Positions 1 through 64,000 of a stretch of DNA of 64,000 bases are shown here, in pieces (the first letter of the stretch is position 1; each line of letters opens with the position of its first letter). Location of the stretch: positions 62,001 to 126,000 of the forward strand of contig JAQTQX010000006.1 of NCBI GenBank assembly GCA_028712075.1, in the 5' to 3' direction. The position numbers and the translations under genes were made by a program. The notes under the pieces were generated by a model, which did not search any database, was not told where the DNA came from, and saw only the letters and a program-made list of their open reading frames with translations. Source of the stretch: Desulfuromonadaceae bacterium. GTDB lineage: Bacteria; Desulfobacterota; Desulfuromonadia; Geobacterales; Pseudopelobacteraceae.

Positions 1-1719
1 AGTAGCTTTACCGATGTGCGGCATGGCATGGTCAGCAGAGTTGTTGTCAGCAATTTTTATGGTATCGCTGTGCATTATTCTGATCTGAGAACCGGAAATG
101 GGAATGGTCAAGACAAACCGGCTTCCTGCGTTTGGGGTGCTAGTTACCGATATTTTGCCCCGAATCACTTCATTTGTCAGCTTTTTGGTGAGGTACAGCC
201 CCAGACCGGTACCGAGAACGGTAGTTTTAAGCGGTGACTCCAACCGGACAAAGGGGAAGAAGAGTTTATCAAGATCCTCCCCTCTGATGCCGATACCGGT
301 ATCCGCAACGGATATTTCCAACGTGCCACCGTCATTCCGGATCTCGGCGCATACGGTGATGGTCCCCTTTTCGGTGAACTTGATCGCATTGCTTACCAGG
401 TTCAACAGGCACTGAAGCAGCCTCTTCCTGTCCGAATGGATCATATGATGAATTGCGTTGACCTTGAGCTCGAGCCCCTTCTTCCTGAGTTCGTACCATA
501 AGGAGTTCACCGCTTCCCAAAGGAGAACGAATACATCAAAATCCTCGTGATGCGGTTCGATTTTACCAGCCTCTATCGCGGAGACGTCTATTACGTCATT
601 TAACAACGATAACAGGTGTTTGCCGGATCTGAGGATTGTTGCCAGATTTTCTTTCTGTTCTTCATTCAAAGGGCCGGCCCATTCATTGCTCAGTATGCTC
701 GAATAACCAATTACGGAGTTCAAGGGGGTTCTGAGCTCATGACTCATGGAGGCGATAAATATTGATTTCATCCGGTCCAGTTCCATGAGCCGGGTGTTTG
801 CCTGCTCCAGATCAGAAGTGCGCTCCGCTACCCGCTCTTCAAGTTCTTCGTTGAGCCGGTGTAGATTCTCCTCACTCTCGCGCAATTCGGCGGTACGTTC
901 CCTGACTTTTTCCTCCATGGTATCGTAGGCTCTCTTGAGAGATGCCTCCGACTTTTTAAGGTCTTTGAATATTATATTGAACGGGTCACGGAGTCCTGTT
1001 ACGAATAATGCCCGGTAAATAAGGTAGAAAGCCGCCAGCTTGAAGAAATGTCCGACCATGTTGGCAAGATCATTATTCTTTTCGTATACGGTGAACGATA
1101 ATTCGGAAACGATGGTAAATGTTATTGAAGAGAGGATGAGGAAGTAAACCGTGTCATCGAAGAATTCCCGCTTCCTGGAAAATAAATACAACGAAGTGAG
1201 GAGGAGAGCCGTTATCAGGTATTCACTGTAGATTTTGAACGTGGTGAGCCCTTTCCCTGGAATGATGCACTCCGGAAAAGTACCGGAGAAAACCATTGCC
1301 ACAAGCAACGAGACTAAAACGGCATATATTCCGTACATGGCGCGACTGTCCGCTTTGCGTTCCACAAAGAACGGCGCGACACAGAGAGTTACCGCCTGCA
1401 GGTAGCGGGCTGCTATCCAGAACTGGGGGGCCAGAAAACCGGGAAATATGTTCATCCCCTTGAAAGCAAGAGAGTGAAACAGATCAATAATGGAAATGAA
1501 GGCGTAGCCTATGCCAAGGATACAGAGGAAGTTGTGTGCCAGAAACCTGCGCGTGTTCCATGTCAGGATAAAGAGAGTGAAGCCGATGGCGATGGTGGTT
1601 ATCTCGATAAAACTGTGAAACAGGAGATAGCTGTGAAGGCTGCTGAGGTAAAGCCCCAGAGTCGTGGTCACGATGAATGTGATGTAGGAGAGTCTTTCGG
1701 ACCGGTTACTGTCAAACAT
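1..1719 (-). CDS. MASE3-type membrane sensor histidine kinase (3' end outside window)
   Basis: The minus-strand frame is open from ATG at 1719 to the window edge (573 codons, no stop), so the C-terminus is missing. The first ~230 residues are hydrophobic with several membrane helices and resemble the MASE3 sensory domain (for example SYLLFHSFIE and DLFHSLAFKGMN). A coiled-coil linker with RERTAELRE-type repeats follows, then HisKA with the H-box SMSHELRTPLNS, and HATPase motifs NLVSNAIKF (N-box), VADTGIGI (G1) and GTGLGLYLTKKL (G2). It should autophosphorylate on the H-box His at the inner membrane; the signal is unknown. More domains could lie beyond the edge. GGAG upstream of the ATG serves as ribosome binding site. 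Confidence 0.88.
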   Translation of the reverse strand, partial: MFDSNRSERLSYITFIVTTTLGLYLSSLHSYLLFHSFIEITTIAIGFTLFILTWNTRRFLAHNFLCILGIGYAFISIIDLFHSLAFKGMNIFPGFLAPQFWIAARYLQAVTLCVAPFFVERKADSRAMYGIYAVLVSLLVAMVFSGTFPECIIPGKGLTTFKIYSEYLITALLLTSLYLFSRKREFFDDTVYFLILSSITFTIVSELSFTVYEKNNDLANMVGHFFKLAAFYLIYRALFVTGLRDPFNIIFKDLKKSEASLKRAYDTMEEKVRERTAELRESEENLHRLNEELEERVAERTSDLEQANTRLMELDRMKSIFIASMSHELRTPLNSVIGYSSILSNEWAGPLNEEQKENLATILRSGKHLLSLLNDVIDVSAIEAGKIEPHHEDFDVFVLLWEAVNSLWYELRKKGLELKVNAIHHMIHSDRKRLLQCLLNLVSNAIKFTEKGTITVCAEIRNDGGTLEISVADTGIGIRGEDLDKLFFPFVRLESPLKTTVLGTGLGLYLTKKLTNEVIRGKISVTSTPNAGSRFVLTIPISGSQIRIMHSDTIKIADNNSADHAMPHIGKAT

Positions 1720-2058
1720 CTGTTTTCTCCATTTTATGAATCAGTAACTACGATCCTCCAAAAAGCGGACAGCTCCTCCAATTGTTTTTACCGACTGCAA
1801 TATGATGCATTCTGGATAGTTGTATCTATTAGTCCGCTCTTTACATGCTGCGATTTTCGGAATACGGGGCAGGAAACCCTAATGCCAGAGATGAGAGATG
1901 AAATAGGGCGTGCCCTTGGGTCACCCGTTTTTGGGTAGTGACTGCGATAAGGGAGGCACATTTGTTGGCGAGATACCCTCTGGCTCCGGATTCCAGACTC
2001 TTCAGGATACAGTTACTGTCCTGTTCATGCATTTTACACCCATTCTGTGCACCCCTTC
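1720..2058. other. Spacer between kinase start and MCP 3' end
   Basis: This 339-base gap holds the response-regulator remnant (1953-2032). It must also contain the promoter of the minus-strand kinase gene, but I see no convincing -35/-10 pair. Frames that stay open across it have no family resemblance outside the remnant. Confidence 0.5.
1953..2032 (-). pseudogene. Decayed fragment of a NarL-type response regulator
   Basis: On the minus strand these 80 bases closely match, at DNA and protein level, the stretch of the intact regulator at 4079-4723 covering its fourth and fifth receiver strands. The translation includes NCILKSLESGARGYLA, against NCVLESLEAGARGYLA in the intact gene. Neither the phospho-acceptor Asp region nor the helix-turn-helix can be recognised around it, and the invariant Lys after YLA is replaced by Asn. 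It sits between an MCP gene and a kinase gene and is best read as what is left of a duplicated regulator. Confidence 0.7.
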
Positions 2059-3657
2059 TCACGACAGCCGGAAGCGACTGACAAGATCTTGCAGTTCCTG
2101 AGCCTGGCCGGCCAGTTGGGCCGCAGCGGCAGAAGTTTCTTCTGCACCGCGAGCCGTCTGTTGAACGATATCGGTCACTTGCTGGATGTTATTGGTTACT
2201 TCGCCGGTCGTGGCTGTCTGCTCCTCGGCGGCGGTGGCGATCTGGTTGATCTGCATGGTCACTTCGTTAATCCGTTCCAGGATATCTTCAAGTGCGCGGC
2301 CTGATTTCTGGGATAATTCGGCCCCCTTTTCCACCTCGTTGACATCTTCTTCCATCGCCTTGACCGCTACATGCGTCTCGTTCTGGATCGCCTTGATCAT
2401 CTCGCCGATCTCGCGGGTTGCTTTGGTGGTCCGTTCCGCCAGGGCACGCACCTCATCGGCGACCACCGCAAAACCGCGCCCCTGCTCGCCGGCACGCGCC
2501 GCCTCGATGGCGGCGTTGAGCGCCAGCAGGTTGGTCTGGTCGGCGATCTCTTCAATGGTGCCGACGATCTCACCGATCTGTTCGGAGCGTGTTCCGAGGG
2601 CAATGATTGTGGTAGAGGTTTGCCGGACTCGTTCAGCAATGATGTTCATCCCCTTGATGCTTTCGTCAACCACTTTCGCGCCTTCAGTGGCCGATTCTGC
2701 GGTATTCTTCGAAGCATCGGCCGCCATGGAACAGTTGCGGGCGATGTCGGTGCTGGTGAACGACATCTCCTCACTGGCGGTGGCCACCGTGTTGATCTGG
2801 CAGGCCACCTCCTCGGACGCCGTGGCGATCTGCCCGGACGTGGCCCGCATCTGGGTTGAGGCGGCGGCAAGCTGGTGGGCACTCTGGAGGATGGTCGAAA
2901 TCATCCCGCTCATCGCCTCGACCATCTGGTTGAATTTCGTACCCATGGTGTCGATCTCATCCCGGTCACGCGCGTCGCACCGGGCGGTGAGGTCGCTGTC
3001 AGCCACGCGGCCGATCACCCCGGAGAAGCCTCGCAAGCGGGAGATGATGCTGCGAGCGGTGACGATGCCTATCACCAGGGTGAGCAGTGATGCTGCGAGA
3101 GCTACGGCAAGCTGCATAACGACAACCCGTCCGGCCTGCTTCTCCAGTTCCAGCCGTTCCGCCTTCATGTCTTCGTCAACCAGTCTGTCCATCTCTTTCA
3201 GCGCCTGAAGTACCGGCTTGTCGGCTCCCTGTATCGACGAGTCGAGCAGACGAATGTCGTCAGTGGTTTTGTACGCCTCCACCAGCCGATCGATGGCCGA
3301 CCTGTAAGCGTCCAGCCCTTCGCGGGCCTTTCCGGCAGCAGCCTTCTCCCTGGCATTGTCAGCGAGGGACTCATAATTTTTGATTGCCTCGTCGATTTTT
3401 GCCACGGACGCCCTGAATCCGGCGACGTATTTTTCGTCCTTGCGCAGCAGGTAGTTCTTGAAGTTGTGGACAGCGCTTCCCAGATTTTCAATGCCATCCA
3501 TTGAAGCGTTCTGCTGCACCACATCATTGGTAAGCACCCTGTCGGTCATCCGGATAAGATTTGTCGTGCCGCTGTACGAAAGTATCCCGACACAGAGAAA
3601 CGATATCAGTACAACGGCCACCAGAACATAGAGTTTAGCAGCAATGGTCAGTTTCAT
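2059..3657 (-). CDS. Methyl-accepting chemotaxis protein (4HB sensor, HAMP)
   Basis: The 532-residue receptor has an N-terminal membrane helix (about 8-30), a ~155-residue helical periplasmic domain of four-helix-bundle type, a second membrane helix (~185-205), a HAMP domain and a long cytoplasmic coiled coil. The hairpin tip that binds CheA and CheW is visible ([20 protein letters not shown], then GFAVVADEVR). It ends in RFRLS, so it lacks the aromatic C-terminal pentapeptide of the two MCPs in the main che cluster. It stands alone with a 421-base upstream gap and is probably its own transcription unit feeding a remote CheA. The ligand cannot be predicted. Confidence 0.93.
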   Translation of the reverse strand: MKLTIAAKLYVLVAVVLISFLCVGILSYSGTTNLIRMTDRVLTNDVVQQNASMDGIENLGSAVHNFKNYLLRKDEKYVAGFRASVAKIDEAIKNYESLADNAREKAAAGKAREGLDAYRSAIDRLVEAYKTTDDIRLLDSSIQGADKPVLQALKEMDRLVDEDMKAERLELEKQAGRVVVMQLAVALAASLLTLVIGIVTARSIISRLRGFSGVIGRVADSDLTARCDARDRDEIDTMGTKFNQMVEAMSGMISTILQSAHQLAAASTQMRATSGQIATASEEVACQINTVATASEEMSFTSTDIARNCSMAADASKNTAESATEGAKVVDESIKGMNIIAERVRQTSTTIIALGTRSEQIGEIVGTIEEIADQTNLLALNAAIEAARAGEQGRGFAVVADEVRALAERTTKATREIGEMIKAIQNETHVAVKAMEEDVNEVEKGAELSQKSGRALEDILERINEVTMQINQIATAAEEQTATTGEVTNNIQQVTDIVQQTARGAEETSAAAAQLAGQAQELQDLVSRFRLS

Positions 3658-4078
3658 GGCATTTTCCTTTGTTTACATTGTGTTGTGATTTTTTTGTGCA
3701 ATCGAGCCGCATTATGTCCAGATTTGATTTGATCATTCTTCTACCTACTCAGCCCGGTGCGGATCGTAGCCAGCAATGATGCTGAGATTGTCCCGTTCGG
3801 TTCTAAGCGCCTCGATGGCGACACCACTTCTGCGAAAGCGGAACCGGAGCCGTTTTATTGGCAGGCTTTCGTTACATCAACCGTTTGCATATTGATTTCC
3901 TCACCGATGAGGAGCTGGTTTTGAGAGGTCACCTTATGACCCGGCGATCTGCCAACAGGTGAATCCGAGGTTAATGTATCTCAGCAGTTTGATAAATACA
4001 TGTTGCGATTAACGGAAGGTGAGGGGGTAGGGAAAACCCTAGTCGAAGATTGAAGGATGAACTTCATAATTCATTTTT
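3658..4078. other. Intergenic region upstream of the MCP
   Basis: These 421 bases separate the regulator 3' end (4079) from the MCP start (3657). They probably carry the MCP promoter on the minus strand, but I found neither a clear sigma-70 pair nor a -24/-12 element. A short symmetrical TAGGG/CCCTA hairpin lies near 4026-4041 without a T-run. No RNA gene or repeat was recognised. Confidence 0.4.
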
Positions 4079-4723
4079 TTATTCTATCGAGATCAGGCCG
4101 ATGCGCGCCGCGTAGGTCGTGAGTTGTGCAATGCTCTTCAGGCCGAGCTTTTTTCTGATGTTCATACGATGAATCTCGATCATCTTGATACTGACACCAA
4201 GTTCGAAAGCTATCTCCTTGGTGTTTGATCCTTCGGCCGTGAGCTTTAACACCTCAAGTTCACGTTTGGTAAGTGCGGGGGAAATCTGCACAGCTGCGGT
4301 GGAAGGCGTGAACCCCTTGATCATTATTTCCGTGGCTCCGGCACAAAAATAGGGTTTTCCCGCATATACCGCCCGTATGGCCGCCACCAGCTCCTCGGCG
4401 GCGCAATCTTTGGCGAGATACCCCCTGGCACCGGCTTCCAGGCTCTCCAGGACGCAATTTCTGTCCATGAGCATGGAGAGAACCAGGACTTTGGTTTCGG
4501 GTTTTTTCGCCATGATCCGCCTGGTCGCCTCAATCCCCCCCATATCCGGCAGGGTCAGATCCATAACGACTACATCGGGTGAATGTTCCAGAGCCTTTTC
4601 GACTGCTTCCCCGCCGCCGGAGGCTTCGGCCACGACGTCAATATCTTCCGCATCGCTAAAAAGTGAGGACAGCCCGTCTCGCATGATTTTATGGTCATCG
4701 ACCAGCAATATCTTGATATTCAT
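4079..4723 (-). CDS. NarL/FixJ-family response regulator
   Basis: The 214-residue protein has an N-terminal receiver (acidic pair in VDDHK, phospho-acceptor Asp in VVMDLTLPDMGG, conserved Lys in GYLAKD) and a C-terminal LuxR-type helix-turn-helix (LTKRELEVLKLTAEG, then KEIAFELGVS). Length and architecture are standard for the family. It starts 17 bases after the stop of the HisKA_3 kinase at 4741-5922, so kinase and regulator form a pair that should bind DNA once phosphorylated. A decayed partial copy lies about 2 kb downstream. Target genes are unknown. Confidence 0.95.
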   Translation of the reverse strand: MNIKILLVDDHKIMRDGLSSLFSDAEDIDVVAEASGGGEAVEKALEHSPDVVVMDLTLPDMGGIEATRRIMAKKPETKVLVLSMLMDRNCVLESLEAGARGYLAKDCAAEELVAAIRAVYAGKPYFCAGATEIMIKGFTPSTAAVQISPALTKRELEVLKLTAEGSNTKEIAFELGVSIKMIEIHRMNIRKKLGLKSIAQLTTYAARIGLISIE

Positions 4724-4740
4724 ACCCTTCTCCTGCAGGG

Positions 4741-5922
4741 TTACGGAAGTATGCTTGTTTTGAGCGGCATCCTGATAGTCACGCGGGTACCGGTTCCTGG
4801 AGAGGAGTCAACTTCGAACGAGCCTCCGAGATAGATGATTCTGCGCCGTATGTTGAAATGTCCGAAGCCCCCTCCCTCCCGGGCAGAGTTCTCCTCGATG
4901 GTATCCGGATGGAACCCTATTCCGTTATCCTCAACCGTGATGACGATGCAATTATCTGCGCGGCTGATCGAGATCCTCGCGCTGCCCGTTTCAGCGTGTT
5001 TGGCAACATTGATGAGCAGTTCACGGGCGGCGTAATAGAGCTCCGCGTTGACATCCTTGGAAGCGGACTTTTCACTCAGATCGTCCGTGAACAGCACGTG
5101 CAGATTGTAATCCGATTCCATCTGCCTTCCGAGCCATTTCAGGGCCGCTTCCAGACCGGCATTTTCCAGTATCGGCGGACTGATCCGGTGCGTGATGGAT
5201 CGCACACTCTTTATGGTAGCATCGATTATTTCCCGCGCATCGTCAAGAATTTTGGCCTCCTTGCCGCTCAGGGACGCCTTTGCAAGCATTCCCAGTTTAA
5301 TCCGGGCAAGCGCAAGATCCTGGCCGATACTGTCGTGCAGAGTGGTTGCAATGCGCCGACGTTCACGATCTTCGGCCAGGGAAAGCTCCACCGTCATGTC
5401 GGACAATCGTTGCTGCTTTTCGAGGAGTGCATGTTCGGCCAATTTGCACTCTGTCACGGTTTCCTCCAGTTTTTTCACCTTTTGTTCGAGCTTTGAGGCC
5501 ACTACCTGGCTGTATCTCTTCAGATACAGACTATCCTCCTCAATAACCAGTGGTCTCTCCCTTGGCCTTTTGCCGGTAATCCGTTCAATTTCCTCGATTA
5601 ACTCTGCCGAGTCCTTCGGTTTGATAATGTATCCGTCAGCTCCCAGAGAGGATGCAAGCTGCATGTCGCCAGGCCCGTCATATACCGCTGAGTAAAAAAT
5701 AAAAGGAACGGGACTTGTTCCTCTGAGTTTGCGCAAAAACTGGAAGCCGTCCATAATCGGCATAAGCGCGTCGGATATGATCAGATCCGGCATATATACA
5801 GGGGCTTTCTGAAGGGCATCCTTCCCGTTGAACGCCTCCACGACATCATGTCCATGGGCCTGCAGGACGTAGCGAAGAATATTTCGGTCATCAACATTGT
5901 CGTCAACGATCAGGATTTTCAT
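4741..5922 (-). CDS. Receiver-HisKA_3 (NarX-type) soluble histidine kinase
   Basis: The 393-residue protein begins with a receiver (ILIVDDN; Asp in LIISDALMPIMDG; Lys in YIIKPKD), continues through a coiled coil (~135-185), then a HisKA_3 dimerisation domain (EDRERRRIATTLHDSIGQDL, His phospho-acceptor) and a HATPase_c domain (ELLINVAKHAETG; VEDNGIGF). There is no membrane segment, so it is cytoplasmic and takes its input through the receiver, most likely from another kinase. The downstream NarL-type regulator is the expected partner. The gene begins 12 bases after the helicase stop, so the three genes may be cotranscribed. Confidence 0.93.
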   Translation of the reverse strand: MKILIVDDNVDDRNILRYVLQAHGHDVVEAFNGKDALQKAPVYMPDLIISDALMPIMDGFQFLRKLRGTSPVPFIFYSAVYDGPGDMQLASSLGADGYIIKPKDSAELIEEIERITGKRPRERPLVIEEDSLYLKRYSQVVASKLEQKVKKLEETVTECKLAEHALLEKQQRLSDMTVELSLAEDRERRRIATTLHDSIGQDLALARIKLGMLAKASLSGKEAKILDDAREIIDATIKSVRSITHRISPPILENAGLEAALKWLGRQMESDYNLHVLFTDDLSEKSASKDVNAELYYAARELLINVAKHAETGSARISISRADNCIVITVEDNGIGFHPDTIEENSAREGGGFGHFNIRRRIIYLGGSFEVDSSPGTGTRVTIRMPLKTSILP

Positions 5923-5934
5923 TGCTATTCCCTC

Positions 5935-7941
5935 CTATTCCCCCAGCATCCGTGCAAAAAAATCAGCAGCCATATCAACCGGCTCTACAACATCACCAGT
6001 GGTTTCTCCTGCGACACTGTTAAGAAGATGCTCCGGAATTTCGGCCAGAAAGCGACTCGGCTTTTGCCCTTCTACCGCGCCGTATTTGCGGCGGGTCATG
6101 CAGCGCGAGATAGTCAGGTATTTCCTCGCCCGGGTGATGCCGACGTAACAGAGACGCCGCTCTTCGGCTACAGTCGGGTCTTCTTCAATCGAGCGCTTGT
6201 GCGGGAGCAGGTTCTCCTCCATACCGACCAGCCAGACATGGCTGAACTCCAGACCTTTACTGGAGTGGAGAGACATCAACGTGACGGAGTTAGTGCCGTG
6301 TTCTTTGCCATCTTCCGCAGGTTTGTCCTCATCCATCAATGAAATGCGTTCGAGAAAAGCCGCCAGTGTTGCCCGTGGTGTCTGCGCTTCGAAGGCGGCC
6401 AGAGAGTTGACCACCTGTTCGATATTCTCGATCCGTTTGCGCGCCTGGGCGGCATCGTTAAGCGTACGGTACAACTCATCCTCAATACGCAGGCGGTTGA
6501 AGAGTGCGTTAACCTGTGCGCCCATGTTGTATGAGGTAAAGCCGGCCATGACCTCTTTCATCATGTTGTGAAAACCCTGTACCGTTTTCCGGCATGAGGG
6601 GGATATTTCCTCAATTTCGCCAACGCGTGCCAATGTTTCGAACAGCGGTACATTGTGATTCATTGACCATTGGTTCAACTTGATCAGCGTCGTATCACCG
6701 ATGCCCCGGCGCGGAAAGTTGATGATGCGGAGCAGTGACGCCTCGTCATCCGGGTTGTCGATAACCTTGAGATAGGCGATGGCATCTTTGACCTCTTTCC
6801 GCTCATAGAACTGCTGACCGCCGATCACTACGTAGGGAATGCGTTCCATGCGCAGCTTTTCCTCGAAGGCACGACTTTGCGCATTCGAGCGGTACAGCAC
6901 CGCAAGATCGGACCAGCGCAGTTTGTGTCGATACTGCTCCAGCATCATCTGCTCGACAACTTTGGCCGCTTCATTTTCTTCGGAATCAGCAACAATCAGA
7001 TCAATCTCCCGTCCTTTGCCGTCGGATGTCCAGAGCGCCTTGTCGGTTCTCACGGCATTGTTTTTGATAACACTGTTGGCGGCGTCAAGAATGGTGCCGG
7101 TCGAGCGATAGTTCTGCTCCAGTTTAATTGTGACGCAGCCGGGGTGATCCTGGGCAAAATTGAGAATATTTTGAACCTCGGCGCCGCGCCAGCCGTAGAT
7201 TGACTGGTCATCATCGCCGACGACGCAGATGTTGCCATGTTTCCGGGCCAGCAGCGAAATCAGCAAATATTGCGAGGCGTTGGTATCCTGATACTCATCC
7301 ACCATGATGTAACGGAAGCGTTCCTGCCAGTGTGCCAGGATGGCCTGTTTACTTTGCAGCAGTCGCACCGAAAGCATGATGATGTCATCGAAGTCGATGG
7401 CGTTGAACCCTTTGAGCAACTCCTGGTAGCGCGGATAGACCGCAGCGGTTGCGATCTCGAGCGGGTCATTTCGATCCGGGGTAAACTCTTTCGGGTCGAT
7501 CAGGCGGTTTTTCAGGGCGGATATTTTCCAGAGAATCCGGTCGGGATCGATAACTTTTGGATCGATATCCCGTTCCCGCACCGCCTGACGTATGACACCG
7601 GCCTGGTCCGAGGTTGAATATATCGAAAAATTCGGCTTGAATCCGAGCGCCCGAATATCGCGTCGTAAAATGCGGACTCCGAGCGAATGAAAGGTTGAGA
7701 TAACGATTCCCTTGGCGATTGACCCGGCCATGCCGAGCACCCGCTCGTTCATCTCGCGGGCGGCCTTGTTGGTGAAGGTGACTGCCAGGATATTGTCAGC
7801 CGGAACGTGCAGATATTTCAGGAGATGGACAATGCGAGACGTAATTACCTGGGTTTTGCCGGAACCGGCCCCGGCAAGGATCAGCAGGGCTCCCTCAACT
7901 GTATTGACCGCCCGCTGTTGCGGTGGATTGAGCTTTTTCAT
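5935..7941 (-). CDS. rep: UvrD/Rep-family ATP-dependent DNA helicase
   Basis: The 668-residue superfamily 1A helicase unwinds DNA 3'-5' during replication restart or repair. Visible motifs are Q-motif LNPPQQRAV, Walker A AGAGSGKTQ, Walker B DEYQDTN, motif III DDQSIYGWRGA, motif IV QNYRSTGTI, motif V SLHSSKGLEFSHV and motif VI CYVGITRARKYL. Its length is close to that of Rep and shorter than typical UvrD or PcrA because the C-terminal extension is brief; assignment to rep rather than pcrA/uvrD rests mainly on that. It is divergent from the polyphosphate kinase gene and leads toward the kinase-regulator pair. Confidence 0.93.
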   Translation of the reverse strand: MKKLNPPQQRAVNTVEGALLILAGAGSGKTQVITSRIVHLLKYLHVPADNILAVTFTNKAAREMNERVLGMAGSIAKGIVISTFHSLGVRILRRDIRALGFKPNFSIYSTSDQAGVIRQAVRERDIDPKVIDPDRILWKISALKNRLIDPKEFTPDRNDPLEIATAAVYPRYQELLKGFNAIDFDDIIMLSVRLLQSKQAILAHWQERFRYIMVDEYQDTNASQYLLISLLARKHGNICVVGDDDQSIYGWRGAEVQNILNFAQDHPGCVTIKLEQNYRSTGTILDAANSVIKNNAVRTDKALWTSDGKGREIDLIVADSEENEAAKVVEQMMLEQYRHKLRWSDLAVLYRSNAQSRAFEEKLRMERIPYVVIGGQQFYERKEVKDAIAYLKVIDNPDDEASLLRIINFPRRGIGDTTLIKLNQWSMNHNVPLFETLARVGEIEEISPSCRKTVQGFHNMMKEVMAGFTSYNMGAQVNALFNRLRIEDELYRTLNDAAQARKRIENIEQVVNSLAAFEAQTPRATLAAFLERISLMDEDKPAEDGKEHGTNSVTLMSLHSSKGLEFSHVWLVGMEENLLPHKRSIEEDPTVAEERRLCYVGITRARKYLTISRCMTRRKYGAVEGQKPSRFLAEIPEHLLNSVAGETTGDVVEPVDMAADFFARMLGE

Positions 7942-8012
7942 GGATCAGTGTGTAACATAGATTGGCGGATGGTGCAAATGCGGCTGCGCATGTGTCTTTC
8001 GTCAAAACTCGG

Positions 8013-8040
8013 TTGCGGGCGTTCCAAAACAGGGTACAAT
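8013..8040 (+). promoter_or_regulatory. Candidate sigma-70 promoter of ppk
   Basis: TTGCGG (8013-8018) and TACAAT (8035-8040) are separated by 16 bases, in the gap between the divergent helicase and ppk genes. The transcript would start about 35 bases before the ppk ATG. This is a visual match only. Confidence 0.45.
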
Positions 8041-8082
8041 CACAACAAACGTTGAAATTTTCTGAACAACAGGAAAAACTAT

Positions 8083-10341
8083 ATGAAAGTCGCACAAGCA
8101 AAAAAGAAACAATCCCCCAAAAAAGCCAAAAGCACCATTGATCCGTCAACTCCGCTGAAACCGATAAAATCAAAAAAAACGAAGAGTGCCAAAACTGTCA
8201 GTATCACTGCGGCAGCTCCTGTCCATTCTCAGGATGTTCCGGAGTTTGATCTCTCTGACAGCCAGTGGTTTCTTAATCGGGAGTTGACCTGGCTGTCGTT
8301 TAACCGCCGCGTTCTGCATGAGGCAGAGGACGAGCGGACGCCGCTTTTGGAGCGGCTCAAATTCATCGCCATTGTCAGCGGTAATCTCGACGAATTTTTC
8401 ATGAAGCGTATCGGCGGCCTGAAACAGCAGATCGGCGCCGGCATGCGCGAACTAACCCTTGATGGCCGTACTGCGCGTCAGCAGGTGACGGAGTGCTACG
8501 CTGAAATCCGTGATATTGAAGCCCGCAAGGAACAGCTGTTCACAGACGTTTTTACGCTGCTGGAGGAGAAGAATATCCTTATCGAGCGTCATGACGAACT
8601 GACCCCGAAGGAAAAAAAACAGCTGCGGGAGTATTATTATGCGAACATTTTTCCACTGCTGACGCCGCAATCGCTCGATCCTGCCCACCCGTTTCCGTTC
8701 ATCTCGAATCTGTCGCTCAACCTGCTTGTCTGTCTGCGCTATCCGAAGGCGAAACAGACCTCCCTGGTGCGGATCAAGGTGCCGGTCAATGCCGGTACGC
8801 CGCGTTTTATCCGGATCGGCAAGGGGGAGCATTTCATCCGCCTGGAAGAGTTGATGATGAACAATCTCGATATGCTGTTTCCGGGGATGGAAATTGTCTC
8901 GTGCGAACTGTTTCGGGTGACCAGGAATGCCAACACGGAAAGGGACGAGGAAGAGGCCGACGATTTGATGGAGATGATCGAATCTGAGTTAAAAGAGCGC
9001 AAGTTTGCGCCGATTGTCCGTCTGGAGGTCGGCAGTGATATGGAAACTCTCCACCGTGGCCGTTTGGCGGCAGAGCTTGAACTGGATGAGGTCACAGATG
9101 TTTTTGAGGTCCCTGGCCTGCTTGCCATGCGCGACCTTTTCGAATTGACTCAGCTCGATTTTCCCCGACTGCATGATGTGCCACACTACCCGATTGACCA
9201 TCCGCTGCTGCAGACCCAGCGCAACATATTCCACATCATTCGTGACGCCGGCGCCATTCTACTGCAGCATCCATACGAATCATTTTCCACTTCCGTCGAG
9301 CGCTTCCTGAGGGAGGCGGCGACCGACCCCAAGGTGCGCGGCATCAAGATGACCCTGTATCGCACTTCGCGGCAGAGCCGTATTATCGATGCCCTTATTC
9401 TGGCTGCGCACAACGGCAAACAGGTTGCCGTTGTGGTGGAGCTGAAGGCGCGTTTTGACGAAGCAACCAATATCAGTCTGGCGGAGCGGATGGAGGAGGC
9501 GGGTGTTCATGTCACCTACGGAGTCGTCGGGCTCAAGACTCACTGCAAAGTCATCATGGTGGTGCGTCAGGATTATAACGGACTGCGTCGCTACCTGCAT
9601 ATCGGTACCGGAAACTACCACGCCGATACGGCGCGTCTGTACAGCGACGTCGGATTGTTGACCAGTGATCAGGTCATTGCTGAAGATGTCACGGAGCTAT
9701 TTAATTTTCTCACGACCGGTTTCCTGCTCAAACGCAAATATTCAAAGCTTGCGCTTGCGCCACGGCTGTTGAAGAAGTCGCTGCTTGACAAAATTGAACG
9801 GGAGATACAGTTGCAGCTCGCCTCGGGCGGTGGGGCCATCCAGTTCAAGGTCAATGCCCTTGAGGATGGAGATATTGTCAGAGCCTTGTACCGTGCCTCA
9901 ATGGCCGGGGTAAACATTGATCTGGTGGTTCGTGATACCTGCCGCTTGCGCCCCGGTATTGTCGGGCTTTCTGATAACGTCCGCGTGATCAGTGTGGTCG
10001 GCAGATTTCTGGAGCACGCCCGCATCTATTATTTCCGGAACGGTGGTTCAGAAGAGTATTTTATCGCTTCGGCAGATGCGATGAAGCGGAATCTGGAGGC
10101 GCGAGTTGAAGTTCTCTGTCCGGTTGAGTCTCTTGAGCTGACTAAAGAGTTGCGTCTGATCTTTGATACTCATCTGACAGACCAGCGTTCTGCCTGGGAT
10201 ATGCAACCCGACGGCAGTTATTTCCAGCGGACACCGCCCGACGGGCAGGGCGAAGGGAGCCATCGGCTGCTGATTGCCTGTGCTGAAAAGAGGGTAAAGG
10301 AGAGCCTGAAGAAGAAAAAGGGTAAGAAGAGTATTAAATAA
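8083..10341 (+). CDS. ppk1: Polyphosphate kinase 1
   Basis: The 752-residue enzyme reversibly polymerises the gamma-phosphate of ATP into polyphosphate. The first ~60 residues are a Lys/Ser-rich extension absent from the shorter enterobacterial enzyme; the conserved core starts at WFLNRELTWLSFNRRVLHEA. Catalytic-region motifs are present: LKTHCKVIMV (region of the phosphorylated His), YLHIGTGNYH, and FLEHARIYYF with the later conserved His. The phospholipase-D-like C-terminal domains are complete. The gene stands alone; no exopolyphosphatase gene is nearby. AGGAAA before the ATG is a modest ribosome binding site. Confidence 0.97.
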   Translation: MKVAQAKKKQSPKKAKSTIDPSTPLKPIKSKKTKSAKTVSITAAAPVHSQDVPEFDLSDSQWFLNRELTWLSFNRRVLHEAEDERTPLLERLKFIAIVSGNLDEFFMKRIGGLKQQIGAGMRELTLDGRTARQQVTECYAEIRDIEARKEQLFTDVFTLLEEKNILIERHDELTPKEKKQLREYYYANIFPLLTPQSLDPAHPFPFISNLSLNLLVCLRYPKAKQTSLVRIKVPVNAGTPRFIRIGKGEHFIRLEELMMNNLDMLFPGMEIVSCELFRVTRNANTERDEEEADDLMEMIESELKERKFAPIVRLEVGSDMETLHRGRLAAELELDEVTDVFEVPGLLAMRDLFELTQLDFPRLHDVPHYPIDHPLLQTQRNIFHIIRDAGAILLQHPYESFSTSVERFLREAATDPKVRGIKMTLYRTSRQSRIIDALILAAHNGKQVAVVVELKARFDEATNISLAERMEEAGVHVTYGVVGLKTHCKVIMVVRQDYNGLRRYLHIGTGNYHADTARLYSDVGLLTSDQVIAEDVTELFNFLTTGFLLKRKYSKLALAPRLLKKSLLDKIEREIQLQLASGGGAIQFKVNALEDGDIVRALYRASMAGVNIDLVVRDTCRLRPGIVGLSDNVRVISVVGRFLEHARIYYFRNGGSEEYFIASADAMKRNLEARVEVLCPVESLELTKELRLIFDTHLTDQRSAWDMQPDGSYFQRTPPDGQGEGSHRLLIACAEKRVKESLKKKKGKKSIK

Positions 10342-10423
10342 AGATGTTAGATTGTGGGAAATTATTGCCTGTAATTATCCGAAAATTTATTTTGAATAAT
10401 CGATAATAATAAGAATAAAACAG

Positions 10424-10453
10424 TTGCAATAAAACCCATTTATATTTTATACC
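10424..10453 (+). promoter_or_regulatory. Weak candidate promoter of the hydrogenase operon
   Basis: TTGCAA (10424-10429) is followed at 17-18 bases by TTATAC/TATACC in a very A+T-rich 180-base gap between ppk and the hydrogenase small-subunit gene. Other AT-rich hexamers in the gap fit nearly as well, so this is only a pointer. Confidence 0.25.
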
Positions 10454-10524
10454 TATCCCGACAGTTAGAGATTCAGCTGATTTGCGCACTCTGAAGCAGC
10501 AGATACTTCTGAAAGGGGTCAGGT

Positions 10525-11661
10525 ATGAGTATTCAAAAGAACGGCGATGTATCAATATCGCCAGAACAATGTTCAGAAAAACGGGATTATTCCGTTGGAG
10601 AGATTCTCAGGCAGCGTGGGGTGTCCCGGCGCGACTTCCTCAAGTTCTGCAGCGCTATGGCAGCAGCACTTTCTCTGCCGGCATCGTTTGCCCCTTCAAT
10701 TGCCGAGGCATTGGACGAGGTTAAGCGACCAACACTCGTCTGGCTGAACTTCCAGGACTGTACCGGTGACACTGAGGCGCTGCTGCGTGCCGCCAATCCG
10801 ACAGTGGGTGAAATAATCCTTGATATTCTTTCGGTGGATTACCATGAGACGATCATGGCCGCCGCCGGGCACCAGGCCGATGAAGCACTGACGAGTACCG
10901 TAGCCAAGTACAAAGGCAAGTACATCTGCGTAGTTGAAGGCTCCATTTCCATGAAGGATGGTGGGGTGTACGGCTGTACCAGCGGCAAAACCCACCTGGA
11001 AATTGCCCGTACCGTCTGTGGCAGCGCCCTCGCCACCATTGCAATCGGTACCTGCGCTGCCTATGGCGGTATTGCCGCTGCCGTCCCCAACCCTACCGGC
11101 GCCGTTGGTGTCAAGGATGCGGTACCGGGCGCGACCGTCATCAACCTCCCCGGCTGTCCTTGCAACGCCGACAACCTGACCGCAACAATTGTCCATTATC
11201 TCGTGTTCGGCAAAATCCCCGCCATGGACAGCAAGGGGCGTCCGCTGTTTGCCTACGGTAAACGCATCCATGACAACTGTGAGCGAAGGCCGCACTTTGA
11301 TGCCGGGCAGTACGTCGAGCATTGGGGTGATGATGCCCATCGCAAAGGGTTCTGTCTTTACAAAATGGGGTGCAAGGGGCCGGCGACCTTCCACAATTGT
11401 CCGACCCAGCGCTACAACGAAAAAACCAGTTGGCCGGTTGCATCCGGACACGGCTGTGCAGGTTGTTCCGAACCGCAATTCTGGGACACCATGTCGCCGA
11501 TGTACCGTCGTTTGCCCAATGTGCCGGGCTTTGGCATTGAGGCAACCGCCGACAAGATCGGCCTTGGGCTGGTAGTTGGCACCGGTGCCGCCTTTGCTGT
11601 ACATGGCGTGCTGAACGCATTGCGCAGGGACAAAGAACCTGAAGAAACCAAGGAGGGCTAA
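10525..11661 (+). CDS. [NiFe] hydrogenase small subunit (group 1, Tat-exported)
   Basis: The 378-residue small subunit carries Fe-S clusters that pass electrons from the [NiFe] site to a membrane cytochrome b. A Tat signal (SRRDFLKF and a hydrophobic stretch, ~35-65) directs export of the folded complex, and a C-terminal helix (GLGLVVGTGAAFAVHG) anchors it. Distal-cluster ligands (His in IHDNCERR; GFCLYKMGC) and medial Cys (HNC; GHGCAGC) are present. The N-terminal proximal motif reads CTGDTE where most relatives have CTGCTE, so one cluster ligand is Asp; the other proximal Cys (IGTCAAYGG, LPGCPC) are kept. GGGGTCAGG precedes the ATG. It matches the Geobacter HyaS type. Confidence 0.95.
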   Translation: MSIQKNGDVSISPEQCSEKRDYSVGEILRQRGVSRRDFLKFCSAMAAALSLPASFAPSIAEALDEVKRPTLVWLNFQDCTGDTEALLRAANPTVGEIILDILSVDYHETIMAAAGHQADEALTSTVAKYKGKYICVVEGSISMKDGGVYGCTSGKTHLEIARTVCGSALATIAIGTCAAYGGIAAAVPNPTGAVGVKDAVPGATVINLPGCPCNADNLTATIVHYLVFGKIPAMDSKGRPLFAYGKRIHDNCERRPHFDAGQYVEHWGDDAHRKGFCLYKMGCKGPATFHNCPTQRYNEKTSWPVASGHGCAGCSEPQFWDTMSPMYRRLPNVPGFGIEATADKIGLGLVVGTGAAFAVHGVLNALRRDKEPEETKEG

Positions 11662-11664
11662 GAT

Positions 11665-13362
11665 ATGGCCAGGATTGTTGTAGATCCGATTACCAGAATT
11701 GAGGGGCACCTTCGTATCGAGGCCGAAATCGAAGGGGGATTCATAAAGGACGCCTGGAGTTCAGCCACCATGTTCCGCGGCATCGAAAAAATTCTCAAAG
11801 GACGTGATCCGCGCGATGCCTGGTTCTGGACACAGCGTTTCTGCGGCGTCTGCACCACAGTGCATTCCATTGCTTCCATCCGGGCGGTTGAAGATGCCCT
11901 CAAAATCAAGATTCCGCCGAATGCCCAGCTGATCCGCAATATCATCATGGGCATTCAGAATATCCAGGATCATGTCATTCACTTTTACCACCTCCATGCC
12001 CTTGACTGGGTTGATATCACATCCGGTTTGCAGGCGGATCCGACCAAAACCGCTGCGCTTGCGGCGTCGCTTTCCGATTGGCCGAACAACTCCGCGACCT
12101 ATTTCAAGGCGGTCCAGGACAAGGTGAAGGCGTTTGTTGCTTCAGGCCGTCTCGGGCCGTTTGCCAATGCCTATTGGGGGCATCCAGCCTACAAGCTGCC
12201 GCCGGAAGCCAATCTTATGGCAACTGCTCACTACCTGGAAGCGCTCGAGTGGCAGAAGGATGTCATCAAGATTCATGCGATCCTCGGCAGTAAAAATCCT
12301 CATCCGCAGACATTCCTTGTTGGCGGCATGTCGATTCCGATCGATCCGGATTCCCAGAATGCCTTGAATGCCGACAAACTGATAGAAATCAAGCGGCTGC
12401 TGAAAAAGGCGCAGGATTTTGTCGAAAAGGTGTACATTCCCGATTTGCTTGCGGTCGCTTCGTTTTACAAAGAATGGGCTGGCATCGGCGGCGGAGTCGG
12501 CAATTATCTGTCTTACGGTGAATTCCCGGATGCCAACGGCAATATGTGGTTTCCGGTCGGTGCACTCCTGGACAAGGATCTATCCAAGGTGCTGCCGGTC
12601 GATCAGGGCAAGATTGCCGAATATGTTGATCACTCCTGGTTTGAAAACAGTGGTGGTCCCGGCAAAGGACTGCACCCGTTTGATGGCGAGACGGAAGCCC
12701 GCTACACCGGGCCGAAACCGCCGTATCAGAACCTGGACACCACAGCCAAATACTCGTTCGTAAAATCGCCCCGCTATGAAGAAAAAGCGATGGAAGTCGG
12801 GCCGTTGGCCCGTATTCTGGTGGCGTATGCGTCCGGACATAAGGAGACAAAGGCTGTTGTCGATCTGGTGCTCGGCAAGTTGGGTGTCGGCGCGCCGGCC
12901 CTGTTCTCGACGCTTGGCCGGACAGCAGCACGTGGCATTGACTGTCTGCTGATCGCCCAGCAGACGCCGAAGTGGCTCGATGAACTGATCGGCAACATAT
13001 CAAAAGGTGATTATCGCATCCACAACAACGAAAGCTGGGATCCGTCAACCTGGCCGGCGGAAGCCAAGGGATACGGTTTCCATGAAGCACCGCGCGGTGC
13101 ACTTGGTCACTGGATCAAGATCAAGGATCAGAAAATCCTCAATTATCAGGCGGTGGTTCCTTCGACCTGGAATGCGTCTCCCCGTGACGCCAAAGGGCAG
13201 CGTGGACCGTATGAGGCCGCGCTGGTCGGTACGCCGGTGGCGGATCAAAACAAGCCGCTTGAAATACTGCGCACCATCCATTCCTTCGACCCCTGCCTTG
13301 CCTGCGCCGTTCATGTCATGGACGTAGACGGGAATGAAGTGGTTACGGTAAAGGTGTCCTAG
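11665..13362 (+). CDS. [NiFe] hydrogenase large subunit
   Basis: The 565-residue catalytic subunit holds the Ni-Fe(CN)2CO site, bound by two CxxC pairs that are both visible: RFCGVCTTVHSIAS near residue 60 and DPCLACAVH near the C-terminus. RIEGHLRIE at the start is the usual group 1 signature. Fifteen residues follow the final His, the extension normally removed by a dedicated endopeptidase after nickel insertion; no such protease gene is in this operon. The subunit has no signal of its own and should be co-exported with the Tat-bearing small subunit. The ATG lies 3 bases after the small-subunit stop, so the two are translationally linked. Confidence 0.97.
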   Translation: MARIVVDPITRIEGHLRIEAEIEGGFIKDAWSSATMFRGIEKILKGRDPRDAWFWTQRFCGVCTTVHSIASIRAVEDALKIKIPPNAQLIRNIIMGIQNIQDHVIHFYHLHALDWVDITSGLQADPTKTAALAASLSDWPNNSATYFKAVQDKVKAFVASGRLGPFANAYWGHPAYKLPPEANLMATAHYLEALEWQKDVIKIHAILGSKNPHPQTFLVGGMSIPIDPDSQNALNADKLIEIKRLLKKAQDFVEKVYIPDLLAVASFYKEWAGIGGGVGNYLSYGEFPDANGNMWFPVGALLDKDLSKVLPVDQGKIAEYVDHSWFENSGGPGKGLHPFDGETEARYTGPKPPYQNLDTTAKYSFVKSPRYEEKAMEVGPLARILVAYASGHKETKAVVDLVLGKLGVGAPALFSTLGRTAARGIDCLLIAQQTPKWLDELIGNISKGDYRIHNNESWDPSTWPAEAKGYGFHEAPRGALGHWIKIKDQKILNYQAVVPSTWNASPRDAKGQRGPYEAALVGTPVADQNKPLEILRTIHSFDPCLACAVHVMDVDGNEVVTVKVS

Positions 13363-13376
13363 AAAGGGGGCTGTGT

Positions 13377-14042
13377 ATGAGCGATTTCTGCAAGTTCAAA
13401 TGCTATATATGGGAACTCCCTGTCCGCTGGTGCCACTGGGTTAACGTGATGTCAATCGTGATACTGGCGGTGACCGGATTTCTCATCGGTACGCCGTTCT
13501 CCTTTGGCAGTTCAACATCAGATTTCACTATGGGATGGATACGTTTTACTCACTTTACGGCCGCCTACCTGTTTACGATCAGCGTTGCAAGCCGGTTTCT
13601 CTGGTCGTTCGTCGGCAACAGCTATTCGGGCTGGCGGGAGTTTTTCCCCCTCTCTACGGCCAGAGGCCGGGAAAAAACAGTCAAAATGCTGCGCTATTAT
13701 ATGTTCATCGACAAAGAGGTTCCTGAAACGGTTGGGCACAATCCCTTGGCCACCTCTGCCTATGTTATGCTGTTTGCCCTCTATTCCCTGATGATTCTGA
13801 CCGGTTTTGCCATATATGCCGAGCATGCACCCGGTTCGCCGCTACACCGGATGCTTGGTTTCATGTATCCTCTCTTCAGCACTCAGGGGATGCGCCTGGC
13901 TCATCATTTCAGCATGTGGATGATTTTCGGTTTTATCATCAACCATATCTACAGCGCCTGGTTGATGGATATTAAAGAACATGGCAGTGAGATTTCCAGC
14001 ATGTTCAGCGGCTATAAATTTACTGTGAGAAAAGAAAAGTAG
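13377..14042 (+). CDS. cybH: [NiFe] hydrogenase b-type cytochrome subunit
   Basis: The 221-residue integral membrane protein has about four transmembrane helices and His residues in the positions expected for two b hemes (RWCHWVN, WIRFTHF, RLAHHFSMW, INHIYSAW). It anchors the hydrogenase dimer and hands electrons from H2 to the quinone pool. The start at 13377 has AAAGGGGGCTGT upstream and lies 14 bases after the large-subunit stop. It closes the operon: an intrinsic terminator follows at once, and no hyaP-type maturation protease gene is present. Confidence 0.95.
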   Translation: MSDFCKFKCYIWELPVRWCHWVNVMSIVILAVTGFLIGTPFSFGSSTSDFTMGWIRFTHFTAAYLFTISVASRFLWSFVGNSYSGWREFFPLSTARGREKTVKMLRYYMFIDKEVPETVGHNPLATSAYVMLFALYSLMILTGFAIYAEHAPGSPLHRMLGFMYPLFSTQGMRLAHHFSMWMIFGFIINHIYSAWLMDIKEHGSEISSMFSGYKFTVRKEK

Positions 14043-14067
14043 AGTGATAATATCTGAGCGGAAGTGA

Positions 14068-14101
14068 AGCGGGGCATGCCGGTCGGTATACCCCGCTTTT
14101 T
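14068..14101 (+). terminator. Intrinsic terminator of the hydrogenase operon
   Basis: AGCGGGG (14068-14074) pairs with CCCCGCT (14091-14097) and is followed by a T-run, 26 bases after the cytochrome b stop codon. Confidence 0.85.
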
Positions 14102-14136
14102 GCTTAAACACAATAAAACATTTGAAACACTGAGCA

Positions 14137-14257
14137 ACAGAGCAACGGAGTAAAGACAAAGAAAAATGATCTTGAAAGAACCTATTTGAGACTCACCAGT
14201 TTGTGAAAGTGGTTTCTAACCTAAGATTCTGATTTCTCTGTTGCTCCGTTGCTCTGT
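14137..14257. repeat. Inverted repeat pair built from CTCYGTTG octamers
   Basis: ACAGAGCAACGGAG (14137-14150) is perfectly inverted as CTCCGTTGCTCTGT (14244-14257). Each arm belongs to a run of near-identical 8-mers (CTCTGTTG, CTCCGTTG). The pair brackets ~93 bases that hold no gene, between the hydrogenase terminator and truD. It resembles a small mobile or REP-like intergenic element. Confidence 0.55.
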
Positions 14258-14350
14258 GTTATGCGAACTTCCGTTATATGTTAAACATTTCCTGTTACGC
14301 AGTTGTTCTGGTAGACTGGCGCGCCTACCATCACATTCATGGGGAATAGC

Positions 14351-15550
14351 ATGCCACATCCATATCTGACCGCCGACATACCCGGCATCGGCGGCCTAAT
14401 CAAGGCGTTACCCGAAGACTTTTTCGTTGAAGAGATTGCTTCCTATCTCCCCTGCGGTTCCGGGGAACATTGCTATTTGACCATCGAGAAGCAGGGGATT
14501 ACGACATTCGAGGCGATTCATCGTATTGCCGCTGCTTTGAAGGTGTCTGAGCGCGATGTCGGCTATGCTGGTATGAAGGATGCTGTCGGTGTTACCCGGC
14601 AGACGTTTTCTATCCAGAAAATCGCCCCCGAAAAGGCGCTTGCTCTCGAACTAGATGGCGTCAGAGTGTTGTCTGCACTACGCCATGCCAACAAACTCAA
14701 ACTCGGGCATCTCAAGGGGAACCGGTTTCGCATCGTTATTCGTGATGTTTCCACAACAGCGGCAGAAACGATTCCCTCAATCGTTGATACGCTTGGGAAA
14801 CGGGGCGTGCCGAACTATTTTGGATCACAGCGCTATGGCGCACAGGGTAATTCGCATCTGATCGGAGCTGCCATGCTGCGCCGTAATTGGCATGAGTGCG
14901 TGGACCTTTTGATCGGAGAACCTCATGCAGTGCGGGATGAAGGGTGGTCAGCGGCAATCGTGGCGTACCAGCAGGGAAGCATTGATGAAGCGCTGCAACG
15001 TTTCCCTCGACACTGCCGTGGAGAACGGGACGTGCTGGAGCGGTTACGTGCCCGCCCGGGAGAGTACGAGAAGGCGTTTTCCGTCCTGCATCCCCGTATG
15101 AAAAAACTGTATCTTTCGGCTGTCCAATCGTTTCTGTTCGATCAAGTGGTGGCACGGCGGATAACCCATATTGATACGCTGATGACCGGTGACCTTGCCT
15201 GGAAACATATCAACGGCGCCTGTTTTCTGATTGAGGACGTGCTGGCGGAGGAGGCGAGGGCGGCACTCTTTGAAATATCGCCAACCGGTCCGTTGTTTGG
15301 CTGCAAGATGAAGCGTCCTGAAGGGGGTGTGCGGGAGCTTGAACGTACTATTCTGGAACAGGCGGGGGTGGAGCTCTCATCGTTTGATATATCGGGCGGT
15401 CTGCGCATGGAAGGGGAGCGACGGCCGATGCGGGTGCCTGCCGGTGACATCTCCTGGATTGTTACAGAAGATGTGGTGACGCTTGAATTCTCGTTGCCGA
15501 AGGGGTCGTACGCAACCTCGCTGCTGCGAGAGATAACCAAATCATTTTGA
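14351..15550 (+). CDS. truD: tRNA pseudouridine(13) synthase TruD
   Basis: The enzyme isomerises U13 of tRNA-Glu to pseudouridine. Family motifs are clear: FFVEE near the start, catalytic Asp in GYAGMKDAVGVTRQ, NYFGSQRYG, and the TruD insertion domain ending in PTGPLFG. The internal ATG at 14351 is preferred because GGGGAA lies a few bases upstream; an in-frame ATG at 14339 would add four residues (403 total) but has no ribosome binding site. The gene stands alone and converges on ackA across a shared bidirectional terminator. Confidence 0.95.
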   Translation: MPHPYLTADIPGIGGLIKALPEDFFVEEIASYLPCGSGEHCYLTIEKQGITTFEAIHRIAAALKVSERDVGYAGMKDAVGVTRQTFSIQKIAPEKALALELDGVRVLSALRHANKLKLGHLKGNRFRIVIRDVSTTAAETIPSIVDTLGKRGVPNYFGSQRYGAQGNSHLIGAAMLRRNWHECVDLLIGEPHAVRDEGWSAAIVAYQQGSIDEALQRFPRHCRGERDVLERLRARPGEYEKAFSVLHPRMKKLYLSAVQSFLFDQVVARRITHIDTLMTGDLAWKHINGACFLIEDVLAEEARAALFEISPTGPLFGCKMKRPEGGVRELERTILEQAGVELSSFDISGGLRMEGERRPMRVPAGDISWIVTEDVVTLEFSLPKGSYATSLLREITKSF

Positions 15551-15570
15551 TAATGAACTGTCTCAATACA

Positions 15571-15598
15571 AAATAACCGGCATTATGCCGGTTATTTT
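15571..15598. terminator. Bidirectional terminator between truD and ackA
   Basis: AAATAACCGGCAT and its inverted partner ATGCCGGTTATTT (15571-15597) form a near-perfect palindrome with A-rich and T-rich flanks, suiting both converging genes. Confidence 0.85.
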
Positions 15599-15622
15599 GT
15601 GCTTTTAGCATGAAAGCGCAGA

Positions 15623-16888
15623 TTATTTTCTGATAAAATCAGCCTTGGCGAATGAATACTGGAAGTGCATATGGTCGGTATAGGTGCCGTTAAGGATACC
15701 GACAACATCTTCCGTAAATACCAGCTCCTCGTCAGTCGGAATGACGTACACCTTCACCGGTGAGTCGTCAGTGGTAATAAGTGATTCGCGCTTGCGTGTC
15801 ATGGCATTTTTGTTGCGTTCACGATCAATGATAATACCGATGTGATCAAGCCCTTCAATCGCCTTTTCCCTGATGGCGGCGCCCATTTCACCGACACCGG
15901 CGGTAAACACGACCGCGTCGAGCTTGCCGACGGCAGCCATATATGAACCGATATATTTTTTCAGGCGATACGCTTCAATATCCAGTGCCAGTTGGCAGCG
16001 CTTGTCGCCTGCTATGGCGTGTTCGATGACATCGCGGCGGTCGGTGAAGCGGCCAGTTATGCCGATAACCCCGCTCTTTTTGTTGAGAATACTGTCAATT
16101 TCTTTGGCCGAGAGGTTGTTTTTCTGCATCATGAATGCGGGAATAGCCGGATCGATATCGCCGCAACGGGTACCCATGACGGCACCCTCAAGCGGGGTGA
16201 GCCCCATTGTGGTATCAACGGAAATGCCGTTCTTTATGGCACAGTGTGATACACCATTGCCGATATGCATGGTAACAATGTTGGTGTCTTTGGCCTCTTT
16301 GCCAAGTAACACTGCAGCCCGCTTGGAAACATACAGGTGCGAAGTGCCGTGAAAACCGTAGCGCCGAACCTGATACTGCTCATACCATTCGTAGGGGAGG
16401 GGGTAAATATAGGCTTGCTCAGGCATCGTTTGATGAAAGGCCGTATCAAAAATGGCAATGTGCGGGACACTCGGCATAAGTGCTTTGGCGGCTTCGATTC
16501 CCTCAATGTTGGGCGGATTATGCAAAGGGGCAAGGTGCTGCACTTCTTTTACGGCATTGAGCACGCTGTCGTCGATCATGACAGAACAGGTAAATTTCTC
16601 TCCGCCATGGACAACCCGGTGGCCGACTGCGGAGATCTCGTCAACACTTTTCAAAACGCCATGAACTGGGTCTGTTACTGTTTTTATAAGCAGATCGATC
16701 GCTTCCTGATGATTGGCGCAGTCCTGTTCGTGATGGTAGTTTTCGCGGCCGGGGATTTCATGCATGATAAACGAACCGCCAATAATGACGCGTTCTACCA
16801 TTCCCTTGGCGACAACCTCCATTTTCTGCCAATCGAAAAGCTGGTATTTTACCGATGAACTTCCGCAGTTTAGTGCCATAATAATCAT
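15623..16888 (-). CDS. ackA: Acetate kinase
   Basis: The 421-residue ASKHA-fold enzyme interconverts acetate plus ATP with acetyl phosphate plus ADP. Motifs: N-terminal NCGSSSVKYQ, HRVVHGGE, HLAPLHNP, IFDTAFHQTMP, RRYGFHGTSH, MHIGNG and FTAGVGEMG. The start MIIMALNCG follows AGGGGGT on the minus strand. In acetate-using metal reducers this is the entry of acetate to acetyl-CoA together with Pta, but no pta gene lies beside it here. It is a single-gene unit. Confidence 0.97.
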   Translation of the reverse strand: MIIMALNCGSSSVKYQLFDWQKMEVVAKGMVERVIIGGSFIMHEIPGRENYHHEQDCANHQEAIDLLIKTVTDPVHGVLKSVDEISAVGHRVVHGGEKFTCSVMIDDSVLNAVKEVQHLAPLHNPPNIEGIEAAKALMPSVPHIAIFDTAFHQTMPEQAYIYPLPYEWYEQYQVRRYGFHGTSHLYVSKRAAVLLGKEAKDTNIVTMHIGNGVSHCAIKNGISVDTTMGLTPLEGAVMGTRCGDIDPAIPAFMMQKNNLSAKEIDSILNKKSGVIGITGRFTDRRDVIEHAIAGDKRCQLALDIEAYRLKKYIGSYMAAVGKLDAVVFTAGVGEMGAAIREKAIEGLDHIGIIIDRERNKNAMTRKRESLITTDDSPVKVYVIPTDEELVFTEDVVGILNGTYTDHMHFQYSFAKADFIRK

Positions 16889-17053
16889 TAGGTACCCCCT
16901 TCGAATAAACAGAATTATCGTTATAATATCAGTAAAAAAATAACACCGAAACTAAAATAACTAGCTGTAATAAAACTGTTTTTGATATATACACGGAACC
17001 GGGAATGAATTCAACAAAATATATGCAGGCCGGTTTTCGAGGGGTGGATTTCT

Positions 17054-17081
17054 TTGCTGGACATTTAAAAAACGGTATGGT
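17054..17081 (+). promoter_or_regulatory. Weak candidate promoter of the ferredoxin gene
   Basis: TTGCTG (17054-17059) and TATGGT (17076-17081) are 16 bases apart, about 55 bases before the ferredoxin start. Visual match only. The rest of the 246-base gap from ackA is A+T-rich without further recognisable features. Confidence 0.3.
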
Positions 17082-17134
17082 AAATCACACAATGCTTTCC
17101 GTCAGGTGAGCTAATCTTGCAAGGAGGTGAAATT

Positions 17135-17302
17135 GTGGCTCATACAATTACTGAAGATTGCACAAATTGTGCGGCATGTGAGGATTCCTGTCCTGTTAAC
17201 GCTATTAGCGAGCAGGGTGGCAAGCGTGTTATCGACGCCGATACCTGTATCGACTGTGGAGCATGTGTTGATACGTGTCCCGTAAGCGCAATCCATGCCT
17301 AG
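17135..17302 (+). CDS. 2[4Fe-4S] bacterial-type ferredoxin
   Basis: The 55-residue low-potential electron carrier has two classical cluster motifs: CTNCAACEDSCP and CIDCGACVDTCP, each followed by V-N/S-A-I. The start is taken as GTG at 17135 because AAGGAGGTG sits ideally upstream; an in-frame TTG at 17117 would lie before that ribosome binding site. It is a single-gene unit closed by a strong terminator. Likely partners are pyruvate or 2-oxoglutarate:ferredoxin oxidoreductases encoded elsewhere. Confidence 0.95.
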   Translation: MAHTITEDCTNCAACEDSCPVNAISEQGGKRVIDADTCIDCGACVDTCPVSAIHA

Positions 17303-17329
17303 TTTCTGCTGAGTTAACGTGACGTATAC

Positions 17330-17359
17330 AAAAAAGCCCGTGGTAGCACGGGCTTTTTT
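17330..17359. terminator. Bidirectional terminator after the ferredoxin gene
   Basis: AAAAAAGCCCGTG and CACGGGCTTTTTT surround a 4-base loop. The flanking A- and T-runs let it end both the ferredoxin transcript and the opposing DUF2905 transcript. Confidence 0.9.
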
Positions 17360-17364
17360 GTATG

Positions 17365-17580
17365 CTATTTTTTGAACAGCCACATGATGAAGGAGAATAC
17401 TGCCGAGAGAATCAGGCAGGTAGTAAGGGGAACGTAGAGACTGAAATTATCCCGTTTGATGCTGATGTCACCCGGCAACCTGCCAAGCCAGGCGGGAAGC
17501 TTCGGCGCACAGGTGATGACCAGTCCGACCGCCACTACCAGCAGTCCAATAATGATAAGAGTTTTGCCAAGCTCACTCAT
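17365..17580 (-). CDS. DUF2905 family small membrane protein
   Basis: The 71-residue protein has two hydrophobic helices (about 7-27 and 48-68) joined by a short segment with LPAWLGRLPGDI, the hallmark of the DUF2905 family. No function is established for the family. It is last in the minus-strand riboflavin/queuosine gene run, separated from queH by a short run of degenerate 7-mer repeats. Confidence 0.85.
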   Translation of the reverse strand: MSELGKTLIIIGLLVVAVGLVITCAPKLPAWLGRLPGDISIKRDNFSLYVPLTTCLILSAVFSFIMWLFKK

Positions 17581-17588
17581 GACTTATC

Positions 17589-17629
17589 AACCTTCATCCT
17601 TCAACCTTCATCCTTCAACCTTCAACCTT
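17589..17629. repeat. CCTTCAW heptamer repeat at the queH 3' end
   Basis: A 14-base unit CCTTCATCCTTCAA occurs twice in tandem (17591-17604, 17605-17618) and continues into further CCTTCAA copies. It overlaps the last codons of queH, so the final residues and stop of that protein are repeat-encoded. The same heptamer occurs after the DUF342 gene (25701-25718, opposite orientation). Confidence 0.75.
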
Positions 17630-18156
17630 TTAGGCAGATACCTTTCCTTTTCGCTGTAGATGCAACCGCAGTACTGCTGGCGATACAGGCCAAGATCCTT
17701 TGAACGTCGGATTCCTTCCTGCCAGCCGCTACGAAAGTCCTGATAAAAAAACGGCACACCACACTCGACGCCGATCGCTTCACCCAACGCCCTGATTTCG
17801 TCATGCTTTTGATACCTGCTGTAGAGCAGTGAAGCGGTAAATGCGTCAAAGTTGCCATCAGCTGCCGCCTCGGCAGCAGCACGCAGTCGTGATGCATAAC
17901 AATAGCTGCAGCGTTTCTTCGGTTCTGCAGCGACGTGCGCCAGAAAGTCTTCCAGATCATAGTCATCCCGCATAAGAAGGGGCATTTCTTCAAGGTCTGC
18001 CATCTGCACGAGGGTATCTCTCCGCGTGACATATTCCTGGTACGGATGGATGTTGTGATTGTAAAAGAAACCGGTGACCTCATGCCCGTCAGCTCGCAGC
18101 TGTTTAAGCGGGAAGAGGGCACAGGGGCCACAGCAGGTGTGCAGAAGAATGTTCAT
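17608..18156 (-). CDS. queH: Epoxyqueuosine reductase QueH
   Basis: The 182-residue DUF208 protein performs the last step of queuosine synthesis, reducing epoxyqueuosine in tRNA, and is the non-cobalamin alternative to QueG. Cys motifs expected to bind Fe-S and metal are present: LLHTCCGPCALFP at the start, KKRCSYCYASRL in the middle and QQYCGCIYS near the end. It overlaps the ribBA stop by one base (TGATG), so it is co-translated with the riboflavin genes; both pathways start from GTP. The C-terminal KRLKVEG is encoded within the heptamer repeat. Confidence 0.92.
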   Translation of the reverse strand: MNILLHTCCGPCALFPLKQLRADGHEVTGFFYNHNIHPYQEYVTRRDTLVQMADLEEMPLLMRDDYDLEDFLAHVAAEPKKRCSYCYASRLRAAAEAAADGNFDAFTASLLYSRYQKHDEIRALGEAIGVECGVPFFYQDFRSGWQEGIRRSKDLGLYRQQYCGCIYSEKERYLPKRLKVEG

Positions 18157-19361
18157 CAGAGATTCCCGAGCAGGTGCCCCATTTTTGCACGTTTTGTTTC
18201 AAGATAGTCGCGGTTGGTATCGTTTGGTTCCGCCTCAATGGCCACTCGATCAACGATATCGATGCCATACCCCTGCAGGCCGATCAATTTTTTCGGGTTA
18301 TTGGTCAGCAGGCGAATCTTGGTGATGCCGAGTGCCAGCAAAATCTGGGCTCCGATGCCGTATTCGCGCAAATCTGCCTTGAAACCGAGTTCCAGATTGG
18401 CCTCTACCGTATCGCGTCCGTTATCCTGAAGTTCGTACGCCCTCAGCTTATTAATCAGGCCGATTCCGCGTCCTTCCTGGCGCATGTAGAGAATGACGCC
18501 GCACCCTTCCGCAGCTATCTGCTCCATGGCACGGTGCAGTTGCTCTCCGCAGTCGCAGCGCTGACTGCCAAGGACATCTCCCGTCAGGCATTCTGAATGG
18601 ACCCGGACAAGCACCGGCTGACCTTTTTTCAGCTCCCCCTTTACCAGAGCGATATGTTCCAGTTTGTCGATGTCATTTTCAAAACCGATAGCCCGCCATT
18701 CACCGCCGAATGCCGAGGGGAGGCGTGCTTCTGCGACAGTACGCACCAGTCGTTCGTTTTTGAGCCGATACGACACCAGATCGGCAATGGTACAGATTTT
18801 GATATTATGTTCCCGGGCAAATATCTTCAGCTCCGGCATGCGGGCCATGGTTCCGTCATCATTCATAATTTCACAGATGACCCCTGCGGGTTTCAGCCCG
18901 GCAAGGCGCGCCAGGTCGACAGAACCCTCGGTCTGCCCGAGCCGTACCAGTACCCCACCTTTGCGTGCCCTGAGCGGGAAAATATGACCAGGGCTGACAA
19001 GATCTTTGGCGCTCGCTCCATCAGCAGAGGCGGTAATAATAGTGTGTGCCCGGTCTGCAGCGGAAATGCCGGTGGTAACTCCGTGCTTGGCCTCAATTGA
19101 GACGGTGAAGGCGGTTTCAAACGGCGAGGTGTTATCGCGCACCATCGGCCGGAGCCCCAATTCGTCGCATTTATCGGATGTGAGGGTAAGGCAGATCAGG
19201 CCGCGGCCATATTTTGCCATGAAATTAATGTTTTCCGGCGTGGCCGCTTCAGCAGCCAGAGTCAGATCTCCCTCATTCTCTCGGTCTTCATCATCTACCA
19301 GAATAACCATCTTTCCCTGACGGATATCCTCAATAGCTTCTTCAATTGTTGCAACAGACAT
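18156..19361 (-). CDS. ribBA: Bifunctional DHBP synthase / GTP cyclohydrolase II
   Basis: The 401-residue fusion feeds both branches of riboflavin synthesis. The N-terminal RibB half (~1-200; [30 protein letters not shown]) makes 3,4-dihydroxybutanone 4-phosphate from ribulose 5-phosphate. The C-terminal RibA half (~205-400) opens the GTP ring; zinc Cys lie in [17 protein letters not shown] and a catalytic segment is RQEGRGIGL. It follows ribE in the same operon across a hairpin spacer (19381-19432) and overlaps queH by one base. Confidence 0.97.
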
Positions 19362-19380
19362 GTATGTTCCTTTCAGTGTG

Positions 19381-19432
19381 CAGGATACCGGGTGCAGGAA
19401 GCCAAAACTGTACCCTGCACCCTTGTAGCCTG
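19381..19432. repeat. Intergenic inverted repeat between ribE and ribBA
   Basis: CAGGATACCGGGTGCAGG (19381-19398) pairs with CCTGCACCCTTGTAGCCTG (19414-19432) with few mismatches and a 15-base loop. There is no T-run. The arms belong to the GGGTGCAGGG sequence class also seen in three spacers of the che cluster. Confidence 0.7.
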
Positions 19433-19433
19433 C

Positions 19434-20075
19434 TTAAATAAAGCCGTTTTCAGCAAGTGATTTCATACTTAAGCCCCCCTCGGATTTCCAGGGGGCGGTC
19501 AACCGTTCCACATATTTACCGATGATGTCGGTTTCCAGGTTGACGCTGTCACCCCTTTTCAGCAGCGCAAGCGTGGTGTGTGAAAAGGTGTGGGGGATAA
19601 TATTTACTGCAAAACCATGGTGTGAAACGGTGTTGACGGTAAGGCTGATACCGTCTATTGCTATCGACCCTTTTGCTACGATGTAGCGGGCATGATCCGC
19701 CGGCAGATTGAACTGCAACTGGTAATTTCCGGAACGGGCATCGCAGCGGGACAGCTCCCCGATACAGTCAATATGGCCACTGACGATATGCCCTCCCAGC
19801 CGGTCGCCGAGTTTGAGTGCACGCTCCAGATTGACACGCGCGCCGCCGCAAAACGTGGCGATGGTTGTCCGGGTGATGCTTTCCGGGGAAACATCAAAGG
19901 TTACGCTATTCTCGTTTTTGGCTGTTACCGTCAGGCAGGTACCGTTGACAGCAACCGAATCGCCAACAGTGATCTCTGCGGTCGGCAGAGACGTGTCAAC
20001 AGTGAGCAGTCCCGCCTCACCACGCCGCTTGAAAGAGGCCACCCGACCGACATCTTCAATCAAACCGGTAAACAT
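19434..20075 (-). CDS. ribE: Riboflavin synthase alpha chain
   Basis: The 213-residue enzyme dismutates two 6,7-dimethyl-8-ribityllumazine molecules to riboflavin. It shows the internal duplication of two lumazine-binding barrels, starting MFTGLIEDVG and with GDSVAVNGTCLTV (first) and GSIAIDGISLTV (second). The 5' end overlaps ribD by 16 bases. Lumazine synthase (ribH), the usual next gene, is not here. Confidence 0.96.
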   Translation of the reverse strand: MFTGLIEDVGRVASFKRRGEAGLLTVDTSLPTAEITVGDSVAVNGTCLTVTAKNENSVTFDVSPESITRTTIATFCGGARVNLERALKLGDRLGGHIVSGHIDCIGELSRCDARSGNYQLQFNLPADHARYIVAKGSIAIDGISLTVNTVSHHGFAVNIIPHTFSHTTLALLKRGDSVNLETDIIGKYVERLTAPWKSEGGLSMKSLAENGFI

Positions 20076-21163
20076 GTCTGCTCCGTTCGTGCTGTTACCA
20101 TGATATCCGTGCCGACGCGCCGCACCGCGAGATTGCTGAACGGGACTACATGGGCGATATCATGAACACCGGTTATGGCAAACGGTGACATACCGTCGCA
20201 GCCCAATACTTTGGGGGCATAGAAAAACACACATTCGTCGATGAGTCCCGATTGCAACGCATAACCCGCCAGATGACTCCCCCCCTCAAGCAGAACGGAA
20301 TGGATGCCGGATGCTCCAAGTCTGTTCCAGAGGTCGATCAGATCAACCCGGTTATTTTTTTGTTTGCACACCAGTAGACGCACCCCTTTGTTGATATAGC
20401 GGGCATGAATATCCCGGCTTGTCACTGTCGTTGCCATGATGGTTCCGTGTGCCATATCACCCGCCAGAACGGCAGCATCAATCGGGGTGCGAAGGCGGCT
20501 GTCAACGATTATCCTGAGCGGATCCTGTCCCTTTACGTGCCGGACAGTTAACATCGGATTATCGGCAATCACTGTATCAACACCGACCATGATGGCGTTG
20601 TTGGCGGCCCGCATCCGGTGAACAATCCTGCGTGACTCTTCGCAGCTGATCCAGCAGGAATCACCGGTGACGCTGGCGATTTTACCGTCAAGCGTCATGG
20701 CACATTTATAGGTGACGTATGGCTGGCCGGTCGTGATGAATTTTACAAACGGGCGATTGATGGCGCGGCACTCCGCTTCGAGTACACCGCAGAAGGTCTC
20801 GATGCCGGCCTGCTGCAGTGCGCGCAACCCCTTGCCGTTGACCTGGGGATTCGGGTCGTGCATACCGGCAAAAACCCGTTTAACTCCGGCACGGATCAAC
20901 GCTGCTGCACATGGGGGCGTCTTGCCGGTATGGCTGCACGGCTCCAGTGTTACATAGACATCCGCTCCAGCGGCTGCAGTTCCGGCCATGTTCAGGGCAT
21001 GTACCTCCGCATGAGGGGCGCCGGCCTTTCTGTGCCACCCCTCGCCGATAACAGCGCCATTCTTGACAATCACACAGCCGACCGCTGGATTTGGATGGGT
21101 TTTGCCGACCCCTTTTTTTGCCAGGGTCAGGGCGCGTTTCATGTAGGCAGCGTCAGGATTCAT
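20060..21163 (-). CDS. ribD: Bifunctional riboflavin deaminase/reductase RibD
   Basis: The 367-residue protein has an N-terminal zinc deaminase domain (~1-145; HAEVHAL and EPCSHTGKTPPC) and a C-terminal DHFR-like reductase (~148-360; TYKCAMTLDGKIA). Together they convert the RibA product to 5-amino-6-ribitylaminouracil phosphate. It starts 9 bases after the nrdR stop in a continuous minus-strand operon. No FMN riboswitch-like element is seen upstream; the operon instead starts before comEB. Confidence 0.96.
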   Translation of the reverse strand: MNPDAAYMKRALTLAKKGVGKTHPNPAVGCVIVKNGAVIGEGWHRKAGAPHAEVHALNMAGTAAAGADVYVTLEPCSHTGKTPPCAAALIRAGVKRVFAGMHDPNPQVNGKGLRALQQAGIETFCGVLEAECRAINRPFVKFITTGQPYVTYKCAMTLDGKIASVTGDSCWISCEESRRIVHRMRAANNAIMVGVDTVIADNPMLTVRHVKGQDPLRIIVDSRLRTPIDAAVLAGDMAHGTIMATTVTSRDIHARYINKGVRLLVCKQKNNRVDLIDLWNRLGASGIHSVLLEGGSHLAGYALQSGLIDECVFFYAPKVLGCDGMSPFAITGVHDIAHVVPFSNLAVRRVGTDIMVTARTEQTCLPV

Positions 21164-21172
21164 GCATTGACC

Positions 21173-21625
21173 TTATTTTTTCAGCAAATCCTGCAGTTCG
21201 CTCATAAATTCGTTGATATCCCTGAATGAACGGTATACCGAGGCAAAACGGACGTATGCCACTTCATCCATGTCGTGCAGCTCTTTCATCAGCCACTCGC
21301 CGATCATTGTGGTGGAAATTTCCCGCTCGGATGATTCCTGCAGACGTGTCTCCAGTCGGTCAACCAGCAGTTCGATGTCTGTTTTGGCAATGGGCCGCTT
21401 TTCGCACGCCTTGAGTATGCCGTTGATAATTTTCAGGCGGTCAAACGGTTCGCGCCTGCCATCTTTTTTGCAGACCTGCGGAAGCATCTCTTCAATCCGC
21501 TCGAAGGTGGTGAAGCGTTTGCCGCACTGTTCGCACTCCCGCCGCCGCCGGATGGCCGAGCCCCCCTTGTCCGGGCGCGAATCAACAACCTTGCTGTCCA
21601 GATTATTGCAAAATGGGCATTTCAC
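21173..21625 (-). CDS. nrdR: Transcriptional repressor NrdR
   Basis: The 150-residue regulator of ribonucleotide reductase genes has an N-terminal zinc ribbon (MKCPFC and CEQCGKRF, four Cys) and an ATP-cone domain (~48-140) that senses ATP/dATP. Length and motifs are fully standard. Four-base overlap with comEB. Pairing NrdR with dCMP deaminase places two deoxynucleotide-balance functions at the head of the riboflavin operon. Confidence 0.97.
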
Positions 21626-22089
21626 GTCTGCTGCTCCGTAGTTTCGTTGACAAAGTGACTGACGATGATGCCGCTTTCGGCGATCATCTCGCGGGCCAGC
21701 TCATCTGCGTATCCCTCGCCATACACGACCATTGTTATTCCGGCATTGATCAGCATTTTGGTGCAGATGATACAGGGCATGGTGGTGCAGTAAAGTACCG
21801 AACCGTTAATGTTGATGCCATGCCGCGCGGCCTGAATGATAGCATTCTGTTCGGCATGCAGCCCGCGGCAGAGCTCATGGCGCTCGCCGGAAGGGACTCT
21901 GAGCCGTTCGCGCAGACAGCCGACCGCATCACAGTGAGTGATGCCAGAAGGTACGCCGTTATAGCCGGTTGCCAGAATATTGCGATCCTTGACGAGTGTC
22001 GCCCCGACCTGGCGTCTCATGCAGGTGGAGCGGGTGGCAACCAGACGGGTAATGTCCATGAAATACTGATCCCACGATGGTCGCTGCAT
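21622..22089 (-). CDS. Deoxycytidylate (dCMP) deaminase
   Basis: This zinc-dependent deaminase converts dCMP to dUMP, supplying thymidylate synthesis. Zinc-site motifs are present: LHAEQNAI and [24 protein letters not shown] resembles the ComEB/DCTD family. The ATG at 22089 (155 residues) is chosen because AAAGGA lies upstream; an in-frame TTG at 22116 would add nine residues. It is the first gene of the comEB-nrdR-ribDE-ribBA-queH run, behind a good sigma-70-like promoter. Confidence 0.93.
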
Positions 22090-22126
22090 GGCCGATGATT
22101 TCCTTTCAACAGTCAATGTGGCTGGT

Positions 22127-22155
22127 AAAGTACCTTACTCTGCGGGGGAGGTCAA
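22127..22155 (-). promoter_or_regulatory. Sigma-70 promoter of the comEB-nrdR-rib operon
   Basis: On the minus strand TTGACC (22155-22150) and TACTTT (22132-22127) are separated by exactly 17 bases, ~38 bases before the comEB ATG. No competing pair of similar quality was seen. Confidence 0.6.
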
Positions 22156-22189
22156 TATGGTTGCCCGAATATTTATTACCATATTCTGC

Positions 22190-22217
22190 TTGCACATCGG
22201 AAAAAATGTTCTATCAT
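22190..22217 (+). promoter_or_regulatory. Candidate sigma-70 promoter of the sigma-54 activator gene
   Basis: TTGCAC (22190-22195) and TATCAT (22212-22217) lie 16 bases apart, facing the gene at 22401. It would give a leader of about 180 bases containing the G+C-rich hairpin at 22298-22332. Confidence 0.4.
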
Positions 22218-22297
22218 TTCGGCGCAGTCAGATTATTGCCGTTCTGAATACTGTATTACAGACAGCTTTACGGCAGTTTCCGGTTAGATCTTTGTAT

Positions 22298-22332
22298 AAA
22301 GTCTCCCCTCCCGCAGGGGGCGGGGGGACTTT
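22298..22332 (+). promoter_or_regulatory. G+C-rich leader hairpin
   Basis: AAAGTC (22298-22303) pairs with GACTTT (22327-22332), and the C-rich and G-rich runs between pair as well, giving a stem of about 14 pairs with small bulges. No T-run follows, so it is not a plain terminator. It may be an attenuator, a stabiliser or a dispersed repeat. Confidence 0.45.
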
Positions 22333-22400
22333 AAGGCAACTGCAAAAACCATATACGGAGATACTGACTGCTTTCTCGCATTAACCGGTAAGGAGAACAC

Positions 22401-24119
22401 GTGTCGATACGGCAACTGCACAACCGTATCCTGCTTGTCGATGATGAAAATGGCATCCGTTTTGCTCTGGGGACTCTCCTGAGAAAAGAGGGGTATCTGG
22501 TTGACGCTGCCGCCGACATTTGCGAGGCACGTGGTTTCCTGCGCGCCAATCCCTATGATTTGATCTATATTGATATAACACTCGGTAAAGAAAACGGCAT
22601 CGATCTGCTCCGCGAAATCAGAAAGACCTTTCCCGCATCCCAGGTGGTGATGTTTACCGGCAACCCGCGCGTCGAATCAGCAGCCGAGGCCGTGCGGCTG
22701 GGTGCTTTTGACTATATCTGCAAACCAATCCGTATTGAAACCCTGATCGCGGTGACGAAACATGCCTTGAGCAGTAAGGCGCTTGCTGATGAGCGGGAAC
22801 GTAACCGCGCCAACCTTGATGCAATTTTCCGCACGGGTAGCGACGGCATTGTCATGATCGACCAGAATGGCTGTCTGGCTCAATTTAATACGACATCAGA
22901 GCGGGTCTGCGGATATCACAGTGATCTTATCGGAAGCGATGCTGCAACGATTAACCTCGGCTGCTTCGGGGTGTGCAGAAAAGCCCTTGCGGAGTCACTT
23001 CACAGCAAGACTACGCGTGAGTTGCGCCGCGTCGAGTGCTGCCCATCCTCCGGGAAATCCCGCGTGATCAGCATAACGGCTACCCCGGTTACCGAACTCA
23101 ACGGGGTGGTTAGCGGGGCGGTTGCGATTATTCGAGACGAGACCCAGATGGTCGAAATGGAACGGTCGCTGCAGAAACGGGGTAGATTCCACGGTATTGT
23201 CGGAGCATCGGAAGTGATGCAGCGAGTCTATTCGCTGATCGGGTCTCTGGCAGATATGCCGACAACTGTTCTGATCAATGGCGAAAGCGGCACCGGTAAA
23301 GAATTGGTTGCCGGGGCGCTGCACTTCAGCGGTACCCGTTCGCGCGGACCGTTTGTAAAAGTCAACTGCTCGGCACTGTCGGAGCATCTTCTCGAAAGCG
23401 AATTGTTCGGCCATGTCCGCGGGGCGTTTACCGGCGCCATTTCCGACAAGATCGGCCGTTTCCAGAAGGCACACGGGGGAACACTGTTTCTCGATGAAAT
23501 CGGTGACATCTCTCCGGCGATTCAGATGCGGTTGTTACGGGTGCTGCAGGAAAGTGAATTCGAGAGGGTGGGCGATGCGACACCAATCAAGGTTGATGTC
23601 CGTATCGTCGCTGCCACCAATAAAAACCTCGCAGATATGGTGGCGACTGGAATGTTCAGGTCAGATCTATACTATCGGCTGAACGTGGTACGCATGGTGA
23701 TTCCTCCCCTCCGTGAACGTCTTGATGATCTGGACCTGCTGGTTGCCAATTTTATTACGCTCTACAATAACAAACTCTCCAAAAACATTACCGCCGTTTC
23801 AGACGATGTGATGGAATTATTCCACTCCTACCAGTGGCCCGGTAACGTCCGTGAATTGGAACATGCCATCGAGCATGCCAGTATTCTCAGTAAAGCTTCC
23901 ATTATCTCTCTGCAGGATCTTCCTCAGGATTTGTCAGAAAGTGCCAGAAGTGCCACGACATATCAGAAACATTTTGCTCTCCCCACCCTTGCTGATACCG
24001 CTAAAATGACGATCGGCGATGCGCTGGCAGCTGCCGACGGAAACAAGGCTCGCGCGGCACGCCTGCTTGGCATCAGCCGCATGACATTATATCGCCAGCT
24101 TGAATCTCAAAATAACTGA
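22401..24119 (+). CDS. Sigma-54 activator with receiver and PAS domains
   Basis: The 572-residue protein runs receiver (~10-125; LLVDDENG, Asp in LIYIDITLGKENG, Lys in YICKPIR), PAS (~140-250), AAA+ sigma-54 interaction domain (~270-500; Walker A GESGTGKE, canonical GAFTGA loop, LFLDEIGDIS) and a Fis-type helix-turn-helix (ARAARLLGISRMTLYRQL). Phosphorylated oligomers should remodel sigma-54 polymerase at -24/-12 promoters; rpoN itself is at 52397. The cognate kinase is not adjacent. The start has AAGGAG upstream. Confidence 0.94.
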   Translation: MSIRQLHNRILLVDDENGIRFALGTLLRKEGYLVDAAADICEARGFLRANPYDLIYIDITLGKENGIDLLREIRKTFPASQVVMFTGNPRVESAAEAVRLGAFDYICKPIRIETLIAVTKHALSSKALADERERNRANLDAIFRTGSDGIVMIDQNGCLAQFNTTSERVCGYHSDLIGSDAATINLGCFGVCRKALAESLHSKTTRELRRVECCPSSGKSRVISITATPVTELNGVVSGAVAIIRDETQMVEMERSLQKRGRFHGIVGASEVMQRVYSLIGSLADMPTTVLINGESGTGKELVAGALHFSGTRSRGPFVKVNCSALSEHLLESELFGHVRGAFTGAISDKIGRFQKAHGGTLFLDEIGDISPAIQMRLLRVLQESEFERVGDATPIKVDVRIVAATNKNLADMVATGMFRSDLYYRLNVVRMVIPPLRERLDDLDLLVANFITLYNNKLSKNITAVSDDVMELFHSYQWPGNVRELEHAIEHASILSKASIISLQDLPQDLSESARSATTYQKHFALPTLADTAKMTIGDALAAADGNKARAARLLGISRMTLYRQLESQNN

Positions 24120-24248
24120 TAATCTGCCGATAGTAGTTAGTGATTCCTCTGTTGTTGAAAATTGTGAAACAGCAGAGATACAAATACAATTAGTCGTTAA
24201 TTTGGCATGCTTGATGATATAATTCGCCTTATAAAGTGAGGAGTGACT

Positions 24249-25694
24249 ATGACAGAACAACTTCAACCGGCACCGCCCGAGACGCCCGCCATAGGGGGCA
24301 GTGAAATCAGGAAACCTGGCTATAGCCTGTATCTGCGGATACCGGATAACGCTTTGGAGTGCCGCTGCAGTTATGTCCCGCGTGGGCAGGGTTCCATGAT
24401 GACGCGGGATGAGTTTGCCGGTTACCTGAGTCAATACATTGTGAAAGTGGGTATTGACCAGCACGCTCTTGATGATTTTGCCACCAAAGCTGTTGCCGGG
24501 CAGCAGCTGGTGGATGTCCTTGTTGCTTCGGGAATCGCACCGCTTAACGGTGCTGATGAGTGTATCCGGCTGTCCGTCCAGTCTTCAACTGCTGTCCTTA
24601 GTGGTGATGAAGAGATCACCGAAGTAGATATGCACATCGTACAGAGTTTTATCAACGTTTCCATCGACGATGAAGTTGGCCGGATCATACCTGCGGAACA
24701 GGGAACTCCCGGTCAAAATATCATGGGGCAACCGATTCCCGCTCTGCCTGGTAAGCCATTGAGTGTGAAAATCGGCAAGAATATCCGTGTTGAAGAGGGT
24801 GGTGTGCTGATTGCCGCCACTACCGGTCGCCTCTGTCAGACTCCAGGTGAAATCTCCATCGAGGATGAATATCTTGTCAAAGGGGATGTGAATTTCCGGA
24901 TCGGTTCGATCAATTTCAAAGGCGTTGTCGAAGTGCGTGGTGATGTTCTTGATAACTTCGACATCACTGCGAGCAAGGGGCTTACCGTCACAGGCAATAT
25001 CGGCGTCTGCAACATTGTCAGCGATGGTGATATCACCTTCTGCGGTATGGATGGCATGGACAAGGCCAAAATAGTCTGCGGCGGGACGCTGCGAGCCCAT
25101 TTTATCCATGACGTTGATGTCGAATGTGCCGGCGACGTACTTGTGGATGTCGAAATACATAACTGCACGATAAAAACTCTCGGGAAAGTCGTCGTGGACA
25201 AGGGAGCACTCTCTGGTGGCTCATGCACCGCTCTCGGGGGGATAGAAGCAAAAAAACTCGGCACGGCATCGTCTATTCACACCAATCTCCGCGCTGGCAT
25301 CGATTATCACGATGTTGCGCTATTGGATGATCTGCTCACAGCGCTGACAAAAGCAAACGCACAGGCTGGGGAGACCCAGTCTCCGAGCGAGTTGGCGGAA
25401 TTACGCAAGACGACCGGCGCACTAACGGACTCTATTACCTCCATCCGGAGCAAGATTGACGAGCGGGCGAATGCCAAGATCAATGCCAAGGCAGTGATGT
25501 ATGAAAACGTCCAGTTGACACTGGGAAGTACGACAGAGCTGATTTATGAGCAGAAGGACGGACCGCATAGCGCCATAGAGAACAGCATCGACGGAGGGCT
25601 GCGCTTTCTGTCAATGACCAGCCTGAATGTAAAGGCTGCTGATATCGAGCAGGCTTTTGTGCAGGAATACAAAATGTCGCAACGCAAGGTGTGA
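24249..25694 (+). CDS. DUF342 (FapA) family protein
   Basis: The 481-residue protein has the DUF342/FapA organisation: an N-terminal region, then repeated beta-helix-like strands (~170-340; for example GSINFKGVVEVRGDVLDNF and GDITFCGMDGMDKAKIVCGG), and a C-terminal coiled coil (~355-440). FapA proteins are linked to flagellar and surface-assembly regulation, but the biochemical role is not settled. The ATG at 24249 follows GAGGAG; an in-frame GTG at 24243 overlaps that site and is less likely. It stands between a sigma-54 activator and the chemotaxis cluster. Confidence 0.85.
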   Translation: MTEQLQPAPPETPAIGGSEIRKPGYSLYLRIPDNALECRCSYVPRGQGSMMTRDEFAGYLSQYIVKVGIDQHALDDFATKAVAGQQLVDVLVASGIAPLNGADECIRLSVQSSTAVLSGDEEITEVDMHIVQSFINVSIDDEVGRIIPAEQGTPGQNIMGQPIPALPGKPLSVKIGKNIRVEEGGVLIAATTGRLCQTPGEISIEDEYLVKGDVNFRIGSINFKGVVEVRGDVLDNFDITASKGLTVTGNIGVCNIVSDGDITFCGMDGMDKAKIVCGGTLRAHFIHDVDVECAGDVLVDVEIHNCTIKTLGKVVVDKGALSGGSCTALGGIEAKKLGTASSIHTNLRAGIDYHDVALLDDLLTALTKANAQAGETQSPSELAELRKTTGALTDSITSIRSKIDERANAKINAKAVMYENVQLTLGSTTELIYEQKDGPHSAIENSIDGGLRFLSMTSLNVKAADIEQAFVQEYKMSQRKV

Positions 25695-25700
25695 ATAACA

Positions 25701-25718
25701 GGTTGAAGGTTGAAGGTT
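25701..25718. repeat. GGTTGAA heptamer repeat
   Basis: GGTTGAAGGTTGAAGGTT directly after the DUF342 stop is the inverse orientation of the CCTTCAA repeat at 17589-17629, and again sits at a gene's 3' end. Confidence 0.65.
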
Positions 25719-25742
25719 CTGCCTGTAACAGCTGTATCATCT

Positions 25743-25784
25743 ATGTGTAACATGTTACGACTGAAGTTGTAACATGTTACACAT
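25743..25784. repeat. 16-bp inverted repeat containing two identical 12-bp palindromes
   Basis: ATGTGTAACATGTTAC (25743-25758) is perfectly inverted at 25769-25784 with a 10-base loop. Each arm also contains GTAACATGTTAC, itself a perfect palindrome, at 25747-25758 and 25769-25780: two copies 22 bases apart, two helical turns. It could be a pair of dimer operators, or an A+T-rich terminator for the DUF342 gene since TTTTC follows. Confidence 0.7.
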
Positions 25785-25881
25785 TTTCATTTCCCTCTCT
25801 ACATCGTCGCAGTATCCCTCAAAAGCATAATTCCCTCAGACGGCAGTAAGTATCCTGAAAAATCCTGAATACATGTTAATT

Positions 25882-25990
25882 CCTTCTCCCTGAGTGAGAA
25901 GGTGGCCGAAGGCCGGTTGAGGGGCAGTAGCACTATGATTTAATCTGTTCCCCCTCACCCTAACCCTAACCCTCTCCCTCATGGAGAGGG
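25882..25990. repeat. Composite three-hairpin intergenic repeat element
   Basis: Successive stems are CCTTCTC/GAGAAGG (25882-25902), GGCC/GGCC with a GAA loop (25904-25914), and CCCTCTCC/GGAGAGGG (25970-25990); TGAGGGG (25918-25924) also pairs with CCCCTCA (25951-25957). It includes two CCCTAA units. The style matches short non-coding repeat elements seen between genes in many bacteria. No coding sign. Confidence 0.65.
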
Positions 25991-26193
25991 GACTTTTTCA
26001 GGCTTTTCAAGGATTAATCCTCTCTGCACCCCGTGCCTTGTGTTTATTCGAATGCTGGTTTGCCTGCACCCTGTCCGCTTACCCCTCGCCTCTGCTTTAT
26101 AGTCTCTTTGTTTTTGGCACGCTCCGTGTAAACACAACGCAATCTAATACTGGCTTCAATAAATGTACAAGACCACGAGGAAGGAGACGAGGT

Positions 26194-26676
26194 ATGGCAG
26201 AGACCATTGAAACAACCCAGTACCTGACATTCAATCTTGCTGACGAAGTGTTCGCGGTTGATGTCGGGAGAGTGCGGGAGATTCTGGAGATCACCAGTAT
26301 CACCAAGGTTCCTCAGACCCCCGATTTCATGCGCGGGGTCATCAACCTGCGCGGCAGCGTGGTTCCTGTCATTGACCTGCGGCTCAAGTTCGGCATGAAC
26401 GAAACCGAGCGCACCGTCAACACCTGCATCATTGTTGTCGAAGTGGCGATGGAGGGCGAAACCGTGGTGATTGGCTCCCTGGCAGATTCAGTGCAGGAAG
26501 TTATCGAGATGGAGCCGCAGCAGATCGAGGCGGCTCCGCATATCGGCACGCATCTCAACACAGACTTTATCAAGGGGATGGGCAAGCATGACAGCCGATT
26601 TGTCATGATCCTTGATATTGACAAAATTTTTTCCGGCGCAGAATTGGAAGCGGTAACCGGCGGTCAGTCAGCCTGA
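26194..26676 (+). CDS. cheW: CheW-type coupling protein (copy 1)
   Basis: The 160-residue SH3-like adaptor links MCP tips to CheA. Typical motifs are QYLTFNLADEVFAVDV, VREILEI and GVINLRGSVVPVIDLR. The ATG at 26194 follows AAGGAGACGAGG; the reading frame runs open further upstream, but that part lies in repeat DNA. It is closely similar to the second CheW at 28417, and the two flank an MCP, suggesting a cheW-MCP duplication. First gene of the chemosensory cluster. Confidence 0.95.
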   Translation: MAETIETTQYLTFNLADEVFAVDVGRVREILEITSITKVPQTPDFMRGVINLRGSVVPVIDLRLKFGMNETERTVNTCIIVVEVAMEGETVVIGSLADSVQEVIEMEPQQIEAAPHIGTHLNTDFIKGMGKHDSRFVMILDIDKIFSGAELEAVTGGQSA

Positions 26677-26718
26677 AATGGCGTAGAAATACAAATCCAT
26701 GTACGGGAGAAAATTACA

Positions 26719-28407
26719 ATGAGATGGTACAGCAACCTTAGAATCAGCGTGAAACTCTTATCGGCTTTTATCGTGGTGGCAATCATTTCCGGGATCATCG
26801 GCGCTGTCGGCGTCGTAGAACTCAGAAAAATGGATGCTGCCGGCACAAAAATGTATGAAAAAATTACCGTTCCAATTGGTCAGTTACAGGATGTTGCAAC
26901 GGCGTTTCAGAGAATACGGGTTAACACTCGCGATCTTATGCTGGCTGAAAACAAGAGTGACGAGGCAAAAGCCCTGGCAACTATAAAGGAGTTGCGCGGA
27001 GTTATTGACAAAGCCGCAGGAGAATTTGAAAAAACGATCCTTACTGATGACGGCAGGAAACTCTTTGAAACTTTTTCAAAGAGCCGCGCCGGCTACGCAG
27101 TCGTTCTTGAGAAGTTGACTGCTTTGTGTGAACAGAATCAGGAAAAAGAGGCGATTGCCTACATGAAAACACCCGCGGCGTTTCAGGCCGCTGTTGATGA
27201 AAACAACGCCATTGACGGCCTGGTTGATTCCAAGCTGAAACAGGCCAAGTTGACGGAAGAAGAGAATGGTGAAATTGCCAAGGCGGCGACACGGCTGATG
27301 ATCGGTTTTGCGGTTGCCGGTGTTATCCTGGCCATCCTGTTCGGTATCATTATTTCCAACATAATCAGCAACCCGCTCCGCAAGGGTGTTGTCTTTGCCC
27401 AGGCGGTTGCCGCCGGTGACCTGACCCAGAAAATAGATCTGGACCAGAAGGATGAAATCGGCCAGTTGGCCGCAGCCCTTAACGAAATGGTGGCCAAACT
27501 GAGCAGCATCGTCGGTGAAGTCATGGGCGCTTCCGACAACGTTGCCTCCGGCAGCCAGGAACTTTCTGCCACGGCCCAGCAGATGAGCCAGGGGGCTACT
27601 GAACAGGCCGCTTCTGCCGAAGAAATCTCCTCATCCATGGAAGAGATGGCCTCCAGTATCCGCCAGAATACCGATAACGCCATGCAGACCGAAAAAATCT
27701 CCATCAAGAGTTCCGTCGATGCCAAAGATGGTGGCAAAGCAGTGGTTGAAACCGTTGCCGCCATGAAGGAGATCGCCACCAAGATCGGCATTATCGAAGA
27801 GATCGCCCGCCAGACCAACCTGTTGGCCCTGAACGCTGCCATTGAAGCGGCCCGTGCCGGTGAGCACGGCAAAGGTTTTGCCGTGGTTGCCTCAGAAGTG
27901 CGCAAGCTTGCCGAACGGAGCCAATCGGCCGCCGGTGAGATATCGAGCCTTTCCAGCCGCAGTGTGGCGATAGCCGAGCAGGCGGGCGAGATGCTGACCA
28001 AGATGGTACCGGATATTCAGCGCACCGCCGAACTGGTGCAGGAAATCACCGCATCCAGCAAAGAGCAGGATAGCGGCGCCGAACAGATCAACAAGGCCAT
28101 TCAGCAGCTTGACCAGGTCATCCAGCAGAACGCCTCCGCCTCCGAAGAGATGGCCTCCACCTCTGAAGAACTTTCCAGTCAGGCAGAACAGCTGCAGCAT
28201 TCCATCAGCTTCTTCGATATCGGGAATGCGGGACGGCGTGCGGTATCAGCTGCTACGGCCCGCAAACCTGCCCACAAGGTTCAGATCGCCCACGCCAGTA
28301 AAAGTGCGGCGCAGCAGCCGGCAAAGCACACCCCAGGCGGCGGCGTAAACCTGCAGCTTGGCCAGGCCGGTCCGGATCATCTGGATGATGAGTTTGAGAA
28401 ATTTTAG
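26719..28407 (+). CDS. Methyl-accepting chemotaxis protein with C-terminal tether
   Basis: The 562-residue receptor has TM1 (~10-32), a four-helix-bundle-like periplasmic domain (~33-190), TM2 (~192-214), HAMP, and a long signalling coiled coil with tip [21 protein letters not shown] flexible, Ala/Lys/Gln-rich tail (~500-545) ends in LDDEFEKF; the last five residues EFEKF fit the x-[HFYW]-x-x-[HFYW] rule for CheR/CheB docking pentapeptides. The cytoplasmic half is nearly identical to the MCP at 32001 while the sensor halves differ, pointing to duplication or gene conversion. Confidence 0.95.
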
Positions 28408-28416
28408 GGGGCGACC

Positions 28417-28908
28417 ATGAGCATATCAATAATCACGGAAACAACCCAATACCTGACCTTCAAACTCGACGAGGAAGTTTTTGCGCTTGATGTGGCCAAG
28501 GTGCGGGAAATTCTTGAATACACCACTGTTACCAAAGTGCCACAGACCCCCGATTTCATGCGCGGGGTCATCAACCTGCGGGGGAGCGTGGTGCCGGTGA
28601 TCGACTTGCGCCTTAAATTCGGCATGAGCGCAACAGAGCAGAGCGTCAACACCTGCATCATCGTAACAGAGGTGGATATGGAGGGTGAAACCATCCTGCT
28701 GGGAGTCCTGGCCGATTCGGTGCAGGAGGTGAACGAGATGGAACCTGCCCAGATCGAGGCCGCGCCACACATAGGGACACGGCTCAACACAGATTTCATC
28801 AAGGGAATGGGGAAACAGGACGGCAACTTTGTGATGATTCTGGATATTGACCGGGTTTTTACCTCGATTGACCTTTCAAGCTTCAACGAGTTGGATCTGG
28901 CTGCTTGA
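28417..28908 (+). CDS. cheW: CheW-type coupling protein (copy 2)
   Basis: The 163-residue CheW is a paralogue of the copy at 26194, sharing QYLTFKLDEEVFALDV, PQTPDFMRGVINLRGSVV and the C-terminal HIGTRLNTDFIKGMGK segment. The start at 28417 has AGGGGG upstream, 9 bases after the MCP stop. Two CheW copies beside two near-identical MCP signalling domains suggest they build the same CheA array. Confidence 0.95.
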   Translation: MSISIITETTQYLTFKLDEEVFALDVAKVREILEYTTVTKVPQTPDFMRGVINLRGSVVPVIDLRLKFGMSATEQSVNTCIIVTEVDMEGETILLGVLADSVQEVNEMEPAQIEAAPHIGTRLNTDFIKGMGKQDGNFVMILDIDRVFTSIDLSSFNELDLAA

Positions 28909-28950
28909 AAAAACACAAGTACGATTGCTGACAACCATCTGGAGACTACC

Positions 28951-29913
28951 ATGGCAACGTCGGAAATTTTATTGGAAACAGGCACCAACGAGCTGGAAAT
29001 ACTTGAGTTTTATATTGATGAAACCAGTGCTGCAGGGGAACAGGAACGGGTCTATTTCGGCATGAACGTCGCGAAGGTGATGCAGGTGATCGAGAATCCG
29101 AACCTTGCCCCCTGTGATTATGCACAGCATCCATCGTTTCTGGGAGTCATTCCGCTTCGAGAGCATATTCTGCCGATAATCGACCTGAGCGTCTGGTTGG
29201 GCATGGATCGAACGGACAGCAATTTTGACCTGATCATTGCCACCGAATTCAGCCAGGCGGTCAACGGCTTTCTGGTCTCCGGTGTTACAGAGATTCTCCG
29301 GGTCGGCTGGGGTCAGGTCAAACCGCCCGGCACGTTTTTGTCGAAATTTGCCAAAGCAGCCATTATCGGCACGGTTGAGCATGACAACCGCTTCATCCAA
29401 CTGCTTGACATGGAGAGCATCATTTCCGATCTCGATCCAAATATGATGAAGGATGCCGGGATCAGCGAAGTGCGTGCCAAACAGCAGTATCCGGTACTCA
29501 TCGCCGATGATTCCCAGACCATACTCGACATGGTCACCCGGAATCTGCGAGCAGCCAACTTCAGGCCGATTACCGCTTCGAACGGCCAGGAAGCATGGGA
29601 TTTGCTCTGCAAACTTCGAGAACGGGCAGAGAACGAACATCTGGATATCCATGATCTGGTGCGTATCGTGATCTCCGATATCGAGATGCCGATGCTTGAC
29701 GGATTTACCCTGACCAAGCGTATCAAGGAAGATCCGCAGCTGGGCAAAATTCCGGTCATACTCTATTCATCCATCATCACTGACGAACTTCGCCACAAGG
29801 GTGAATTCGTCAAGGCTGACGATCAGGTGTCAAAGCCGGAACTGCATGAAATGGCCCGGCGGGCGATTGATCTTATCGAAGCGGCGGCAGCGGCAGCGAC
29901 GGTAACTGTATGA
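28951..29913 (+). CDS. cheV: CheV-type CheW-receiver fusion (copy 1)
   Basis: The 320-residue protein joins a CheW-like adaptor (~1-165; FYIDETS, GVIPLREHILPIIDL) to a receiver (~180-310; LIADDSQTILDMV, Asp in VISDIEMPMLDG, conserved Lys in QVSKPELH). CheV docks at receptor arrays and is thought to tune CheA by taking phosphate through its receiver. Its stop overlaps the start of the Hpt gene by four bases (ATGA). Confidence 0.95.
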   Translation: MATSEILLETGTNELEILEFYIDETSAAGEQERVYFGMNVAKVMQVIENPNLAPCDYAQHPSFLGVIPLREHILPIIDLSVWLGMDRTDSNFDLIIATEFSQAVNGFLVSGVTEILRVGWGQVKPPGTFLSKFAKAAIIGTVEHDNRFIQLLDMESIISDLDPNMMKDAGISEVRAKQQYPVLIADDSQTILDMVTRNLRAANFRPITASNGQEAWDLLCKLRERAENEHLDIHDLVRIVISDIEMPMLDGFTLTKRIKEDPQLGKIPVILYSSIITDELRHKGEFVKADDQVSKPELHEMARRAIDLIEAAAAAATVTV

Positions 29914-30314
29914 AAAAAATCGACCATGAATCGCTTGCAACGTTTGCCGAGGAATCCGCTCTTCGCCTGGCCAGGATAGCTGACAAGCTGGAGCTTCTTG
30001 CCGGCACAGGACCGGTAGATATGGAGCTGCTGCACGGTATCTTCAGGGACACCCATTCCCTGAAAAGTGCGGCAAACCTGCTCACACTCGGGACGGTGGA
30101 ACAGATCGCCCATAAGCTCGAAGACATACTGGAGTCGCTCCGCAGCGGGCAGGATCTGCCCGATGAACAACTCATCGACATCCTGAGTGCCGGTTACACC
30201 CGGATTGAGCAGCTTTTGAAAAACACGCATGTGTTGCCGTTGATAGACCCGGACAAAGAAATAGCCGCCATTGACGCCAGGCTTCTTGCCCGGCGCAGTA
30301 CAGGAAGGAGATAG
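29910..30314 (+). CDS. Stand-alone Hpt phosphotransfer protein
   Basis: The 134-residue protein is mostly one helical histidine-phosphotransfer domain. The Hpt motif RDTHSLKSAANLL supplies the phospho-His, followed by IAHKLEDILE. There is no kinase or receiver. It is translationally coupled to cheV, so a phosphorelay between Hpt and the CheV or other receivers of the cluster is plausible; CheA carries its own P1 Hpt, so this is an extra node. Partner choice is inference. Confidence 0.85.
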   Translation: MKKIDHESLATFAEESALRLARIADKLELLAGTGPVDMELLHGIFRDTHSLKSAANLLTLGTVEQIAHKLEDILESLRSGQDLPDEQLIDILSAGYTRIEQLLKNTHVLPLIDPDKEIAAIDARLLARRSTGRR

Positions 30315-30317
30315 GTT

Positions 30318-30722
30318 ATGGAGGCTGTTTCTTCATCTGTCGTAACAAAGCGTCTCAACGGTGACTGGACCATTACGGGAGTCGTACAACAGGTGACATG
30401 CCTGACGGAGTCACGTCATGGCGACTCCCGGAGCGGCGGTACTGTATCCATCGATTGCAGCGGCATAGAGAAAATCGACCTGAGCGGCATCGAGCTGCTT
30501 GGTACGTGGCTTCATTGCATCCAACTGAGTGGCCGGCGTCCTGAACTTCTCAACATACCTGATCACATGCGTGAAACCGGGAAGTATCAGGGTAGCAACG
30601 AATTGAAAAAGTGGAGTGGCCGCATGGCAAGTATTCAGTTGCCTGCGGGAACCACGGTACCCGGCAATAAGCGAGAAGCAAATTTAAAGGAGGATTTGCA
30701 TTATGAAACTGGAAGAAATTAA
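30318..30722 (+). CDS. STAS-domain protein
   Basis: The 134-residue protein contains a STAS fold segment (~40-90: VSIDCSGIEKIDLSGIELLG), with Ser in DLSG at the position phosphorylated in SpoIIAA-type anti-sigma antagonists. It starts 3 bases after the Hpt gene. The last ~35 residues have no family look, and the stop lies 20 bases inside the next small gene, so a late frameshift or relaxed C-terminus is possible. STAS proteins in chemotaxis operons are seen in related genomes; their role is unclear. Confidence 0.7.
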   Translation: MEAVSSSVVTKRLNGDWTITGVVQQVTCLTESRHGDSRSGGTVSIDCSGIEKIDLSGIELLGTWLHCIQLSGRRPELLNIPDHMRETGKYQGSNELKKWSGRMASIQLPAGTTVPGNKREANLKEDLHYETGRN

Positions 30723-30882
30723 AGCAATCGCGCAACAGTACGGCATCAAGGTTGGCAAGATGAAGAAGTCGGAGCTGGTGCGGGCCATCCAGAGCGCCGA
30801 GGGAAATATGCAATGCTTTGAAACAGGCAACGTGGCAACCTGCGGGCAAACCGGCTGCAGGTGGTTTGGAATCTGTTCATAG
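30703..30882 (+). CDS. SAP-like Cys-containing microprotein (59 aa)
   Basis: This short gene overlaps the STAS gene end by 20 bases in another frame and has an excellent AAAGGAGG site 9 bases before the ATG. The first ~35 residues form a helix-hinge-helix of SAP type (IKAIAQQYGIKVGKMKKSEL, then VRAIQSAEGN). The rest holds four Cys (QCF, ATCGQTGCRW, ICS end), possibly a small metal site. Similar SAP-plus-Cys miniproteins occur in Geobacter-like genomes; function unknown. SAP domains often bind nucleic acids, which would be odd inside a chemosensory operon. Confidence 0.72.
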   Translation: MKLEEIKAIAQQYGIKVGKMKKSELVRAIQSAEGNMQCFETGNVATCGQTGCRWFGICS

Positions 30883-30919
30883 TGACTTTTTGAATCAACC
30901 ATGTGAGAGGAGAAAAATT

Positions 30920-31840
30920 ATGAAGATGTTCAACTGTATGAAGTTCGGATCACGTCTGGTATCGGGGATTGCACTTTCTGCGCTGATCGCATTGGGTGGA
31001 CGCGTGGAGCTGGGACGTGCGGAAAGCGGCGTTGACAAGCGGATCGAAGAGTTCAAGGCGGGGATGCATAAGGATGCCGCGCATGGTGAAGAGGGGAAGG
31101 CAGCGACCGCTGCTCATGGCGAAGAGAAGAAACCGGCGGCACATACTCCGGCCAAAAAAGAGAAGCATGCTGCGCCAAAGGCGGCTGTTCACAAAGCCCC
31201 GGCGGCACACGCTGCTGCGGGTGGCCATGGTGGCCATGCCGTCGCCATGGACGCCGATGAAGCGCTCAAACAGCTCATGGAAGGAAACAGGCGGTATGCA
31301 TCAGGCCAGGCAAAAGGCCCCAACCGGTCGGCTGTCAGACGCAGTGAGCTTGCCGGGGGGCAAAACCCTATTGCGGTGGTCGTCAGTTGTTCCGACTCGC
31401 GGGTACCGCCCGAGCTGCTGTTCGACCAGGGATTCGGCGATATATTCGCGATACGGATTGCCGGAAACATCGTTGATGCCAATGCGCTGGGGAGTATCGA
31501 GTACGCGGTGGACCATCTCGGCACAAAACTCATTGTCGTACTGGGGCATGAGCGCTGCGGCGCAGTCACCGCTGCCCTGCAAGGGGGAGTGGCGCCGGGT
31601 AACATCAAGAGCATCGTAGACGGCATACAACCGGCCATTGAAAAGGGGAAAGCCCGCTATACCGGGCACGGCGAGCTGCTTGATTCCTGTATCCTGGCGA
31701 ACGTCAAAATGGTTGCGGAAAAAATCCGCAAGAGCCCGCCGATCCTTTCGGAAAAAGTCGAGGACGGCATGCTGAAGGTTGTCGGCGCCTACTACGACCT
31801 GGATAGCGGTGCGGTGAACATGACCTACATGCCAAATTGA
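30920..31840 (+). CDS. Exported beta-class carbonic anhydrase with His/Ala/Lys linker
   Basis: The 306-residue protein starts at ATG 30920 (GAGGAG upstream); an open frame back to 30818 overlaps the previous gene. A signal peptide (~1-35, [12 protein letters not shown] core) is followed by a ~75-residue His/Ala/Lys/Pro-rich linker and then a beta-carbonic anhydrase domain: [11 protein letters not shown] and LGHERCGAV supply the zinc Cys-Asp-His-Cys ligands. It should hydrate CO2 in the periplasm. Its place between signalling genes and directly before an MCP raises the idea of CO2/bicarbonate sensing, which is inference only. Confidence 0.9.
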
Positions 31841-31847
31841 CGGTTTC

Positions 31848-31960
31848 GTAGGGGCGTATCCTTGTGATCGCCCTGGTGGAGTTGCCGATCCCATTGCCAC
31901 TGCCACCCAAAGGCGGGCGAACACGAGGAAAGGCGGGCGAACACAAGGTATCGCCCCTAC
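31848..31960. mobile_element. MITE-like element with 26-bp imperfect terminal inverted repeats
   Basis: The left arm 31848-31873 and right arm 31935-31960 are inverted copies over 26 bases with four mismatches (left begins GTAGGGGCGTATC, right ends GTATCGCCCCTAC). Inside the right part AGGCGGGCGAACACRAGG is tandemly repeated at 31911 and 31931 (period 20). No ORF of its own. It fills the space between the carbonic anhydrase gene and the next MCP. Confidence 0.65.
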
Positions 31961-32000
31961 AGGCGACACAAATTACAATAAACAACCCAAGGAGATCGCC

Positions 32001-33746
32001 ATGAACATCATGAAAAATATGAAAATAGGCACCAAGATTCTCGGCCTTGTCGGCATTCTGATCATCATGATGGGTGCCCTGGCCGGATACGGCATACTGA
32101 AAATGAAGAGCGTCGGCGATGAAATAAAGTCGCTGGATGAACAGGAAATCCCCCTTTCGGCAATGATCAACGAAGCCGCCGGAATGCAGAAAGAACAGGA
32201 GGTCCTGTTCCAGAAAACCGTTCGCCTGGGGATCACCAATCAGCATGAGGAGCTGAAGAAAACTGCGGAGGAGTTCGATAAAGTGGCGAAAGAGGCGGAC
32301 GTGCTGCTGACGAAGTGTGATGCCATCGTGGAGAAGTCACTCAAGGAGACAGCCGGAGACGCGGCAGCCCAGAAGGAACTTAAGGAAGTAAGCGAGCATC
32401 TGAAAGAGGTGGAGAATGAATACAAGGGCTTTGATAAAGAAGCCGACGAGGTGTTTACCCTGCTCGAAGAGGGAAAACTGGGTGCGGCGGCAGCCCTTGA
32501 GGAAAAGGTGGAGAAAGAAGGAGCAACGCTCGACGCCGCTCTCAGTGTCTTTGTTAAATTAATCGACAAGAACGTTGACGAGACGACCAAAAAGATCGAG
32601 GAGGATGAGGCGCTGGCGATCAAGATGATGGCAATATTCACCGTAGTAGCGCTGTTTCTTGGCTTTGGCATCGGGATTTTTGTTACCCGCGGCATCACGC
32701 GTCCCATCAATGAAGCGCTCGGTGTTGCCAATTCCCTATCGCAGGGGGATCTGACCATATCGGTCGAATCAAACTCCAGGGACGAAACCGGCCAGATGAT
32801 GGCGGCCCTGAGTAATATGGTTGAAAAACTCAAACAGGTGGTCGGTGACGTGATAGGCGCTACCAACAACGTCGCCTCGGGAAGCCAGGAACTGTCTGCC
32901 ACTGCCCAGCAGATGTCTCAGGGGGCAACCGAGCAGGCCGCCAGCGTCGAGGAGATATCCTCCTCGATGGAAGAGATGGCCTCCAGCATCAAACAGAATG
33001 CCGACAACTCCAGCCAGACAGAAAAAATCGCCATCAAGAGCGCAGTCGATGCCAAAGATGGCGGCAACTCCGTCACCGAAACCGTTGCGGCCATGAAGGA
33101 GATCGCCACCAAGATCTCGATCATCGAAGAGATCGCCCGCCAGACCAACCTGCTGGCGCTGAACGCCGCCATCGAGGCGGCCCGGGCCGGAGAACACGGC
33201 AAAGGTTTTGCCGTGGTAGCCAGTGAAGTCAGAAAACTGGCCGAGCGGAGCCAGACCGCGGCCGGCGAAATCAGCACGCTCTCGTCACGCAGCGTCCAGG
33301 TGGCCGAAACCGCCGGTGAAATGCTGAACAAGATGGTGCCGGACATCCAGAAGACCGCCGAACTGGTGCAGGAGATCAGCGCTTCCAGCCGTGAACAGGA
33401 TAGCGGCGCCGAACAGATCAGCAAGGCTGTGCAGCAGTTGGACACGGTCATCCAGCAGAACGCCTCGGCCTCGGAAGAGATGGCTTCCACCTCCGAGGAG
33501 CTTGCCAGCCAGGCAGACCTGCTGAAAGACTCGATCAGCTTCTTCCGGGTAGAGAGTGGAGGCTCCCGGCAGACGACGGCACGCGCGGCGCACGTTCCGC
33601 AGCACAAGGCCCAGGTGGCCCATATCGGCCACGGTCATAAAGATGCGGAAGCGACAGAAAAGAAAAAGGGGAGCAGCAAAGGCGTTCACCTCCAGCTTGG
33701 CCAGGCCGGTCCGGATCATCTGGATGACGAGTTTGAAAAGTACTGA
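32001..33746 (+). CDS. Methyl-accepting chemotaxis protein with C-terminal tether (second copy)
   Basis: The 581-residue receptor has TM1 (~12-32), a highly charged helical periplasmic domain (~33-205, Glu/Lys-rich coiled-coil style), TM2 (~208-230), HAMP and a signalling domain nearly identical to that of the MCP at 26719 (tip [20 protein letters not shown]). A His/Lys-rich flexible tail ends [13 protein letters not shown] fits the CheR/CheB docking pentapeptide rule. It follows an exported carbonic anhydrase gene across a MITE-like element. Confidence 0.95.
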
Positions 33747-33754
33747 CGGTTTGT

Positions 33755-33785
33755 GACAGCGGCGGGATCTTTTTCTGCCGCTGTC
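33755..33785 (+). terminator. Strong hairpin after the second MCP
   Basis: GACAGCGGC (33755-33763) and GCCGCTGTC (33777-33785) are perfect inverted repeats with a 13-base loop that itself contains a T-run. No U-tract follows the stem, so termination would be rho-dependent or partial; it may instead protect the upstream mRNA. Confidence 0.5.
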
Positions 33786-33814
33786 GCGTAATTACGGACC
33801 ACTTCTATTGAACT

Positions 33815-34189
33815 ATGAAAAAAACGTGTGATAATAAAAACTCGGTTCCACCTTCAGATATTTCACAGACACTGGCCGCTCTGGCGGGCGGCATGGCTGA
33901 TGATTTCAATAATATTCTGACGGTTGTTCTGGGAGCCTGTTCTCTGATCGATGTGGACGATCCGAGGAATGCCGAATTGTTACAGTACGTGGCGCTGATC
34001 CGAACTTCTGCGGAGCGGGCGGCCACTCTATCAAACGAGTTGGTGCATGCTTGTGCGGAGAAAAATATGCCCCTTTCGCCGAATGTGAATACCAATTTAT
34101 CTACAGCACGTGACAAAGTAAAAAATGATGATAGAGTATCTTCCACACCCACTCCCCTTCCGACCTCTCCAGTGAAAGGGGAGGTGTAA
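33815..34189 (+). CDS. Truncated histidine-kinase dimerisation domain with His-to-Asp change
   Basis: The 124-residue frame matches only the HisKA-type dimerisation domain of hybrid kinases: GGMADDFNNILTVVLG where relatives read GG[IM]AHDFNN, so the phospho-accepting His is Asp. No ATPase domain follows; the last ~16 residues (TPTPLPTSPVKGEV) are encoded by an intergenic-type repeat that supplies the stop. It is therefore either a decaying kinase cut by a repeat or a dimerisation-domain decoy. No clear ribosome binding site precedes the ATG at 33815. Confidence 0.55.
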   Translation: MKKTCDNKNSVPPSDISQTLAALAGGMADDFNNILTVVLGACSLIDVDDPRNAELLQYVALIRTSAERAATLSNELVHACAEKNMPLSPNVNTNLSTARDKVKNDDRVSSTPTPLPTSPVKGEV

Positions 34190-34216
34190 ATCGAGAACTC
34201 CCCTCTCTTTGAGGGG
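34163..34216. repeat. Twin-hairpin repeat overlapping the truncated kinase gene
   Basis: ACCTCTCC/GGGGAGGT (34163-34185) and CCCCTC/GAGGGG (34200-34216) form two adjacent hairpins in the CTCCCC/GGGGAG style of the element at 25882-25990. The first one encodes the last residues and stop of the upstream frame. Confidence 0.6.
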
Positions 34217-34236
34217 AAGGGCACACAGGATTTGCC

Positions 34237-35454
34237 ATGACTGAACTTGCACAGACTGAAAATAACGTGCCTCCACACATCCTGGTCGTGGATGATGAGC
34301 CCGAGATTCGCAAAATGGTGTCGCTCTGTCTTCAGAAGAACAATCTCCGTATCTCCTGTGCTGAAAGTTCTGCCGAGGCATGCAAGCTGCTGGTGCTTGA
34401 GCAATTTGATGCCGTTGTCAGTGATGTCATGATGCCGGGTGAGGATGGAATTACCTTTCTGGGGCGGGTCCACGAATCCTGGCCGGAACTGCCGGTGATC
34501 CTGATGACCGGCCATGCGCAGCTGCAGATGGCGGTAAATGCGATTAAAAACGGTGCCTTCGACTTTGTTTATAAGCCGTTCGATTTTGACCATCTGCGCA
34601 AGATCGTCATACGGGCACTTGATTACTGTCATCTGCAGCGGATGGAAAAGAATTACCGTGCCGAGCTCGAAGCAACAGTTTCCAAACGGACTGCTGAACT
34701 GAAGGAGTCGATGGCTGAACTCGATTTTACCAGAGCGGCGCTCCAGCAGGCTGCAACTGACAAGAGCACGTTCATGTCGACGGTATCACACGAAATGCGC
34801 ACGCCGATGAATGGTGTCATGGGGTCACTGGAGCTGCTGTCGGAAGAGAACCTGACCGGTGCTGCGGCCGAGTATCTGGCGATGGCTCGCGATTCTGCCG
34901 ATAGTATGATGAAGCTGATTGAACAGATGCTTTCGTTCAATGCGCAGCTCGCTCAAAATGGGGGCTCCATTCAACGGGATTTGATAGAAGTGGCTGCCTT
35001 TTTCCGTACGATGATTACTGGACACGTGCCGAGCTTTGCCCGAAAAAAACTCACCCTTTCGCTGCTGCTCGGCAATGACCTTCCGCATCAGATATGGACC
35101 GATAAAGAGAAACTGTCCCGCCTGTTTGAAATCCTGCTTAACAATGCCCTCAAGTTTACCGAGCAGGGTTCCGTGACGCTGGAAGTATCCCGGGTCACAT
35201 CTGAGGAGAATGGCGATCAACTCCTCTGCACGGTGATTGATAGCGGTATCGGGATTCCGGAAGGGATGCTGGAGAAGATTTTCGAACCGTTTGTACAGGG
35301 TGACGGGTCATTCTCCCGGCGTTATGAAGGGGTCGGACTGGGGCTCTCCATCGCCCGGCAGAATGCACTGTTGCTGAACGGTACTGTATGGGCCGAGCAT
35401 GCTCCTTCTGGCGGCAGCCGCTTTAGTGTGATCTTCAAAATTTGTATGCCATGA
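34237..35454 (+). CDS. Receiver-histidine kinase (soluble)
   Basis: The 405-residue protein has an N-terminal receiver (~14-130; LVVDDEPEIRKM, Asp in AVVSDVMMPGEDG, Lys in FVYKPFD), a coiled coil (~140-175), a HisKA domain with an intact H-box (TVSHEMRTPMNGVMG) and a HATPase domain (LLNNALKF; VIDSGIGI; GVGLGLSIA). It has no membrane segment. Unlike its two kinase-like neighbours it retains the phospho-His. It is followed closely by a single-domain receiver, the likely partner. Confidence 0.93.
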   Translation: MTELAQTENNVPPHILVVDDEPEIRKMVSLCLQKNNLRISCAESSAEACKLLVLEQFDAVVSDVMMPGEDGITFLGRVHESWPELPVILMTGHAQLQMAVNAIKNGAFDFVYKPFDFDHLRKIVIRALDYCHLQRMEKNYRAELEATVSKRTAELKESMAELDFTRAALQQAATDKSTFMSTVSHEMRTPMNGVMGSLELLSEENLTGAAAEYLAMARDSADSMMKLIEQMLSFNAQLAQNGGSIQRDLIEVAAFFRTMITGHVPSFARKKLTLSLLLGNDLPHQIWTDKEKLSRLFEILLNNALKFTEQGSVTLEVSRVTSEENGDQLLCTVIDSGIGIPEGMLEKIFEPFVQGDGSFSRRYEGVGLGLSIARQNALLLNGTVWAEHAPSGGSRFSVIFKICMP

Positions 35455-35470
35455 CGGAAGGAGATTTCTC

Positions 35471-35869
35471 GTGAAATGTTTGATTGCAGAAGATCATCTG
35501 TTGTCCCGCCGAATCCTGAAGGAGCTGCTTCCGTCTCAATGGGACTGCGATGTTGCCGTAAACGGCCAGGAAGCGATTGACTCGTTTCAGTTGGCGCATG
35601 ACTCGAAACGGCCATACGACGTTATCTTCATGGATATCATGATGCCGGTTATTGACGGCATGGAAGCGCTGCAGGTGATTCGCGCCCTGGAACGGAAGAT
35701 GGAGATTCCGCCCAATCTGACGGTGAAGGTTATCATGACAACCGCGCTTGACGATCCCCGTACCGTAATCAGATCGTTTAAAGAGTCGGAAGCCGACTCG
35801 TACATCGTTAAGCCGCTCAGCAGACAGAAGCTTACGACTGAATTGCGTAAACTCAACGTGCTCCAATAG
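35471..35869 (+). CDS. Single-domain response regulator
   Basis: The 132-residue receiver starts at GTG 35471 behind GGAAGGAG. Acidic pair in CLIAEDH, phospho-Asp in VIFMDIMMPVIDG and Lys in YIVKPLS are present; there is no output domain. It lies 16 bases after the receiver-kinase, so it may shuttle phosphate between that kinase and the Hpt or CheA, or act as a phosphate sink. The exact target is unknown. Confidence 0.92.
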   Translation: MKCLIAEDHLLSRRILKELLPSQWDCDVAVNGQEAIDSFQLAHDSKRPYDVIFMDIMMPVIDGMEALQVIRALERKMEIPPNLTVKVIMTTALDDPRTVIRSFKESEADSYIVKPLSRQKLTTELRKLNVLQ

Positions 35870-35879
35870 GACTTACTTT

Positions 35880-37706
35880 ATGGCTTTTCAGGATATTATT
35901 CAGAGGGCTACCGTGGAAAAATTGTCAGACTGGCGCACCTTGATTGCCCCATCGATCAGCACTTTGCGCCGGATGGCGACAACAACCGAGGATGAGTTCC
36001 TCCAGATTGGCTCTCAATTACAGTCGTTTTATCAGCGCTCCACCGATGTGAGCGGGCTGGCTGGTCAGCTTGTTGCCGTCGTATCGGGAGAACATGTTGT
36101 TGCCCTGACAGAACGACTGAAACAGATGATGGGTGATATGGAGGAATACCTGGTGACCGCGCGGGCTCGCAGTAATGAAAATTGCGCGACCATGGAACAG
36201 GTAAAGACGCTTCTGAATGAGCTTTCTGATCCGCTCGGCAGCTTCCAGAAAATGAACAAAACGCTCCGCATGTTAAGTATCTCCACCAAAATAGAAAGTG
36301 CCCGCCTGGGAGAAGTCGGCAGCGGGTTTATCAATCTGGCCGTTGATGTGGAAAAACTTTCTCATCAGGTTCATGAAAAGTCGGCTGCGATACTGGCACA
36401 CCGCCTGTTGCTGGCAACTATTATTACCGACAATCTGGCTGGCATTCATGCAACTGAGGCGGATCAGGACAAAAAAGTTACCTCGATTCTCCGCGACACT
36501 GCAGGCAATCTGCAGTCTCTGATCGCGGTCAACGAACGGTGCGGCCGGTTTGGAGGTACGGTGGCGTCGGTTTCCGCTGAAGTATCGGCCAGCATTGGCG
36601 ATGTTGTTTCTTCCATGCAGATGCACGACATGACCCGCCAGCAGTTCGAGCACATCGACGAAGCGCTTGAGCGTCTCTCGGATGACCTTGCCGATCCATC
36701 GCGTGCCGAGAATGATCCGGAGCATATACGCAAGCTGATCGTTGAAGCCGGAGACATCTGTGAACTGCAGGAGGCACAGCTCAATTTCGCGGCTGCGGAA
36801 TTATATACTGCAGTCTGCACGATAGTTGACAGCCTGCGCGAGGTTGCGCAAAAACAGGCGCTGATCGCTGACGAAACAGTAACTGTTGTCGGTGCGACCG
36901 ATGGTAATGAGAGCGGCTCGTCGTTTGTCGACCTTATGAGCCAGGGGATGACCGCCATAACTGCTGTACTCGCATCCTGCGCAATGGCCGACAGCAACAT
37001 GTCCACCACCATGATCAGGGTTGCCCAAACGATTGATGAAATTGCGGCATTCGTTACCGATATTGAAGAGATAGGGTCTGAGATAGACCTGATCGCTCTT
37101 AATTCCCAAATAAAGGCGGCTCTGACCGGGCCGGAAGGCGCTGCGCTTGGAGTATTGGCGGAGGCGATCAAACGACTTTCCGATGAGGCGGTCCGGCAAA
37201 CTGATTCTGTCGCGTCGACCTTAAAAGAGATTCACACGGTTACTGCACATCTGCTGTCCGATTCCGAACGTGAAGAGAATCTGCTTGGCTCCCGCGTGTC
37301 AGCTATGCAGGGCGAACTGACTGAAATCCTGCGCACCATGGCGGAGATGAACAGGGAGATGGGTATCGTCTTGTCCGGCTTGAATGAACGCGTGCTCAGC
37401 CTGACGCAGGATGTGGATCAGGCGACGTCCGGTGTTGATGTCCATGAACGGACCAAGGAAATGGCGGATAGCGTGCTTGACAATCTCAAGCTGATTGTTG
37501 CCCAGTCGCGTGAGATAGAACCGGCCAGCAGCCAGTTCAAGGAAAATCTGCGCCATATGGAAGAACATTACACCATGGAGAGTGAACGGCATATTCATGA
37601 AGCGCTGGCCCGCAAGCGTAGCGGCCAGAGTGCAGTTGTCGTTGAAAGTGCCGTAAAGAAAGAGATTGATGATTCGGAATTCGGAGACAACTTTGATTTG
37701 TTTTAA
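35880..37706 (+). CDS. Soluble MCP-like coiled-coil protein with two tip-like motifs
   Basis: The 608-residue protein has no membrane segment and is almost wholly helical. Two segments resemble the MCP hairpin tip: LRMLSISTKIESARLGEVG (~130-150, then GFINLAVDVEKLSHQV) and IGSEIDLIALNSQIKAALTG (~400-420, then LGVLAEAIKRLSDEA). Both diverge from the near-invariant tip of true MCPs. It ends DNFDLF, whose last five residues fit the CheR/CheB pentapeptide rule. It is directly upstream of STAS, cheY and cheA genes, so it may be a cytoplasmic receptor or scaffold of this array. Confidence 0.75.
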   Translation: MAFQDIIQRATVEKLSDWRTLIAPSISTLRRMATTTEDEFLQIGSQLQSFYQRSTDVSGLAGQLVAVVSGEHVVALTERLKQMMGDMEEYLVTARARSNENCATMEQVKTLLNELSDPLGSFQKMNKTLRMLSISTKIESARLGEVGSGFINLAVDVEKLSHQVHEKSAAILAHRLLLATIITDNLAGIHATEADQDKKVTSILRDTAGNLQSLIAVNERCGRFGGTVASVSAEVSASIGDVVSSMQMHDMTRQQFEHIDEALERLSDDLADPSRAENDPEHIRKLIVEAGDICELQEAQLNFAAAELYTAVCTIVDSLREVAQKQALIADETVTVVGATDGNESGSSFVDLMSQGMTAITAVLASCAMADSNMSTTMIRVAQTIDEIAAFVTDIEEIGSEIDLIALNSQIKAALTGPEGAALGVLAEAIKRLSDEAVRQTDSVASTLKEIHTVTAHLLSDSEREENLLGSRVSAMQGELTEILRTMAEMNREMGIVLSGLNERVLSLTQDVDQATSGVDVHERTKEMADSVLDNLKLIVAQSREIEPASSQFKENLRHMEEHYTMESERHIHEALARKRSGQSAVVVESAVKKEIDDSEFGDNFDLF

Positions 37707-37717
37707 GGAGATGATGT

Positions 37718-38062
37718 ATGCCACTCAACAGTTCAGTCGGAGAAAACGGTGCTATTAAGATAACCAGTGGCGAACGTTTGACCATTGAAAACGCCGCAGA
37801 ATTTTCACGGATCACAACGGAAGCGCTGGCTGCCTCGAATTCGGTATTTATTGATTTTGATCCGGCGGTGGAAATTGATATTACCGGCATGCAGATTCTT
37901 TGTTCTGCCTGCAAGAGTTCTGCGCAGTCCGGCAAAACATTTTCATTTCAGGGTCCGCGCCCCCCACATTTAACCGAATTGATAACCGCCTGCGGTGCTG
38001 AACGACATGCGACATGCAAGCATAATAATGATTCTACCTGTATCTGGTTTGGAGGTGCGTAA
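37718..38062 (+). CDS. STAS-domain protein (second)
   Basis: The 114-residue protein is a single STAS domain: VFIDFDPAVEIDITGMQILC has Thr in DITG where SpoIIAA has its phosphorylated Ser. AAGGAG precedes the ATG. It lies 11 bases after the MCP-like gene and 3 bases before cheY, so it is a stable part of the operon. Partner kinase or phosphatase is unknown. Confidence 0.82.
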   Translation: MPLNSSVGENGAIKITSGERLTIENAAEFSRITTEALAASNSVFIDFDPAVEIDITGMQILCSACKSSAQSGKTFSFQGPRPPHLTELITACGAERHATCKHNNDSTCIWFGGA

Positions 38063-38065
38063 GCA

Positions 38066-38431
38066 ATGGCAAAAATAATCATGACAGCCGATGATTCGGC
38101 TAGTGTCCGGCAGATGGTGGCATTTACCCTCAAGCAGAACGGCTATGATGTGGTAGAGGCGGTTGACGGGCGAGATGCCCTTAACAAGCTGAATTCCCAG
38201 AAGGTCGATATGTTGCTGACTGACCTTAATATGCCCAACATGGATGGCATCGGTCTTATCAAAGGGGTTCGAGCCGAAACCCTGAACAAGTTTATCCCGA
38301 TCGTCATGCTGACAACCGAATCGCAGGATTCACGCAAGGCCGAGGGGAAATCCGCCGGCGCCACCGGCTGGATCGTGAAACCCTTCAAACCGGAACAGTT
38401 GATAGCGGTGATTAAGAAAGTGCTGGGGTGA
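38066..38431 (+). CDS. cheY: Chemotaxis response regulator CheY
   Basis: The 121-residue single receiver has the acidic pair TADDSASVRQM, phospho-Asp 53 in LLTDLNMPNMDG, Thr in MLTTES and Lys in WIVKPFKPEQL. SVRQM and NMPNMDG are typical of CheY proteins that act with CheA. It lies 4 bases upstream of cheA, so it is the best candidate for the diffusible output of this pathway; whether the target is the flagellar motor is not shown. Confidence 0.93.
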   Translation: MAKIIMTADDSASVRQMVAFTLKQNGYDVVEAVDGRDALNKLNSQKVDMLLTDLNMPNMDGIGLIKGVRAETLNKFIPIVMLTTESQDSRKAEGKSAGATGWIVKPFKPEQLIAVIKKVLG

Positions 38432-38435
38432 TGCC

Positions 38436-40571
38436 ATGATGGAAGAAGCCATTGCAACATATCGTGAGGAAGCCGGTGAGCTGCTTGCCGAGCTGGAAAC
38501 CTCCCTGCTGGAGCTGGAGGAAACGCCCGATGACAATGATCTGATCAACCGGGTGTTCCGTGCCATGCACACCATCAAAGGATCCGGCGCCATGTTCGGA
38601 TTTGATGAAATTGCTATGTTCACCCATGAGGTTGAGACGGTTTTCGACATGGTGCGCAACGGCAAGATGACTGTTACCAAACGGCTGCTTGATCTGACCC
38701 TCAAATCACGTGACCATATTTCCTATCTGCTGGGTTGTCCTCTTGGTGAGGATGTTGATCGTAGTGAAGGAGACGAGATTATCGCCGGGCTGCGCCAGCT
38801 GGTGCCACAGCCCGACTTGCCGCAGAAAGGTTCTGATGTCGTCCCCGATGTTGCGCTCCCCAAGTTGTCAGATCAGGAACTGGCGAATGAAAACACCTGG
38901 CGTATTCGTTTTCGCCCCGCCCCGAACATCCTGTTATGCGGTACTAACCCGATTTCTCTCATCAATGAATTGCGTGCTCTCGGCACGGCCCATGTGGTGG
39001 CCCAGTTTGACGAGATACCACCACTTGACGGACTGACTCCGGAATCCTGTTACATTTACTGGGACATTATCCTGACGACCTCACGCGGTGAAGACGCGAT
39101 CAAGGATGTGTTCATTTTTGTTGAAGATGACTGTGACATCAAAATTGAACTGATCGACAGCAGCGGTTTGATTGATCGTGATGAAGGATATAAAAAGCTG
39201 GGCGACATCCTGGTCGAACGTGGCGATCTTTCTCCGGTCGAGATGAAAAAGGTGCTGCAACTGCAGAAACGTTTCGGTGAGCTGCTGGTGGAGCAGGGCA
39301 TTGTCTCGTCGGAGTTGGTGCAGTCAGCTCTGGTCGAACAGCAGCACGTCAAAAGCGTCCGCAAAGAGCGGAGTGAAGCGCCGCAGCAGCAGGAGGCAGC
39401 CGCCAGTATCAGGGTCCCGGCGGAACGGCTCGACCAACTGATCAACCTGGTTGGAGAAATGGTCACAGTGCAGGCGCATCTGTCACAGGTCTCCATGGCC
39501 GGGGGTGATACGACCTTTATTGCCATCTCCGAAGAGGTCGAGCGGCTGACCAATGAGCTGCGTGATACGGCCCTCAATATCCGCATGTTGCCGATCGGCA
39601 GTACCTTCAGCAAGTTCAAGCGCCTGGTGCGCGATCTCTCAAGTGAGCTCGGCAAACAGATCGAGATGGAAACCTTCGGTGCCGAAACCGAGCTTGACAA
39701 AACTGTTATCGAAAAACTTAACGATCCGCTCGTCCATATCATTCGCAACAGCATCGACCATGGCGTTGAAATGCCCGATGTGCGGCGAGCGGCTGGTAAA
39801 CCGGTCGTCGGTACGGTGTACCTCGGGGCCGAGCACTCCGGTGATTCTGTTTTGATAACCATCCGTGATGACGGCGCAGGTCTTGACCGTGACCGTATCA
39901 AGGCCAAAGCTGTGGAGCGCGGACTGATTGCCGCGACAGCAGATCTGGCGGACAGGGATATTTATGCCATGATCTTTGCCCCCGGTTTTTCTACGGCTGA
40001 TAAGATCACGAGCGTGTCCGGGCGCGGTGTTGGCATGGATGTGGTGAAGCGTGGTATCGAGTCGTTGCGGGGCAGCATCACCGTTGACAGCAAGCAGGGT
40101 GAAGGAACCGTCATTACGCTCAAGATCCCGTTGACGCTCGCAATTATCGACAGCCTGCTGGTGAAGATCGGTATTGATCACTATGTGCTGCCGCTGGCGG
40201 CGATTGAGGAGTGTATCGAATTGACCAGGGAGGATGTCACTAATTCCCATGGTCGTAACCTTGCAAATGTGCGTGGTGTCATTATTCCATACATTCCGCT
40301 GCGGGAGCATTTTGCTATTACTGACCGGCGTCCTGACATCGAGCAGATTGTCATTGCAGATCTGCACGGTACCAAAGTCGGTTTTGTGGTTGATCATGTG
40401 GTCGGTGAACACCAGACCGTTATCAAATCGCTTGGCAAGATGTATCGCGATGTGAAAGGCGTTTCCGGCGCCACCATTCTTGGCGACGGTACCGTAGCGC
40501 TGATTCTGGACATGGGGGTATTGCTGAAGTCTGTTGAACAGCTGGAGCATAACTCGTCACAGATGCAGTAG
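38436..40571 (+). CDS. cheA: Chemotaxis histidine kinase CheA
   Basis: The 711-residue core kinase has P1 with phospho-His 45 (AMHTIKGSGAMFGF), a P2-like region (~150-260), a linker, the P3 dimerisation domain (~325-390; [17 protein letters not shown]), P4 ATPase (~395-570; HIIRNSIDHGVEMP, DDGAGLD, GRGVGMDVV) and the CheW-like P5 (~575-705; LLVKIGIDHYVLPL). All catalytic boxes look intact. It receives signals from MCPs through CheW/CheV and phosphorylates CheY and CheB. It is the only complete CheA in the window. Confidence 0.97.
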   Translation: MMEEAIATYREEAGELLAELETSLLELEETPDDNDLINRVFRAMHTIKGSGAMFGFDEIAMFTHEVETVFDMVRNGKMTVTKRLLDLTLKSRDHISYLLGCPLGEDVDRSEGDEIIAGLRQLVPQPDLPQKGSDVVPDVALPKLSDQELANENTWRIRFRPAPNILLCGTNPISLINELRALGTAHVVAQFDEIPPLDGLTPESCYIYWDIILTTSRGEDAIKDVFIFVEDDCDIKIELIDSSGLIDRDEGYKKLGDILVERGDLSPVEMKKVLQLQKRFGELLVEQGIVSSELVQSALVEQQHVKSVRKERSEAPQQQEAAASIRVPAERLDQLINLVGEMVTVQAHLSQVSMAGGDTTFIAISEEVERLTNELRDTALNIRMLPIGSTFSKFKRLVRDLSSELGKQIEMETFGAETELDKTVIEKLNDPLVHIIRNSIDHGVEMPDVRRAAGKPVVGTVYLGAEHSGDSVLITIRDDGAGLDRDRIKAKAVERGLIAATADLADRDIYAMIFAPGFSTADKITSVSGRGVGMDVVKRGIESLRGSITVDSKQGEGTVITLKIPLTLAIIDSLLVKIGIDHYVLPLAAIEECIELTREDVTNSHGRNLANVRGVIIPYIPLREHFAITDRRPDIEQIVIADLHGTKVGFVVDHVVGEHQTVIKSLGKMYRDVKGVSGATILGDGTVALILDMGVLLKSVEQLEHNSSQMQ

Positions 40572-40574
40572 ACA

Positions 40575-40639
40575 AGGGTCGAGGGACAAGGGACGTGAAA
40601 AAAACAACTCCTTTTGAATCCAGCTTGACCCTTGACCCT
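40575..40639. repeat. Intergenic inverted repeat between cheA and cheR
   Basis: AGGGTCGAGGGACAAG (40575-40590) is inverted as CTTGACCCTTGACCCT (40624-40639), 14 of 16 positions pairing, around an A+T-rich loop. Each arm is a degenerate tandem of AAGGGTC units. It fits the same spacer class as 19381-19432, 41554-41636 and 44151-44210. Confidence 0.7.
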
Positions 40640-40676
40640 GAGGTTTGCCTCTGACTTACTATGAAAGGAGCTTGAG

Positions 40677-41549
40677 GTGACCAGACACCAGGATAACAGC
40701 TCAAAGCCTCATCTTCCGGCAACTTTATCTGACCGGGAATTTCAACGGTTCAGTACATTTATTTACGATCACATAGGCATCAAGATGCCGCCCGCAAAGA
40801 AGACCATGCTCGAAGCGCGTCTGCAGAAGAGGCTCAAGGCCAACTCCATCCGTTCGTTCGAGGAGTACGGTGATTATGTCTTCAGCCAGGAGGGGCGGGC
40901 GACCGAACTGATCCATCTGATTGATGTCGTGACCACCAATAAAACTGATTTCTTTCGCGAGCCGGGACATTTTGACTATATGGTCAAGGTAGCGATTCCG
41001 AATATCGTCGAAGACCGAGAAAACCTTCTGCGCGAGCCGCTCCGGATATGGAGCGCAGGATGCTCGACGGGTGAAGAACCATATACGCTGACGATGGTTC
41101 TGTCCGAGTATGCCGTCGGCCGCCCGGGATTTCGGGTTGCCATCACTGCGTCCGATATCTGCACGGAAGTTCTCAAGATTGCTCATACCGCTATTTATCC
41201 CGAAGAACGCACCGATACCATTCCGCTCAATCTGAAAAAAAAGTACCTGACGAGAAGCCGTGAAAAGTCGCGGGCGCTCATACGCATTTCCCCTTCACTC
41301 CGATCACTGGTGTCATTTAAGCGCATCAATTTTATGGATGACGATTTTGGAATTTCGGAAAAAATGGACATCATTTTCTGCCGCAACGTTGTGATTTACT
41401 TTGACAAGTTGACCCAGCAAGCATTGATGAGGAAATTCCACAAACAGTTGCGCCCCGGCGGGTACCTCTTTATCGGACATTCGGAAACGCTGAGCGGACT
41501 TGATGTCGATTTTAAAGCGGTCGCCTCTACGGTGTACAGGAAAGAGTAA
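40677..41549 (+). CDS. cheR: Chemoreceptor methyltransferase CheR
   Basis: The 290-residue SAM-dependent enzyme methylates receptor glutamates. It has a helical N-terminal domain (~12-75), the SAM site (WSAGCSTGEEPYTLTM) and the C-terminal DIIFCRNVVIYFD and LFIGHSE motifs. It starts at GTG 40677 behind AAAGGAG. Because three receptor-like proteins in this cluster carry aromatic C-terminal pentapeptides, this CheR may be of the tether-dependent type; its beta-subdomain loop should be checked. Confidence 0.96.
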   Translation: MTRHQDNSSKPHLPATLSDREFQRFSTFIYDHIGIKMPPAKKTMLEARLQKRLKANSIRSFEEYGDYVFSQEGRATELIHLIDVVTTNKTDFFREPGHFDYMVKVAIPNIVEDRENLLREPLRIWSAGCSTGEEPYTLTMVLSEYAVGRPGFRVAITASDICTEVLKIAHTAIYPEERTDTIPLNLKKKYLTRSREKSRALIRISPSLRSLVSFKRINFMDDDFGISEKMDIIFCRNVVIYFDKLTQQALMRKFHKQLRPGGYLFIGHSETLSGLDVDFKAVASTVYRKE

Positions 41550-41553
41550 AAAT

Positions 41554-41636
41554 GCAGGGTCAGGGTGCAGGGTACAGGGGACAGTAGCTTCAAAAGCTTT
41601 TTGTTTTTTGTCCTTTGTCCTCTGTCCTCTGTCCCC
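41554..41636. repeat. Intergenic degenerate tandem/inverted repeat between cheR and cheD
   Basis: The left arm is a run of GGGTGCAGGGTACAGGGG-type units (41554-41585), the right arm a run of TCCTCTGTCC units (41604-41636); they pair imperfectly around a loop with CAAAAGCTTTTTG. The right arm occupies the position where the cheD ribosome binding site should be. Confidence 0.7.
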
Positions 41637-41641
41637 GTCTT

Positions 41642-42154
41642 ATGAAAGACCTCATCGTCTCACATAGTCACACTATTTACCTGAAGCCGGGCGAGGTGCT
41701 GGTTTCCCGGAAACCGGTGCTGGTGTCGACTGTTCTCGGTTCGTGTGTGGCGGTTACATTGTATTCGCCTTCATGCGGTTTCGGGGCAATCTGCCACGCC
41801 ATGCTGCCTGAGAGTAGTGGGCGCAATAAGGATCTGCGTTATGTCGATACTGCGTTGAAGCACATATACGAAAAAATTGCCAAATATGGCAACGTACTCG
41901 ATCTGGAGGTCAAGCTGTTCGGCGGTGCTCAGCTGTTGGGTGGTGTCGCAAGCGGTTTTGAAAAAGCTTCCATCGGAGACCAGAATATTGCAAAAGCTGT
42001 AGAGGTATTGTCATCGCTCGGATTTACCCTTGCTGCCCAGGATACCGGCGGCATGCGTGGCCGGAAGTTGTTTTTCTGTACGCGAAGTGGAGATGTGTTT
42101 GTGCGTTATATGCGTTCAAAAAAACTATCAACTGACGAGGATATCGCTTTATGA
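41642..42154 (+). CDS. cheD: Receptor glutamine deamidase CheD (copy 1)
   Basis: The 170-residue amidase converts receptor Gln to Glu and can bind CheC/CheY in other bacteria. The catalytic Cys and His are in [13 protein letters not shown] and AICHAMLP, with the conserved Thr in STVLG. The start is taken as ATG 41642; an in-frame alternative at 41615 lies inside the repeat. No Shine-Dalgarno sequence is visible because the spacer repeat runs to the start codon. The stop overlaps cheB by four bases. Confidence 0.95.
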
Positions 42155-43221
42155 GTAAAATAAAGGTTCTGATAATAGATGATTCTGCCCTGGTCCGTCA
42201 GACTTTGTGCGACATTCTCAACTCTGATCCGGAGATTGAAGTCGTTGGCAGTGCAGCTGATCCAATTCTGGCAGCTGAGAGGATGAGAACGATTATCCCC
42301 GACGTCATTACGCTTGATGTTGAGATGCCGCGCATGGACGGGATCACGTTTCTGCAAAAACTGATGAGCCAACATCCGATCCCGGTCGTCATGTGTTCCA
42401 GTCTGGCTGAAAGCGGCAGCGAAACCGCGCTCAAAGCCCTTGAATACGGTGCAGTTGATATCATCACCAAGCCGAAAATGGGCACCAAACAGTTTATCGA
42501 AGAATCCAGAACGCGCATCTGTGATGCCATAAAAGGCGCCGCTGCCGCCCGCCTCGGCCCTCTGAAGGCGATGCGGACCATGAAAGAGGTGTCACCGAAA
42601 TATTCAGCTGATGTTATCATGGAAAAGCCCAATTCAAAGGCGATGCTCCTTACCACGGAAAAAATTGTCGCGGTTGGCGCTTCCACCGGCGGTACCGAGG
42701 CGCTGAAGGTGTTTCTGGAGATGCTGCCTGAAGATGCCCCCGGTATCGTTATCGTGCAGCATATGCCGGAAAACTTCACGGCGGCTTTTGCCAAACGCCT
42801 CGACTCCATCTGCCGGGTAACCGTCAAGGAAGCCCAGGATAATGATACCGTGGTGCGGGGTCGGGCACTGATCGCCCCCGGAAATCATCACCTGCTGCTG
42901 AAACGGAGCGGCGCCCGCTACTACGTTGAAATCAAGGACGGTCCGCTTGTATCGCGCCACCGCCCGTCCGTTGATGTTCTGTTTCGCTCGGCGGCGCGTT
43001 ATGCCGGCAAGAACGCCGTTGGTGTTATCATGACCGGCATGGGGGATGATGGTGCCCATGGCATGAAGGAGATGCACGACGCAGGGGCTGTTACCATCGC
43101 TCAGGACGAAGCGACCTGTGTTGTGTACGGTATGCCGCATGAAGCGGTAAAACTCGGCGGCGTCAACAAAGTGATGCCGTTGCAGAACATTGCTTACGAA
43201 GTAGTGAGATTGTGCAACTGA
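42151..43221 (+). CDS. cheB: Receptor methylesterase CheB
   Basis: The 356-residue protein has a receiver (~1-125; [11 protein letters not shown], Asp in [12 protein letters not shown]) that gates the C-terminal esterase/deamidase (~168-356) with Ser in VGASTGG, His in VQHMPENF and Asp in GMGDDGA. It reverses CheR methylation. Four-base overlap with cheD couples their translation. The linker (~130-165) is of ordinary length. Confidence 0.97.
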
Positions 43222-43238
43222 ATCCAGGAGGTTCACCA

Positions 43239-44141
43239 ATGGCGTCATCACTTGACGAAGCACTGCAGCGATCCAACCTCTCCCAGTCAAACCAGATGGA
43301 GATGCTGACATTTCGCCTGACTGACAATCAGCTTTATGGCATCAACGTGTTTAAAATTATTGAAATTATCGAATGTCCCCGTCGGTTAGACCGGGTGCCC
43401 AATTCTCATCCGGCGGTTAAGGGGGTGCTCGATTTTCGCGGCACCCCCTTGACCGTTATCGACCTTTCCGAAGCGGTGGGGCTGCCGACCAAACGGTTTG
43501 ATGCCGAGCTGGCCTATATCATTATCTGCGAATATAACCGAAACTTGACGGCATTTATCGTCCATGCCCCGGACACGCTGTTGACGCGGAGTTGGCAGGA
43601 TATTCACAAGCCGGAAGGCGTCAATGCGCTCTCGCTTGTAGCAATTGCGTATGCAGACAGCGGTGAGGCGATCATGCTGCTGGACATCGAAACGATTTTG
43701 TCAGATGTCATCGGTATTGAGCGGGACCTTTCACATGTGGCTGCTACCGAGGGGGATGGCGGCGGTGTCGGGCGGCACGTGCTGGTCGTTGATGACTCAC
43801 GGACTGCAATTATGCTGCTCCAGTCAGTGCTGGACAAGATGGGTTTCACTAATACCCCCATGTCGTCCGCCGATCGGGCACTGGAATATCTGGCACGCGA
43901 ACATGGTCATGTTGATCTGGTCATATCCGATATCGAAATGCCCGGTATGGACGGCTTCACCTTTACCCGGACATTGCGGGATCATGTGGATTACAAACAT
44001 CTCAAGGTCATCCTGCACAGCTCAATGAGTAACCCTTCCAATCAGTTGAAAGCCGAACAGTCAGGGGCCAACAAGTTTGTTGCCAAGTTTGACCCTGATT
44101 CCCTTTCTTATGAAATTTCCAGTCTGTTAGAAGAGGGGTAA
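43239..44141 (+). CDS. cheV: CheV-type CheW-receiver fusion (copy 2)
   Basis: The 300-residue protein has a CheW-like half (~15-160; LTFRLTDNQLYGINV, GVLDFRGTPLTVIDL) and a receiver (~180-295; VLVVDDSRTAIML, Asp in VISDIEMPGMDG, Lys in NKFVAKFD). The ATG at 43239 follows AGGAGG; an upstream in-frame GTG at 43212 would cover that site and is rejected. It is clearly diverged from the first CheV (28951), so two CheV adaptors operate in one cluster. Confidence 0.95.
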   Translation: MASSLDEALQRSNLSQSNQMEMLTFRLTDNQLYGINVFKIIEIIECPRRLDRVPNSHPAVKGVLDFRGTPLTVIDLSEAVGLPTKRFDAELAYIIICEYNRNLTAFIVHAPDTLLTRSWQDIHKPEGVNALSLVAIAYADSGEAIMLLDIETILSDVIGIERDLSHVAATEGDGGGVGRHVLVVDDSRTAIMLLQSVLDKMGFTNTPMSSADRALEYLAREHGHVDLVISDIEMPGMDGFTFTRTLRDHVDYKHLKVILHSSMSNPSNQLKAEQSGANKFVAKFDPDSLSYEISSLLEEG

Positions 44142-44150
44142 AAACAGCAT

Positions 44151-44210
44151 GCAGGGAACAGGGTGCAGAACAATGAAAAGCTTTTTATTTTACTATCTCC
44201 TGTCCCCTGC
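44151..44210. repeat. Intergenic inverted repeat between cheV and a kinase-like gene
   Basis: GCAGGGAACAGG (44151-44162) is inverted as CCTGTCCCCTGC (44199-44210), 11 of 12 positions pairing. The loop carries GAAAAGCTTTTTATTTT, strikingly like the loop of 41554-41636. Confidence 0.7.
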
Positions 44211-44227
44211 CTTTAAGAGGTGTTCCC

Positions 44228-45127
44228 ATGAACATGACTGATGATGCTTTGATAGAAGAACTGTCAAAGCGTTTTGCCGTGAGCCGAAAGGCATTTTCAG
44301 ATTTAAGTGTGGTCAACCGCACACTACAGGAGATGAATGAGCGTTTGACACGCTCCGAATCGCTCAAAAGTAATTTCCTCTCAAACATCCGTAATGAGAT
44401 CAATAATCCGCTGAATGTAATCATGGGGCTGGCCGGCCAGCTTGTCCAGATTGCCACCGGTAATGAAGATGTTACGTCTCTGGCATCATTGATTGGTGCA
44501 GAAGCAAACCATCTTGATTTTCAGCTGCGCAATATTTTTATAGCAGCCGAGCTCGAAGCCGGGGAAGTCAGCCCGCGCTGTGTAAAGGTGCATATTGAAT
44601 CAGCCTTGCGTGACCTGGTAGACCTGTTTTTGCACACTGCGGCAAAAAAAAATGTCTCGCTTGATTTAGCACTGCCACCCGCCGAAGATGCGTCCATTGT
44701 CGTAATTGATTTTGAAAAATTTCAGATTATAGTCTCAAATTTACTGGCAAACGCAATTGAATATAGCGTCGATGGCGGTGCCGTCGAAATTTCTTTCTCC
44801 GTTGGCGGGGATGGTTGTTTGCAGGTTTTTGTGCAAGACCATGGCGTTGGCATCGCTGCTGAAGACCAGAAACGCATATTCGACCGTTTTGTACAGATGG
44901 AGACCGGCACCACACGCTCTCATCTGGGACATGGCCTGGGACTCAGCATCAGCAAGGCGCTTGTTGATCTTATGCAGGGAACCATCACCCTCGTCAGTGC
45001 GCGCGGTGAAGGGACCTGCTTTACCGTTACTCTTCCCCCCTGCTCACTCATGGAAGACAATGATTCGTTTTCCGAGGCCGGTAATCTGTTCCTGTTTGAC
45101 GACATGAGTGAGGCACAGCCGCGGTGA
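44228..45127 (+). CDS. Histidine-kinase-like protein lacking the phospho-accepting His
   Basis: The 299-residue protein has a short coiled coil, a HisKA-like dimerisation segment and a complete-looking HATPase domain (SNLLANAIEYS; VQDHGVGI; GHGLGLSISKAL). In the H-box the usual SHE[IL]RTPLN is RNEINNPLN: the His codon is replaced by AAT (Asn) and flanking residues also differ. It could bind ATP but not autophosphorylate at the normal site. It may work as a pseudokinase, a heterodimer partner or a phosphatase. Its stop overlaps the second cheD (GTGA). Confidence 0.8.
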   Translation: MNMTDDALIEELSKRFAVSRKAFSDLSVVNRTLQEMNERLTRSESLKSNFLSNIRNEINNPLNVIMGLAGQLVQIATGNEDVTSLASLIGAEANHLDFQLRNIFIAAELEAGEVSPRCVKVHIESALRDLVDLFLHTAAKKNVSLDLALPPAEDASIVVIDFEKFQIIVSNLLANAIEYSVDGGAVEISFSVGGDGCLQVFVQDHGVGIAAEDQKRIFDRFVQMETGTTRSHLGHGLGLSISKALVDLMQGTITLVSARGEGTCFTVTLPPCSLMEDNDSFSEAGNLFLFDDMSEAQPR

Positions 45128-45609
45128 CCGCTGATGAGCCGCTCGACAGACATTTCCTGTATCCCGGCACCATCTTTGCTGAACCTGGTGAATATCTTAT
45201 CAGCACGGTGCTCGGGTCATGCGTGGCTGTTTGTATGTGGAACAAGGTTGCGCATGTTGGCGGCATGAACCATATCATGCTCCCCTACTGGAACGGCGAA
45301 GGGCTGGCGACGCCAAAGTACGGCAATATTGCCATGGAAAAACTGCTCGGCAAGATGCTGGCCATCGGCGGGCGACGCGAGAATCTGGTGGCCAAAGTGT
45401 TTGGCGGAGCGAATGTATCCGGCACCGGCCTGGAAATGTATATGATCGGCGACCGCAACACCACTCTTGTCTCTGATATGCTTGAAGAGTTCCGGATTCC
45501 GGTTGTTGCCAAAGATATTGGCGGACGGGTTGGGAGAAAAATAATCATGAACAGTTCAACCGGTGTGGTTCTTGTCAGCAAGGGGAGAAGAGCCGCCCCG
45601 GATGAATAG
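45124..45609 (+). CDS. cheD: Receptor glutamine deamidase CheD (copy 2)
   Basis: The 161-residue second CheD has catalytic Cys in [13 protein letters not shown] and His in GGMNHIMLP, plus KVFGGANV. It starts at GTG 45124, overlapping the stop of the kinase-like gene, with only a weak purine-rich site. It is well diverged from copy 1. It closes the chemosensory cluster; a good sigma-70 promoter for the LPS genes follows. Confidence 0.93.
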   Translation: MTADEPLDRHFLYPGTIFAEPGEYLISTVLGSCVAVCMWNKVAHVGGMNHIMLPYWNGEGLATPKYGNIAMEKLLGKMLAIGGRRENLVAKVFGGANVSGTGLEMYMIGDRNTTLVSDMLEEFRIPVVAKDIGGRVGRKIIMNSSTGVVLVSKGRRAAPDE

Positions 45610-45635
45610 CTGCACTTATAAAACCGGTTCGCACC

Positions 45636-45664
45636 TTGACACCCCTCTGCTTTTGCGGTAACTT
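45636..45664 (+). promoter_or_regulatory. Sigma-70 promoter upstream of kdsB
   Basis: TTGACA (45636-45641) is a perfect -35, followed after 17 bases by TAACTT (45659-45664), about 68 bases before the kdsB ATG. It marks the start of the kds-lpt-rpoN-PTS run. Confidence 0.65.
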
Positions 45665-45731
45665 GTCACGTCCTACCACAGGACTCCCGGCGTTTTCGTC
45701 ATAATTCCAGTAAGTTAAAAGGTTATTCGGT

Positions 45732-46496
45732 ATGAAAATTACAGCGGTTATCCCTGCCCGTTATGCTTCAACACGTTTTCCCGGCAAGGCTTTGGCGGAA
45801 ATAGATGGCCGCCCGATGATCCAGCATGTGTATGAACGGACCGCGCAGTCAAAGCTGGTCGGCCGGGTGATTGTCGCAACAGATGATTCCCGTATCGCTG
45901 ATGCTGTGAACTCGATTGGCGGAGAGGCCCTTATGACCTCTACGAGCCATGAAACCGGTACGGACCGTCTAGCCGAAGTTGCTGCCGGACTTGACGCCGA
46001 TATTGTTGTCAATGTCCAGGGGGATGAACCCCTGATAGACCCGGCCATGATTGATCTGGCACTGCAGCCGTTCCTTGAAGAGGCTGACTTGCAGATGGGA
46101 ACCGTCAAGACCCGTATCAAGTGTCTGCATGATTTTCTTTCGCCCAATGTTGTCAAGGTCGTTACCAACAACCGGGGTAATGCCCTCTATTTTTCCCGTT
46201 CTCCTCTCCCGTTTTTTCGCGACAAATGGAAGGACCTGAAAGATGATTCATTTTGCAGCGGCAAACTGCTCTGTTACAAACATGTCGGCTTGTACGTTTA
46301 TCGCCGGGATTTTCTGCTGAAATTTGCTGCCATGGCCCCTACGTTCCTGGAGATTTCCGAGAAACTGGAACAACTTCGGGCACTCGAAAATGGTGTGACT
46401 ATTCGGGTGGTTGAAACCGAGTTCGAGTCAATCGGTGTTGATACACCGGATGACCTCGCAAAAGCACAGGAACAGTTTCGTAAACTTGCACAATAG
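45732..46496 (+). CDS. kdsB: CMP-Kdo synthetase
   Basis: The 254-residue nucleotidyltransferase activates Kdo with CTP for lipid A glycosylation. The N-terminal [16 protein letters not shown], the [12 protein letters not shown] segment, and GIPIDTPDD-like IGVDTPDDL near the end are family signatures. First gene behind the 45636 promoter. The next gene makes its co-substrate CTP, a functional pairing typical of related genomes. Confidence 0.97.
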
Positions 46497-48131
<1,635 letters not shown>

Positions 48132-48134
48132 CTC

Positions 48135-48968
48135 ATGACTCGTGAAATTATTTCAGGAAATTTGAAATTCGGCGGAAATCGCCCGCTGGTGCTGATTGCC
48201 GGGCCGTGTGTTATTGAGGATGAGGCGGCGACGTTGCGCCACGCCGAACGGCTGATGACGATTTGCAATGGACTATCCATCCCGTTGGTATTCAAGGCTT
48301 CCTACGACAAGGCCAACCGCACTTCGATCAACGCGTATCGCGGTCCCGGACTGAAAGAAGGACTTGCTATTTTGAAAAAAGTGAAGGATACGCTTGGCCT
48401 TACGGTTATTTCCGATATTCATTCCATCGAACAGGTATCGCCGGCGGCTGAGGTGCTTGACATCCTCCAGATTCCCGCCTTTCTCTGTCGTCAGACCGAT
48501 CTGCTGGTGGCGGCAGCAAAAAGCGGGCGGGTTATCAATGTTAAAAAGGGGCAGTTTCTTGCTCCGTGGGATATGAAGAATGTTGCCGGTAAAATTGCGG
48601 CAAGCGGCAACGAAAACATCATTCTTACCGAGCGTGGCGCGTCGTTCGGTTATAACAACCTGGTGGTAGATATGCGCAGTTTTCCGGTTATGCGTGCTAC
48701 TGGCTATCCTGTCGTGTTTGACGCAACGCACAGTGTACAGCTTCCGGGTGGCCAAGGGGACAGTTCGGGAGGACAGCGCGAATTTGTGGAATATCTTTCC
48801 CGGGCTGCGGTTGCTACCGGTATTGACGGCATCTTCATGGAAGTGCATGAAGATCCAGACAAGGCATTTTGCGATGGTCCCAATTCGATTCCCCTGGGCG
48901 AGTTACCGGCCCTTCTGAAAACGCTGAAAGCGCTTGATAGTATAGTCAAGCTGAGTCCGCCTGCATGA
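48135..48968 (+). CDS. kdsA: Kdo-8-phosphate synthase
   Basis: The 277-residue aldolase condenses phosphoenolpyruvate with arabinose 5-phosphate. Motifs [26 protein letters not shown], and [12 protein letters not shown] are visible. The start codon follows pyrG by 3 bases and the stop overlaps kdsD by four. Cys in AGPCV and the Asn/Cys region would tell the metal class, which I did not assign. Confidence 0.97.
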
Positions 48969-49933
48969 CTGTTATCGCTGAGGCACGCCGGGTAATCCGG
49001 GTTGAAGCAGAGGCTCTTGCCACCATGGCTGACCGCATCGATGACTCGTTCGAGCGGGCGATTGATCTGATACTTGCTAGCGCAGGTCGCGTCATTGTCA
49101 GCGGGATGGGAAAATCGGGGTTGGTTGGCCAGAAAATAGCCTCTACTTTGGCTTCCACCGGTACGCCCGCTTTTTTTCTGCACCCCGCTGAAGGGATCCA
49201 TGGCGACCTTGGTATGATCATGACCGGTGATGTCGTCATTGCCATTTCAAACAGCGGCGAAACAGAGGAAATCCTCAGGATACTTCCGTCAATCAAACGT
49301 CTTGGCGCCCATCTGATTGCAATGAGCGGCAATCCGAAATCGAATCTGGCCAGCTCAAGTGATGTTTTTCTTGATGTGTCGGTTGCTGAAGAGGCCTGCC
49401 CGCTCGGACTCGCTCCTACTGCGTCGACTACGGCAACCCTGGCAATGGGAGATGCCTTGGCGGTGGCGCTTTTGGTGAAACGGGGCTTCAAGGCCGAAGA
49501 TTTCGCTATTTTCCATCCTGGCGGTTCGCTCGGCAAAAAACTGATCCTGAAAGTTGATGACCTGATGCACAGAGGTGCTGATATCCCGCTGGTGCAGGAA
49601 GAGACCCTGATGAAAGAGGCGCTGTTTGAGATCACAGCGAAGGGGCTTGGTGTGACAGGTGTCTGCGATGGGGACGGCGCACTGAAAGGGGTCATAACTG
49701 ATGGCGACCTGCGCCGGTCGCTGGAAAAAGGGTTCGACATCCTGAATCGGCACGCCCGGGAAATCATGAAGCATGGGCCACTGCGCATCAAACGGACCGA
49801 ACTTGCCGCAGCTGCGCTGCAGATTATGGAGCAGCGTGCCATCACATCACTGTTTGTATTTGATGATGACGCGAGCTCTGTGCCATGTGGCGTTATTCAT
49901 CTGCATGACATTCTCAAGGCAGGTATCGCATGA
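48965..49933 (+). CDS. kdsD: Arabinose-5-phosphate isomerase
   Basis: The 322-residue enzyme makes arabinose 5-phosphate from ribulose 5-phosphate, the first dedicated Kdo step. It has an N-terminal SIS domain ([39 protein letters not shown]) and two C-terminal CBS domains (~205-320; [10 protein letters not shown]). It is translationally coupled to kdsA upstream and kdsC downstream by four-base overlaps. Confidence 0.97.
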
Positions 49934-50448
49934 TGGAACGGAAACTTGCAGATATTCACCTGCTATTGCTTGATGTTGACGGTGTCATGACGGATGGTGG
50001 CATCATGTATGACGGCAATGGTCTGGAATCCAAAATATTCAATGTCAAGGACGGGCATGGCATCAAAATGCTGCAGCGCAACAACATTGCCGTTGGCATC
50101 ATTACCGGCCGCACTTCACAGGTAGTCGCCATCAGGGCCAGAGAACTCGGTATTGAGCTGTTGTATCAAGGGGCTCTGAAAAAGGTTGAGAGCTACAATG
50201 ACGTCAAACTGAAAACCGGGCTTGATGATGGCCAAATTGCCTACATGGGTGATGATGTCATTGATGTTCCTGTCATGCGCCGCGTTATGTTTGCCGCAGC
50301 TCCTGCCGACGCAGTGGCTGAAGCGCGCAACGTTGCCCATTATGTCACTGCTGCAGCCGGTGGGCGGGGCGCAGTGAGAGAAGTATGCGATCTTATTCTC
50401 AAGGGGCGGGGGTTGTGGGATGATATAGCGACCCGCTATGAACTTTAA
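49930..50448 (+). CDS. kdsC: Kdo-8-phosphate phosphatase
   Basis: The 172-residue HAD-family phosphatase releases Kdo from Kdo-8-phosphate. The nucleophile motif LLLDVDGVMTDG and the GDDVIDVPVMR motif are present, with no cap domain, as is usual for the tetrameric KdsC. ATG at 49930 overlaps kdsD; a second ATG follows directly at 49933 and cannot be excluded. Confidence 0.96.
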   Translation: MMERKLADIHLLLLDVDGVMTDGGIMYDGNGLESKIFNVKDGHGIKMLQRNNIAVGIITGRTSQVVAIRARELGIELLYQGALKKVESYNDVKLKTGLDDGQIAYMGDDVIDVPVMRRVMFAAAPADAVAEARNVAHYVTAAAGGRGAVREVCDLILKGRGLWDDIATRYEL

Positions 50449-50491
50449 ATTCAATCTCTATGCCAAAACCACAATATTTTTTACGTTATGC

Positions 50492-50520
50492 TGGACACTC
50501 CGGCTCCTCGATGGTATAGT
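50492..50520 (+). promoter_or_regulatory. Internal sigma-70 promoter directly at lptC
   Basis: TGGACA (50492-50497) and TATAGT (50515-50520) match consensus at five of six positions each with a 17-base spacer. The lptC ATG at 50532 lies only 11 bases after the -10 box, so a transcript from here would be leaderless or nearly so. Confidence 0.5.
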
Positions 50521-50531
50521 TCCCCCCAATT

Positions 50532-51101
50532 ATGGTGTTGCCCGCATATATTAAACCGGTACTGGCACTGCTTGTGATTGCGGCAATTGCCGCAATCGCG
50601 GCGGCTGTGTTCCGGGATGGTTCCGGTGAAACGACAGCGGTGAGACCGTCTGTTCAGTCGCTTCCCCGGAACATTGATGTTTCCCTGAAAAGAGCCCGTT
50701 TTTCAGAACTCCAGGATGGCGTGGTCAAGTGGGAACTTTTTGCCGAACAGGCCGACTATGGCAAAGCGAGTGAAGTGGCATATCTCTCTGACATAAAAAT
50801 GGAATTTCAGCATACCGGGTCACATGGCGCGGTCACGGTCACCGCTAACAAAGGTCAGTATGCCACCGCTTCCCGAGATGTCCTGCTTACGGGGGATATT
50901 AACGCAGTAACGGAAGATGGTGCCCACTTTTCTACGGATTCCCTTCTGTTTTCGGGTGCGGCGGCACTGTTTTCGACCGCTGATCCGGTGACGTTCCGGC
51001 AGCAAAGACTACAGCTGACTGCGACCGGCATGGATTTTGGCGTTGATAACCAACTGGCCCGTTTTCGTTCATCGGTGGCCGCTTCAATCATGGTGAATTA
51101 G
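50532..51101 (+). CDS. lptC: LPS export protein LptC
   Basis: The 189-residue bitopic protein has one N-terminal membrane helix (~7-27, very Ala/Ile-rich) and a periplasmic beta-jellyroll domain that accepts LPS from LptBFG and passes it to LptA. Segments VKWELFAEQADYG and GDINAVTEDGAHFSTDSL are typical. No Shine-Dalgarno is visible before ATG 50532; a later start would cut into the membrane helix. Sequence conservation in this family is low, so the call leans on the lptA-lptB neighbours. Confidence 0.88.
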   Translation: MVLPAYIKPVLALLVIAAIAAIAAAVFRDGSGETTAVRPSVQSLPRNIDVSLKRARFSELQDGVVKWELFAEQADYGKASEVAYLSDIKMEFQHTGSHGAVTVTANKGQYATASRDVLLTGDINAVTEDGAHFSTDSLLFSGAAALFSTADPVTFRQQRLQLTATGMDFGVDNQLARFRSSVAASIMVN

Positions 51102-51108
51102 GCGTTCG

Positions 51109-51618
51109 ATGGTGAGATTATTTTCGCTCAGTGCAATCTTTTTTTCTGTCAGTTTTTTCTACCTGGCATCGCCAGTCTCTGCGGAAACGTCGCTGCACAA
51201 GGATCGCTCAAATCTGCCCATAACGGTCAAATCAAATGAGATGACCGCAGATAACAAGAAAAAAACCGCAGTTTTTTCCGGGAAGGTTGTGGCAAAACAG
51301 GGTGATGTCACAATTTTTTCCAATAAACTCATAGTCAGTTATGCTGAAAAAAATGATGAAGTTGAAAAAGTTGAGGCATTTGGTGCCGTTAGAATTGTTC
51401 AACTGAACAGGACCGGTTATTCCGAACAGGCGCTCTATGACAGTCGTAGCGGACGCGTAACACTGACAGGTTCTCCCCGTGTTGTGCAGGGAAGTGACAG
51501 TATCAGCGGGAAAGTCATCACCTATTATGTTGACGATGACAGAAGCGAAGTGTCCAGTGGCGGCGATCCGAAAGCGCGTGTCGAAGCTGTCATAAACCCG
51601 GCTCCGAGGAAAAAATGA
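51109..51618 (+). CDS. lptA: LPS transport bridge protein LptA
   Basis: The 169-residue periplasmic protein has a signal peptide (~1-25, ending VSAETS) and an OstA/LptA jellyroll domain (VKSNEMTADNKKKTAVFSGK; VVQGSDSISGKVITYYVDDD). It polymerises into the beta-strand bridge carrying LPS to the outer membrane. It sits between lptC and lptB, overlapping the latter by four bases. Confidence 0.94.
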   Translation: MVRLFSLSAIFFSVSFFYLASPVSAETSLHKDRSNLPITVKSNEMTADNKKKTAVFSGKVVAKQGDVTIFSNKLIVSYAEKNDEVEKVEAFGAVRIVQLNRTGYSEQALYDSRSGRVTLTGSPRVVQGSDSISGKVITYYVDDDRSEVSSGGDPKARVEAVINPAPRKK

Positions 51619-52349
51619 TACCGGTTCCATCGCGGCTCTGGACAAAAGCCCTCAAAAAGCAGTATGGCAGCCGCCAGGTAGTCTGCGGCGTTGATATTGA
51701 GGTTGCATCCGGTTCTGTTATCGGTCTGCTTGGACCGAATGGTGCCGGCAAGACAACCACCTTTTATATGGTGGTCGGCCTTGCACAACCGGATGGCGGT
51801 CAGGTTTTTTTGGGAGACGAAGAGATCACGGCTCTTCCCATGCACCAAAGAGCCCGCCGGGGAATCAGTTATCTTCCCCAGGAAGCGTCCGTTTTTCGTA
51901 AACTGTCGGTGTCCGATAATTTGCTGGCGATTATTGAAACGGTCGAGCCGGACAAGCGCCGTGGCCGCCAGAGAATGGAACAGCTACTGGAGGAGTTTTC
52001 AATAACGCACATCGCATCATCCAAAGGGTTCGCCCTTTCCGGTGGAGAGCGGCGGCGCGTTGAGATTGCCCGCGCGCTGATAACAAACCCCTCCTTTATA
52101 TTGCTGGATGAGCCGTTTGCCGGAATTGATCCGATTGCTGTGGCTGATATTCAGGGTCTGATTGTTTCACTCAGGAACAAGCATATCGGGGTATTAATTT
52201 CAGACCATAATGTCAGGGAAACATTGGGTGTTTGTGATTACGCGTATATACTGAGCGGCGGTGTGGTGCTGGAATACGGCACGCCTGATGAAATTGCGGC
52301 GAGCGATAAGGCGCGGGAGATTTATCTCGGTAAGGATTTTCGTCTCTAA
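51615..52349 (+). CDS. lptB: LPS export ABC transporter ATPase LptB
   Basis: The 244-residue cytoplasmic ATPase powers LPS extraction with LptFG. Walker A GPNGAGKTTT, Q-loop YLPQEASVF, signature LSGGERRRVEIARAL, Walker B ILLDEPFAGIDP and switch His in ISDHNV are all present. LptF/LptG genes are not in the window. rpoN follows 47 bases later, the classic lptB-rpoN-hpf arrangement of proteobacteria. Confidence 0.97.
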   Translation: MIPVPSRLWTKALKKQYGSRQVVCGVDIEVASGSVIGLLGPNGAGKTTTFYMVVGLAQPDGGQVFLGDEEITALPMHQRARRGISYLPQEASVFRKLSVSDNLLAIIETVEPDKRRGRQRMEQLLEEFSITHIASSKGFALSGGERRRVEIARALITNPSFILLDEPFAGIDPIAVADIQGLIVSLRNKHIGVLISDHNVRETLGVCDYAYILSGGVVLEYGTPDEIAASDKAREIYLGKDFRL

Positions 52350-52396
52350 GGTTCATAACTGAGGAATATCTGTAACTGGTGTGAGGTCAACGATTC

Positions 52397-53839
52397 ATGG
52401 CAATGGAGATGCGTCAACAACTGAAAATGTCTCAGCAACTGGTGATGACTCCCCAGCTGCAACAGGCTATCAAGCTGCTTCAGTTGACGCGTCTTGAGCT
52501 TCAGGAGTTGGTCGTACAGGAACTGGAAGAGAATCCACTGCTCGAAGAATCCATAGAAATGGAGGAAATTCGCGAGCCGGACATACTTGAAGTTGCCGAA
52601 CAGGAACACGAACCGTCGCTGGATTCTGTCGATTTTCACGAAGTTGAGGCTGGTGAAGAAACCTTGCGTGACTGGGACAGCTATCTTGACGGGTATAATT
52701 ACAGTTCCGGTGAACAGCAGTATGGTGGTGATGATGAGCGTCCCTCGTTTGAAAACCTGCTGACAAAAAAAGGCACCCTGACCGATCATCTGCTCTGGCA
52801 GCTCCACATGGGGCAGTACTCAGAAATGGATATCCGGGTTGGCGATGTGATCATCGGTAACATTGATGACGACGGGTACCTGCGGGCATCGCTGCAGGAA
52901 ATTGCCTTAGCAAGCTCTGCGACAGTTGAAGATGTCGAGGATGTCCTGGACTGTATCCAGGAATTTGATCCTCCCGGCGTTGCTGCACGTGACCTGCGTG
53001 AGTGCCTGCTGATTCAGGCACGAAATCTCGGCATGAAGGGAAGCCTGGTCGAAAGTCTGCTGCTGCACCATCTGGGTGACCTGGAAAAGCGTAATTATAA
53101 ACAGATTGTCCGGTCATTAAAAGTTGATATGAACCAGGTCCTGGCTGCGTCGCGGATCATTTCCGGGTTTGACCCGCGCCCCGGCTCCTCATTCAGTACC
53201 GATGACGTTCATTATATTTCACCCGATATCTTCGTGCACAAGGTTGGTGATGAATATGTTGTCATGCTTAACGAAGATGGACTACCAAATTTAAAAGTCA
53301 GTGCCCAGTATGCCGATTCGCGTGGCACCGGTACAATGGATTCTCAGGCGGAACATTATATCAATGACAAGATGCGTTCTGCGGTCTGGCTGATCAAAAG
53401 TATTCAGCAACGGCAGCGCACCATATACAAGGTGGCAAAGAGCATCATCCGCTTTCAGCGTGAATATTTTGATCGCGGTATCGAGTATCTCCGCCCTCTG
53501 GTACTGAGAGATATTGCCGAAGACATCGGTATGCATGAATCTACAATCAGCCGTGTTACCACCAACAAGTACATGCAGACTCCGCAAGGCCTGTTGGAGT
53601 TGAAATATTTTTTTAACAGTGGTCTGTCCACCAGCGAAGGTGATTTTGTTGCGTCTGAAAGTGTAAAAAACAGGATCAGGGAGATCATTGAAAAAGAAAA
53701 CCCGCAAAAACCGCTGTCGGACCAGAAAATTGCTGAAATGCTGACGGGCGAAACAGTAAATATAGCCCGTCGTACTGTTACCAAATACCGCGAGATGCTT
53801 AACTTCGGGTCATCTTCTGAACGAAAAAAACATTTTTGA
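52397..53839 (+). CDS. rpoN: RNA polymerase sigma-54 factor
   Basis: The 480-residue sigma factor has the Gln/Leu-rich region I (LKMSQQLVMTPQLQQAIKLL), an acidic region II (~55-110), the core-binding domain, the helix-turn-helix (IAEDIGMHESTISRVTTNKY) and the RpoN box, which reads ARRTVTKYRE in place of the usual ARRTVAKYRE. It recognises -24/-12 promoters such as the one at 63405 and needs activators like those at 22401 and 61008. Confidence 0.98.
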   Translation: MAMEMRQQLKMSQQLVMTPQLQQAIKLLQLTRLELQELVVQELEENPLLEESIEMEEIREPDILEVAEQEHEPSLDSVDFHEVEAGEETLRDWDSYLDGYNYSSGEQQYGGDDERPSFENLLTKKGTLTDHLLWQLHMGQYSEMDIRVGDVIIGNIDDDGYLRASLQEIALASSATVEDVEDVLDCIQEFDPPGVAARDLRECLLIQARNLGMKGSLVESLLLHHLGDLEKRNYKQIVRSLKVDMNQVLAASRIISGFDPRPGSSFSTDDVHYISPDIFVHKVGDEYVVMLNEDGLPNLKVSAQYADSRGTGTMDSQAEHYINDKMRSAVWLIKSIQQRQRTIYKVAKSIIRFQREYFDRGIEYLRPLVLRDIAEDIGMHESTISRVTTNKYMQTPQGLLELKYFFNSGLSTSEGDFVASESVKNRIREIIEKENPQKPLSDQKIAEMLTGETVNIARRTVTKYREMLNFGSSSERKKHF

Positions 53840-53896
53840 CGAACTGTCGGTCAGGCGGTCGTCTTATTCGGAGCACCAATCACACAGGAGGTTTTT

Positions 53897-54445
53897 ATGC
53901 AGATAACAATGACATTCAGGCACATGGAACAGAGCGATGCTCTTAAGAAATATGCGGAAGAAAAGCTTGAGCGGGTTGCAAAGTATATCGACAGCCCGAT
54001 TAATGCCCAAGTCTATTTTTCCGTAGAGAAAAAGATCCGGCATATTGTCGAAATTGTCATCAATTCACGGGGAATCAGCACCAAGGCATCCGAGGCGACG
54101 AACGACATGTATGCCGCAATTGATGCCGTTATTGACAAGATTGAACGGCAGCTTGTCCGTTACAAAGAAAAAATCAAGGCTCACAAAACGAGTGGTGAAG
54201 AGCATGGCCGGCCGATTTCCAAGAAAATTTTCCAGGCTGACAGTATTGATGCAACCACCAGTCCGATTGTTATTAAAACGACCACCGAAACCGTCAAGCC
54301 GATGTCGGTGGAAGAGGCGGTCATGCAGATGGATCTGCTCCATAAGGATTTTATTGTCTTCATTGATGCTGACAGCAGCGAAATGAATGTTCTGTATCGT
54401 CGCAAAGACGGGAATTTCGGCCTGATCGAACCGCATCGTGCGTAA
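53897..54445 (+). CDS. hpf: Ribosome hibernation promoting factor (long form)
   Basis: The 182-residue protein has an N-terminal S30AE/YfiA domain (~1-100; MTFRHMEQSDALKKYAEEKL) and a C-terminal dimerisation domain (~125-182; MSVEEAVMQMDLL, NVLYRRKDGNFGLIEP), the long form that pairs 70S ribosomes into inactive 100S dimers. AGGAGG precedes the ATG. It occupies the usual place just after rpoN. Confidence 0.96.
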   Translation: MQITMTFRHMEQSDALKKYAEEKLERVAKYIDSPINAQVYFSVEKKIRHIVEIVINSRGISTKASEATNDMYAAIDAVIDKIERQLVRYKEKIKAHKTSGEEHGRPISKKIFQADSIDATTSPIVIKTTTETVKPMSVEEAVMQMDLLHKDFIVFIDADSSEMNVLYRRKDGNFGLIEPHRA

Positions 54446-54462
54446 GAACGACTGAAGCCGCA

Positions 54463-55422
54463 ATGGACGGTATTTCACTATCGATACAAGATCTGTTGAC
54501 TGAAAACGAGTATGGCCTCGGTCTGTCGCTTATTGGCGGCAAACCGGGGCTTTCCCATCGTGTGTTCAGTTCACGCATTCAGAAACCGGGGTTGGCGTTG
54601 GCAGGGTACTTCGAACATTTGCATCCGGACCGGTTGCAGGTTCTTGGCAATACCGAAATATCCTATCTCGAGCAGATAGACAACCGGAAGGTGACTGAAA
54701 ATATTACGAAACTGTGCAGTTTCCCCATATCCTGCTTTATTGTGACAAAAGGTCTTCACCCGCCGCAGCTCCTGCTTGACCTTGCCGATGCCAACGCTAT
54801 TCCGGTTCTCGCTACCCCCCATCAGTCGTCGACCTTTATTTCGCTGATAACCAAATTTCTTGAAGAACGTCTGTTGCCGACGACTCACCTGCATGGTGTG
54901 CTCATGGACGTGCTAGGGGTCGGAGTGCTTCTCTCCGGGAAAAGCGGGATCGGTAAAAGCGAGTGCGCACTTGATCTTGTGATACGAGGACATCGTCTGG
55001 TTGCAGATGATATGGTGTTTGTCAAAAAAAAGATGCCGGCGGTGCTGGTTGGCCAGGCGGAAGAATCTCTGCAGTATCTGATGGAGATTCGCGGACTTGG
55101 TATTATCAATATCAAGGATCTTTATGGGGTTTCTGCGATTCGTGACAAGAAAATCATTGATATGTTCCTTGAGTTGGTTGAGTGGGACGAGTCGTCTGAA
55201 TATGACCGGCTCGGTGTAGATGACAGTACCGTGACGATTCTCGGTATCGAGATTCCGCATATAGTTATCCCGGTCAGACCGGGACGCGACCTTGGCTCCA
55301 TAATAGAAGTTGCTGCTCGCAACAACCTGCTCAAGGGGATGGGATATCACTCGGCCCGCGATTTTCAGGAACGGCTCCTTGCCCGTATCGAAGCCAGACC
55401 GCTTGGGGATGAGGTGGAATAG
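54463..55422 (+). CDS. hprK: HPr kinase/phosphorylase
   Basis: The 319-residue enzyme phosphorylates or dephosphorylates Ser 46 of HPr. Walker A is at residues 159-167 (GKSGIGKSE) and the HPrK family signature is EIRGLGIINIKDLYG. An N-terminal receiver-like domain (~1-135) is present. Its substrate HPr is encoded four genes downstream with an intact Ser 46. No Shine-Dalgarno-like sequence is obvious before ATG 54463. Confidence 0.97.
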   Translation: MDGISLSIQDLLTENEYGLGLSLIGGKPGLSHRVFSSRIQKPGLALAGYFEHLHPDRLQVLGNTEISYLEQIDNRKVTENITKLCSFPISCFIVTKGLHPPQLLLDLADANAIPVLATPHQSSTFISLITKFLEERLLPTTHLHGVLMDVLGVGVLLSGKSGIGKSECALDLVIRGHRLVADDMVFVKKKMPAVLVGQAEESLQYLMEIRGLGIINIKDLYGVSAIRDKKIIDMFLELVEWDESSEYDRLGVDDSTVTILGIEIPHIVIPVRPGRDLGSIIEVAARNNLLKGMGYHSARDFQERLLARIEARPLGDEVE

Positions 55423-55424
55423 CC

Positions 55425-56288
55425 ATGCGGATTATTGTCATCACCGGTATGTCCGGTTCAGGGAAATCAACTGCCGTCAGGGCGCTCGAAGATGAAGGGT
55501 ATTACTGTGTGGACAACCTTCCGGTGCGGCTCTTCAAGCGGTTTGTCGATTTGATCGGCAAGTCGGGTGAATCTTTCAAAGGTGTTGTTCTGGTTGCAGA
55601 TATTCGCGGCCGAGAGTTCTTTAAAGGGTACGAAAGCGCCTTTCACAAAATTACCGATGCCGGTCATACGGTGGAAATATTTTTTTTCGATGCGCTGGAC
55701 GATGTTTTGATGCGGCGTTTTTCCGAAACGCGGCGGCGCCACCCTGCCGACGAGCAGTGCTCGGTTGGCGAGGCAATCCGTATCGAGCGGGAACGCCTTG
55801 GCGTTTTGCGTCAGCTGGCAACGCGCGTTATTGACACCTCGGAATTTTCGGTACATCAACTGAAAGACTTTATCCAGAGAACAGTGCGGGGTGAGGGGCA
55901 GGAAAATCAACTGGTCGTGGTGGTTCAATCGTTTGGTTTCAAATATGGTGTGCCGCCTGAATCAAGCATCGTGATGGATGTCCGCTTTCTTCCCAATCCG
56001 TTTTTTGTGCCGGAGTTGAAAGAAGCTTCCGGCCTTGAAGAGGCTGTCCGCAATTACGTCCTTGATAATCCCGCCACGGAGTGCTTCCTTGACTACTTTT
56101 TCCCGCTTCTGGATATGCTCCTGCCGGCTCACCGCCAGGAAGGGAAATCGTATCTGACTATTTCGATCGGTTGTACCGGCGGGCGTCACCGTTCTGTTGC
56201 CATTGCACAGGCGACCGGAATACATCTGCAGGAAAAATGGCCCTCAGTGCGGGTTATGCACAGGGATATTGAAAAGGGGCTGAGATGA
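55425..56288 (+). CDS. rapZ: RapZ-type nucleotide-binding protein
   Basis: The 287-residue P-loop protein (Walker A GMSGSGKS at the N-terminus, then GYYCVDNLPVRLF) has the conserved C-terminal segment SIGCTGGRHRSVA. In E. coli RapZ controls the small RNA GlmZ and hence glucosamine-6-phosphate synthase; in other bacteria (YvcJ) the role is less clear. It is tightly packed between hprK and the EIIA gene, which it overlaps by four bases. Confidence 0.96.
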   Translation: MRIIVITGMSGSGKSTAVRALEDEGYYCVDNLPVRLFKRFVDLIGKSGESFKGVVLVADIRGREFFKGYESAFHKITDAGHTVEIFFFDALDDVLMRRFSETRRRHPADEQCSVGEAIRIERERLGVLRQLATRVIDTSEFSVHQLKDFIQRTVRGEGQENQLVVVVQSFGFKYGVPPESSIVMDVRFLPNPFFVPELKEASGLEEAVRNYVLDNPATECFLDYFFPLLDMLLPAHRQEGKSYLTISIGCTGGRHRSVAIAQATGIHLQEKWPSVRVMHRDIEKGLR

Positions 56289-56677
56289 TAGGATTACTGC
56301 TTGTTACCCATGCCGGTCTGGCGACTGCGTTACAGCAGTCGGCAGAAATGATAGTTGGATCCATCGAGTGCTGTGCTGTCGTGGAGGTTGCCCCTGATGA
56401 ACAGGCTGATACCATCATGGCCCGTGTAGTCGCTGCGGTTGAAGCGGTACAACAGGATGGTGCGATCATAATGACGGATCTTTTTGGCGGTACGCCCTCG
56501 AATATGGCGATGTCGTTTCTGAAAGAAGGGTGCGTTGAAGTTGTCACCGGAGTAAATCTGCCCATGTTGATAGAGTTTTGTTCACGCCGCGAACGTATGG
56601 CAGTTGCAGATCTTGCGGCCAATCTGCAAAAAATCGGCCGCGAGGGGATTGTCGTCGCCGGTGAATTGTTGAAATGA
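56285..56677 (+). CDS. PTS EIIA component, mannose family
   Basis: The 130-residue cytoplasmic phosphocarrier has the active His 9 in LLVTHAG and the family segment MTDLFGGTPSNMA. Only the EIIA domain is present; no IIB, IIC or IID genes accompany it. In such permease-free systems the EIIA is thought to be regulatory. It is coupled to rapZ upstream and followed by HPr and EI. Confidence 0.95.
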   Translation: MIGLLLVTHAGLATALQQSAEMIVGSIECCAVVEVAPDEQADTIMARVVAAVEAVQQDGAIIMTDLFGGTPSNMAMSFLKEGCVEVVTGVNLPMLIEFCSRRERMAVADLAANLQKIGREGIVVAGELLK

Positions 56678-56709
56678 GTGCAGCCGTACAATCAAGAGGA
56701 CTTTGATCT

Positions 56710-56976
56710 ATGCTCCAGAAAGAATATGTTATAGTCAACAAACTCGGCTTGCACGCGCGGGCATCTGCCCTGTTGGTCAAGACGACCAGCCGCTTTAGTT
56801 CTGATATAAAGCTCGCCAGGGAAAACGTTGAAGTCAATGGGAAGAGCATTATGGGCATCATGATGCTGGCCGCCTCGAAGGGAACCTCAGTTCGCCTTTC
56901 TGTTGAAGGGAGTGATGAAGCCGAGGCGTTTCAGATTATTGGCGATCTGATCGCGGACGGGTTCGGGGAGGAATGA
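56710..56976 (+). CDS. ptsH: Phosphocarrier protein HPr
   Basis: The 88-residue protein carries the phospho-His 15 in GLHARASA and the regulatory Ser 46 in NGKSIMGIMML, the HprK target. Both sites intact means it can be driven by EI and controlled by HprK. It lies one base before the EI gene start. Confidence 0.97.
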   Translation: MLQKEYVIVNKLGLHARASALLVKTTSRFSSDIKLARENVEVNGKSIMGIMMLAASKGTSVRLSVEGSDEAEAFQIIGDLIADGFGEE

Positions 56977-56977
56977 T

Positions 56978-58717
56978 ATGAAAACCTTTTCAGGGATCGC
57001 GGCGTCACCCGGGATTGCCATGGGAAGGCTCTGTATTATTGATCGCCAAAATGTTGCCGTTGCCGAGCGCTTAGTCCCTTTGGAAACGGTCAGTCATGAA
57101 ACCGAGCGCTTGTGCCAGGCGATTGAACATACCCGTATTGAACTGGAACAGCTTAAAACCCGACTTGCCACAGCGAATGGCGAAGAACACCTCTTCTTTA
57201 TCGAAACCCACCTGATGATTCTGGCTGACGAACGTCTTGTAACCGAGACAACGGATATTATTCGAACCGGCCTGATTAATGCAGAAGGCGCATTGCGCCG
57301 TATTTTACACCGCTACCGGGAAACTTTTGCCGCCATGGATGACCCGTATCTTCGCGAACGCATCTGCGATGTCGAGACGGTTATCGAAAGGGTACTGCAC
57401 AGCATGAGTGGTGAGCAGTCCGAGGCGCTGCCGCAGCAGGAGGGGCAATTGATCATCGCGGCTCGCGATTTTTCGCCGGCGGATATGCTGCAGATCGATC
57501 GCGGACATGTTCTTGCCATAGTCACCGAAATTGGCGGGCGTACATCGCATACGGCCATTCTTGCGCGTGCGCTTGATCTTCCTGCCGTAATGGGTGTTGA
57601 TGGCATCACAGACGCACTGATTGATGGATCTGCTGTTATTGTCGATGGTTTGTCAGGAACAGTCATTGTTGATCCTGATAAGGAAACATTCCAGAAATTA
57701 CTCCGTAGCAAGCATCGCTACGAGTATAACGAACGGGAGCTGCTTAAAACGGCTCCGTTACCGGCGATTACACTTGATGGCCATGAAATGCATCTGCGCG
57801 GAAATGTGGAAATTCCCGAGGAGGGGGCCTCAATTTTACGGCATGGCGGAAGCGGCGTCGGTCTGTACCGCACCGAAATGCTCTTTATGAACCGCCCCAA
57901 CATGCCTGATGAAGAAGAACAACTGGCGACCTACCGTGCCATGCAGCAGGCGATAGCGCCATTCCCGCTTACCATCCGCACGCTTGATGTTGGCGGCGAC
58001 AAACTACTGGAGGGGATGGATAATTCTGAAACGAATCCTGCACTTGGTATGCGGGCGATCCGTTTGTCTCTGAGCATGCCTGACGAATTCAAAACACAGT
58101 TGCGGGCAATTCTGCGGACCACTGCCGGCGGGCCGGTCAGGATCATGTTCCCTATGATTTCCGGCATGGAAGAGGTCAGGATAGCCAAGGCGCTCTTGGA
58201 AGTGGTCAAACGGGAGCTGAGCTCCACCGGCACCCAATTTGACGATGCGGTCCAGGTTGGTATCATGATTGAAATTCCGGCAGCGGTCACTCTTGCGGAC
58301 TTGATGGCGCGTGAAGTTGACTATTTCAGTGTCGGTACCAATGATCTAATCCAGTACATTCTGGCGATTGATCGCAGTAACGAACAGCTGTCACATATGT
58401 ACCAACCGCTCCACCCTGCGGTGTTGAGGTCGCTGCGCCGGATTGTTCAGGCGGCACACGGCGCTGGAATTCCGGCTTGTCTCTGCGGAGAAATGGCTGG
58501 TGATCCCCTGTATCTGCCAGTGCTACTCGGGCTCGGTTTTGATGAGCTTTCCATGGGTGCAGGGTCGATTCTGCGTGTGAAACAGATGCTCCGTCGTTGC
58601 ACCATGGATCGGGCGACAAGAATTGCTGAAGGGTGCTTTGCTTTTTCGACCGCTGCGGAAGTTGAACAGTATCTTCTGTCTCAGTATTCGCTCGATTCAG
58701 ATGAAAGAATTGACTGA
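56978..58717 (+). CDS. ptsI: PTS enzyme I
   Basis: The 579-residue enzyme takes phosphate from phosphoenolpyruvate to HPr. The phospho-His (about residue 191) is in EIGGRTSHTAILARAL, and the C-terminal PEP-binding domain has RTLDVGGDK, RIMFPMIS, and VGTNDLIQY with Cys in ACLCGEMAGD. No GAF domain is fused, so it is standard EI, not the PtsP form. It ends the PTS run and its stop overlaps pilD by one base. Confidence 0.97.
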   Translation: MKTFSGIAASPGIAMGRLCIIDRQNVAVAERLVPLETVSHETERLCQAIEHTRIELEQLKTRLATANGEEHLFFIETHLMILADERLVTETTDIIRTGLINAEGALRRILHRYRETFAAMDDPYLRERICDVETVIERVLHSMSGEQSEALPQQEGQLIIAARDFSPADMLQIDRGHVLAIVTEIGGRTSHTAILARALDLPAVMGVDGITDALIDGSAVIVDGLSGTVIVDPDKETFQKLLRSKHRYEYNERELLKTAPLPAITLDGHEMHLRGNVEIPEEGASILRHGGSGVGLYRTEMLFMNRPNMPDEEEQLATYRAMQQAIAPFPLTIRTLDVGGDKLLEGMDNSETNPALGMRAIRLSLSMPDEFKTQLRAILRTTAGGPVRIMFPMISGMEEVRIAKALLEVVKRELSSTGTQFDDAVQVGIMIEIPAAVTLADLMAREVDYFSVGTNDLIQYILAIDRSNEQLSHMYQPLHPAVLRSLRRIVQAAHGAGIPACLCGEMAGDPLYLPVLLGLGFDELSMGAGSILRVKQMLRRCTMDRATRIAEGCFAFSTAAEVEQYLLSQYSLDSDERID

Positions 58718-59505
58718 TGACGCCAACGGAACTACTCCCTTGTTTTGTTTTTTTGTTCGGTTTGGTGGTTGGCTCCTTTCTTAATGTCTGCATCTATCGC
58801 CTGCCGAAAGACGAGTCGGTCGTGTTTCCTCCTTCCCATTGTCCTCACTGCTCCTATGCAATACGTTGGTATGATAATATTCCGCTGCTGAGCTATCTGT
58901 TTCTGCGGGGAAGGTGTCGTGGTTGCGGAACCCTAATATCCCTGCAGTACCCGCTGGTTGAGCTGCTGAATGGGGCGTTGGCGCTGCTGCTGTTCCTTCG
59001 TTTTGGCCCCACGCGTGCGTTTGCCGCGCTGTTTTTGCTCTGTTCGGCACTGCTGGTGATTACCTTTATCGATATTGAACACCAGATTATTCCCGATGAA
59101 ATATCATTGCCAGGTATCGTGGTCGGATTTGTTCTGTCATTTTTTCTGAGAGGCCACTCCTGGTTGAATTCACTGCTCGGTATTCTGCTTGGCGGAGGGG
59201 TGCTGCTGCTGGTTGCCTGGTTGTATCACCGTCTGACCGGCAAGGATGGCATGGGTGGGGGTGATATCAAACTGCTGGCAATGCTGGGCGCTTTTCTGGG
59301 GTGGAAGGCTGTGCCGTTCATTATCTTTGCCAGTTCACTGCTGGGATCGGTAATCGGTGTTTCCATCATGCTGCTGCAGAAAAAAGATAGCAAGCTGGCA
59401 ATTCCATTTGGTCCCTACCTGGCTTTCGGAGCTGTGCTGTATATTTTTTACGGGAAACCGCTCATTAACTGGTATCTCGGGCTGAGCGGTTTTTATCCCG
59501 GTTAG
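58717..59505 (+). CDS. pilD: Type IV prepilin peptidase / N-methyltransferase
   Basis: The 262-residue membrane aspartyl protease cleaves and N-methylates type IV prepilins and type II pseudopilins. The cytoplasmic loop has two CxxC pairs (HCPHCSYAI and GRCRGCGTLI) and the catalytic Asp lie in TFIDIEHQIIPDE and GKDGMGGGDIKLL. About seven to eight membrane helices. No pilin gene is adjacent; a kinase-activator pair follows. Confidence 0.96.
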   Translation: MTPTELLPCFVFLFGLVVGSFLNVCIYRLPKDESVVFPPSHCPHCSYAIRWYDNIPLLSYLFLRGRCRGCGTLISLQYPLVELLNGALALLLFLRFGPTRAFAALFLLCSALLVITFIDIEHQIIPDEISLPGIVVGFVLSFFLRGHSWLNSLLGILLGGGVLLLVAWLYHRLTGKDGMGGGDIKLLAMLGAFLGWKAVPFIIFASSLLGSVIGVSIMLLQKKDSKLAIPFGPYLAFGAVLYIFYGKPLINWYLGLSGFYPG

Positions 59506-59514
59506 GTAGATGAC

Positions 59515-61011
59515 ATGATTCGCTACCGCCCCGGTCTGACCGTATCAATTCTGGCTTTTCTCGGCCTGTTGCTGATAACGACCTGGCTTCTGTTCAGCCT
59601 GCTCGCGTTTAAAACGGCTGCCAATGATCTTTACGCCCAGAAGGGAGAGCATGCCAGTACGCTGCTCAAGGCTTTTGTCAGTCTGCTTCCCGAAACGCTG
59701 CCTATCTACCCTGAAGGAATAATACCTCCTGATTCAAACGCTTCCCAGTTTATCCAGAAGCTTACCGAAGAGTCGGTCTTTGACCGTTTGACCCTGCTCG
59801 ATAAAAACGGTCATATAATCTTTTCTGCCGGACGGGAAGGGAGTGAACCCTATTCTCCATTTCAAGGCATAACAACAGCTACCGACGGAAGCTATATCAA
59901 GCCGGACGGCAGTGGTATTGTCCATCTGCTCACGATCAAGCAGAACGGAGAGGCCGTTGCCAAAGCCGGGCTACTGATCTCTCTGACTCCGGAGAGAGCC
60001 CGCCTTAACCGGTCTCGTCAAATGCTGACGGCATATTTCATTCTGGATTTCGTGTTGTTGCTCGGCGTCGGTTCCTTTATTCTGACACGTATTGTTGTCC
60101 GTCCGATTGACCGGCTTCTGGCCGCGACGGAAAAGATAACCGGCGGGCAGTATGGTCACCGGCTCAATATTTCCGGGAGTGCTGAGCTTGCCCGCCTGGC
60201 AGCTGCGTTTAACGAGATGGCGTCAGCGCTCTTCAGCAAGGACCGTCAGGTCGCTGATCAGGTTGCTGCTCTGGAAAAGGCGAACAATGACCTGCGCGAA
60301 GCCCGGGAGGAAACGCTCCGTACGGAAAAAATGGCGTCCATCGGGCTGTTGGCTGCCGGTATGGCACATGAAATCGGAACCCCGCTCGCGTCAATTATGG
60401 GCTATGCAGAACTTACGGCATCGGAACTGCCTGATAACGATATCATACAGGATTACGCCCGGCGTATCGCGAGTGACTCTTCTCGAATCGACCGGATTGT
60501 GCGGGGGCTGCTCGATTTTTCCCGGCCACGCTCAACCGGCTGTGACAACGCTGACGTACGGGATGTTATTGGCGCAACACTTGATCTTCTCTCCCAGCAG
60601 GGTGCTTTCAATCAGATAACAATTTCTTCGGAATTTGATGATGGGGCATTGCTGGCCCAATGCGACGAGCATCAGCTCCAGCAGGTACTTATCAATCTGC
60701 TACTTAACAGCTGTGATGCAACAGTATCGGGGGGAACCATTACGGTCCGGGCCCGACGGGATGGGCCCGATGCCTGCCTCGACGTGATAGACGATGGTGC
60801 AGGTATTACAGAAGAGTCCTTGAAGCATATCTTTGATCCGTTTTTTACCACCAAACAGCCTGGCAAGGGCACAGGACTGGGGCTGGCCATTTCAGCGCGC
60901 ATTGTAGAGGGTTTCGGCGGCGGTATTACAGTCTCAAGCCGAGTTGGCTTCGGGAGTTGTTTTACTGTCCGTCTACCGTCTGCAGATCTAGACGAAGGGG
61001 GTGTATCGTGA
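59515..61011 (+). CDS. Membrane sensor histidine kinase (NtrB/AtoS type)
   Basis: The 498-residue kinase has two membrane helices (~10-30 and ~178-200) enclosing a ~145-residue periplasmic sensor of unassigned fold, a HAMP domain, a HisKA domain with GMAHEIGTPLASIMGYAEL and a HATPase (INLLLNSCDA, IDDGAGI, GTGLGLAIS). The -MAHEIGTPL- H-box is typical of kinases paired with NtrC-type activators, and such an activator follows with a four-base overlap (GTGA). Confidence 0.94.
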   Translation: MIRYRPGLTVSILAFLGLLLITTWLLFSLLAFKTAANDLYAQKGEHASTLLKAFVSLLPETLPIYPEGIIPPDSNASQFIQKLTEESVFDRLTLLDKNGHIIFSAGREGSEPYSPFQGITTATDGSYIKPDGSGIVHLLTIKQNGEAVAKAGLLISLTPERARLNRSRQMLTAYFILDFVLLLGVGSFILTRIVVRPIDRLLAATEKITGGQYGHRLNISGSAELARLAAAFNEMASALFSKDRQVADQVAALEKANNDLREAREETLRTEKMASIGLLAAGMAHEIGTPLASIMGYAELTASELPDNDIIQDYARRIASDSSRIDRIVRGLLDFSRPRSTGCDNADVRDVIGATLDLLSQQGAFNQITISSEFDDGALLAQCDEHQLQQVLINLLLNSCDATVSGGTITVRARRDGPDACLDVIDDGAGITEESLKHIFDPFFTTKQPGKGTGLGLAISARIVEGFGGGITVSSRVGFGSCFTVRLPSADLDEGGVS

Positions 61012-62375
61012 GCAACAGCCAGCATGTCCTTGTTATTGATGATGAAGAAAACTTGCGCCACCTGCTGTCAGTCATGCTGGCCCGCCAGGGGTACCGCGTC
61101 ACCTGTGCCGAACATGGCGAAGTTGGTTTGGCCCGGCTTTCAGATACCGTTTTTGACTACATTCTGTGTGACATTCGGATGCCGGAAATGGATGGCCCGT
61201 CGTTTTTGCTCCGGGCGCTGGAGAGTCATGTTACCGCTCCGATTATCATGATGTCGGCCTACGGTTCTGTGGAAACGGCGATATCCTGCATGAAACAGGG
61301 GGCGTACGATTTTATTTCCAAGCCGTTCAAAAAAGATGAAATTATCATGGTGCTTAAAAAAGCGGAAGAGCGGGAGCGGCTCAAGGAAGAGAACCGACAC
61401 CTGCGTGACACGGCTGCTGGACAGTTCGTGTATAGCGGCATCTTGAGCCGCACTCCGCAGATGCAGGAAATTTTCAGCCAGATTCGCAGAGTTGCCGATC
61501 TGAAAACCACTGTTCTTGTGCTCGGTGAATCCGGAACCGGCAAGGAGCTGGTCGCCCGGGCGCTTCACCAGAATAGTTCTCGGGCGGAGGGCCCTTTTGT
61601 TGCGGTAAATTGCGGGGCGATACCGCATAATCTGCTTGAAAGTGAACTGTTTGGACATGTCAAAGGTGCCTTTACCGATGCGTCCAGTGACAAGTCTGGC
61701 CTGTTTGAACAGGCTGATGGCGGCACGCTTTTTCTTGATGAAATTGCCGAAATGCCACTTGCCCTGCAGGTCAAGCTGCTACGGGTACTGCAGGAGGGTG
61801 AAATCAGACGGGTAGGGGGCTCCTCTGACAGTAAAGTCAAAGTCAGGGTGGTTTCTGCCACGGCGCGTGATCTCTCTGCAGATGTCGCCGCCGGGCGTTT
61901 TCGGGAGGATCTCTACTTTCGGCTGAACGTGTTTTGCCTTGAGCTGCCGCCGCTTCGCGAGCGGATGGAGGACATTCCTCTGCTTGCGGAACATTTTCTG
62001 AAGCGTCATGGACGTTGCGAAGGTCAGCTGCCACGTATTGAACCACGTGTGATGCGCAGTCTGATGGCACATCGCTGGCCGGGTAACGTTCGTGAGCTTG
62101 AAAATGCTATTGAGCGTGCCTGTATTTTGTGTGAAAACGGTTCCATCACCCCCTCCTGTCTTCCTACTTCAATCCGTGCCGTTGACGACGTTGAACTGCC
62201 CGTGCCGCCTGATGGTGAAAATCTTTCCATAAAAAAGGCTGAAAATACCATTGAACGCGAATTGATTCGCAAAGCACTTGCAAAAACCGGCGGTAATCGC
62301 TCACATGCGGCAAAAATACTTGAAATCAGCCATCGTTCACTGCTTTACAAACTCAAGGAATATGGCATAGAGTAG
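61008..62375 (+). CDS. NtrC-family sigma-54 activator with GAFTDA loop
   Basis: The 455-residue regulator is chosen to start at GTG 61008, overlapping the kinase stop, with AAGGGGG upstream. It has a receiver (~5-120; [12 protein letters not shown], Asp in [12 protein letters not shown], Lys in [10 protein letters not shown]), AAA+ domain (~145-380; Walker [19 protein letters not shown]) and Fis-type HTH ([17 protein letters not shown]). The sigma-54-contacting loop reads GAFTDA where GAFTGA is usual. Targets are unknown; the sigma-54 promoter at 63405 lies just downstream. Confidence 0.95.
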
Positions 62376-62405
62376 CCAGCATTCACACAATGAAAGGAAT
62401 CATCC

Positions 62406-63191
62406 ATGTTGAAATCATTGCTTATCTGTTTGTTCGTTTCACTGATAGTTTCATCTCCCTCTTTTGCCATGGCCAAGGAAGGATGCGGCGGGGTATGTTC
62501 CTCTTGCCACTCTTTGACAGAAAAAGAGGCGACTGAGCTCCTTAAAAAGACCGGTGTCACCGTTGCCTCCGTCAAACATTCTCCGGCTCGGGGACTTTTT
62601 GAACTGCTTGTGGAAAAGGAGGGACAGAAAGGTATTCTCCTCTTGGACTACGGCAAGAAACATCTGATCCAGGGGATGGTGGTAGACCTTGAAAAACTGG
62701 AACCGGTCTCCTCTCACGAGCAAAAAGCTACACAGCCCAAGCAGAAAACATCGGCGGATGTTACTACTATTCCCGCTCAACATGCGGTTGTCATGGGCAA
62801 CCCGAAAGGCGCCAAAAAATTGTATGTATTTACTGATCCCGATTGTCCCTACTGCAGAAAGGGGCATGTCGAGCTGCAGAAGCTTGCCAAAATCGCGCCC
62901 GATGTTGCCATACACATCATGCTCTTTCCGCTACCGATGCATCCGGCCGCATACGACAAATCCCGAACGGTACTTGAAACAAAGGACCTTGATCTTCTCG
63001 ATAAGGCGTTTGAAGGAAAAGATATCCCCAAGCCGACCAAAGAAAGCAGCAAGAAAGCCATTGACGAGATTGTGAAATTTGCCACTGCCAACGGTATTTC
63101 CGGGACGCCGACCATGGTGATGCCGGATGGTACCATTCAGGTCGGCATGCGTGATGCCGAGACAATGAAGAAGATGCTGGAAGGGAAGTAG
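62406..63191 (+). CDS. Exported DsbC-like thioredoxin-fold protein with N-terminal CxxCH
   Basis: The 261-residue protein has a signal peptide (~1-23), a short Cys-rich segment CGGVCSSCH, a DsbC-type N-terminal domain (~35-95) and a thioredoxin-fold domain with active-site CPYC in FTDPDCPYCRKGH and cis-Pro in GISGTPTMVMP. It is probably a periplasmic disulfide isomerase or reductase. CSSCH fits the heme c attachment motif, so a bound heme is possible, though it could also be a redox or metal site. This CxxCH-DsbC form is seen in related Deltaproteobacteria. Confidence 0.9.
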   Translation: MLKSLLICLFVSLIVSSPSFAMAKEGCGGVCSSCHSLTEKEATELLKKTGVTVASVKHSPARGLFELLVEKEGQKGILLLDYGKKHLIQGMVVDLEKLEPVSSHEQKATQPKQKTSADVTTIPAQHAVVMGNPKGAKKLYVFTDPDCPYCRKGHVELQKLAKIAPDVAIHIMLFPLPMHPAAYDKSRTVLETKDLDLLDKAFEGKDIPKPTKESSKKAIDEIVKFATANGISGTPTMVMPDGTIQVGMRDAETMKKMLEGK

Positions 63192-63274
63192 GGCACAAAA
63201 ATGGTACAGTTGGCAGGGGACGGTCCTGCAGGATGTAAGCAGAGTTTCTTAGAAAAATAATGAGAGCATCTTTT

Positions 63275-63316
63275 GCCCTGTACTATGAAAAAATTGCATA
63301 GTACGGGGCTTTTTTG
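63275..63316 (+). terminator. Intrinsic terminator after the DsbC-like gene
   Basis: GCCCTGTACTATG (63275-63287) pairs with CATAGTACGGGGC (63297-63309) with a single wobble, and six or more T follow. It isolates the next gene, which has its own promoter. Confidence 0.9.
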
Positions 63317-63404
63317 TACCCGGATCATCTGAACAAAATTGCGCAGTAGCAATTGTTGGTAAATTTATGCGTATAAAAACATATAGTTATTCGGTTAAAT
63401 AGTG

Positions 63405-63420
63405 TGGCACTCAATTTGCT
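63405..63420 (+). promoter_or_regulatory. Sigma-54 (-24/-12) promoter
   Basis: TGGCAC (63405-63410), five bases, then TTGCT (63416-63420) matches the -24/-12 consensus with exact spacing, 68 bases upstream of the ATG at 63488. A TATAAT follows at once but has no -35 partner. Activator sites further upstream were not identified. Confidence 0.8.
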
Positions 63421-63487
63421 TATAATGATCCGAACGTTGAACGCTTGGCAGATATTCCGTTGCTAATCCATCCTGGAAGGGGAAGAA

Positions 63488-64000
63488 ATGAGTTACTCGT
63501 CTGAACAGGAGAAAGAGTTCTCTGATATCGAGCTGTGCTACAAGGCGATGGGGCTTTCATTCAGCGATAATCCGGAGCAGGTGGAGAAAACTTACCGGAA
63601 ACTGAAGGAAGAATATGGGCGTGCCTTGCGCTCTGCGGACCAGGTTGGTCGAAGCGCTGCGGCAGAAAACCTGAAACAGCTTGAAGAGCTTTTTGCAACT
63701 ATAACGGGATCGCTTATTTACAAGGATTACGCTCGTGAGTATGAAAAATATAAAGCCCTGAAAGCTGAACAGCAGGCGGAACGTGGCAAAAAACAAAAGC
63801 AACCGACAGTCAAGGAAGCGCTGGTTAACTGCCCATATTGCCACAAGCCGATTGCTTCAAAGATGAAAGTCTGCATTTATTGCCATGGCAAGATTTTGAC
63901 TCCGATGGAGAAGGCCATGGCGAAGGTGTTTTCGACAAGAAATCTTATCATTGCAACGGTTGTTGTCGTGCTGATTATTGCAGGAGTGGTTATTTATTCA
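63488..64000 (+). CDS. J-domain-like zinc-ribbon membrane protein (3' end outside window)
   Basis: The first 171 codons are visible. An N-terminal helical region (~14-80) is spaced like a degenerate J domain (SDIELCYKAMGLSFSDNPEQ) but I see no HPD motif; a zinc ribbon follows (CPYCHKPIAS, VCIYCHGKI) and a membrane helix begins near residue 155. GGAAGGGGAAG precedes the ATG. It lies behind a sigma-54 promoter. Function not recognised; the C-terminal part is needed. Confidence 0.75.
   Translation, partial: MSYSSEQEKEFSDIELCYKAMGLSFSDNPEQVEKTYRKLKEEYGRALRSADQVGRSAAAENLKQLEELFATITGSLIYKDYAREYEKYKALKAEQQAERGKKQKQPTVKEALVNCPYCHKPIASKMKVCIYCHGKILTPMEKAMAKVFSTRNLIIATVVVVLIIAGVVIYS

Follow-up and report, generated by a model that had tools for sequence, protein, structure and literature searches.

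A CheD-paired pseudo-histidine kinase in a layered chemosensory gene block of a Desulfuromonadaceae bacterium

The chemosensory gene block described here, from a Desulfuromonadaceae bacterium (GCA_028712075.1, contig JAQTQX010000006.1, positions 62,001 to 126,000 of the forward strand, a 64,000-nt stretch that we call the window), is not a single system but is built of three layers: a conserved core, two conserved pseudokinases (pHK and dhpD), and an inserted satellite cassette. What sets it apart most is the two-gene unit pHK-cheD2, and this pairing of a dead kinase with CheD suggests that chemical sensing may be tuned in a way not described before. The full picture, in which a CheS-type core has a CheS-like STAS2, pHK would read a phosphorylated receiver and gate CheD2, dhpD would serve in docking, and the cassette has been inserted, is argued by analogy and in our estimation falls a little short of an even chance of being right.

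Gene content and the three layers

Open reading frame calls and a Pfam scan placed every named gene between 26194 and 45609 in an open frame on the + strand with matches to the expected domains. The gene list of an earlier note on this DNA was therefore correct in what it named, though it had left out two membrane MCPs (26719-28407 and 32001-33746). The Pfam-backed set comprises two copies each of cheW, cheV, and cheD and one each of cheA, cheY, cheR, and cheB, together with an Hpt protein, two STAS proteins, a receiver-HisKA-HATPase protein, a lone receiver, a soluble MCP-like protein, and a β-carbonic anhydrase. The features are as follows, beginning with two upstream genes whose products are presumably members of the system.

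22401..24119, + strand: NtrC-type sigma-54 activator (upstream neighbor in many relatives)
24243..25694, + strand: FapA-type protein (upstream neighbor in many relatives)
26194..26676, + strand: cheW1 (PF01584; same place in many relatives)
26719..28407, + strand: mcp1, membrane MCP (4HB_MCP_1, HAMP, MCPsignal), ending in EFEKF, a CheR-tether-like pentapeptide
28417..28908, + strand: cheW2, first gene of the satellite cassette (Pfam; equal neighbor set in relative L137)
28951..29913, + strand: cheV1, cassette (Pfam; 97% in relative L135, 83% in L137)
29910..30314, + strand: Hpt protein, CheA-P1-like, HSLKSAA motif, cassette (PF01627; matches CheA P1)
30318..30722, + strand: STAS1, cassette (STAS_2 at 26.7 bits, under the Pfam cut-off of 29.2; 53% in L137)
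30703..30882, + strand: Rho_N/SAP-type microprotein of 59 aa with a C-x4-C-x-W tail, cassette (Rho_N score)
30920..31840, + strand: exported-looking β-class carbonic anhydrase, cassette (PF00484; signal-like N-terminus)
32001..33746, + strand: mcp2, membrane MCP ending in EFEKY, last gene of the cassette
33815..34189, + strand: dhpD, pseudokinase remnant consisting of a DHp (HisKA) domain on its own, with Asp in place of His and the ATPase domain absent (HisKA 27.9 bits, cut-off 26.9)
34237..35454, + strand: receiver-HisKA-HATPase kinase, His intact (Pfam)
35471..35869, + strand: lone receiver (Pfam)
35880..37706, + strand: soluble MCP-like protein with two degenerate signaling tips (C-terminal N[VFI][DE][LF]F conserved)
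37718..38062, + strand: STAS2, CheS-like by position, with an additional C-x7-C-x-W tail (Pfam)
38066..38431, + strand: cheY (Pfam)
38436..40571, + strand: cheA (Pfam)
40677..41549, + strand: cheR (Pfam)
41615..42154, + strand: cheD1 (Pfam; TTG start as listed, a later ATG may be the true start)
42151..43221, + strand: cheB (Pfam)
43239..44141, + strand: cheV2 (Pfam)
44228..45127, + strand: pHK, HisKA-HATPase pseudokinase with Asn at the phospho-His position (FLSNIRNEINNPLN) and intact ATP boxes
45124..45609, + strand: cheD2, next after pHK with a 4-base overlap (Pfam)

Two descriptions in the earlier note have to be refined. The small gene that it called SAP-like is present, but the label does not hold, as Rho_N scores 28.3 bits (cut-off 24.9) against 13.6 for SAP (cut-off 23.9). 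The two kinase-like proteins have indeed lost the phospho-His but are unlike in kind, one being a DHp alone with Asp for His and the other a DHp with a full ATPase domain and Asn for His.

The first layer, the core, consists of the soluble double-tip MCP-like protein, STAS2, CheY, and CheA, followed by CheR, CheD1, and CheB; the second is formed by pHK and dhpD; and the third is the cheW2-cheV1-hpt-STAS1-microprotein-carbonic anhydrase-mcp2 satellite cassette. When 36 relative loci were compared, with flanks of up to 10 kb on each side of cheA, the order soluble MCP-like protein-STAS2-cheY-cheA was found in 30, and in the remaining six either cheA or its upstream side was missing or cut (five loci) or the order was cheY-STAS2-cheA (L036). 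The association that the earlier note expected to see conserved in relatives is thus real for the core and for the pseudokinases. It does not extend to the Hpt/STAS control layer that the note had added to the system, since within these flanks none of the 36 loci contains a match to hpt, STAS1, or the microprotein, and the carbonic anhydrase has a single one (45%, in L021). Clear hpt orthologues (at least 79% identity) occur in three of 58 related genomes, the window's own genome included, and in both of the others hpt lies on a contig different from that of pHK and the main cluster. The STAS/Hpt layer is therefore not conserved, and Hpt and STAS1 were rejected as conserved parts. One co-regulated system, with Hpt and two STAS proteins adding a layer of control over CheA, would accord with the placement of all genes on one strand with short gaps (3-160 bases) or overlaps (cheV1/hpt, cheD1/cheB, and pHK/cheD2 by 4 bases each, stas1/microprotein by 20) and with the conservation of STAS2, but given the distribution of hpt and its cassette neighbors we consider it improbable.

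Elsewhere the cassette varies in content. STAS1 has no match in L135, the microprotein precedes mcp-cheW pairs in both L135 and L137, and two relatives have a cassette with other exported-looking proteins in the place of the carbonic anhydrase. Five short stretches at other sites in the genome match the gap that precedes mcp2.

Counts of sigma-70-like sites (19 compared with 13.1 ± 2.9 in shuffles) and terminator-like sites (28 compared with 19.3 ± 4.7) lie above the shuffles, so that internal promoters are possible. Control of the block by sigma-54 or sigma-28 promoters was considered and dropped: the window has no more sigma-54-like sites than chance would give (35, with 39 expected), and strict sigma-54 and sigma-28 expressions had no hit ahead of the 15 cheW copies examined in relatives; three of these copies (L013, L027, and L029) are those downstream of cheA, so that only some of the 15 are informative for cheW1. 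One sigma-54-like site with two mismatches is found at 26115-26130, before cheW1.

A core resembling the CheS-type operon

The core resembles the CheS-type che operon of Sinorhizobium. The gene order in S. meliloti is globin-coupled sensor, STAS, receiver, CheA, CheW, CheR, CheB, and a STAS-only protein stands between a soluble receptor and cheY-cheA in the window, in 30 of the 36 relatives, and in S. meliloti. The likeness to the S. meliloti/Agrobacterium operon takes in the soluble receptor, the STAS protein, a CheY1-type CheY, and CheA, with CheW, CheR, CheB, and CheD there downstream of cheA. The window CheY is 45% identical to S. meliloti CheY1 compared with 30% to CheY2, while the values for the lone receiver are 27% and 26%, respectively; judged by these identities, CheY is CheY1-like and the cluster contains no CheY2-type output CheY. 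There are also differences, in that the window's soluble protein, which is without a strongly hydrophobic segment, has a pair of degenerate MCP tips and matches no globin in Pfam, that STAS2 carries the C-x7-C-x-W tail, and that the window adds two CheV proteins, a second CheD, pHK, and dhpD. The match of STAS2 to S. meliloti CheS itself is weak (hhalign 43%, E 2.6e-4, from one sequence), and matches to STAS proteins of Aeromonas and Methylosinus reach 97% and 95%.

From this likeness of the core, STAS2 is most likely a CheS-like accessory of CheA rather than part of an Hpt/STAS control layer. CheS is reported to bind CheA and to speed the decay of CheY1~P (PMC12654446, PMC4214558), and STAS2 may likewise bind CheA and speed the drain of phosphate through CheY.

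The pHK-cheD2 pair

A survey of the 141 genomes of the order and of 395 genomes sampled from the phylum located pHK at 52 places in 51 genomes of the order and at nine further places in the phylum sample, 61 in all. The phospho-His position is Asn and the +1 position Glu at all 61, the +4 residue is Asn in 59 and Asp in two, and the N, G1, F, and G2 boxes retain their key residues throughout. The kinase consensus at this site is FLxNxSHExRTPLN, and 15 lower-scoring kinases fetched from the same search (L178-L192), all of which have the His, agree with it. At each of the 61 places the next gene with a match, on the same strand, is a cheD homologue; for the 52 in the order, the gap lies between −4 and +45 bases in all but two, which depend on the choice of start. 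The pair is also found alone among unrelated genes, outside che clusters, which indicates a unit in itself. Within the genus, pN/pS is 0.22 for pHK and 0.18 for cheD2.

The predicted fold of pHK is that of a histidine kinase, and its best match among solved structures is DivL (4q20), although this match does not single out DivL, which leads HK853 by only a factor of about 4 in E-value. In the Pfam scan pHK has HisKA and HATPase-type domains only, with no PAS and no CheC domain; no NCBIfam model scored above its cut-off among the matches listed (25 of 82 families); and a defense-system reading was set aside, as PADLOC gave weak ATPase-domain matches only. The tail of pHK is disordered and contains the aromatic motif NLFLF. 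A literature search by title and the start of the abstract, with most subscription journals outside its range, returned no report of a CheD-paired pseudokinase.

In HisKA kinases, receivers dock at the DHp stretch around the His. In pHK, the corresponding stretch around the lost His is dense in invariant columns (F50, L51, S52, N53, I54, N56, E57, I58, and P61), which argues against pHK having CheD2 as its only partner, in a structural or nucleotide-sensing role, with its shape set by ATP or ADP and no input from a receiver. This possibility, which we hold to be unlikely, would nonetheless account for the intact ATP boxes and for cheD being the one constant neighbor, within che clusters and outside them.

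The mechanism that we propose is that pHK no longer donates phosphate, and that its DHp face would bind a phosphorylated receiver (CheY or one of the CheV proteins) while the ATPase domain is occupied by nucleotide. By passing the state of the receiver to CheD2, pHK would then gate receptor deamidation or binding, in a feedback of the CheC-to-CheD type of Bacillus built on a DivL-like reader. The link from receiver through pHK to CheD2 is drawn from adjacency and from analogy with two systems: DivL, in which Tyr replaces the His, is described as binding and stabilizing DivK~P with neither kinase nor phosphatase activity and as acting on CckA (PMC4211667), and CheC is believed to control CheD according to CheY~P (PMC3513319). 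That pHK and CheD form an undescribed adaptation module, in which a pseudo-histidine kinase reading receiver phosphorylation (and perhaps ATP) gates a chemoreceptor deamidase, is offered as a tentative proposal, one that we think has somewhat better prospects of being wrong than right.

A different fate for the lost kinase activity is that pHK, and with it dhpD, became a dedicated receiver phosphatase, draining CheY~P or CheV~P. In HisKA proteins, according to PMC3510030, the T/N residue is needed for phosphatase activity only and the Glu at +1 for kinase activity only. The T/N residue is Asn in nearly all pHK proteins and in every dhpD orthologue, and the Pfam scans match no CheZ, CheC, or CheX among the cluster's proteins, all of which would suit a phosphatase. 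The Glu at +1 is nevertheless invariant in pHK as well, DivL, to which pHK comes closest in fold among solved pseudokinases, is no phosphatase, four CheX matches lie elsewhere in the genome, and the constant pairing with cheD would be left unexplained, so that we regard a phosphatase role as doubtful. The reader model has observations against it too. The invariant Glu would not be expected of a pure reader, nor of a pure phosphatase, and two of the 54 cheD2-type places in the order are without pHK (it adjoins the other 52). CheC-family matches are kept in 117 of the 141 genomes of the order, that of the window included; on this ground pHK as a genome-wide replacement for CheC was rejected.

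The kinase remnant dhpD, known systems, and implications

Short orthologues of dhpD were found in 24 of the 39 genus genomes searched, and the phospho-His position is Asp in 22 of these, Glu in one, and Ala in one, with His in none, while Asn occupies the T/N position (+4) in all 24. At the corresponding place four loci (L030, L031, L037, and L202) have intact kinases, and L201 has an intermediate, a kinase with Asp for His and a degenerate G2 box. Judged from these sequences, dhpD is a former kinase reduced to its DHp, as a rule with an acidic residue for the His, and it probably still docks on the neighboring receiver-kinase or the lone receiver. Loss of the ATPase domain, a tail that is evolving almost freely (pN/pS 0.87), and a patchy presence within the genus are what might be expected if the kinase remnants were decaying genes without function. 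However, pN/pS in the DHp core is 0.39 (253 pairs, 23 sequences), the short open frame is kept in 24 genomes, and the conservation of pHK is strong and reaches other classes of the phylum, and we find decay very hard to credit. A dispersed repeat at the 3′ end of dhpD was discounted, having one weak further match in the genome only.

Among described systems, the "E. coli-like Type 2" che clusters of Geobacter, described by Tran et al. (2008; PMC2577667), are similar in having several MCPs with NWETF-like tails, comparable to the EFEKF and EFEKY ends in this block, as well as several cheW and cheD genes and non-che genes, but the main text of that paper does not mention STAS or Hpt, and the sections consulted name no pseudokinase. 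DivL of Caulobacter shares with pHK the HisKA pseudokinase character, the replaced His, and the top fold match (by prediction), whereas pHK has Asn rather than Tyr, intact ATP-box residues, a CheD neighbor, and no PAS found, and DivL differs further in its action on CckA. In the CheC-CheD pair of Bacillus a cheD gene is likewise tied to the gene of a likely phospho-receiver partner, but pHK has a predicted histidine kinase fold with no CheC domain found.

The series from intact kinase, through an Asp kinase with a damaged ATP box, to DHp alone lets one read how a kinase became a small accessory protein. Sequence alone seldom links a pseudokinase to a definite partner, and the fixed Asn, the kept ATP site, and the constant neighbor across the phylum sample turn the question of this dead kinase into a two-protein bench test. 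If the proposed role is true, evolution has arrived a second time at a feedback loop of the CheC-CheD kind, and pHK-CheD, placed inside che clusters or carried as a free two-gene unit, would be a further way of coupling receptor adaptation to CheA output; counting CheC, CheX, or CheZ alone may then miss signal-termination parts in these bacteria.

Layers of the chemosensory block

The earlier note had read positions 26194-45609 as one chemosensory system with a STAS/Hpt control layer, and its listing of frames, domains and coordinates is borne out, small corrections apart: two membrane MCPs were missing from its gene list, and the 59-aa microprotein is Rho_N-type by score. All genes of the block lie on the + strand, with overlaps of 4 to 20 bases between four neighbour pairs and gaps of 3 to 160 bases elsewhere. 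Scans for sigma-70-like promoter and terminator patterns gave somewhat more matches than shuffles, which is compatible with one or several transcripts. Ahead of cheW1, at 25743-25784, is the + strand's longest terminator-like stem, with a shorter one at 25970-25990, and no convincing sigma-54 site was found ahead of cheW1 despite the NtrC-type sigma-54 activator upstream. The 4.15 Mb genome (completeness 99.8%) has kinase cores matched by a CheA query at six places, the window's own among them, along with one FliM, four CheX and two CheC-family matches.

Features of the window
10525-13362, window flank: [NiFe] hydrogenase small and large subunits
22401-25694, upstream of the block: NtrC-type sigma-54 activator and FapA protein, recurring in many relatives' loci
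28417-33746, + strand: satellite segment with hpt, STAS1 and the microprotein gene
30703-30882, + strand: Rho_N/SAP microprotein of 59 aa, tail C-x4-C-x-W
30920-31840, + strand: carbonic anhydrase
33815-34189, + strand: dhpD, a stand-alone DHp remnant
35880-37706, + strand: smcp, a soluble MCP-like protein
37718-38062, + strand: STAS2
44228-45127, + strand: pHK, a HisKA-HATPase pseudokinase, with cheD2 as the next gene

Mapping the window's proteins onto 36 relative loci, obtained from a scan with CheA, separates the block into three layers. The order smcp-STAS2-cheY-cheA occurs in 30 of these loci; L036 has cheY-STAS2-cheA, and in L027, L033, L042, L043 and L044 either cheA or the part upstream of it is missing or truncated. 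In four more distant loci (L034, L035, L036 and L039, with record titles of Desulfobacterales, Proteobacteria, Nitrospirae and Desulfonema) STAS2 still stands beside cheY and cheA. Upstream of the core many relatives have an NtrC-type regulator, fapA, cheW and an MCP, and downstream come cheR, cheD1 and cheB, joined in many relatives by cheV2, pHK and cheD2; the cheA-cheR interval holds an MCP, cheW or both in many relatives, whereas the window has neither there. None of the 36 loci gave a match to hpt, STAS1 or the microprotein, and the anhydrase was matched in one only (L021, 45%).

The core and its STAS protein

In gene order the core resembles a CheS-type che operon, as found in S. meliloti (CP090106), where a globin-coupled sensor is followed by a 97-aa STAS protein, a receiver, CheA, CheW, CheR, CheB, a receiver, CheD and a hypothetical protein; going by the description in an excerpt of PMC12654446, we regard the two receivers as CheY1 and CheY2 and the hypothetical protein as CheT. 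An Aeromonas plasmid carries MCP, CheY, STAS, CheA, MCP, CheW, MCP, CheR, CheD and CheB, and a Methylosinus plasmid STAS, receiver and CheA; in two further plasmid regions the annotation shows no STAS gene ahead of cheA, and one of them has an 82-aa hypothetical protein in that position. The STAS2 profile matched the Aeromonas STAS protein at 97% (E 2e-10), that of Methylosinus at 95%, S. meliloti CheS at 43% (E 2.6e-4) and STAS1 at 10%. STAS2, in the window and in loci L009-L041, carries a C-x7-C-x-[WLF] tail in 31 of 31 orthologues, a tail that the three STAS proteins of S. meliloti, Methylosinus and Aeromonas lack, and both cysteines are among the four invariant columns of a 20-sequence alignment; that the tail is a metal or redox switch is a guess. 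The smcp protein has two degenerate tips, and each of the 29 rows read shows the C-terminal motif N[VFI][DE][LF]F.

The satellite cassette and dhpD

A whole-genome search of 58 genomes found a clear hpt orthologue in three, the window's own (100%), G031 (92%) and G011 (79%); further matches among those listed had at most 38% identity, mostly in CheA-size frames. In G031, contig C3 (230 kb) carries cheV1 (97%), hpt, the microprotein, an MCP and cheW at ~63 kb, with no STAS1 match. Its dhpD and pHK are on C6 (228 kb), at 30-41 kb, which puts at least some 90 kb between the two sets. In G011, cheW, cheV1, hpt, STAS1 (53%), the microprotein, an MCP and cheW stand on C142 and pHK on C149, each contig being ~22 kb, so the two may still be near. 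On these results, the best reading of 28417-33746 is that of a sensory cassette which this lineage inserted into its main cluster; we infer the direction of that move. The window's anhydrase place, between microprotein and MCP, is taken in G031 by a 469-aa exported-looking protein, and G011 has one of 259 aa between cheW and cheV1. The cassette's exported-looking protein differs per genome (the anhydrase; the 469-aa protein, L135 5716-7125; the 259-aa protein, L137 8005-8784), and in these two other genomes, too, the microprotein precedes MCP-cheW pairs (L135, L137).

Short orthologues of dhpD were found in 24 of the 39 genomes searched of the window's genus (L075-L098), with Asp at the His position in 22, Glu in one and Ala in one, and Asn at +4 in all 24. 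A receiver-kinase follows within the set distance in 22, the exceptions being L098, a short contig, and L093. The DHp core is under selection (pN/pS 0.39) and the tail hardly (0.87). The corresponding region holds full kinases with His in L030, L031, L037 and L202, and a 304-codon frame with Asp and the G2 box CGMGF in L201, of the same genus as L202; L017 and L032, of the window's genus, have other, His-bearing kinases there. Position and state suggest an order of events from kinase to dhpD.

The pseudokinase and the adjoining cheD gene

Where control kinases have FL[AS]N[VMI]SHELRTPLN, pHK has FLSNIRNEINNPLN. It occurs at 52 places in 51 of the 141 genomes of the order sample (a first reading gave 55 rows, three of them repeats), and in 395 genomes of the phylum a profile search set apart 15 places with E-values no higher than 4.6e-88, all others listed being at 9.7e-60 or worse; nine of the 15 were new places, eight in genomes from other classes and one in a genome from the same class. 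A recount over 61 places gave Asn at the phospho-His position and Glu at +1 in every one, and Asn (59) or Asp (2) at +4; the 15 lower matches fetched as loci (L178-L192), which provide the control, all have His. In HisKA kinases, according to a passage of PMC3510030, T/N at +4 serves phosphatase activity and E/D at +1 kinase activity; that pHK is a phosphatase appears unlikely to us. All 61 places keep the residues that matter in the N, G1, F and G2 boxes. A role as nucleotide sensor seems to us as improbable as the phosphatase one.

A cheD homologue follows pHK on the same strand in 61 of 61 places, whether the pair lies at the cluster end (the window's genus), in the cheW-cheR or cheR-cheB interval, or alone, with an EamA transporter gene or a polyferredoxin gene, for instance, as its neighbour. 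The order has 54 cheD2-type places (E 1.1e-43 or better), 52 with pHK and two without, the latter in two genomes of another family (G042 and G052; loci L204 and L205). Selection within the genus is purifying on both pHK (pN/pS 0.22) and cheD2 (0.18), with synonymous sites near saturation.

The AlphaFold2 model of pHK (mean pLDDT 79) shows a kinase fold followed by 23 disordered C-terminal residues, and Foldseek ranks DivL first, then HK853. The disordered tail holds NLFLF, small changes aside, in most of the order, and varies (NVFLF, NEFFF, AEFF and the like) in L156-L158 and the nine phylum places. Those twelve distant proteins end in Phe/Tyr, like MCP tails. The smcp C-terminal motif resembles the pHK one, and the two may bind one partner.

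DivL, as described in part of PMC4211667, reads DivK~P and has neither kinase nor phosphatase activity, and CheD, in an extract of PMC3513319, is believed to be under CheC control according to CheY~P. We are much surer of the anatomical claims, the residues, pairing and gene order of pHK-cheD2 being observed, than of the mechanism, against which stand that CheC is not replaced genome-wide, the two cheD2-type genes without pHK, and the invariant Glu at +1, which the proposal does not explain. Taken as a whole, we tentatively propose, as a possibility falling a little short of probable, that pHK would read a receiver and, having read it, would gate CheD2.
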